Virus record (IMG/VR): IMGVR_UViG_3300020452_000006
Coordinates: 1 to 28,506 of that record
DNA: 28,506 nt
Strand: one strand, 5' to 3'
From: a virus
Made by a program: the position numbers and the translations under genes. This document shows, piece by piece, positions 1-28,506 of the stretch (the stretch's first letter is position 1; each line of letters opens with the position of its first letter). The notes beneath the pieces were generated by a model, which did not search any database, had not been told where the DNA came from, and saw nothing but the letters and a program-made list of their open reading frames with translations.

Positions 1-170
1 AGGCATATTCTTTTCAATGTCATTCTTAATCATTGTTTCTAAGTCAGCGTACTCTCCAAGAGTTATAGAATCAAGATCAGGATGAAATCCATACCTTTTG
101 CCGTTTACTTCAATTATCTTTTTTAAAGAACTATCTTGCTTTGCCTGAAGCTCAGACAACTTGCCCATTA
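1..170. repeat. Left copy of 170-bp terminal redundancy
   Basis: Bases 1-170 match 28337-28506 from end to end with five differences, at positions 37, 42, 85, 91 and 94 of this copy, all transitions. The repeat lies inside the tail assembly chaperone gene and all five differences are synonymous. It shows that the sequence closes into a circle or a circularly permuted molecule of about 28,336 bp. The mismatches suggest overlap of two related genomes in a population rather than an exact physical terminal repeat. Confidence 0.95.
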
Positions 171-375
171 TAACTGCAACATCTTTTAATTCCAACTGCT
201 TAATTAAGTCTTTTGGAATATTAGATAAAGCTGCTATTGTTTCTTGAGCTTCTTTACTCTTTGTGCCTTTGTGAAAGTCTATTAGTTTTAACCATTTCTC
301 TAGTGTTACATCTTTCCACTTACTAATTAACTTAAACTCCTTTGTCTTGCCCTGCTTCTTAATCTTAACCTTCAT
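1..375 (-). CDS. Tail assembly chaperone, N-terminal 125 codons (gene continues at 28336)
   Basis: This is the start of a gene cut by the window edge. From the ATG at 375 the frame is open to base 1 and continues without a break at 28336, ending at 28112, for a joined product of 199 aa. The ATG at 168 (and its copy at 28504) is internal and in frame. Residues around FHPDLDSITLGEY match a family I associate with flavobacterial phage genes upstream of tail genes. The assignment as chaperone rests on the -1 slippery site and overlapping second frame near the 3' end (see 27933-28190), the classic organisation for lambda gpG/gpGT-type proteins that load the tape measure. A late element ends 4 nt before the ATG. 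Confidence 0.75.
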   Translation of the reverse strand, partial: MKVKIKKQGKTKEFKLISKWKDVTLEKWLKLIDFHKGTKSKEAQETIAALSNIPKDLIKQLELKDVAVIMGKLSELQAKQDSSLKKIIEVNGKRYGFHPDLDSITLGEYADLETMIKNDIEKNMP

Positions 376-519
376 ACACTATATAATAGAAATTGTTGAT
401 ATTTAGTTTACTGTTTAATATATTTTTATATATTTGCTTAGTTTTTTGGTTTCAGTTAGTTGTTAAGCCCTCCGCTACCTTTCTATTATCTTGTCGTAAT
501 ACTTTAAGCGGGGGGTTTT
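376..519. other. Noncoding spacer between large terminase and tail chaperone
   Basis: This 144-bp gap is the longest late-region gap without a convincing gene. It contains late element 1 (380-409) and a GC-rich hairpin (468-515), with AT-rich DNA between them. Because it directly follows the terminase genes it is a reasonable place for a packaging or other cis-acting site, but nothing in the sequence proves that. An open + frame runs through it into antisense terminase DNA; it has no family features and I do not regard it as a gene. Confidence 0.5.
380..409 (-). promoter_or_regulatory. Late element 1 (tail operon)
   Basis: Read on the minus strand, TTCTATTATATA is exact at 391-380. The upstream box at 409-400 matches CAAATAAATA at 8 of 10 positions, with the standard 8-base spacing. 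The element ends 4 nt before the ATG at 375. The 17 bases directly before this ATG are identical to those before the ATG at 15686. Probably a phage late promoter, or else a translation-linked leader element; the very short distance to the ATG would imply a nearly leaderless transcript. Confidence 0.6.
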
Positions 520-521
520 TT
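468..521 (+). terminator. Terminator-like GC hairpin, + orientation
   Basis: CCCTCCGC at 468-475 pairs with GCGGGGGG at 508-515, eight pairs including one G-U in + strand RNA, across a 32-nt loop, followed by six T at 516-521. The T-run lies only in the + direction, although no + strand gene exists. In the minus direction the stem has one C-A mismatch and no T-run. It may stop antisense transcription, fold at the 3' end of the terminase message, or belong to a packaging site. The long loop lowers confidence. Confidence 0.35.
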
Positions 522-1722
522 ATTGCACAAAATACCTACCTGCATTTGGATTATCTAAGTGATAGATTACATTATAACGGATTCCATCAATAGCATGGTT
601 ATATGAATCTACATATAGTTTAGATGATTTGTCGCTGTATATATAATTGTTCAGCTCTTTTGCTATGTTAGTTGATTCAGGCGTTATTACTAGCTCAAAG
701 TCTTGCATTCTAGTTATGCCACTTTCAATAGTTCCTTTTTTTACTGGTTTAATGTTTACTCCTAAATGCTTTAAATCGGCAATTAGTCTTGGTTCGCTGC
801 TATCTGCGATAATCAACATATTCCCAACTTTGTCTAATATAATCTGTGCAAGTTCTTGTGATTTTAAACCATTCTTATATATATGCTCTTTTAAATATAT
901 CTTTTGTTTCTTCTTGCAAATGGCAATTTGTGTGAGACTGTCAGGATCAACAGAAAAGCCAAAGTCCATTCCACAAGAAGTCTGTAAGCCATCAGGATTA
1001 AATTCTCCTATACTCCAGTTAGTAAATACCACACCATCTGCTCTGTCTAGCCACCCCCCTAAGATTTTATGCTGATACTTTTTAAAGTTCCTATGCTTTA
1101 TAGTCTTAATACGCTCTAGGAAGCTCTGTGAGAGGTTTTCTTTATTGTCTAGGTATGTACTATGGATATAACATACATTGTCTCTAACGCCATTAAAACC
1201 CGCTTCTACACCTTTGTCCTCAAAGAATCTTTTGTATATCCAATGCTCTTTAGTTACTGGATTTAATATAAGTATTATTCTATTCTGTATATTCTTTTCT
1301 CTAATACTAAGGTCTATGGTGTCAAATATATCTTCATCAATAAGTTCTTCTGCTTCATCTAATACCCAACAACTTATTCCTTGTAATGACTTTAGACTTG
1401 CAGTTTGATTTCCTGCTGATGTCTTGATCCCTCTAAATAGTATATCTGATTGATTGCCTAAGTTTACAACCTCAGCTTTATTTACACTAAAGATGTTTTC
1501 AAATCCTAACAGCCCTATCTTTTCTAAGAACTCAGGGATGATTGATAAGTGAGCTGATACCATTGTAAATCTTGTAAACAATACTCTGATACCTTCAGCC
1601 ATTGTAAGCAAAGTTAAAAAGACTGTAACTGCAAAAGACTTACCACTTCCCCTTCCGCCTGTTATTATAAAATAACGAGCATCAGAATTAAAAAGAGGAT
1701 TGTATTTCTTATTCAGATTCAG
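520..1722 (-). CDS. terL: Terminase large subunit (packaging ATPase and nuclease)
   Basis: Drives DNA into proheads and cuts the concatemer. Reading from the CTG at 1722 (400 aa): Walker A GGRGSGKS at 22-29, Walker B WVLDEAEE with D122/E123, and an RNase H-like nuclease with acidic residues D253 (GMDFG), D307 (IIADSSEP) and D379 (HAIDGIRY). These mark an intact enzyme of slightly short, normal length. Its start is odd: between the in-frame TAG (1728-1726) and the Walker A there is no ATG, GTG or TTG. Only CTG codons at 1722 and 1716 are available, or a +1 frameshift from the small-subunit gene, which overlaps it by 14 nt. A start at the TTG at 1611 would delete the Walker A motif and cannot be right. 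Confidence 0.93.
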   Translation of the reverse strand: MNLNKKYNPLFNSDARYFIITGGRGSGKSFAVTVFLTLLTMAEGIRVLFTRFTMVSAHLSIIPEFLEKIGLLGFENIFSVNKAEVVNLGNQSDILFRGIKTSAGNQTASLKSLQGISCWVLDEAEELIDEDIFDTIDLSIREKNIQNRIILILNPVTKEHWIYKRFFEDKGVEAGFNGVRDNVCYIHSTYLDNKENLSQSFLERIKTIKHRNFKKYQHKILGGWLDRADGVVFTNWSIGEFNPDGLQTSCGMDFGFSVDPDSLTQIAICKKKQKIYLKEHIYKNGLKSQELAQIILDKVGNMLIIADSSEPRLIADLKHLGVNIKPVKKGTIESGITRMQDFELVITPESTNIAKELNNYIYSDKSSKLYVDSYNHAIDGIRYNVIYHLDNPNAGRYFVQ

Positions 1723-1978
1723 TTTCTACAAAGTTTATTAGTGGCATATTAATGCTTTCATCATTTGAAGTAACATCTACCCTTTGCTGAGGTTTGCCAT
1801 AAAAGTATTCAAAGAACAGCTTAACTGCCCATTGTTCTTTTTTATCAATACCCTGTTCTAAGGACTTTAACGCCTTTTCATTCATTGGCGTTAGGTTCTC
1901 TATTAATCTTTGTTCATCTGCTTTACTCTTGCGCCCTGCGCCCTTTCTAGCCCCTCCGTTGTTTATTCGTTTATCCAT
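1709..1978 (-). CDS. terS: Terminase small subunit, probable
   Basis: An 89-aa basic protein beginning MDKRINNGGARKGAGRKSK. The GARKGAGRKSK stretch is the usual N-terminus of phage small terminase and related DNA-binding proteins, which recognise the packaging site and hand DNA to the large subunit. It lies directly upstream of and overlapping terL. I chose the ATG at 1978. An in-frame TTG at 2002 adds eight residues and lies 5 nt after late element 3, the spacing seen at other late genes, so that start remains possible. The last codons overlap the terL reading frame. Confidence 0.75.
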   Translation of the reverse strand: MDKRINNGGARKGAGRKSKADEQRLIENLTPMNEKALKSLEQGIDKKEQWAVKLFFEYFYGKPQQRVDVTSNDESINMPLINFVETESE

Positions 1979-2007
1979 AATTGAAATAGATTGATTATTC
2001 AATCCTA

Positions 2008-2037
2008 TATATAATAGAAATTACTCGTATTCATTTG
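2008..2037 (-). promoter_or_regulatory. Late element 3 (terminase unit)
   Basis: On the minus strand the upstream box CAAATGAATA (2037-2028, 9 of 10 to consensus) is followed after 8 bases by an exact TTCTATTATATA (2019-2008). It overlaps the last codons of the upstream NinB-like gene and precedes terS (TTG at 2002, ATG at 1978). It is the boundary between the early operon and the late genes. Confidence 0.6.
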
Positions 2038-2404
2038 GCAGCATTAATCTTACACCTAGTTCTGTTAATGCCCATATCCTTATTTGTTCTGCATAAATCT
2101 CAAATTCTTTTGTGTTCATTCTTGCTGTACTGTTTACTGTTTGCAATCCTATCTGTTTGTCGTTTATCTCTATGCTTTGCCATTCACTAGCAAACTTTAC
2201 TTTAAGAGTATCGTGCATTTCATCAGGAAAGTAGCCAAGTGATTCTCCTAATGGCTGGACTATACAAGCCCAATAGTAATTGTTTTGCATATTGCTTCTA
2301 TTGTTTCTTTGCTTTTTTACTTTAACTATATAATCTGTTTCAAGTTCTTTTAGATAATTAAAAAGAGTTTGCTTATCTTGACTGGTATTAATTACGAAGT
2401 TCAT
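2021..2404 (-). CDS. NinB-like recombination protein, probable
   Basis: A 127-aa protein with the pattern RSNMQNNYYWA near residues 36-46, then GYFPDEMHDTLKVKF and a C-terminal segment ending WALTELGVRLMLPNEYE. This resembles the lambda NinB (Orf) family, which binds single-stranded DNA and helps load recombinases, and related phage proteins. It is the last early gene and follows the PKD-domain gene with a 17-bp overlap. A NinG-like gene occurs in the same operon, as in lambda. The family match is from memory of sequence pattern only. Confidence 0.55.
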   Translation of the reverse strand: MNFVINTSQDKQTLFNYLKELETDYIVKVKKQRNNRSNMQNNYYWACIVQPLGESLGYFPDEMHDTLKVKFASEWQSIEINDKQIGLQTVNSTARMNTKEFEIYAEQIRIWALTELGVRLMLPNEYE

Positions 2405-2834
2405 AGTATAGTTTTCTGTTCTTAATATACATCATGTTTTTGGGTGCTTCTAACAGCTCTATTCCTTGTAAGTTATATATCTTGTTTTTTATAGTCTTTC
2501 TTATTTCGTTTACATAAGCAATATTGTAAGGGCATATAGTGTCTTGCTTCACTGCTGTGCATAATAATATGTTAGTAGTTGAATCATAAAAGTTAGTAGT
2601 CAAAGTTGCTATATGTATTCCTTGACCATAATTATGTTCTATTGTTTGGTATGCTAAAGCTATTGGATTGTGTATTCCAATAAATGTAGTATCTGATCCA
2701 TCTCCAAAATCTATGTGATGTTCTGTATAATAATGACTTTGATTAATAGAGCTATAAGGAGCTATGAAAGTCTTACCGCCACCAGTCGTACATATCCAAT
2801 TTGTCAAGCATAATAGTAATAGTAATGTTTTCAT
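2388..2834 (-). CDS. Secreted PKD-domain protein with a T9SS-like C-terminus
   Basis: A 148-aa protein of unknown role. It starts with a lysine and a leucine-rich run (MKTLLLLLCLTNWIC), a plausible signal peptide. Residues 40-80 carry a PKD-like pattern: HIDFGDGS (40-47), NP, IEHNYG and GIHIATLT. The last 30 residues (KIYNLQGIE, then MYIKNRKLYY) resemble the end of type A sorting domains used by the Bacteroidota type IX secretion system. The start overlaps the upstream stop as TAATG. If correct, the phage exports a protein to the surface of infected cells during the early phase, possibly for exclusion or adhesion. The domain calls are by eye; the gene itself is well supported by coupling. Confidence 0.6.
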   Translation of the reverse strand: MKTLLLLLCLTNWICTTGGGKTFIAPYSSINQSHYYTEHHIDFGDGSDTTFIGIHNPIALAYQTIEHNYGQGIHIATLTTNFYDSTTNILLCTAVKQDTICPYNIAYVNEIRKTIKNKIYNLQGIELLEAPKNMMYIKNRKLYYELRN

Positions 2835-3091
2835 TAGTCAAATTTTTCGTTAATACCTCTTTCTCCTACAAGCTTTTCTTTAGCACCCGCCCATAGTTTA
2901 TCATGTCTTTTCTCTTTGCTTAAAGACTCTTCTGTTCTTTTAAGGCTTGGCATTCCTTCTTCTGGTTCGCTTTCCATATATAGACCGCAATCACAAAGAG
3001 CTTGAATACAAACCCACTTGCCATCTCTAAGACCAATAGTCTGCTTTCTTATTTCCTTCTCCTTGCCACATTTACATTTGTATAGTGACAT
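2834..3091 (-). CDS. Small zinc-ribbon protein of unknown function
   Basis: An 85-aa protein with CKCGK at 6-10 and CDCG at 33-36, two cysteine pairs that could bind one zinc ion. A charged, probably helical C-terminus follows (EGMPSLKRTEESLSKEKR, then GERGINEKFD). No enzyme motif is visible. It ends in a TAATG overlap with the PKD-protein gene, so the two are translationally coupled. I recognise the general pattern from other Bacteroidota phages but know no assigned function. Confidence 0.65.
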   Translation of the reverse strand: MSLYKCKCGKEKEIRKQTIGLRDGKWVCIQALCDCGLYMESEPEEGMPSLKRTEESLSKEKRHDKLWAGAKEKLVGERGINEKFD

Positions 3092-3092
3092 A

Positions 3093-3323
3093 TTAATCTA
3101 TTAATTTAAGATTCCTGCCTTCTTCTTTAGCTATCCTCATAATTGTCTTTACTAATTTTTTTCTTTCTAGGTTTGTTTCACACCATATAAAATCAATATC
3201 ATTCATTCCTTCTAATTTTAATTGTATTCCAAATCTAGTCCCTTTGTTTTCAGTTTCTTTATAGCCATATTTTTTGACTACCTGCTTCCAGGTTACCAAC
3301 TGTATTGTTTCTGTATTTTTCAT
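3093..3323 (-). CDS. Hypothetical early protein, 76 aa
   Basis: Not recognised. The protein is charged, mixed alpha/beta in appearance (IQLKLEGMNDIDFIWCE, then a basic helix LERKKLVKTIMRIAKEEGR) and has no signal peptide or membrane segment. Its ATG overlaps the upstream stop as ATGA, and the next gene starts 1 nt after its stop, so it belongs to the tightly packed early operon. Confidence 0.6.
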   Translation of the reverse strand: MKNTETIQLVTWKQVVKKYGYKETENKGTRFGIQLKLEGMNDIDFIWCETNLERKKLVKTIMRIAKEEGRNLKLID

Positions 3324-3583
3324 GTTGCAAGTCCTCCTGTTATAGTTTCACTCTTTTGATATAACTTTTCTAACTCAAAATGTAAATGATTAATTGCTTT
3401 CTGTATATCTTGCTCAGCAGGGTTGCCTTCTTTCTTTCCTGCCCTTAATAGATATGTTACAGCCGTTCCGCAATTATAGCTTAAATCAAAATCAGCTACT
3501 ACATTCTTTGCTGTATATCCATGCAGCTTTCCTAAATAATAACTAGGCTCAGGAGTCTTTTTGTAATCTTCTTTCTTTGTCAT
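3320..3583 (-). CDS. DUF3310-family protein
   Basis: An 87-aa protein. The central SYNCGTAVTYLLRAGKK (about 35-51), followed by DIQKAINHLHFELEKL (59-74), is the signature of DUF3310, a small domain found in many phages and in some described as nucleotide kinase-like. It probably acts in nucleotide metabolism during replication, but the activity is not shown by sequence. The start lies inside the end of the previous gene (35-bp overlap) and the stop overlaps the next ATG as ATGA. Confidence 0.75.
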   Translation of the reverse strand: MTKKEDYKKTPEPSYYLGKLHGYTAKNVVADFDLSYNCGTAVTYLLRAGKKEGNPAEQDIQKAINHLHFELEKLYQKSETITGGLAT

Positions 3584-3764
3584 TTTCTAAAATTTTTATT
3601 AATCCATCTTGGGTGTTTAATGTTCTAGGTCTTTTAAACTTGCGATATTCTTCAGGATTGAATATTAGCTTGACCTCTCTTACTAATTCATTGTCATCAT
3701 ATTTAACTATCCATCTACTTTGATAGTGATACTTGTTTCTCTTTAAGTGTGCTAAGTAACTCAT
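3549..3764 (-). CDS. Hypothetical basic early protein, 71 aa
   Basis: Not recognised. It is rich in lysine, arginine and tyrosine (MSYLAHLKRNKYHYQSRW), suggesting nucleic-acid contact, with no membrane segment. The ATG overlaps the stop of the zinc-binding gene upstream as ATGA, and the 3' end overlaps the DUF3310 gene by 35 bp. Coupling on both sides supports translation. Confidence 0.55.
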   Translation of the reverse strand: MSYLAHLKRNKYHYQSRWIVKYDDNELVREVKLIFNPEEYRKFKRPRTLNTQDGLIKILENDKERRLQKDS

Positions 3765-4177
3765 TCGCTGTATTTTTTATATAGTTTCTTTATTGCATCA
3801 AAGCAAGTTGATATACATGATCCGCAATTTGTAGTAGGAGAATAATTAGTCATGTGTATTGTGTTGTATGTTTCTATCATTCTTTTTTTAGCTTGAACAT
3901 CTTTTGCTCTGCCTGTCTTTAAGTCTGTCCACATGTCTATTATTTCATCTATTATCTCTTGCGGCAAGTCATCAGGCGTTTGTACTTCAGTTGTTTTATC
4001 CCAATACTTCTGAGGACAAGCCATTGGTGCTAGTCTTGCTTTTACTTTCATAAAACATAAGCACCGCTTACAAGTTCCTGTTGGTTTAAAATAGTAAACA
4101 CATTCTTTACATATTGCTATCCGATCTTCATAAACTTCATCAGGAACAAAAAACTTATTAATAGTTCCTCCTGTCAT
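3761..4177 (-). CDS. Cysteine-rich zinc-binding early protein, unknown function
   Basis: A 138-aa protein. The N-terminal half holds CKECVYYF, then TGTCKRCLCFM and MACPQKYW: six or more cysteines spaced like a zinc ribbon or treble clef. A second small cluster, NCGSCISTC, lies near the C-terminus. Such proteins are frequent in flavobacterial phage early regions without a known role. The ATG at 4177 is preferred over a TTG at 4195, which would add six residues. The stop overlaps the next ATG as ATGA. Confidence 0.65.
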   Translation of the reverse strand: MTGGTINKFFVPDEVYEDRIAICKECVYYFKPTGTCKRCLCFMKVKARLAPMACPQKYWDKTTEVQTPDDLPQEIIDEIIDMWTDLKTGRAKDVQAKKRMIETYNTIHMTNYSPTTNCGSCISTCFDAIKKLYKKYSE

Positions 4178-4235
4178 CTGGGTGTTTAAAACCAAACTGC
4201 ATTACAAAACTATTGTTTTTTATTGGATCATACAT
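4158..4235 (-). CDS. Possible 25-codon microORF
   Basis: An ATG at 4235, inside the last codons of the sigma-like gene, opens a 25-codon frame ending with TAA at 4160-4158, inside the next gene. It would encode a mostly hydrophilic peptide beginning MYDPIKNNSFVMQFGF. It bridges the 50-bp gap between two genes and could work as a translated linker for reinitiation. There is no independent evidence that the peptide has a function. Confidence 0.25.
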   Translation of the reverse strand: MYDPIKNNSFVMQFGFKHPDDRRNY

Positions 4236-4809
4236 CTTCATTTAATTTCTTTTTAATTATGGTTCTTACTTTATCTATTGTTGTAAAAAGACTATTGCGG
4301 CTTATCTTAGTCTTAGCAGCTAGGCTGTCTAAGGTTTCTCCAGAATAGTATAATTTAAACAATTCTCTATCATACCAACTGTCAAGTTTGTCTAACTCTT
4401 TATCTATTAACTCTAATTTGATTAGCTTATGATTGTCTACTTCTTCATTTGGAATATTTGAAAGGCTTTTATGATAATTATTAACAGTGGATAAATCATA
4501 CTCATGATGAGTAGGAGTAGAAATGTAATTAAAATTGTCAATGTGTGTGTAATATTTTTCATATTTATAATAAAAATTACTTCTTTTACTTGTTAATGCT
4601 CTTCTTAATGCCACAGCACCATATCTTGTTATTCCATCAATTCCATCTTTTTTATAAATACTCCTAAGTGTTTCAGGATTCATTTGTAGAAAATAAAGCA
4701 TCAGCTCTTGTACTGCTTCATTTATTTTGTTTTCATCTGTTGTTAATCCATAAGCCATTGTCCTGAACTTATCTGTTAGCTTAGATATTTCAATATAAAT
4801 GTCAGTCAT
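4228..4809 (-). CDS. Sigma-factor-like DNA-binding protein
   Basis: A 193-aa protein. The C-terminus (146-189) reads YDRELFKLYYSGETLDSLAA followed by KISRNSLFTTIDKVRTIIKK, the layout of a sigma-70 region 4 helix-turn-helix. The N-terminal half has a helical block with AVQELMLYFL, reminiscent of region 2 but weak. It is among the last genes before the terminases. I infer a transcription regulator or minimal alternative sigma that could direct host RNA polymerase to the five late elements. Region 2 promoter-melting residues are not obvious, so a plain DNA-binding regulator is the alternative. The ATG overlaps the upstream gene by 8 bp. Confidence 0.55.
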   Translation of the reverse strand: MTDIYIEISKLTDKFRTMAYGLTTDENKINEAVQELMLYFLQMNPETLRSIYKKDGIDGITRYGAVALRRALTSKRSNFYYKYEKYYTHIDNFNYISTPTHHEYDLSTVNNYHKSLSNIPNEEVDNHKLIKLELIDKELDKLDSWYDRELFKLYYSGETLDSLAAKTKISRNSLFTTIDKVRTIIKKKLNEDV

Positions 4810-5161
4810 TTTTTGGCTCTATTTTATCTAGCCTATCAATTACTTCTTGAAGCATCTGATCTAGCACGACCTTATAAGCTCTTACTACTGCTGAATTTGT
4901 TTTAGTTTCTATACCTGCAAAAAAACCATTAGTTGCAACAGATACATTAATAGGTATAATAGTTATCCAATCATAAAAGTTTCCATTTTCTCTTACTCCT
5001 TGACCATAGCCATTTGAGTATTCTATTATAACATCTATAACCTCTAGGTAGTTTCTGTATCTAGCTTGGGTTGTTACCTCTTGAACGAATTGCTTACACA
5101 TCATAACATAAACATCTACTATTGATTTGTGTTCTTCACTTGAATAGATCGGTTTGTGCAT
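4802..5161 (-). CDS. Hypothetical early protein, 119 aa
   Basis: Not recognised. The sequence suggests a soluble alpha/beta protein with a helical N-terminus (VYVMMCKQFVQEV), a central tyrosine- and glycine-rich segment (EYSNGYGQGVRENGNFYDW) and a helical C-terminus. There is no signal peptide, membrane segment or metal motif. It sits between the NinG-like and sigma-like genes and overlaps the latter by 8 bp. Confidence 0.6.
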   Translation of the reverse strand: MHKPIYSSEEHKSIVDVYVMMCKQFVQEVTTQARYRNYLEVIDVIIEYSNGYGQGVRENGNFYDWITIIPINVSVATNGFFAGIETKTNSAVVRAYKVVLDQMLQEVIDRLDKIEPKND

Positions 5162-5182
5162 ACGCCAAAGTTATAAAAAAAG

Positions 5183-5587
5183 TTACTCTATTCCCTTCTC
5201 TTTTTTTAAGTTTTTAACAGCCTCTTTGTAATAAGTTATCTTTTCTTCATAATCAGATCTAGTAAACTTCTGTATTTGTTTAGATTTGATTTGTAAATCT
5301 TCAGCAGTACCTTCTCCATATTTTGCATCTAATTCTTTGCCGAATTGATACTGTCTGCCCTGAGCAAAAAGATTATCTGCTGCTGACTGGGCTTGTACAT
5401 TAAGTTCTGACCATCTAGTTGATAGACATTTTCTTGACATAAAATGACCTGCATGAATATTTTTGTAGTGATAATACCTGCCCGAAGTGAAGCACTTGGT
5501 AAATCCTAATTCATCAGCATCTCTAAGCCTAATGTAAAGGCTAAACCATTTGTCTAGTTCTTTTTTAAGTTTACTAATTGACTTCAT
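5183..5587 (-). CDS. NinG-like recombination protein with degenerate zinc site
   Basis: A 134-aa protein resembling lambda NinG (Rap), a structure-specific nuclease family that acts on recombination intermediates. The HAGHF motif (45-49), the TRW motif (57-59) and the NV segment before DNLFAQG fit the family. Only one family cysteine (C32) remains: the partner position reads CFTSG, and the usual second pair (QCxxCN) reads QSAADN (67-72). Either the metal site has been replaced by another stabilising arrangement, as I believe is common in flavobacterial phage versions, or activity is altered. It follows the preceding gene with a 14-bp overlap. Confidence 0.65.
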   Translation of the reverse strand: MKSISKLKKELDKWFSLYIRLRDADELGFTKCFTSGRYYHYKNIHAGHFMSRKCLSTRWSELNVQAQSAADNLFAQGRQYQFGKELDAKYGEGTAEDLQIKSKQIQKFTRSDYEEKITYYKEAVKNLKKEKGIE

Positions 5588-5882
5588 ATCCTAAATCTCT
5601 TTTCCATTGATCTTGTATAATGCCTTTCCTAGCTCTATATGCCTTTCCTCTTAGATTAGGACATTCTTCTTGGAGCTTTCTTCTCATTCTTTCTATTGTC
5701 TTAATGTTAGTTAGTTTGTTATTAGCAAACATCTGCATGAACTCTAAGCCATTTATTTTGTTAGGATCAATATTCTTTTGCTTTAATTCACGCCACCAAT
5801 AAGCAGCAATCAGTAAGTTGTCACTATCTCTTAAATGCGGCTTAATTGTCAATAGTTCTTTTACAGTTTCTTTTGTTTTCAT
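5574..5882 (-). CDS. Conserved-looking early protein, 102 aa
   Basis: Function unknown. The protein is helical, with LLIAAYWWREL near residues 23-33 and a basic motif MRRKLQEECPNLRG in the second half, suggesting nucleic-acid binding. The ATG at 5882 overlaps the stop of a 19-codon membrane ORF as ATGA, which fixes the start; longer readings from 5930 or 6014 would run through that ORF in another frame. It overlaps the NinG-like gene by 14 bp. Confidence 0.65.
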   Translation of the reverse strand: MKTKETVKELLTIKPHLRDSDNLLIAAYWWRELKQKNIDPNKINGLEFMQMFANNKLTNIKTIERMRRKLQEECPNLRGKAYRARKGIIQDQWKRDLGYEVN

Positions 5883-5938
5883 CTTAGTTCTCTTATTAGC
5901 CACATTGCAATGGCTGTTATTATTACCCATCCGATCAT
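5879..5938 (-). CDS. 19-aa membrane microprotein
   Basis: The ORF encodes MIGWVIITAIAMWLIRELR, one hydrophobic helix with a basic C-terminal end, as expected for a small inner-membrane peptide. It starts with an ATGA overlap on the stop of the gene at 5935-6303 and ends with an ATGA overlap on the start at 5882. It thus exactly tiles the gap between two genes with translational coupling on both sides. The role is unknown; membrane anchoring of replication factors, host shutoff or simple translational bridging are possible. Confidence 0.55.
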   Translation of the reverse strand: MIGWVIITAIAMWLIRELR

Positions 5939-6303
5939 TTGAGTAGTTTTGGTTCAGGTCTGTAATGTGGCACTTGTTTAGGATTTTCTCCTTTGTCAAC
6001 TCTTGCTCTTGCATCCCATATTATATCTTGATGTTTTCGTAACCATTTCATATAAGTAGGAACTGTTAAATGTATAAAATCAGATGTCATAGGACTTCTT
6101 ACCCCTAAATGAAAGGCATTTTCAGCATCTTCAAAATAAAAATTTTTATAAATTCTTACTAAATCATTAGCTAAACTTTTAGCCATTATTGTTATTGTAT
6201 CTTCTTCTACATTGTTTTGACCTAACTCAATATAGGTTTTACTTACTAAATCTACTGACAACATTAGTAAATCTTCTTTAGACATTGTTTTAATTATTTT
6301 CAT
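5935..6303 (-). CDS. Hypothetical replication-region protein, 122 aa
   Basis: Not assigned a function. It is largely helical, with FHLGVRSPMTSDFIHLTVPT at about 84-103 and a C-terminal WLRKHQDIIWDARARV. It directly follows the DnaD-like gene with a 14-bp overlap. In many phages a helicase-loader or loader-like gene follows such an initiator, but no P-loop is present here, so I infer only a role near replication. Confidence 0.6.
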   Translation of the reverse strand: MKIIKTMSKEDLLMLSVDLVSKTYIELGQNNVEEDTITIMAKSLANDLVRIYKNFYFEDAENAFHLGVRSPMTSDFIHLTVPTYMKWLRKHQDIIWDARARVDKGENPKQVPHYRPEPKLLK

Positions 6304-6910
6304 TTTTTAATTGTTTTAATAACTTTGCTTTTACATTTATGTTTTTCTGTAAGTGTTGATGTATCTTGCTCATTGTTTGAGGTTTATTCCAAGCCTTATC
6401 GTTTTTCTTCCAACGCAATAATCTTAATTTTATTTCAAAAGTGCTTTGTTTTTGGTATCTCATTTTCTTTTTGCCCTCTGTCCAATAGTTTATAAAGTCC
6501 TCTAACATATCTTTAGGGTAATCAAAAGTCATAACTTCTGAAATAAATTTTTCTTTAGTTATATTTATATTACTTGTATTATTAATACTTGTATTATTAC
6601 CTTTCATCTTTTTAAGTATAGGGGTATCAATCTTTTTAGTGATACCTATACATCTTTTTATTATCTGCTTTTTATCATTTCTTTCTACAACTACTGTTAT
6701 AAATTCTAGCTTTTTTAAATCACTGATCCAACTACTTATAGTGTTTTTACTAACTCCATATAGCTCTGCGAAATAGTTGTTGGTTGCATAACAGTACCCA
6801 AGCTTTCCGCTTAATGCAGTTATTTCTCCATAAAGAAGTTTAGCATTAGGCTTTAAACTTGAGTACCTTACTTCAGCAGGTATTATAGCATAGTAGTTTG
6901 GTTTCTCCAT
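6290..6910 (-). CDS. Winged-helix replication initiator (DnaD-like)
   Basis: A 206-aa protein. Residues 1-85 form a helix-turn-helix domain of the phage replication type: NYYAIIPAEVRYS, KLLYGEITALSGKLGYCYAT, then YFAELYGVSKNTISSWISDL. A low-complexity Asn/Ile/Thr linker follows, and then a C-terminal helical domain with FDYPKDMLEDFINYW and KMRYQKQSTFEIKLRLLRW, typical of proteins that bind an origin inside the gene and recruit the host helicase. The ATG at 6910 overlaps the upstream stop as TAATG and is preferred over a TTG at 6937. Confidence 0.75.
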   Translation of the reverse strand: MEKPNYYAIIPAEVRYSSLKPNAKLLYGEITALSGKLGYCYATNNYFAELYGVSKNTISSWISDLKKLEFITVVVERNDKKQIIKRCIGITKKIDTPILKKMKGNNTSINNTSNINITKEKFISEVMTFDYPKDMLEDFINYWTEGKKKMRYQKQSTFEIKLRLLRWKKNDKAWNKPQTMSKIHQHLQKNINVKAKLLKQLKNENN

Positions 6911-7419
6911 TAAATAATTTCTAAGTTGTAATTGCAATCTGTCATGGCAAACTTACACTTTTCTAATTGATTGTAGAAGTCTTTATAAGAAACCTTAACA
7001 TCATATTCAACTCTGCCTGATGTAACTCTGATAATAGTTTGGTACTTATCGCTATTACTTACACCATTTTCTTTTAGATATTTTTCTAATTGTTTATTAT
7101 CTACAAAAGTTCTTTTAGTTCCCTGTATGTTAGAATAAGCATTATAAACCATATTAAATACTTCTCTATATTTAGGGAAAGACCTATAATTAGATTCGTG
7201 CATTTTCTCATAATGATAGACTAAGCTCCTGTCTCTTTTCAGCTCTTTTGCTATGACATTTTGATGTGTGTCATCTATCATTCTAGCCACAACACTAGCA
7301 ACTGATCTTGGTATCTGATATTCTTGCTTCCTGCTTTTGTAGGAAAGAGAACCCTTACGCAACCCTACTAAATTTGTAGTAAGGTCGCATAAGATTTTAA
7401 AATTAATCTCTTCTATCAT
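6910..7419 (-). CDS. DnaA domain IV-like DNA-binding protein
   Basis: A 169-aa protein whose residues 34-75 resemble the DnaA C-terminal (TrpR-like) DNA-binding domain: PRSVASVVARMIDD, then KRDRSLVYHYEKM, where RDRSLVYHY corresponds to the DnaA signature region. There is no AAA+ domain. The C-terminal 70 residues are unassigned. Probably binds a phage origin or regulatory sites and works with the DnaD-like protein encoded directly downstream (TAATG overlap). Confidence 0.65.
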   Translation of the reverse strand: MIEEINFKILCDLTTNLVGLRKGSLSYKSRKQEYQIPRSVASVVARMIDDTHQNVIAKELKRDRSLVYHYEKMHESNYRSFPKYREVFNMVYNAYSNIQGTKRTFVDNKQLEKYLKENGVSNSDKYQTIIRVTSGRVEYDVKVSYKDFYNQLEKCKFAMTDCNYNLEII

Positions 7420-7420
7420 C

Positions 7421-7732
7421 TTAGAATGGTGTATCAGATGTTACAAACTCATCATTATCAGACTGTTGAGAAAAGTGATAGCCATCTATATTATGATAGT
7501 ATTTACCTTTGTATTCTCTTGAATAGATATTGCAAAGAATAACAACTGTCATGCCTACTTGGAGCTTGTTTAAGTTTTTGATCTTATCTTCTCCAAAAGC
7601 ACTTACAGCAGTCAAGTTGTTAAACTCATCTCCTGAATCTATTACAACTGTTTGCTTTTGCCATTCCTTTCCTGTTTTACTTGTGCCTGATTCTAGGTCA
7701 AGCACCTTTACTAATTTACCTTTAATTTCCAT
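7421..7732 (-). CDS. DUF3127 OB-fold, SSB-like protein
   Basis: A 103-aa protein of the DUF3127 type: IKGKLVKVLDLESGTSKTGK, EWQKQTVVID, FGEDKIKNLNKLQVG, then SREYKGKYYHNIDGY, which reads as a five-strand OB fold. The tail is acidic and ends DTPF, like the DIPF tip that bacterial SSB uses to contact replication and repair partners. It probably coats phage single-stranded DNA. It lies upstream of the initiator-like genes and after the recombination-type gene. Confidence 0.75.
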   Translation of the reverse strand: MEIKGKLVKVLDLESGTSKTGKEWQKQTVVIDSGDEFNNLTAVSAFGEDKIKNLNKLQVGMTVVILCNIYSREYKGKYYHNIDGYHFSQQSDNDEFVTSDTPF

Positions 7733-7748
7733 TTTTATTTATAATTGA

Positions 7749-8135
7749 TTAATATTTCTTTTTAAAATCTTCGCTTTCATCTTCGCCAAATACTCCAAGC
7801 TCATAAAAGCCAGTTAGTTTTAGCACCGCCCTAGACATAGCTCTTTTCTCTGCCATCTCCATAACATACCAAGTGTTGCAATTTCCATCTTTAAACCCAC
7901 CTTTAAGAGCTGACCCAAATGTTTGTATAGATGCTTCACCTTTAATTGCATTAGCTTTTACTACACAAAAATCTCTGTCACAATTAATTACTTCATAATC
8001 AATAGTAATATTCTCTATTGCCTGAATCTTGTCAATTCCTGATCTTGTGATGATTACATAATGCTGATGCTTAAAAACATCTTCTTTATCCAATCCGTAA
8101 TGTAAATACTTTTCTTTTATTTTCTCTGTTCTCAT
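7749..8135 (-). CDS. Probable ssDNA annealing or recombination protein
   Basis: A 128-aa protein. The C-terminal segment NTWYVMEMAEKRAMSRAVLK followed by LTGFYELGVFGEDE resembles the conserved end of phage ERF/Rad52-type annealing proteins, where a helix with EKRAxSRAVL is typical. The N-terminal half (KEDVFKHQHYVIITRSGIDK) would give the beta-rich core. It is shorter than classical ERF. The neighbouring SSB-like gene fits a recombination pair. The ATG overlaps the upstream stop as ATGA. Confidence 0.45.
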   Translation of the reverse strand: MRTEKIKEKYLHYGLDKEDVFKHQHYVIITRSGIDKIQAIENITIDYEVINCDRDFCVVKANAIKGEASIQTFGSALKGGFKDGNCNTWYVMEMAEKRAMSRAVLKLTGFYELGVFGEDESEDFKKKY

Positions 8136-8503
8136 ATCGTTGTTATTAATGCTTTGTTATTATTTAGTTTATTATATTCCTTTTTATATACTGCTAAATT
8201 TTTACTTACAGTATCGTTATACTCTTTTAGTGTTGGTTTATCTTTTCTAGTTTCACTAAAGACTATCTCTTCCCAATAGCTTCCTTTCTTTTCTGTTTCG
8301 TAAGAAAAAGTTTCATCCAGATTAAGACCAGTCATTTCAATATAGGTATCAAGAGCTTCATCTATTTGTTCTTTAGTGCCAAATATTCTTATACTAGGCT
8401 CTACTCTTTTCAAGTCTTTAAACCAACCCTCTGGTGATAGCTTAGATATTGCTGTATATACTCCATTGTTATAGAAGTAAAAGTCTTGTGCTAGTAGTTC
8501 CAT
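8132..8503 (-). CDS. Hypothetical early protein, 123 aa
   Basis: Not recognised. The protein is charged and soluble, with an aromatic N-terminus (LLAQDFYFYNNGVYTAISKL) and a lysine- and asparagine-rich C-terminus. There are no metal or nucleotide motifs. It is the second gene behind the early promoter, overlapping both neighbours (13 bp upstream, ATGA downstream), which supports translation. Confidence 0.6.
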   Translation of the reverse strand: MELLAQDFYFYNNGVYTAISKLSPEGWFKDLKRVEPSIRIFGTKEQIDEALDTYIEMTGLNLDETFSYETEKKGSYWEEIVFSETRKDKPTLKEYNDTVSKNLAVYKKEYNKLNNNKALITTI

Positions 8504-8745
8504 TGTGTATTGTCTTTAAAGTTATAGTATTCGGTTTTAAGTTTAACAAATAAGTCTATTACTTGTTCATCTAATGATCTTTCCAATAAGAATCTTTTGT
8601 GTTCTAGCTCTATGCTTTTTACTAATATAAATAAGCCATCAGTAATTTTATTAAGCCATAATGGATTTTCTTCTATTACATCTAATATAGATACAATAGC
8701 TTCTTCTTTGTTTGTTGCTTCTAACATTTTAAAATTTGAGTACAT
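8491..8745 (-). CDS. First gene of the early operon, unknown function, 84 aa
   Basis: Not recognised. It is a small acidic, helical protein (EEAIVSILDVIEENPLWLNK, then LVKSIELEHKRFLLE). I chose the ATG at 8745, which follows an A-rich leader of the Bacteroidota kind. A TTG at 8775 would add ten residues, and a further ATG lies at 8727. The promoter at 8824-8853 puts the transcript start some 70 bases upstream. Confidence 0.6.
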   Translation of the reverse strand: MYSNFKMLEATNKEEAIVSILDVIEENPLWLNKITDGLFILVKSIELEHKRFLLERSLDEQVIDLFVKLKTEYYNFKDNTQWNY

Positions 8746-8805
8746 CTGTTTTTGGGTTTGATTAATATGATGCAATAATACAAACTATTTTTGAATTAAC
8801 TGACA

Positions 8806-8838
8806 TATCAACAACTTTATTTACAAAGTTATCAACAA
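8806..8838. promoter_or_regulatory. Possible operator: direct and inverted repeats over the early promoter
   Basis: TATCAACAA occurs at 8806-8814 and again at 8830-8838, 24 bp apart. Between them AACTTT (8813-8818) and AAAGTT (8825-8830) form an inverted repeat around six bases. The set overlaps the -7 box and likely start of the early promoter, a position suited to a repressor or initiator binding site. No regulator has been matched to it. Confidence 0.35.
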
Positions 8839-8853
8839 TTAAGGTGTTAGCAA
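8824..8853 (-). promoter_or_regulatory. Early promoter of Bacteroidota type
   Basis: On the minus strand a TTG at 8853-8851 is followed after 19 bases by TAACTTTG at 8831-8824. This matches the -33 (TTTG/TTG) and -7 (TAnnTTTG) boxes of the main Bacteroidota sigma factor with the accepted spacing. It is well placed to drive the leftward early operon starting at 8745. The rest of the 8776-8935 gap is AT-rich, with weak hairpins and no gene. Confidence 0.65.
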
Positions 8854-8935
8854 GAAAATTAAAGAGAAATAAGTAAAACTATTACTATAATTAATAAGTA
8901 GAGTAAAGTTAGCTTTGTAGAGTCTTTTAGCTGCA

Positions 8936-9661
8936 TTATAAGGGCATTAAAAGATTTATTGGTAGTGTACCATTGTTTAGCACTACGGAGCAGCCTATGG
9001 CTTGTTTTTTAAAGTTCTTAGCGTAAGCAGCAGCATAAGTAGTACAATCTACACCGCAACCTACTTGCATTGCATAGATTTTATACTTTTTGCCTACAAA
9101 CCACTTACAGTATGCTTCTGTGTGAGTATGTCCGCAAACGCTAGACATTAGGTTGTTCTTTGCTTTTGTTTGTGCCTGACCTCCCTCTCCATGTTCGTAA
9201 AGGACATCATCATATACTACTGACTCTACCCAGTTCCAGTTAGGAGTGCCTAAGACTTCATTGTAAGATCTTATCCATGCCTTTGGAATGCCGCCAGTAA
9301 AAGCTTTCCTAGAAGCTAAGCGGTCATGATTACCAATGCAAACATCTGCAACAGGGAAAGCTTCATACCATTTAGCAACTTTTTCTATTGTGGTTTCTAG
9401 TTCTAAACCTGCTGACATTCCATCAGGATCAGGTTCGTGGTAACTAAAAGCGTGGTTATCTAAGATGTCGCCTATAAAGATGACTTGATTGCAATTGTAA
9501 GTTTCGTATTGTTCTATACAAAAATCTAAATACCCTTCTAGGCAAAAGGGTTCATGCAAGTCGCCAACAACTAGGATATTCCTAGTGTCAGCTTCTCGCA
9601 TCTTTTTTAGTGCCGCTACCTCATGCGGCTTTAATCTAAATCTATTTGTTTGACTTTCCAA
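8936..9661 (-). CDS. Calcineurin-like metallophosphoesterase
   Basis: A 241-aa protein with the complete two-metal phosphoesterase motif set: GDLH (33-36), GDILD (64-68), GNHD (110-113) and GHTH (177-180), plus YEHGEGG (155-161). The substrate is unknown; family members hydrolyse phosphomonoesters, phosphodiesters or nucleotides. It is encoded at the end of the late unit, next to the lysis genes, and its start overlaps the holin-like gene by 20 bp. The start taken is a TTG at 9661, because residues 7-21 (RFRLKPHEVAALKKM) look like a real domain. The first ATG at 9601 would remove them but keep all motifs. Confidence 0.88.
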   Translation of the reverse strand: MESQTNRFRLKPHEVAALKKMREADTRNILVVGDLHEPFCLEGYLDFCIEQYETYNCNQVIFIGDILDNHAFSYHEPDPDGMSAGLELETTIEKVAKWYEAFPVADVCIGNHDRLASRKAFTGGIPKAWIRSYNEVLGTPNWNWVESVVYDDVLYEHGEGGQAQTKAKNNLMSSVCGHTHTEAYCKWFVGKKYKIYAMQVGCGVDCTTYAAAYAKNFKKQAIGCSVVLNNGTLPINLLMPL

Positions 9662-9830
9662 AATCAGCTAATGATTGTCCACCTAACATAGCGATTAAAC
9701 TCCACCAGATTTTAGATACTGCATCTTCATCAACTCCAAGCCAAGTAGCTATCATTGGAACTAAAATTGAGCTAATACCTAACCATACTTTTTTTGAAGA
9801 AAGTAATTGTGTTACAATGTAATTTTTCAT
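9642..9830 (-). CDS. Holin-like small membrane protein
   Basis: A 62-aa protein with a hydrophobic segment at about 14-32 (KVWLGISSILVPMIATWLGV) and a second at about 42-51 (WWSLIAMLGG). They are joined by a short acidic turn, and the C-terminus is GQSLADFGKSNK. Size, two helices and position after the DUF5675 gene suit a holin or a related membrane protein. Flavobacterial phages often carry such a protein ending in ADFGK. Topology is not proven. Confidence 0.6.
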   Translation of the reverse strand: MKNYIVTQLLSSKKVWLGISSILVPMIATWLGVDEDAVSKIWWSLIAMLGGQSLADFGKSNK

Positions 9831-9831
9831 T

Positions 9832-10314
9832 TTATTTATTTTTGATTATTAAATTAATATTTTCTCCTCCCAAATATATTATTTCTTGCATAAGCAAATC
9901 CATTGCTAAAGTTGAATTATGAACAATATCTTGTTGGCTTCCCCTCCCTACTAGGATGCAACCCCTTGTATCTTTAGCTGTATTACCCCTATGAAATAAT
10001 ATGTGAGACCTGTCTTTTACATCTTTAACTAATAAATGTAAATAATCTCTTGTTGCTGATTCTCTTGCGACTCTTAATCTTACTTTGTATTCTCCTACTG
10101 GAATGCAAGATATACTTCTTTGATTATCTCTATATGGTAGTTCTAATGTATCGCAGAATCTTTCTCCATTTACAAACAGCTCTCCTATTGTACTTTCATC
10201 ACTAAAAGTATCTCTGAGGATTAATAGGTTTATGTTGGAGGGTTTAGAGATAGTAGGCTTTATAGATTTTACATCCTTTAACTTCTTTAAGAAATTCTTT
10301 ACGCATTTTAACAT
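9832..10314 (-). CDS. DUF5675 protein, candidate cell-wall enzyme
   Basis: A 160-aa protein (from the ATG at 10314; a GTG at 10317 is also possible). After a basic 30-residue lead come LILRDTFSDESTIGELFVNG, CDTLELPYRDN, SCIPVGEY, ILFHRGN and RGCILVG, the DUF5675 pattern. The HRGN to RGC pair recalls the His/Cys site of L,D-transpeptidases, so a role in peptidoglycan cleavage or remodelling is plausible. It lies between two small membrane-protein genes, and I see no other endolysin candidate in the genome. Confidence 0.65.
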   Translation of the reverse strand: MLKCVKNFLKKLKDVKSIKPTISKPSNINLLILRDTFSDESTIGELFVNGERFCDTLELPYRDNQRSISCIPVGEYKVRLRVARESATRDYLHLLVKDVKDRSHILFHRGNTAKDTRGCILVGRGSQQDIVHNSTLAMDLLMQEIIYLGGENINLIIKNK

Positions 10315-10375
10315 CACTTTCTTTTGCTTTGTTATACTTAGGGTTGTTACTGTTTAGTTTGCGTTTCTTTGGCAT
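10244..10375 (-). CDS. Possible small basic protein, 43 aa
   Basis: An ORF starting MPKKRKLNSNNPKYNKAKES, very rich in lysine, coupled to the preceding membrane ORF by TAATG (10377-10373). Its last 71 bases overlap the start of the DUF5675 gene in another frame. It could be a real small protein or only a coupling frame. No family is recognised. Confidence 0.35.
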   Translation of the reverse strand: MPKKRKLNSNNPKYNKAKESDVKMRKEFLKEVKGCKIYKAYYL

Positions 10376-10545
10376 TACCTTTGTTTTTTATGATACCACC
10401 ACTTGTCAATAGTATAGACTATTGAAATAACTAATAGTAATATTTTTAGAGCTAGTTCTAAATTAGTGAAGGTTGTTACGCTTAGGATCACACTGTTTAC
10501 TCCTAACACTTCCCCTACCTCTTTTGTTATCTCCTTTAATGGCAT
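10375..10545 (-). CDS. Small single-helix membrane protein, second holin candidate
   Basis: A 56-aa protein with an amphipathic N-terminus (MPLKEITKEVGEVLGVN), one hydrophobic segment (ALKILLLVISIVYTI) and a basic end (WWYHKKQR). This is the layout of small phage holins or antiholins. The ATG at 10545 follows an AT-rich stretch, and its stop overlaps the next ATG as TAATG. With the 62-aa protein at 9642-9830 the phage would have two candidate lysis membrane proteins. Confidence 0.55.
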   Translation of the reverse strand: MPLKEITKEVGEVLGVNSVILSVTTFTNLELALKILLLVISIVYTIDKWWYHKKQR

Positions 10546-10606
10546 CTTGTAAATATGTTTTAAGTTTGTTTATGTTTTTTATTTTTGGCTTATAATGTTT
10601 CTTCAT
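10463..10606 (-). CDS. Possible small basic protein, 47 aa
   Basis: An ORF starting MKKHYKPKIKNINKLKTYLQ, strongly basic, with RGRGSVRSK near the middle. It is coupled to the connector gene by TAATG (10608-10604) and overlaps the next ORF by 83 bp in another frame. The overlap is long, so one of the two may not be translated; the membrane ORF is the better candidate. No family is recognised. Confidence 0.35.
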   Translation of the reverse strand: MKKHYKPKIKNINKLKTYLQDAIKGDNKRGRGSVRSKQCDPKRNNLH

Positions 10607-11181
10607 TAAGTTAAATCAGGTGTTAAAAAATTTCTTAAAGTTAATTTAGTTCCTTGTTGCATTGGTCTTTCAAGATTCATACCATTGTAATAGGCATTAG
10701 AATCAGGATTGACATCAGCACCTGAATTAGTTGAATACTCAGGAAAGCTAGATGTATTGTTTCTAACATAGTCTATCATTCTTTCTGTGTAATACTCAGC
10801 GGTATTTCTAACCTCTTCTCTTAAATGCTGAGCTTCTTCTGTGCTAAGGGCGTTTCCTGTTTCAGAGGTCTTAGAATAAATATTCCCATTTTCTATTTTA
10901 AACCTTAAAAAAGGGACTGCATGATAAAATGCCCAGTTTGGTAGCATATCTCCAATATAATCATCTACCAAAGTTTTGTATGCTTCATTACCAACATTGC
11001 CTATTGTGCCTGCTGTAATTAAGTCTTTTAATTTTTGTGTAAGATCAGTTCCTAGTTTAGTTTCAACATATAGCTTCTGTGCCTGTCTTACATAAGGCAA
11101 GAGTAAATTTACATCAACATTCAAATTGATTGCTGTTGAATCTTTTAACTTCTGTTCTGATATAAAAAGTACATAGCTCAT
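10606..11181 (-). CDS. Head-tail connector protein (DUF6712-like)
   Basis: A 191-aa helical protein: LLPYVRQAQKLYVETKLGTD, LVDDYIGDMLPNWAFYHAVP, then a C-terminal helix EYYTERMIDYVRNNTSSFPE. This pattern matches the adaptor proteins of Bacteroidota phages that sit under the portal. It lies directly after the portal gene (2-nt gap), the expected neighbour. The tail end (GTKLTLRNFLTPDLT) is free of motifs. Confidence 0.65.
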   Translation of the reverse strand: MSYVLFISEQKLKDSTAINLNVDVNLLLPYVRQAQKLYVETKLGTDLTQKLKDLITAGTIGNVGNEAYKTLVDDYIGDMLPNWAFYHAVPFLRFKIENGNIYSKTSETGNALSTEEAQHLREEVRNTAEYYTERMIDYVRNNTSSFPEYSTNSGADVNPDSNAYYNGMNLERPMQQGTKLTLRNFLTPDLT

Positions 11182-11183
11182 AG

Positions 11184-13205
11184 TTATCTTGGTGTTAAAA
11201 ATCCTTTATTCTTCATTCTTTTTGGTGGCTTTGCTACTAATGGGCTATTCTTTTCAGGTCTAAATCCTTCTGAAACCGCTTTAGTATATCCAATTAAATC
11301 AGCATCCTCTATCTTAGTTGTTCTTGATTCTCCTATTGTAGTCTTGTAAATTTGTCTAAGCCAAAAATGCTGACAATTGCCACCTCCTTTGTACTTTAGG
11401 ACATCATATTTTAAAGCACCTTTAGGCCCCCAACCTATATTTCTTTTTTGGTTTTTAGAATAGTAATAATCATTAACAACTTTGTCTGACATACTTACAA
11501 TATCTTCTTTTCTGTAAAGTTTCTTCGCACCCATCATTTGTCTGCAAAATGGTCTTTTCTCTCCTGTTTTATTTACTAAGAAGTTGTCTTGAGCATAGAC
11601 ATATCTTACTCTAAAATAGTCGTAAGTCTTTTTAGATACGCCATCTTGCTCAGACTTTTTGCTTGGCTTAGGACTTCCTGTTGAAGCAAACTCAACCCTC
11701 TCACTAGCAACATCATTTAGAACTTCTTCAAAATTAAAGTCAGCGTGTTCATCTACAACTTTTTCTTCATCTACAAGCTCCCATCCTTCAGGCATATCTT
11801 CTCCATACTCATCAATAAATTTAGCTAGTTCTGTTGCTGAAGAATGGTCTTTACAAGCCATATAAGCCGTTTTGCCCTCGTATTCGTGTTCGTGATACCC
11901 TTCGCACCCTAAAGTCTTAGCATGAGCTTCAGCTTCTTCTATTGTGTCAAATACTGGCTTCCCATCTATATTGCCTACTTTACTAAAATCTTCTCTAATT
12001 TCTACATCTAAAGGCTCAAGCCCTAATTCATCTCTTATTTCTTCTTCAGTCATTACTCCTTTCAAGTCCTCAGAAGTAAACTCTAAAGTAATTGGTTTAA
12101 GCTGAACAAAGTTTACAGGCATATCCATATCATTAACTTGGAAGATTTTTCTAAGCTGTTTTACTATATGATCTTGAAATGGCTTTACAACTGTATTTAA
12201 ATAAAAGTTCGCTGCTGAGTTAAGTTCATCTACATTAGAACCAAGTCCTGTGTCGTTCTTAATACCCATTAGCATAGGAGATGTAACTCTATGCCCTGAA
12301 AGTATGTTAGAAGTGAGGAGTTCTTGTAAGGCAATATATTGCTTATCAAGATCAGCAGGACTTATTGGAGTTACTTCAGGAGTTCTAGTCTTGTCATCTG
12401 AAAAAGTCAATACAAACTTTCCTGCATTATTTTGTCCTGTGAATTTTTCCGTTATGCTTTGTTCTATCTGAAATCTCTCCTCTTGCGTTGGTATGCCATT
12501 AGAAAAATTAATCATAAAACTACCTGAGAATCCTGAGCTGATATTATTTAAATGATACTCTGAGATACGACCATCTATAAGACTCCAATTTGAGCAAGAA
12601 ACCCAATCAGGTGTATAGTAAGAGTTCATATTAGGACTGTAAAGACCTGAATACATTATCTGATTTGCACAAGTTCTGTCATTAGTATTGAAAGCAGGAA
12701 CATAGTAAGGTTTATTCTGTCTAGTGTTACTCCAGTCTGCTGAGATGTAATATCCTTTAGTCTTGCCAAATTCATCAGGTCTGGCACACCTAACCTTAGA
12801 AACATCAACATGGTATATCTCTGCAATTTGTGTTCTGTCTTTAGACCAAACAATGTTAAGAGCAAAAGCACCTTGAAGCTTAAAGTCAAAAGCTAACTTC
12901 TTTATAACCTCATGTAGGCTTTCATTACCATTAGCTCTATTCATAAAGTTCTGAAGTTTTATTCTTGCTTCTTCATTTCTATCTTCTTCATTTTCTATTA
13001 TAAGATTCTCCCCTGCAATCATTTCAGCAGTCGCATTTACGATAGCAGCTGTTATTGAGCTTGAATAATATAAATCAATAATAAATTGTGGATATAGGTT
13101 ACGCCAATCCTCAGTACCAAACTCAATCCAATCTTTACCTCTCACTTCAGTTACTGTTGGAGATGTACTTGTTTCTAAATTAATATTAATGATGTTATCT
13201 TTCAT
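11184..13205 (-). CDS. Portal protein with C-terminal extension
   Basis: A 673-aa protein. Residues 1-400 have portal features: an N-terminal helical region, SSSITAAIVNATAEMIAGEN, FDFKLQGAFALNIVW, and a long wing and stem region ending near MTEEEIRDELGLEPL. The portal is the dodecameric gate for DNA at one capsid vertex. Residues 410-470 carry a small domain with CEGYHEHEYEGKTAYMACKD. Residues 535-635 form another domain (RPFCRQMMGAKKLYRKEDI, GGGNCQHFWLRQIYK) of the kind found in head morphogenesis proteins of flavobacterial phages. A single gene thus seems to join portal and minor-head functions. Its position late in the unit, after capsid and spike, is unusual. Confidence 0.8.
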   Translation of the reverse strand: MKDNIININLETSTSPTVTEVRGKDWIEFGTEDWRNLYPQFIIDLYYSSSITAAIVNATAEMIAGENLIIENEEDRNEEARIKLQNFMNRANGNESLHEVIKKLAFDFKLQGAFALNIVWSKDRTQIAEIYHVDVSKVRCARPDEFGKTKGYYISADWSNTRQNKPYYVPAFNTNDRTCANQIMYSGLYSPNMNSYYTPDWVSCSNWSLIDGRISEYHLNNISSGFSGSFMINFSNGIPTQEERFQIEQSITEKFTGQNNAGKFVLTFSDDKTRTPEVTPISPADLDKQYIALQELLTSNILSGHRVTSPMLMGIKNDTGLGSNVDELNSAANFYLNTVVKPFQDHIVKQLRKIFQVNDMDMPVNFVQLKPITLEFTSEDLKGVMTEEEIRDELGLEPLDVEIREDFSKVGNIDGKPVFDTIEEAEAHAKTLGCEGYHEHEYEGKTAYMACKDHSSATELAKFIDEYGEDMPEGWELVDEEKVVDEHADFNFEEVLNDVASERVEFASTGSPKPSKKSEQDGVSKKTYDYFRVRYVYAQDNFLVNKTGEKRPFCRQMMGAKKLYRKEDIVSMSDKVVNDYYYSKNQKRNIGWGPKGALKYDVLKYKGGGNCQHFWLRQIYKTTIGESRTTKIEDADLIGYTKAVSEGFRPEKNSPLVAKPPKRMKNKGFLTPR

Positions 13206-13207
13206 AA

Positions 13208-13555
13208 TTATTGTTGTGGTTCTACATTATCTCCATTTGCATCTATACTGTAACCCGCAAATCCATGTAAGCATTTAGTAGGTGTTAAAGCATGAGTTCC
13301 AAAGTCTATATGTTCAGTAGTCATTATATCATAAAATACGCCATCAAAAAAAACAGGCGGTGTTATTACATGACCATCAGGATCATAAGTTCCAGGTGTT
13401 TCTACTATTTTGCCCATGTCTACTATTGCTTGTGTTGCACTAGAGTTTGTTGTGAGTTGTTGACCTTCAACCTCTACTACCTGAGTAACTCCTTTATCTA
13501 AGAAGTCAGCATCAGCTTGTGCTTTATTATCGTATTGTAGTTTGTATATATTCAT
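13208..13555 (-). CDS. Hypothetical virion-region protein, 115 aa
   Basis: Not recognised by function. N-terminus MNIYKLQYDNKAQADADFLD, then a beta-rich C-terminal half (TPPVFFDGVFYDIMTTEHID). There is no signal or membrane segment. It lies between the spike and portal genes with gaps of 1 and 2 nt, so it belongs to the structural unit and may be a small virion or assembly protein. Confidence 0.6.
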   Translation of the reverse strand: MNIYKLQYDNKAQADADFLDKGVTQVVEVEGQQLTTNSSATQAIVDMGKIVETPGTYDPDGHVITPPVFFDGVFYDIMTTEHIDFGTHALTPTKCLHGFAGYSIDANGDNVEPQQ

Positions 13556-13556
13556 A

Positions 13557-14732
13557 TTAAGTAGTTAAAGCTAATAGTTGAGCATCTGTTAAAATTGTAT
13601 CATAAACTTGTAGCTGTCGTATTTTGCCATTAAAGTTCCAAGAGCTGGGACTTGCAGCATAGTACCCCCAGATATTACTAAAAGTACCTGTTGCTGTTGC
13701 AGTAGTTGTTGATGCGATAGCTTCCGTACCATTTATCCAAATTGCAGAATCTCCACTTTTATATTTAGCCGCTATTTTAAAAAAACCTGCTGGCTTTGTT
13801 TGAGGATTACTCCACCAAGAAGAAATTATTAGCCAAGATCCTCCAATCATTATGCTTAACCATAGTGATAATCCATTACTTGCCGACCCTATTGCTATCC
13901 AATTTGTACTGTCATCTCCAATTGAAATAACACTATCGGCAGCAACATTATCAGCACTTATTTCTAAAAATAAAACTCCCTCAGACGACCCCATTAAAGT
14001 AGACAATCCTGATTTGTAAAATGTAGTTAGATTTCTTGTAACTGTTGCTGCTGTTGTTGGAATGTAAGAAGTAGCATACGAACCTACTTCAACTTGTGAA
14101 CCAAATAATAGAAAATCGCCTAAAGACCCGCCACCAACTTGTTCTACACCTATTAAAGTTGTACCTGATGCAACTGTAAAATTAAAAGAAACTCTAGTCC
14201 ATGTAGAAGTGTTTACTTGTGAAATATAAGAAAAAGGCGCAACTATGTTTGCAAAAGTATTACCACTAAAAACCCCTACTTTCATTTCAGTAGCATTTAT
14301 ATTTTTTGCGTAAAATGAGCAAGTGTACTCTCCTGCTGCAACACTATAAAATGCATTCCAAGTTATCATATACCCACCTGCCGAAACTTCAAATTTGGTT
14401 GCATTATTAGTTCCATCAGGTGATGTTGCAGCATTTGCAGTAACTACTACATTAGAACTTGACCTGTTAGTTGTGTAATCATTACTGTAAATATTAATAT
14501 TAGTTCTTTGAGGCTCTACTAAAAGACTTGGACAACTACCATCTGAATAGTCAAGTTGAGGTTCGTTTACTGCAACAGATTCTATCACCCCTGCTGAGTC
14601 TACTCTTGTAGCAGTTGTAGCTCTTGTAATCTCTAAATCTGCTAAACCACTATCAGGCTTAATACTATAAAGAGTTCCTGCTTTACCTGCATTAGCAGTT
14701 GTAATTATTTTAGCATCATCTAATAATGTCAT
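13557..14732 (-). CDS. Lectin-like spike or fibre protein
   Basis: A 391-aa protein. The N-terminus has RATTATRVDSAG and CPSLLVEPQRTN, a motif found in many phage spike proteins. Residues 80-230 read as a carbohydrate-binding jelly roll (YTCSFYAKNINATEMKVGVF, WTRVSFNFTVASG). Residues 245-391 resemble a LamG/concanavalin-type domain (GFFKIAAKYKSGDSAIWING, then RQLQVYDTILTDAQLLAL). It probably binds host surface glycans from the capsid or tail. The start overlaps the stop of the 59-aa gene as ATGA. Confidence 0.75.
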   Translation of the reverse strand: MTLLDDAKIITTANAGKAGTLYSIKPDSGLADLEITRATTATRVDSAGVIESVAVNEPQLDYSDGSCPSLLVEPQRTNINIYSNDYTTNRSSSNVVVTANAATSPDGTNNATKFEVSAGGYMITWNAFYSVAAGEYTCSFYAKNINATEMKVGVFSGNTFANIVAPFSYISQVNTSTWTRVSFNFTVASGTTLIGVEQVGGGSLGDFLLFGSQVEVGSYATSYIPTTAATVTRNLTTFYKSGLSTLMGSSEGVLFLEISADNVAADSVISIGDDSTNWIAIGSASNGLSLWLSIMIGGSWLIISSWWSNPQTKPAGFFKIAAKYKSGDSAIWINGTEAIASTTTATATGTFSNIWGYYAASPSSWNFNGKIRQLQVYDTILTDAQLLALTT

Positions 14733-14908
14733 TCTATATTATTTATGAAGGTTAGTATATCAGTTAAACATGCTTCAGCTTCCGTAGTACCACCATCAGT
14801 TGAAACTCTATTTGTGAAGTCAGCAATCATGGTACCAATAGCTCCGCCACCACCACCACCACCTGCTTTGATGTTATTTAAACTTATGCCTAATTTAAGT
14901 GCTAACAT
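14729..14908 (-). CDS. Small glycine-run protein, 59 aa
   Basis: A short gene from the ATG at 14908 to the TGA at 14731-14729. The protein has a helical start (MLALKLGISLNNIKAG), a run of seven glycines and a C-terminal segment ending LTDILTFINNIE. It is coupled to the spike gene by ATGA and starts 3 nt after its upstream neighbour ends. The glycine run looks like a flexible joint of a small virion protein, perhaps an anchor for the spike. Confidence 0.6.
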   Translation of the reverse strand: MLALKLGISLNNIKAGGGGGGGAIGTMIADFTNRVSTDGGTTEAEACLTDILTFINNIE

Positions 14909-14911
14909 ATT

Positions 14912-15187
14912 CTATGTAGTAGCTCCTTCATGATAACCTATTCCAATTCCACTCGTAAGGGTAATTGCAGTTACATTCATAAACAAGGTTGTCCCTGCCG
15001 CTAAAGTCGTATGTAAAGCTGCTTCTCCAGTTGCATCAGCTACTGTAATTGAAGCTACTACACTTTCAACTGGGAAGTAGACACAGTACCAGTCTTTGCT
15101 AGTTTGTGCTGCTGTTGTAAAGATTTCAGTACCTCCGTTTTTACCTAATTGCTCTGTTAAGAGTTGTTGTACATTTTCTATTGCCAT
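14912..15187 (-). CDS. Small virion-like protein, 91 aa
   Basis: Not recognised by name. Alanine- and threonine-rich and beta-rich after a short N-terminal helix (IENVQQLLTEQLGKN). Composition and position among structural genes suggest a minor virion or capsid-decorating protein. The start is preceded by an A-rich run without Shine-Dalgarno, as for the major capsid gene. Confidence 0.55.
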   Translation of the reverse strand: MAIENVQQLLTEQLGKNGGTEIFTTAAQTSKDWYCVYFPVESVVASITVADATGEAALHTTLAAGTTLFMNVTAITLTSGIGIGYHEGATT

Positions 15188-15197
15188 TTTTTTTTAT

Positions 15198-15686
15198 TTA
15201 TTGTCCGTAATATATATAATTTGTTCCACTAGGCTCTTGCCTTTGTGTGTATTGTACTTGTGCCGTTCCTGCCTTGTCTGCTACATACATCTTACCTTTG
15301 GTTACTAACCCTTGCACTATACCTTTAGTTGCAGCAGGAGGGCTTAAAACATCATTCTCGGTTGCAGGTGCATTTCCTAAAGATATTGTTACAGCACCTA
15401 CCCAACTTACTTCATAAGCCTCATACTTCCAATATCCTGATGGAGATAAGTCTACTGAGCCTGCATATAAATCAGCAGTTGCCGCAGCATCATAATCTAC
15501 TTCAAATTTAGTGTATCTGTTTTTAATAACTTCTGCCGTTCCATATACATAATGAATTGACTTATCCATGTCATTAGTAAACTTTAGCAAATGCCTTATA
15601 TGACTTGAAGAAACTGAAGTGTTGATCCTATTATCTTCCGTTTGAATATAAAAAGTAAAGTCAGTTTCTGTAATTGCTTGTATCAT
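15198..15686 (-). CDS. Minor virion protein, 162 aa
   Basis: A beta-rich protein. MIQAITETDFTFYIQTEDNR and IRHLLKFTNDMDKSIHYVYG in the first half and SGYWKYEAYEVSWVG in the second resemble small structural proteins of Bacteroidota phages. It is the first gene of the spike, portal and lysis unit. Its ATG follows late element 2 by 4 nt, and the capsid/tube unit is closed by a terminator just upstream, so its transcription must start afresh here. Confidence 0.6.
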   Translation of the reverse strand: MIQAITETDFTFYIQTEDNRINTSVSSSHIRHLLKFTNDMDKSIHYVYGTAEVIKNRYTKFEVDYDAAATADLYAGSVDLSPSGYWKYEAYEVSWVGAVTISLGNAPATENDVLSPPAATKGIVQGLVTKGKMYVADKAGTAQVQYTQRQEPSGTNYIYYGQ

Positions 15687-15690
15687 ACAC

Positions 15691-15720
15691 TATATAATAG
15701 AAAAAGTCATTATTTATTTG
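15691..15720 (-). promoter_or_regulatory. Late element 2 (spike, portal and lysis unit)
   Basis: On the minus strand an exact CAAATAAATA (15720-15711), then 8 bases, then an exact TTCTATTATATA (15702-15691), ending 4 nt before the ATG at 15686. It follows an intrinsic terminator at 15727-15755 by a few bases. The terminator-element-gene order is the strongest local argument that the element is a promoter. Confidence 0.7.
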
Positions 15721-15726
15721 GTATAT

Positions 15727-15755
15727 AAAAGAAAAGAGTAGTATTAAACTACTCT
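15727..15755 (-). terminator. Intrinsic terminator after the tail-tube gene
   Basis: AGAGTAGT (minus strand 15755-15748) pairs with ACTACTCT (15742-15735), a perfect 8-bp stem with a 5-base loop, followed on the minus strand by TTTCTTTT. It lies 30 bp after the stop of the 187-aa gene and closes the scaffold-capsid-tube unit. Confidence 0.8.
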
Positions 15756-15785
15756 CCTCTCAGAAATATATATGAAAACTACTAA

Positions 15786-16349
15786 TTAAGATGTTACAAT
15801 AGTACCCATTGTGAATCCTGCATTATCAAATGGCTCTGTTGTATAATCCGCAACCATTGGGAAAGGTAAAGCCTCCATACCATCAAAGGTAAGTGTATAT
15901 CCATTTCTATCCCCCCAAGCAGCACCACTATCCATAGTACCTGCATTAAGTTCCATTCCGTTAGTTGTTCCTAATCCAACGATCACATCATGTCCGTTTG
16001 TTAGTTGTTGATTTAATTGAGCAAATACAATGGTCTTTGTAGCACCTAATAATTTTATTTGATTTTGATCTTCTTTTGTGAGTTTGTTTAAGATAATATT
16101 ACAACTTGGAGTGTAATAAATCGTACCATTCTCACGAGAACCAACGATTGTATCTGTAAGACTCGCAACACCTAAAGGCATTGTGTACCTATATAATACA
16201 TTTGATCCCATTTCTATATCAGTAATTTCTCCTGATGTTTGAGGTATGGAGGTTACTTGATCATATACAGCAAAATAAATAAATTTAATTCCACCACTAA
16301 TCCTATTACAATCTAACCCCCTACCTTTAGTTAATATTCCACAAGCCAT
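15786..16349 (-). CDS. Probable major tail tube protein
   Basis: A 187-aa protein starting MACGILTKGRGLDCNRISGG, an N-terminus I associate with tail proteins of flavobacterial phages. Then come NVLYRYTMPLG, a hydrophilic middle (IILNKLTKEDQNQIKLLGA) and GHDVIVGLGTTNGMELNAGT. Its size suits a siphovirus tube protein. It lies alone between two intrinsic terminators, directly after the capsid gene, as expected for a highly expressed structural protein. The alternative is a capsid decoration protein; no experimental family name can be confirmed from sequence alone. Confidence 0.55.
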   Translation of the reverse strand: MACGILTKGRGLDCNRISGGIKFIYFAVYDQVTSIPQTSGEITDIEMGSNVLYRYTMPLGVASLTDTIVGSRENGTIYYTPSCNIILNKLTKEDQNQIKLLGATKTIVFAQLNQQLTNGHDVIVGLGTTNGMELNAGTMDSGAAWGDRNGYTLTFDGMEALPFPMVADYTTEPFDNAGFTMGTIVTS

Positions 16350-16370
16350 GTTTTTATTGTTTTAAAAGTT

Positions 16371-16396
16371 AAAAAGAGGGGGTTTTTACGCCCCCT
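16371..16396 (-). terminator. Intrinsic terminator after the major capsid gene
   Basis: AGGGGG (minus strand 16396-16391) pairs with CCCCCT (16382-16377) across an 8-base loop, followed on the minus strand by CTTTTT. It lies 12 bp beyond the capsid stop codon. Some read-through must occur, because the tube gene downstream has no late element of its own; the hairpin may also protect the 3' end of the capsid message. Confidence 0.8.
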
Positions 16397-16407
16397 ACTT
16401 TGTGTTA

Positions 16408-17316
16408 TTACGATTGTCTTACGATGTCAGCTCCAGTTCCTGACTGAACACCTGCTGAATAACGAGCAACCAATCTCATGTTGTCTGATCCATCTAAAGC
16501 AGCCATGTCCATCAAAGTAATTCTAGTCGCATCTGATAACAAGTCAGTTCCAAAGAACAAGTTTGACTTCTGAGCTATTACAATTTCATTTGTAGTCATT
16601 CCGTTACAAACAGCTATTTTGTAGCCTTCAAACATTGGCTTATAATCTCCATTCATATTGTAAGCATTAACATATCCTAAAGTAGATACTGCTGAAATAT
16701 ATGCTTGGTAAGTTGTTTGGTTCATGTATATATGTAAATCTTCTTTACCTAATACATTAGCTGGTATAGCTTGAACTGCTCCTTGTAAGTTAGCAATAAT
16801 GTTTCCTGGTACATAAGCACCTGTTGCTGCATCTTGAACAACTGTTGCATCAACTGCTGGTAATAATAAACCAGTTACAGCGCCATTAAATCCATTGAAT
16901 TTCCCTGCAACAGCAGTTCCATCCCAGATTGAATTTTCAGTTGCTTCTGCAATAATTTCCCCCATGTAAGATATTACATAGTCATCAAAAGAAGCTGGTG
17001 GAGGTGCGCCTGCACCTGCTCTCATTTGTAACGCTTCCCAAGAATCTAGTAAAGTTGACTTACAAAGGTCTAGGTTAATTTGTAGATTTTTAGGTTCTAA
17101 TACTTTCTCTGTTAAAGCAAGAGTACCTGCTGAAGTAAAATCACAAGTTGCATCTGCTACTGCTGAAACTGTGTTATTCATAGCCTGTATGTTACTTTTG
17201 TATTTGATATTCTCTATCATTGTTAGATAATCTAACGAGTTTGAAGCTTTTAGTGCAGCACTGATGTAAAAACCAGCGGCTTTCCCTGCAAAGTTTGATG
17301 TTGTAGTAAACGCCAT
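16408..17316 (-). CDS. Major capsid protein
   Basis: A 302-aa protein of HK97-like appearance: an N-terminal helical arm, DYLTMIENIKYKSNIQAMNN, the segment EPKNLQINLDLCKSTLLDSW, a helical FDDYVISYMGEIIAEATENS, and beta strands toward the C-terminus (DLHIYMNQTTYQAYISAVST, MFEGYKIAVCNGM). It directly follows the scaffold gene and the protease group. A strongly A-rich leader precedes the ATG and an intrinsic terminator follows, both fitting high expression. No separate maturation cleavage site is obvious. Confidence 0.85.
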   Translation of the reverse strand: MAFTTTSNFAGKAAGFYISAALKASNSLDYLTMIENIKYKSNIQAMNNTVSAVADATCDFTSAGTLALTEKVLEPKNLQINLDLCKSTLLDSWEALQMRAGAGAPPPASFDDYVISYMGEIIAEATENSIWDGTAVAGKFNGFNGAVTGLLLPAVDATVVQDAATGAYVPGNIIANLQGAVQAIPANVLGKEDLHIYMNQTTYQAYISAVSTLGYVNAYNMNGDYKPMFEGYKIAVCNGMTTNEIVIAQKSNLFFGTDLLSDATRITLMDMAALDGSDNMRLVARYSAGVQSGTGADIVRQS

Positions 17317-17339
17317 TTTTTTTTATTTATTTGTTATTA

Positions 17340-18032
17340 TTATTTATTTAAATTGTATAAGAACTTCTCCTGACTTGTCATTCTTCTAAAATCCTGTGCA
17401 GTAGGAGTTGGTCTTTCTGAGCTAAATTTATTTGTGTTAATCGGTGCATCAGCAGGACTTTCTGCCAATTCCGTTTTAAGTTTTTCGTTCTCAGCTTTTA
17501 GTTTTTCTAATTCATCTTCTGCTGAAAATTCAACTACTTCTTTAGTAGTTATAGTTTTAGGATTTTTAGATGGCTCAGTTACTTCTTCAGCCATTTCTTC
17601 TACATCTCCTGTTTCTCCTATTTGTTTTTTAAGATCACTAACCGCATCTTCTAAGTTCTTGATTCTTTTCTCCATTCCTTCCCAATCATCAACTGATGCT
17701 TCATCATCATCTTCTCCTCTATCTTCTCCCATTTCTTCAACTTCTTCAGATGCTTCAACCTCTTCTTCTGTTTCTGACTCCATAACTTCAGATACCACAC
17801 CTTCTTCTTCAACTCTGAAAGAAACTCCCTCAGCAGTCTTGTAAGTGCCAATAGGTAAAGGTATTGTTGTACCATCTTCAGTAAGGACTGATATGTCCAC
17901 GCCTGATTCTAATTCTTCAGCAGTAGAAACAAAGATTGTGCCATCTTCTGACTTTGCTTGCCAAGCTAATTTAATTTCATCTTCGGCTTTGTTTAAGCCA
18001 AGTGCTACTAATATTTGTTCTTTAATGTCCAT
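17340..18032 (-). CDS. Capsid scaffolding protein
   Basis: A 230-aa protein. The middle (about 75-155) is extremely acidic with Glu/Asp runs, followed by coiled-coil segments (MEKRIKNLEDAVSDLKKQIG; LEKLKAENEKLKTELAES) and a C-terminus with basic residues (AQDFRRMTSQEKFLYNLNK) suited to bind the capsid shell from inside. This is the usual form of a removable scaffold, placed directly before the capsid gene. The N-terminal 70 residues form a small beta-rich domain. The acidic core makes long antisense open frames on the + strand, which are not genes. Confidence 0.75.
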   Translation of the reverse strand: MDIKEQILVALGLNKAEDEIKLAWQAKSEDGTIFVSTAEELESGVDISVLTEDGTTIPLPIGTYKTAEGVSFRVEEEGVVSEVMESETEEEVEASEEVEEMGEDRGEDDDEASVDDWEGMEKRIKNLEDAVSDLKKQIGETGDVEEMAEEVTEPSKNPKTITTKEVVEFSAEDELEKLKAENEKLKTELAESPADAPINTNKFSSERPTPTAQDFRRMTSQEKFLYNLNK

Positions 18033-18044
18033 AGGTTCTTTTTT

Positions 18045-18074
18045 AATATAATAGAATAGTTATTTATTTATTTG
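18045..18074 (-). promoter_or_regulatory. Late element 4 (scaffold and capsid unit)
   Basis: On the minus strand an exact CAAATAAATA (18074-18065), 8 bases, then TTCTATTATATT (18056-18045, 11 of 12), ending 12 nt before the ATG at 18032. It is the copy with the longest leader, AAAAAGAACCT, before the scaffold gene. Confidence 0.65.
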
Positions 18075-18083
18075 ATTTTTAGG

Positions 18084-18476
18084 TTATTTTACTTTCATTT
18101 TACTATATATTGCTTTCATCATTGATAAATCTTTTTCAGATATTTCTAAAAGACTTTGTGTTGTATCTTCTTGCAATTTTTTAGGCAAATCTATACCTAA
18201 TTCTTTTGCTTGTTTTTGTATGTCACGCAACATAGGTGCTGCCTTACTTAATATTTTAACTGATTTTTCTGCATCTGTAATAGCAATAGATAAAAAACCT
18301 TTAGAAGCGTCCATTGAATCAACATATTTTACATAAGCATTACCACCCTGTTCTCTTAACTTTTTGTAATCATCAACTAATCCTAACTCAACCTTTTCTG
18401 CTTTTAGTTGAGTTTTCTGATTTTCTTTTACAAGCTTATTTAAAGCACTTAGTATTTGTTGTGGTGTTGGTTTCAT
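18084..18476 (-). CDS. Coiled-coil protein of the protease group, 130 aa
   Basis: Function unknown; helical throughout. It contains KVELGLVDDYKKL (about 28-40) and KQAKELGIDLPKKL (about 89-102). Both motifs recur in the same order in the C-terminal parts of the two preceding gene products (18485-19375 and 19377-19892). It therefore looks like a free-standing copy of a scaffold-like module attached to the protease. Probably acts in prohead assembly. Confidence 0.6.
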   Translation of the reverse strand: MKPTPQQILSALNKLVKENQKTQLKAEKVELGLVDDYKKLREQGGNAYVKYVDSMDASKGFLSIAITDAEKSVKILSKAAPMLRDIQKQAKELGIDLPKKLQEDTTQSLLEISEKDLSMMKAIYSKMKVK

Positions 18477-18484
18477 ATTATTTA

Positions 18485-19375
18485 TTATAATTGTGAAATA
18501 ATTTTTTGAATTTGTTTTGCTATATTTGAAGCATCTTTTGCACCCATTTCTGCTTCATTTAGTCTTGTTTTAAATAAATTTTGTATATCAGAAGATACAC
18601 CTAATTCCTTAACTCTTTTTACTCCTTCTGCTGCAACTCTTGCAGCTTTCTCATAATTACCTACTGCTGCAACAGCAGTTTCTTCTGCTTTAAATAATCC
18701 AACCTCTATATTGCCAAAATCACTCATAGCTTTATCAAGAGGCTTGTTTATATCATCAATTAAAGCCAACTCAACTTTCTGAACACTTAACAATTCTTTT
18801 AGTGCAGTTCTTATTTCTTCTGTTGTAAATTCTTTCTTATTCATTTGTTCAAATTTATTAGCAAAATACCCCTCAATTGAAAGCCCCTTCAAAGTTCCAT
18901 CTTTTATCTTATTCCATAAGTCATCATTCTCAATCTTCATTTTAACGAACCAAGTTCCGTTAGGCAAGTCGTAGCCATACATTTTAGACTTATCATTATC
19001 TCCTTCTTTAATCCAAGATTCTACTGTTAAAACTCCTGACACTCTATCTTGGTGTTCGTAAGTTGCTTTATGATGATTGTTATGTTTTAAATATAATTCT
19101 GCTGCACGAGCTACTGTCGCTTTTGAAAAGAAAACATAATACTCACTATCTGTGTTAGGATCATATCTAAAGATTTGCTTGTTAGGTATTAAAGCAGGAC
19201 TAACTAGCATACGTTTTTCTTCATCTACCTTAGCGAAAGTCAAGTTGTTTTTCTCTTTACCAAAGAAAACAAAATCTTGCTCTATTGCAGGTGAATTTAC
19301 TAGCGATATTGCATCAATAGCTAGTTCTTCGCTATCATCTGCTATTACTAATTCTACTATTTTAGTTTCTTTCAT
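18485..19375 (-). CDS. XkdF-like prohead protease with coiled-coil tail
   Basis: A 296-aa protein. Residues 1-175 match the XkdF-type serine protease pattern: LVSPALIPNKQIFRYD, YYVFFSKATVARAAELYL, TYEHQ with candidate catalytic H108, TVESWIKEGDNDKSKMYGYD, TWFVKMKIENDDLW and GLSIEGYF with candidate nucleophile S166. It would digest the scaffold during capsid maturation. Residues 190-296 form a helical domain with KVELALIDD and VKELGV, shared with both neighbouring genes, probably a built-in scaffold segment. It follows the cysteine-rich gene with a 1-nt gap. Confidence 0.8.
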   Translation of the reverse strand: MKETKIVELVIADDSEELAIDAISLVNSPAIEQDFVFFGKEKNNLTFAKVDEEKRMLVSPALIPNKQIFRYDPNTDSEYYVFFSKATVARAAELYLKHNNHHKATYEHQDRVSGVLTVESWIKEGDNDKSKMYGYDLPNGTWFVKMKIENDDLWNKIKDGTLKGLSIEGYFANKFEQMNKKEFTTEEIRTALKELLSVQKVELALIDDINKPLDKAMSDFGNIEVGLFKAEETAVAAVGNYEKAARVAAEGVKRVKELGVSSDIQNLFKTRLNEAEMGAKDASNIAKQIQKIISQL

Positions 19376-19376
19376 A

Positions 19377-19892
19377 TTATCTAATTGCAGGGTATTTTAA
19401 CATATTTATTTCTCTTGACAAATCTTTATTAGATTCTTCTAAAACTGCAACACCTTTTATGTCATTTACTTTTACTCCTAATTCTTTTGCAGCAGTTGTA
19501 GCATCTTTAACTCTATTGTTATTAAAAGATATTTGCTTTTCTATTTCATCAGTTTCAGTTCTTGTTTTTTCCCATAAATCATTATAAGATTTGAAAGCTT
19601 TTTCTATTTTTTCAACTAATTTTTTAGATTTTTTAACAAGCCCCTCACTTTTCTTAGCTGCTTTGTCTAAATCTTGCGCTAAACCAAAATCAAATCTTTT
19701 AGTTGCACTTAAATTATATTCTTTTAATTCTTTTTCGTATTCTTCATACGTTTTACCTAAAGGTGTTGGATATTGTTTCATTTCACTATATTTTTTTGGA
19801 TTAGCTTTTTCACAAGATTCTTTGGAGTCGTATTTACACTCTCCTGTATTACCCCACTTGTATTTTCCATCTTTACATTGTTTACACGGCAT
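19377..19892 (-). CDS. Cysteine-rich N-terminus plus coiled-coil protein, 171 aa
   Basis: The first 30 residues hold four cysteines in a pattern suited to bind zinc (CKQCKDGKYKWG, GECKYDSKESCEKANP). A linker rich in Tyr, Lys and Glu follows. The rest is coiled coil with RFDFGLAQDLDKA and AKELGVKVND, the module seen in the protease C-terminus and in the 130-aa protein. Probably an assembly factor of the prohead; position before the protease gene supports this. It is the first gene of its unit, 2 nt after late element 5. Confidence 0.6.
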   Translation of the reverse strand: MPCKQCKDGKYKWGNTGECKYDSKESCEKANPKKYSEMKQYPTPLGKTYEEYEKELKEYNLSATKRFDFGLAQDLDKAAKKSEGLVKKSKKLVEKIEKAFKSYNDLWEKTRTETDEIEKQISFNNNRVKDATTAAKELGVKVNDIKGVAVLEESNKDLSREINMLKYPAIR

Positions 19893-19894
19893 AT

Positions 19895-19924
19895 TATATA
19901 ATAGATTTAATTAATATTTATTTG
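19895..19924 (-). promoter_or_regulatory. Late element 5 (protease unit)
   Basis: On the minus strand an exact CAAATAAATA (19924-19915), 8 bases, then ATCTATTATATA (19906-19895, 11 of 12), ending 2 nt before the ATG at 19892. It sits in the 36-bp gap after the tape measure gene. Confidence 0.65.
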
Positions 19925-19928
19925 ATTT

Positions 19929-21335
19929 TTAAATTGTAGCCCTTCTTCTAATATTTGCTAATTGATTTTGACTATTAGTCATTTCATCTGTTACTACATA
20001 AGCTCTCATAGCTTCAGGTGCTTGACCTCCGCTTAATTGGAATGCTCCTGACATCATTTGAGGTGCAGGAGGTTGAGCAATAGCACCTGCTCCAGCTGAT
20101 CCACCGCTACTACCTGACACTGGTGTCTCATATATTTTTTTTAGATTAGCTAATCCTGCTGCAATTATAGCTGCACCTGAAACAAAACCTGCAATACCCC
20201 CCTGAGCAAAAGCCTTGTTAGCACCTGCATAAGTGTCAATTAATGCTCCTGCTGCTGCTAATTCTTTATTCTCCCCTGCTAACCCACTTAACGCTCCTGC
20301 TAGACTTGAAAATGCCTCTAATTGAGCATCTGCATTTTCTTGTGCGACTGCTTGTTGTTCTTTTTGTAAAGCTATGTTGTTTGTTAACTGTTCTGATTCA
20401 AACCCTGTTATTTGGGCTAACACTCCTTTCTTTTCATTTAACGCTTCTTGTAACTTAATTTGATTTTCTAAGTTGTTATTCTTATTTACATCTGCCTGAG
20501 CTGAAGCAATTTGAATATCTACCAGCTTGAGCATTTCTTTTTCTTGTTCTTTAAGAACTTCCCCTAGCTTATTATTTGCTGCTATTCTTTCTTCAAAAGT
20601 CTTACTCTCATCATCTCTTACCTGTCTTAGTTTTTCAGCTTGTCTATCATAATCTTCAATTAATCCTTGAACCTGAACTGCTGCTAATTCGCTTTGGTTC
20701 CTTAATTCCACTATTGCCTTTGCTCCTTTTAGTGTTTCTGTTGTATAGTCTTTAATTGCTCCTGCTGCTTTTGTTACAGTAGTGGTAATTTTATCTACAC
20801 TATTATCTACACCTGTTAATACATCTATACTTTCTTTTCCTGCTTCTTTTACGCTATTCCAAGCCTCTTCAAATTCACCTTTAAATAAATGTTTTAATGA
20901 TTTGCCTAAAAGACCAAAGGTGTCCATTAAACTTTCAAACCTTTCTATAAGATTTTCTTTAATAGCAGTTCCAAAATCTATTAGACTTTGTTTAGGATCT
21001 TCAAATATTGACTTAAAATAGTTTACAACAGTTCCTATATTAGCATCTAAAAAATTAAACAAATCATTAAATGCCATACTTAAAGCTTCCATTCCTGTGT
21101 TAAAGAAATCTAATACTTTTTGATTCTTACTAAACACCTCCATAAGTTTAGCAAATAAAGCTACTACAAGTCCTATCCCTGCTGCTTTAAGAGCTGTACC
21201 CATACCTTTAATAGCAGTTCCCATGCCTTTAAATCCTCCTGATGCTTTGTCGGTTGCTTTGTCTAATTTTTCTACATCTTTAGTAACCTCTCCTGTGTTA
21301 CTTTTAATTTCCATTTCTAAAACTTCTTTTGCCAT
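19929..21335 (-). CDS. Tape measure protein
   Basis: A 468-aa protein. An N-terminal coiled coil (VTKDVEKLDKATDKA) is followed by a Gly/Ala-rich hydrophobic stretch at about 36-66 (ALKAAGIGLVVALFAKLMEV), a long helical middle with EDYDRQAEKLRQVRDDESKT and EERIAANNKLGEVLKEQEKE, and a Gly/Ala/Ser-rich C-terminal region. This is the standard composition of tape measures, which set tail length and enter the host envelope. By the usual 0.15 nm per residue the tail would be near 70 nm, short for a siphovirus. It lies after the large tail genes instead of before them. Confidence 0.8.
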   Translation of the reverse strand: MAKEVLEMEIKSNTGEVTKDVEKLDKATDKASGGFKGMGTAIKGMGTALKAAGIGLVVALFAKLMEVFSKNQKVLDFFNTGMEALSMAFNDLFNFLDANIGTVVNYFKSIFEDPKQSLIDFGTAIKENLIERFESLMDTFGLLGKSLKHLFKGEFEEAWNSVKEAGKESIDVLTGVDNSVDKITTTVTKAAGAIKDYTTETLKGAKAIVELRNQSELAAVQVQGLIEDYDRQAEKLRQVRDDESKTFEERIAANNKLGEVLKEQEKEMLKLVDIQIASAQADVNKNNNLENQIKLQEALNEKKGVLAQITGFESEQLTNNIALQKEQQAVAQENADAQLEAFSSLAGALSGLAGENKELAAAGALIDTYAGANKAFAQGGIAGFVSGAAIIAAGLANLKKIYETPVSGSSGGSAGAGAIAQPPAPQMMSGAFQLSGGQAPEAMRAYVVTDEMTNSQNQLANIRRRATI

Positions 21336-21341
21336 ATCTTT

Positions 21342-22196
21342 TTATGTTAAGTCTACACTTGTTCTTATTTCGGTTATTCTAATAGTTGAAACCCATTCTA
21401 TTATCATATCTGCTGCCCCTGTTATTTGTTGCTTAAAGTCTGATCCTGACACTTGACTTTCAAGATCCCAACCTGTTGTAGTTCCACTTGCACTTATGGT
21501 TGTTATGCTTCTATCTATACTTAAAGAAGTCCTTGCATTTTTAACAACACCTCTTTCAACCCAAGATACATAATCCCCTTTATTCCCTGCTGCTACTCCT
21601 CCTGTTCTCATTGCCACTGTTTCACTTTGAAAGAAGAAGATACAATTGTTAGTTCCTGCTGGGGGTTGAAAATAACTATCTGTTACATTGTTTAAGTAAG
21701 CAAAAGCAGCTTCATCACCATCAGTTTGTCCTCCATATATAAAAGTAATATATTGTCTTTCTCCTAAGATAGATGTACTGTTATTACCTCCTAATACTAT
21801 TGAGTTATTAGTTATTGAGTTTCCTAAGTTTCCATAGACAAAAGTGTTGTTAACTCCATTAGATATTTCATTATTACTTCCTATTATAATGTTATTTCTT
21901 GAAAGACCTTTAACAGTATTACTTTCGCCCATTATATAGGTGTTATTAGTACCTGTTTCAGTTGTATTACCTACACCTTGAATGTTGTTGTTTTCATTTA
22001 ATAAATTTCTTTCTAAATTTGTGCTATATGTAAAAGCTGTACAAGTGCCTGATGCTTCATCATAAGTATATCCATACGCTTCACATTGTTGTTGGTTAGG
22101 TGTAACATTATTAGTGCCATCAGTAAATGTTACCAGTCCTAAAGCATTAACTGAAGCAGGTTTTATTGAATATCCGTTTAAATAAGGTATTGCCAT
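21342..22196 (-). CDS. Tail adhesin with YadA-head-like repeats
   Basis: A 284-aa protein. After an N-terminal domain with a Cys pair (QCEAYGYTYDEASGTCTAFT), residues about 65-145 contain repeated N-x-I-x-G-x-x-N units (NNIQGVGN, NTVKGLSRNNIIIGSNNEI, NNTFVYGNLGN, NSIVLGGN), as in left-handed beta-roll heads of trimeric adhesins. The C-terminal third is beta-rich. Probably a trimeric fibre or tip that touches the host surface. It is joined to the 903-aa tail gene by TAATG. Confidence 0.65.
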   Translation of the reverse strand: MAIPYLNGYSIKPASVNALGLVTFTDGTNNVTPNQQQCEAYGYTYDEASGTCTAFTYSTNLERNLLNENNNIQGVGNTTETGTNNTYIMGESNTVKGLSRNNIIIGSNNEISNGVNNTFVYGNLGNSITNNSIVLGGNNSTSILGERQYITFIYGGQTDGDEAAFAYLNNVTDSYFQPPAGTNNCIFFFQSETVAMRTGGVAAGNKGDYVSWVERGVVKNARTSLSIDRSITTISASGTTTGWDLESQVSGSDFKQQITGAADMIIEWVSTIRITEIRTSVDLT

Positions 22197-24907
22197 TATG
22201 GTATAAGTATAAATTCTACTGTTGCTAAATCGTTTGGCTTGTAATCTATCTTGTTAACTCTAAACTCTCTATTTTTAATAAATACAGTATCAAAGAATTT
22301 AAAGGTATTAATATCTCCTGCCGTTAGATTAACTTTTAAAGTCATTGTTCTTGTATCAGGATTGTATAACTCATTAAGATAAGGCAGCCAGTATGTATTA
22401 AATAAATTATTAACTGTTGGGTCGCCTATTGGTTGAATGAGCTGACAAATACCAAAATGAAAGTCATTAGTATCTGTTAAGGCAGGCGGTACTGTTGTTA
22501 TTGTTGGTATATCTGTCAAATGACTAAATTGTAAAAACTCATCTTCTGCTGCATCTCCTAAAGCACCATTTTGAGGGGGAACATAATAAGTACAACTGGT
22601 TAATGTTTGTACTCCAGTTGAACCATGATAGTTTCTATACATTATTCTAGGGCTGTTGTCAAACCCTTCAGAAGTTCCATCATCTGCATTGTGAGAGTAA
22701 ATACTAGGAACTATAAAGTCAGGAAATTGCGTATCTAAAGGTTTAGGCACAGTTGCAGCAAATGGCTCTGCTATTATTTCTTCTTCTCCTGTTAAAATTG
22801 TTGGCAAGTTATTAGAGCTTGTACTAGCATCAAAGATGTTACTTCCGTATAAATGATTCTCAACTTCAGATTTGTAAAAAGTAAAAGCCCAGTCATCATC
22901 ATCTTCTACAAATTTAAAGATGGTTTTTTTATTTAATTCTGTTAGTGGTGTTAGCTTAATTTCTTCAATGTCTATTTTGTCAGTCCAGTCTAATTTAGTT
23001 GAATCTGAGTTTTCTAAAAATATATCTTTATAAGGCTCTATGATAATATTATTAGGGTTGTCTTTATCAGGTACAGATACTAAGTTAAACATTGTCATTA
23101 TTCCTTTTAAAAATTCCCATTGTCCTAGTTCGCTTCTTAAAGTTTGCAATAAAATATTAGAAGTAATCGCAACAGTATTAACATTAAAAATAACTGATGA
23201 TGTTGGTGTAGCTCCACTTTCATACATCCTAACAGTGTTTGCACTAAGAGGATTGGATCTTTTAAATTGAGCTTGTAAAGTATCTCCTGTTAAAAGTGTT
23301 TGTGTAATGTTAAAGTTAAAGTCCTGATAACTTGTTGGAGATATTGTTAATGTTTGTGTAAATACAACTGAAGTGTTTTTAATCCATTGACATTCAACAG
23401 TTTGAGTTGCACTTGCTGATGTGTTTTCTATTCTATAAGAACCTGAAATATTATATTGCTCTCCATTTGTAGTAGCGGTAATTATGTCAGTAGATAAACT
23501 ATAATTAGGAGGTACTGAATTAGAGCCTATATTTTCTAACACTAAATCTGTAAATGAAGTGCCTGCATATACAGAAGCAGTTGAACTACCTATCTGAAAA
23601 GCCCATTGACCCCAGAAGTTGTTTATATTTGAAACAGTTGGCGATTGTGCATTTCCCCAATTAAAGTCCATAAATAACCTTTCAAAATCAGCAGTATCAA
23701 AGAATGTGCTAGTAAAAGAAAATGGTGTTGCAGCAAATATGTTTTGTATAATGTACTTAATAGATATAAAAGGTCTAAAAGCACTTTCTAAATTAGGCAA
23801 TACAGGAAAGCCTGTACTTGGATCATAAGAAAAAGAATGATTCCAGTCTACAAACGGGTATCTTAAAACTTCAGTTGTAGAAGCACCTGCTGTTCCTGCA
23901 AAAGTGCCTGTTGGTAATGGATTTGTTAATGCTAATGCACCTTGCCAACTATTTCTAATTTCAGTATATGTATATTGATGTGTCAGCTCTGAAAAATCTA
24001 AATCTGAAAAAGTCCTGTTTTCTAATAAGTCAGCTAAGGCAATAGCTTCAGAATACAGATTAACATTGTAACTTGTTTCTCCCTGTTTTTCTTGTATGTC
24101 TATTAGTCTTAGATAGCCCTGAAATAATATAAAACCATCTTGCTTTAATTCACATTGTGTTCTTACATAAGGATTAAACGCCAGTCCGCTTGTATCTCTT
24201 GTTACTTCAAATATATTATCAAAGATTTGATTGTTCCTTTTTGTTGCAGGTAAGTTAAATGCCTTAGAGTATGATTGTACTTGTTCTGCTACATTTTTAA
24301 AATCATCTACACTTAAAGTCAGAGGTATATCTTCATCTTCATAAAGGTCACAAATCACTTGTCCTGTGCCTAGATTATTTATAGCACCACTTGGGTTCTG
24401 AGATGCTTGTCTTATTGAAACGGATGACAAAGCACTTACAACAGAAGAATAAATAACTATTGTATTTGTAGTTGATGTGGCAGTAAATTGAAAACTATTA
24501 GTTCCTACAATTGAAACAGGAGTAGAACTTTGTTGAACAGTTCCTGAATACACATAGAAGGTTAAAGTGGAAAAGGAAACAGTTTCTATTACTACATCAT
24601 AAGTTTGTCCTACAACCAAATTAGATAACTTTTGCAATATCCCCTGTGATATAACAAACGAAACATCTCCACTTGTTTCAGTAGGGGGAGTTATACTAGG
24701 ACCAAACCTATACCAAGTGTTTACAATCATAGTAGCATTTAAAGCATTAATTGCTGATTGATAAGTTGGTGCAGCTAAAGATAAAGATGTGCTTGAAGTG
24801 TTTAAAGTGTTAAAATTAATTCCATCAACTACATGCTCTGTGCCTAATCCTGATAAGGAGTTTAAGCCATCATAACTCTGAGGATATAATATAAGTTGTA
24901 CACTCAT
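22196..24907 (-). CDS. Large tail (baseplate or tip) protein
   Basis: A 903-aa protein, the largest in the genome. Residues 60-170 look like a carbohydrate-binding jelly roll (NTWYRFGPSI, YDVVIETVSFSTLTFYVYSG). A conserved tail module begins near 185: CDLYEDEDIPLTLSVDDFKN, SYSKAFNLPATKRNN, and FILFQGYLRLIDIQ. I associate this module with distal tail proteins of Bacteroidota phages. A second beta-rich set (450-540) and a C-terminal hub-like part follow. It overlaps both neighbours by TAATG. Exact role (distal tail ring, hub or receptor-binding) cannot be separated by eye. Confidence 0.65.
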   Translation of the reverse strand: MSVQLILYPQSYDGLNSLSGLGTEHVVDGINFNTLNTSSTSLSLAAPTYQSAINALNATMIVNTWYRFGPSITPPTETSGDVSFVISQGILQKLSNLVVGQTYDVVIETVSFSTLTFYVYSGTVQQSSTPVSIVGTNSFQFTATSTTNTIVIYSSVVSALSSVSIRQASQNPSGAINNLGTGQVICDLYEDEDIPLTLSVDDFKNVAEQVQSYSKAFNLPATKRNNQIFDNIFEVTRDTSGLAFNPYVRTQCELKQDGFILFQGYLRLIDIQEKQGETSYNVNLYSEAIALADLLENRTFSDLDFSELTHQYTYTEIRNSWQGALALTNPLPTGTFAGTAGASTTEVLRYPFVDWNHSFSYDPSTGFPVLPNLESAFRPFISIKYIIQNIFAATPFSFTSTFFDTADFERLFMDFNWGNAQSPTVSNINNFWGQWAFQIGSSTASVYAGTSFTDLVLENIGSNSVPPNYSLSTDIITATTNGEQYNISGSYRIENTSASATQTVECQWIKNTSVVFTQTLTISPTSYQDFNFNITQTLLTGDTLQAQFKRSNPLSANTVRMYESGATPTSSVIFNVNTVAITSNILLQTLRSELGQWEFLKGIMTMFNLVSVPDKDNPNNIIIEPYKDIFLENSDSTKLDWTDKIDIEEIKLTPLTELNKKTIFKFVEDDDDWAFTFYKSEVENHLYGSNIFDASTSSNNLPTILTGEEEIIAEPFAATVPKPLDTQFPDFIVPSIYSHNADDGTSEGFDNSPRIMYRNYHGSTGVQTLTSCTYYVPPQNGALGDAAEDEFLQFSHLTDIPTITTVPPALTDTNDFHFGICQLIQPIGDPTVNNLFNTYWLPYLNELYNPDTRTMTLKVNLTAGDINTFKFFDTVFIKNREFRVNKIDYKPNDLATVEFILIP

Positions 24908-26340
24908 TAGATAGATTGTGTTCTTAGTGTTTTACTTTTCTCTATTTCAAAAGTGTACTGCATAAGTCTATCATTAGCAACTGTCTTTCTTGTAAAGCTA
25001 GAGGTTGTAAGTCTTACTGGTGTAACATAATTATTTAAAGAAGAAAATGAGGTGTCAGTTTGATAACCATCTAATTGATAAACTTCAGGACTATTAATTA
25101 ATTCTTCAAACATAACATTGTCATCTTCAGAAACAAAGTCAGTATTCATTGTGATCTTTTCAGTAGCATTCATTCTAAATGATTTCTTGCCACCTTTGTA
25201 ACTATCAGGTCTATAAAAACTTTCATTCCAAGTACCTTCTAGTTGCTGATAAGTTGTGCCTTGTGTTGATATGCTTCTTGCTGACTTCTTTGTGAAAGTG
25301 TAATAATCCCAAGCACCGAATTGATTAAGCCAACATAGTCTTATACTTTCAAAGTTTTTAGTATCAGGGCAATTAATATTAATTCTAAAAGGCTCTATTG
25401 TTGCATTTGATCCACTATCAACAGCACTAATTAAAATATGACCACCCTCTAATAAAGCAGCAGATGGTATGTTTGATGCTGCATAATTCTGTAAATTAGC
25501 AGGAAAGCATCCTAAAAATAAAATCATCTTGCCAGATTTTACACTCCAGTTATTATAAGCTCCTGTTACACTTTGTTTTGGAATGGTTACAGTGTTAATT
25601 ATTACCCCATTTGAACCATAGTAATTAATAATAAAACTATGCACCAGAGTTGATGTAGCATAACTAGGTTGTAAAAAAGCCACTGTTCCGTAATCATTAT
25701 AATTTGCATATTGCACCATTGGAGCATTAGTTAAAAATCTTCTTGAACTATTAGCAGGAGTAACACCTAAAGTAGCAAATCCAAAATCATTTTGAAACTC
25801 ACTTATTATGTCTGTATATTTTACATAACCATTGAAAATAGTATATTCTACTGAATTTACATCCGTTCCATCTTGCCTAGCCACTACATTAGGGTCAGAC
25901 ACTCCATTGTGAGTAGCACCTAGATATTCTACATAAAATTTAAGCACCATAAATTTAACACAATTTGTAGATCTTGAAAATTTATCTACTAGATGAATAG
26001 GATAGGTATTCTCGTTTACATAAGTGCTTTTGTATTGAGGCCCTGTAATTCCTGTATTGTCTGTGCTTGTTCTATTGTCTGCTTTAACATAATTTTCAAT
26101 TACATTTCTTAAATCAAACATACCGACTCCTGCGTTGTTTGGTGTAGTTTTAAATGTGCCTTTTAAATGAGTGTTAGTGGCAGGATTAGGCATTGTAGTA
26201 CCTATATGAACCTCAACACAAAACTTAACCTTAGTTTCATTTGCTACTGCTAATTGGTTAGATGCTACAAATATTATATCCTGCCCTACTGGCAAAATAG
26301 TGTATAATGGTTTTTGCTCTATTACTGTTACTGCTGCCAT
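24907..26340 (-). CDS. Tail structural protein, 477 aa
   Basis: A beta-rich protein with AAVTVIEQKPLYTILPVGQD at the start and a conserved-looking segment (about 330-355) FESIRLCWLNQFGAWDYYTF. This recalls tail proteins that occur next to the 903-aa type in flavobacterial phages. There are no enzymatic motifs. It precedes the 903-aa gene with a TAATG overlap and follows the neck gene by 1 nt. Probably part of the tail tip or baseplate. Confidence 0.6.
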   Translation of the reverse strand: MAAVTVIEQKPLYTILPVGQDIIFVASNQLAVANETKVKFCVEVHIGTTMPNPATNTHLKGTFKTTPNNAGVGMFDLRNVIENYVKADNRTSTDNTGITGPQYKSTYVNENTYPIHLVDKFSRSTNCVKFMVLKFYVEYLGATHNGVSDPNVVARQDGTDVNSVEYTIFNGYVKYTDIISEFQNDFGFATLGVTPANSSRRFLTNAPMVQYANYNDYGTVAFLQPSYATSTLVHSFIINYYGSNGVIINTVTIPKQSVTGAYNNWSVKSGKMILFLGCFPANLQNYAASNIPSAALLEGGHILISAVDSGSNATIEPFRININCPDTKNFESIRLCWLNQFGAWDYYTFTKKSARSISTQGTTYQQLEGTWNESFYRPDSYKGGKKSFRMNATEKITMNTDFVSEDDNVMFEELINSPEVYQLDGYQTDTSFSSLNNYVTPVRLTTSSFTRKTVANDRLMQYTFEIEKSKTLRTQSI

Positions 26341-26341
26341 A

Positions 26342-26887
26342 TTATTTTGTTTTTGTAAATGTTGTTATATATAACTGCACATCTTTTTTAAATTCTTTTA
26401 AAATGTTTTTGCCAAGATCTTTATAAGCGTTTCCAAAAGGTGTTTGAAAGAAGCTAAGACTTGGGATTCCTTTTATTTTTATTTTTCTACTTATTAAATA
26501 TGCTAAGTTTGAAACAAATCTGCCAGTGTTTTTATCTCTTCCTCTGCCTAGCCCTTTTGGCTTTATACCTTTTTTCTTTATCCATTTAGATAGTATATCA
26601 ATAGGAGGACCTTTAGTTGTGTAACTATAAGGGCTTGATTCATTTTTGCCTTTGTAGTTTAAAAAACTTCTTTTCTTTTTGTTTCCTGATACACCTTTGT
26701 CTAAAAAAGTACCATAGTCTGCCATGTAAAATTTAACACTATAACCATTGGCATCCGTACTGACCACTGCTCTTATAGAATCACCTAAAGCCGTATTACC
26801 TTTATCTGATTTTAATATGCCTTTAGATTCTTTTACAACTTGCGCTGCAAAACTGTTTAAATAATTTTCTAAACTACGAGTATTCAT
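26342..26887 (-). CDS. Neck protein, HK97 gp10-like, probable
   Basis: A 181-aa basic protein: an N-terminal helix LENYLNSFAAQVVKESKGIL, then YSVKFYMADYGTFLDKGVSG and YTTKGPPIDILSKWIKKKG, and a C-terminal helix. The YGxFLDKGVSG segment with a following basic loop is typical of gp10-like tail-completion proteins that join connector and tail. It overlaps the upstream gene by TAATG. Confidence 0.6.
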   Translation of the reverse strand: MNTRSLENYLNSFAAQVVKESKGILKSDKGNTALGDSIRAVVSTDANGYSVKFYMADYGTFLDKGVSGNKKKRSFLNYKGKNESSPYSYTTKGPPIDILSKWIKKKGIKPKGLGRGRDKNTGRFVSNLAYLISRKIKIKGIPSLSFFQTPFGNAYKDLGKNILKEFKKDVQLYITTFTKTK

Positions 26888-27333
26888 TAAACAAGCCCTA
26901 CAAATAATTCTACCTGAGCATCTGCTGCCTTAGGGCTTACTTGTAAAGATGCTAAGTCCTCTAAAGTTCCAAATGCTGGAGATGTATCTGTTTCTCCAAT
27001 AGCCACTTCTTCTCCTATGCTAAGGATGTGAGAGTTCCCCCCAGTTAATGTTACTTGATAGTTTGTTGCGGTTGTTACTATTGCTAACTCTATACTGTTA
27101 GTAGTGTCTAAGTTTGTAACTCTAACATATCTTACATTCTCAACATCTATTGCACCTGCTGATGTGTGAGGAGTTGTTGCAAAGGTTGCTATTGTAGTTA
27201 CATTACCATTAATACAAGTTACTATTCTTTCCATTACATTATTGATACCCGTAGTGGTTACTGAGTTACTTGAACCTCTAACTGCTCCATTTAAAGTTAC
27301 TGATTCACTTATTGTTGTTACTAAATCTGCCAT
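26887..27333 (-). CDS. Hypothetical virion protein, 148 aa
   Basis: Not recognised by name. Thr/Val/Asn-rich and beta-rich throughout (MADLVTTISESVTLNGAVRG; VRYVRVTNLDTTNSIELAIV), consistent with a small virion shell, collar or tail protein. It is encoded between two putative neck proteins. No helical or enzymatic motif is present. Confidence 0.6.
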   Translation of the reverse strand: MADLVTTISESVTLNGAVRGSSNSVTTTGINNVMERIVTCINGNVTTIATFATTPHTSAGAIDVENVRYVRVTNLDTTNSIELAIVTTATNYQVTLTGGNSHILSIGEEVAIGETDTSPAFGTLEDLASLQVSPKAADAQVELFVGLV

Positions 27334-27335
27334 GT

Positions 27336-27401
27336 TTATAATTTTATTGTTATTTTAAAAAATCCTATTTCTATTGTATATCTTCCTATCTTAAATTTCA
27401 T
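27336..27401 (-). CDS. 21-codon microORF in the neck region
   Basis: The ATG at 27401 overlaps the stop of the preceding gene as TAATG, and the TAA at 27338-27336 ends 2 nt before the next ATG at 27333. The frame fills the gap exactly. The peptide (MKFKIGRYTIEIG, then FFKITIKL) is basic with alternating hydrophobic residues, as for a beta hairpin. It may be a real small protein or serve to hand ribosomes to the next gene. Confidence 0.45.
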   Translation of the reverse strand: MKFKIGRYTIEIGFFKITIKL

Positions 27402-27949
27402 TAGTACCCTGCACCTGCATCTGTTACAGGTATTTCACAAGTATCAAAGTCATTCATTACTCTAACACCTATTGTAAATGTCCAACCGCATAAAAGATTG
27501 TCAAACCTTTCTTGGAATGGCTCTATTGTAAATTGATCTTGCGTAAAGTATAGCGGCTCGTTTATATCATTTACTCCTGCCTGTGATTGTCTTGAGCTGT
27601 GTCTTAACATACCTATAAAGTCAGTACATATTTCTAAAGTCTGATTCCATACTTGCTGTTCATTGTTCTTAGGGTCTAATAGTTTCGTTAATTGTTTAGC
27701 TTGATATGTTTGCCAATTATCCTTTTCAGAAACAAGATCACAAATAAACAGCTGAAATGAGTAGACAAGTTCTGAATCTCCTGTTGTTACTGATGTTGGA
27801 TTAATATGTAGTAGCGGCATCTTCTCCATCTTTTCAAGATTGATGTCATAAATATCTCCAACTGATACTGTTGAGATTTGCTCATGATACTCCCCAAGTC
27901 TACAAAGAGTATCTATTACATTGTTATAAGTCTTATTGCTTACTGCCAT
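27401..27949 (-). CDS. Tail terminator or neck protein, probable
   Basis: A 182-aa protein: an N-terminal helix (VIDTLCRLGEYHEQISTVSV), then beta strands with DINLEKMEKMPLLHINPTSV, YSFQLFICDLVSEKDNW, and a C-terminal FDNLLCGWTFTIGVRVMND. Order and size suit the hexameric tail terminator or a related neck factor. Its ATG lies inside the last codons of the frameshifted chaperone extension. Confidence 0.5.
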   Translation of the reverse strand: MAVSNKTYNNVIDTLCRLGEYHEQISTVSVGDIYDINLEKMEKMPLLHINPTSVTTGDSELVYSFQLFICDLVSEKDNWQTYQAKQLTKLLDPKNNEQQVWNQTLEICTDFIGMLRHSSRQSQAGVNDINEPLYFTQDQFTIEPFQERFDNLLCGWTFTIGVRVMNDFDTCEIPVTDAGAGY

Positions 27950-28190
27950 GTTTTACTTTATTTTGTGATTCTAAATCTGTTTCATAACTTAACCAAGTAA
28001 ATGCTTCTAATAGATTAAGTTTAGTTATTTGTTCTAGCTTTGAAATATCTGCATTGCACAATCTATAAAATATTCCAAAGTACCCCCACTTCTCTGCAAA
28101 AGATTCTGATGCTATTGCATCTTCATTTCCTTCAGCCGATCCATCAAATATAATGGCAAAGTCAGCGACAATTCTTTGCCTAAATGATAA
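27933..28190 (-). CDS. Frameshifted T domain of the tail assembly chaperone
   Basis: A frame of 85 codons plus stop that has no usable start of its own and is entered by a -1 shift at the slippery site 28196-28190. It reads from LSFRQRIVADFAIIFDG to the TAA at 27935-27933 and contains FAEKWGYFGIFYRLCNAD and ITKLNLLEAFTWLSYETD, a pattern I associate with the second chaperone gene of flavobacterial phages. The shifted product joins the first 174 codons of the 199-codon gene to this part, giving about 259 aa, the equivalent of lambda gpGT, which binds the tape measure. Its end overlaps the next gene by 17 bp. Confidence 0.7.
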   Translation of the reverse strand, partial: LSFRQRIVADFAIIFDGSAEGNEDAIASESFAEKWGYFGIFYRLCNADISKLEQITKLNLLEAFTWLSYETDLESQNKVKHGSKQ

Positions 28191-28506
28191 AAAAAAACCA
28201 GCGCACTTTGCACTTGCTCTGCTGACATCTTCTTCATCTCCTCTGCCCTAATGCTTATATTACCATCATACGCTTCTATTGTATAGACATCATTATTCTC
28301 TTCAACTATTGGTCTATATAAGATTGCGCAAACTTCAGGCATATTCTTTTCAATGTCATTCTTAATCATTGTCTCTAGGTCAGCGTACTCTCCAAGAGTT
28401 ATAGAATCAAGATCAGGATGGAATCCGTATCTTTTGCCGTTTACTTCAATTATCTTTTTTAAAGAACTATCTTGCTTTGCCTGAAGCTCAGACAACTTGC
28501 CCATTA
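28112..28506 (-). CDS. Tail assembly chaperone, C-terminal part (gene begins at 375)
   Basis: The same gene as at 1-375, here seen from inside the terminal redundancy to its stop codon at 28114-28112. The full joined product (from 375 through 1 to 28336 and on) is 199 aa. The ATG at 28504 is internal: in the left copy the frame is open 69 codons further upstream. The C-terminal part is SALVFFYHLGKELSLTLPLY and ends MDRLKEMKMQ, unless ribosomes shift at 28196-28190. Confidence 0.75.
   Translation of the reverse strand, partial: MGKLSELQAKQDSSLKKIIEVNGKRYGFHPDLDSITLGEYADLETMIKNDIEKNMPEVCAILYRPIVEENNDVYTIEAYDGNISIRAEEMKKMSAEQVQSALVFFYHLGKELSLTLPLYLMDRLKEMKMQ
28190..28196 (-). promoter_or_regulatory. 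-1 ribosomal slippery site T_TTT_TTT
   Basis: Nine T in a row on the minus strand (28197-28189). In the chaperone frame the codons are GTT TTT TTT TAT, giving the heptamer T TTT TTT, a canonical X XXY YYZ site at which two Phe tRNAs can slip back by one base. A long second frame opens directly behind it. No strong downstream pseudoknot is apparent by eye, so efficiency may be modest. Confidence 0.7.
28337..28506. repeat. Right copy of 170-bp terminal redundancy
   Basis: The counterpart of 1-170 with five transitions. All five fall at silent positions of the chaperone codons: one TTA/CTA leucine first-base change and four third-base changes. It defines the join at 28336/1. Confidence 0.95.

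Follow-up and report, generated by a model that had tools for sequence, protein, structure and literature searches.

Five two-box elements as candidate late promoters of a marine flavobacterial-type siphophage, putatively read by a diverged phage-encoded ECF-like sigma factor

The recognised phage genes of the window (the whole 28.5-kb stretch of the virus record analysed here) lie on the minus strand and comprise the terminase genes (520-2002), recombination, replication and other early-type genes up to 8775, the portal (11184-13205), capsid (16408-17316) and protease (18485-19375) genes, and tail genes beyond the protease. Five copies of a two-box element, each with a spacer of 8 nt, occur on this same coding strand, raising the question of what they do and which protein, if any, reads them. 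We consider it quite probable that they serve as late promoters in a marine siphophage of flavobacterial type and that they are read by a diverged, ECF-like sigma factor encoded by the phage itself.

A sequence-only reading of this DNA had first pointed to the element, and a re-scan bore out its coordinates, strand, box identities and 8-nt spacing at all five sites. These are labelled P1 to P5 here as candidate late promoters, their promoter activity and late timing being what we infer. P1 (2008-2037, minus strand) precedes the genes for the small and large terminase subunits; P2 (380-409, minus) precedes g1 (375 to 1, continuing at 28504) and the tail genes; P3 (19895-19924, minus) stands before the gene at 19377-19892 and the head maturation protease gene; P4 (18045-18074, minus) before the gene at 17340-18032 and the major capsid gene; and P5 (15691-15720, minus) before the gene at 15198-15686 and the portal unit. 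Equally good matches at random sites, which would have spoken against a promoter, did not turn up in the window: the pattern with up to three mismatches matched five times, compared with a mean of 0.01 in 100 shuffles, and a matrix built from the five sites gave them 30.5-35.7 bits, the next best position scoring 14.2.

Relatives were then found among IMG/VR contigs through two proteins, namely the putative sigma factor encoded at 4228-4809 (373 relatives) and the capsid protein (561 relatives). For each protein 80 loci were scanned, with 85 motif matches in the sigma set and 159 in the capsid set; all were in the sense orientation, and the reversed controls gave 2 and 4 matches, respectively. 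A motif search in relatives had been proposed as the check on the late-gene assignment. When the window genes were projected onto these relatives, the motif preceded the five late gene families in 192 of 199 upstream regions (29/30 orthologous loci for P1, 16/16 for P2, 32/38 for P3, 49/49 for P4 and 66/66 for P5), versus 2 of 1782 for all other gene families, both at the protease start; these totals are summed over the per-gene table. Across 37 genomes (the window and 36 near-complete relatives), 180 sense and 2 antisense sites were detected, with zero in the reversed controls. Exactly five sites were present in 29 of the 37, and some relatives are without one or two of the five. The suggested division of the late genes into five units reappears in the relatives, as about five sites per genome at the same unit starts. 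The shuffled, reversed and antisense controls rule out chance or composition as the source of the elements. The two antisense sites, at position 2850 of G024 and position 24449 of G036, each lie about 225 bp from a P5-type site on the opposite strand.

An exact-pattern scan of the IMG/VR contigs matched at least 118 stretches. Of the 119 loci tested, made up of the matches listed and an additional contig of the group, 117 code for proteins belonging to this phage group; therefore, the motif is essentially group-specific. Confinement to one phage group, about five sense sites per genome, placement at the same unit starts and a sigma gene in the early operon together support the original proposal of a phage-specific late promoter, which is by far the likeliest explanation. 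One contig of the group, L402 (PBGL02000003.1, 29.0 kb), encodes a sigma protein 84% identical to that of the window and is binned in a metagenome-assembled genome labelled Euryarchaeota archaeon; it is most likely mis-binned. Scanning genome contigs with the sigma protein revealed no host prophage.

The refined consensus of the element reads CAAAYRAA-N11-TCTATTATATA. For 237 distinct sites, gathered via the exact core TCTATTATAT with the upstream box left free, it is C-AA(A/C)(T/C)(A/G)AA-N11-TCTATTATAT-A, and the second and third positions past the core show a preference for T and A, respectively; the core appears invariant because the sites were selected by it. The upstream AA(A/C)(T/C) box stands at a fixed distance in nearly all of these sites, and conservation is low in the 11-nt middle. 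Contacts with sigma regions 4 and 2 would be expected to give such a pair of boxes at constant spacing. At first, 53 antisense matches to TCTATTATAT appeared suspicious; the contexts listed are without the upstream box and are apparently coding sequence. Location at the boundaries of functional modules might also suggest that the elements are repeated boundary, packaging or recombination sites and not expression signals. Such sites would hardly be expected to be strictly sense, to keep a fixed place before the first gene of each unit, to leave their 11-nt middle unconserved and to number zero among the early genes, and we regard this explanation as highly improbable.

If the elements are late promoters, the next question is how the early genes are read. 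The sequence-only reading had noted a host -33/-7 promoter at 8824-8853, and this promoter, TTG-N19-TAACTTTG on the minus strand ahead of the early operon, is real: it fits the flavobacterial -33/-7 consensus (PMC6847099) and recurs at the same place in three close relatives, 46-48 nt before the first early gene in all four genomes. The late element does differ from it, as claimed, its downstream box being TCTATTATAT in the consensus as against TAnnTTTG in the host. Downstream of the 8824-8853 promoter, in the early operon, sits the gene at 4228-4809 (minus strand), whose 193-aa product is proposed as the reader of P1 to P5. No late motif was found before this gene in 78 loci. The protein is present in all 37 genomes, ten of which were picked via the capsid protein, so that its co-occurrence with the motif is not built into the selection there. 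Of the window proteins that were scanned, none was recognised as another sigma factor or as a polymerase.

Several lines of evidence point to a sigma factor. The NCBIfam sigma70-ECF profile TIGR02937 was matched by all 36 homologues tested, with a best E-value of 2e-8 and a value of 1e-4 for the window protein, at scores short of the curated 42.9-bit cut-off (the window protein scores 22 bits, and relatives reach at most 39.4). An AlphaFold model built from 36 sequences, of middling confidence (pLDDT 68, pTM 0.41), has a helical N-terminal part, joined by a linker of low confidence to a C-terminal part of four helices. Its closest solved structures are sigma factors, the best PDB match being Mtb SigL (probability 1.00, E = 4e-3); the individual domains align with SigL and their relative placement does not, in a model of pLDDT 68. 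Many of the matches to viral models that bear a name are phage sigma factors, and the ECF sigma of phage GAP52 is in the list. When the PDB was searched by sequence with the sigma profile, only weak matches to MraZ and TyrR came up.

A second, cultured case is provided by the Nonlabens phages P12024S and P12024L, whose terminase is 62% identical to that of the window and which carry, just upstream of the terminase genes, a diverged sigma-like gene of the same kind. Their own two-box element, AAACAAA-N13/14-CGTTAATA (also given as AAACAAA-N13/14-CGTTAAT(A)), is followed by an ATG 3-4 nt further on and occurs at six sites in each phage, all sense, with none in controls; a weaker seventh site can be read before the protease-scaffold gene of P12024S. 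As in the window, these near-leaderless elements precede terminase, portal and protease/capsid genes; the downstream boxes differ, however, being CGTTAATA in the Nonlabens phages and TCTATTATATA in the window. No published description of the P12024S/L promoters was found. The P12024-type proteins exceed the Pfam region-2 cut-off, and intermediates matching both profiles join their family to that of the window sigma; proteins from other terminase relatives score 24-39 bits against, or close to, TIGR02937. Among terminase relatives, P12024-type sigma genes accompany the AAACAAA-type element, window-type sigma genes accompany TCTATTATATA, and genomes with other sigma-like genes only have neither. 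This correspondence comprises two clades and not many independent events, so common descent alone could produce it. Many of the terminase relatives L414-L457 have additional diverged sigma-like genes close to those for the terminase, and neither known motif. A de novo search for late motifs in them, by one method that could hardly pick up even the P12024 motif and by a second confined to upstream boxes of the AAAY type, gave no convincing result.

These observations also bear on whether the host could read the late promoters by itself. A host holoenzyme, with its primary or an ECF sigma, might act together with some other phage activator; many small early phage genes are of unassigned function, and recognition of the boxes by the phage protein is likewise something that we infer. 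The downstream box nevertheless differs from the host -7 consensus TAnnTTTG, every motif-bearing genome has a sigma-like gene, and motif type tracks sigma type, making reliance on a host sigma unlikely. Recognition by the phage-encoded sigma factor is therefore the reading followed here.

Where transcription would start can be judged from the distance between the element and the start codon. The element had been said to end 2-12 nt before a start codon at every copy, and this holds for four of them, the distance to the ATG being 4, 4, 12 and 2 nt at 380, 15691, 18045 and 19895, respectively. For the fifth (2008-2037), the claim depended on a TTG at 2002, which is probably wrong. The terminase small subunit most likely starts instead at the ATG at 1978, giving a leader of about 29 nt, because in relatives with variant leaders the TTG frame runs into a stop and the later ATG is conserved. 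Between P1 and this ATG, at 1989-2004 (minus strand), lies a conserved inverted repeat, GATTGA-ATAA-TCAATC or TTGATTAATCAA. It recurs at this position in 16 relatives and might serve as an operator, for example in terminase autoregulation, or form an RNA hairpin.

Across relatives, between 2 and 33 nt separate the end of the motif from the ATG, and the two-box geometry stays constant. A given gene can be near-leaderless in one phage and have a distance of 13-20 nt in another. Measured from the upstream box, AAAY to ATG is never below 31 nt, and it is 31-35 nt in 54 of 99 distinct sites; in P12024S/L, the coordinates give 32-33 nt from AAAC. A -33/-35 element begins about 31-35 nt from +1, and the ATG is therefore expected at or next to +1 in those sites. 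The next in-frame Met occurs at codon 38-70, so no start other than the first ATG is plausible for these proteins. Sites with longer leaders show a preference for purines 3 and 5 nt past the motif, plausibly marking the start site. Several late mRNAs should thus be leaderless, and the earlier description of the transcripts as almost leaderless can be kept, as a geometric argument, for three of the five sites and not for all.

The same distances bear on the suggestion that the element could be a translation initiation signal placed just ahead of the start codon. Flavobacteria are without Shine-Dalgarno sites, and at many sites the element ends 2-5 nt from the ATG. Against this, the distance to the start codon varies from 2 to 33 nt within the same gene family around a constant two-box geometry; moreover, the element is present only at the first gene of a unit and absent before the remaining highly expressed late genes, the capsid gene among them, and a translational role would leave two boxes at constant spacing unexplained. 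We regard the suggestion as highly improbable.

With the phage sigma factor as reader of the late promoters, the simplest scheme would run from the host sigma, through an early operon containing the phage sigma, to five late units. Host RNA polymerase with its primary sigma would start at the -33/-7 promoter (8824-8853) and transcribe the early operon, yielding the diverged ECF-like sigma (4228-4809), which would steer host core polymerase to CAAAYRAA-N11-TCTATTATATA and so start the terminase, tail, protease, capsid and portal units. Transcription would begin a few nucleotides past the downstream box; at three of the five promoters, the start would fall on or next to the ATG and give leaderless or nearly leaderless mRNAs. 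A terminator had been noted directly ahead of one copy, and indeed a terminator-like hairpin (15729-15761, minus strand; -19.3 kcal/mol, z = -4.9) followed by a U-run lies between the capsid unit and P5, where it would separate the capsid unit from the portal unit.

Phages with their own sigma factors for late genes are a known kind, two examples being 7-11, whose promoter is bipartite, and phiEco32, whose promoter is a single element (PMC8948821). Salmonella phage 7-11 (SaPh711_gp47) offers the closer parallel: a phage sigma, a bipartite late promoter (GTAAtg-16-aCTA) in several copies before late genes (PMC8948821), and early genes read by the host sigma. The consensus and the host phylum are different, however, and the leaderless mRNAs predicted for the window go unmentioned in that account (PMC8948821); the 7-11 case is defined by start-site mapping and in vitro initiation, and the window system would operate in the same manner. 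The gp36 protein of Escherichia phage phiEco32 similarly directs host core polymerase, there to middle and late genes, but it is without homology to region 4, and its single element, tAATGTAtA, has no upstream box such as the window sites possess (PMC8948821). Flavobacterial sigma-A promoters (TTTG / TAnnTTTG; PMC6847099, PMC9723704) share with the late element two boxes at a similar distance, and the phage early operon uses one, yet the late element matches neither box. Host messages, moreover, mostly have leaders: leaderless messages make up 5.5% in F. psychrophilum (PMC9723704), and 87% of the predicted transcripts of F. johnsoniae have leaders longer than 10 nt (PMC6847099). No description of Bacteroidetes-phage promoters of this kind was found in the open-licence literature; the family, the consensus and the leaderless geometry appear to be new.

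The analysis outlines how a large group of uncultured ocean phages would programme their transcription, with both regulator and sites named, and the cultured P12024S/L are a ready system for a direct test. A broader proposal, to which we give about even chances, is that marine Bacteroidetes phages harbour a diversifying lineage of sigma factors which has co-evolved with late promoters of its own, of at least two consensus types, in which +1 is the start codon, leaderless mRNAs being normal for many late virion genes where they are rare in the hosts. If leaderless late mRNAs hold, they bear on how such messages are translated in bacteria that are without Shine-Dalgarno sites and rarely make leaderless messages. 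Pairs of sigma and promoter could also serve as orthogonal expression parts for flavobacteria.

Two further repeats were observed in the window. Between P2 and the terminase gene, the segment 465-520 contains a GC-rich inverted repeat (CCCTCCGCT...AGCGGGGGG) and, after it, a T-run on the plus strand, where no gene was recognised. In addition, positions 1-170 and 28337-28506 form a 170-bp direct repeat of 97% identity, with 5 differences, which suggests that the genome is circularly permuted or concatemeric and that mixed strains went into its assembly.
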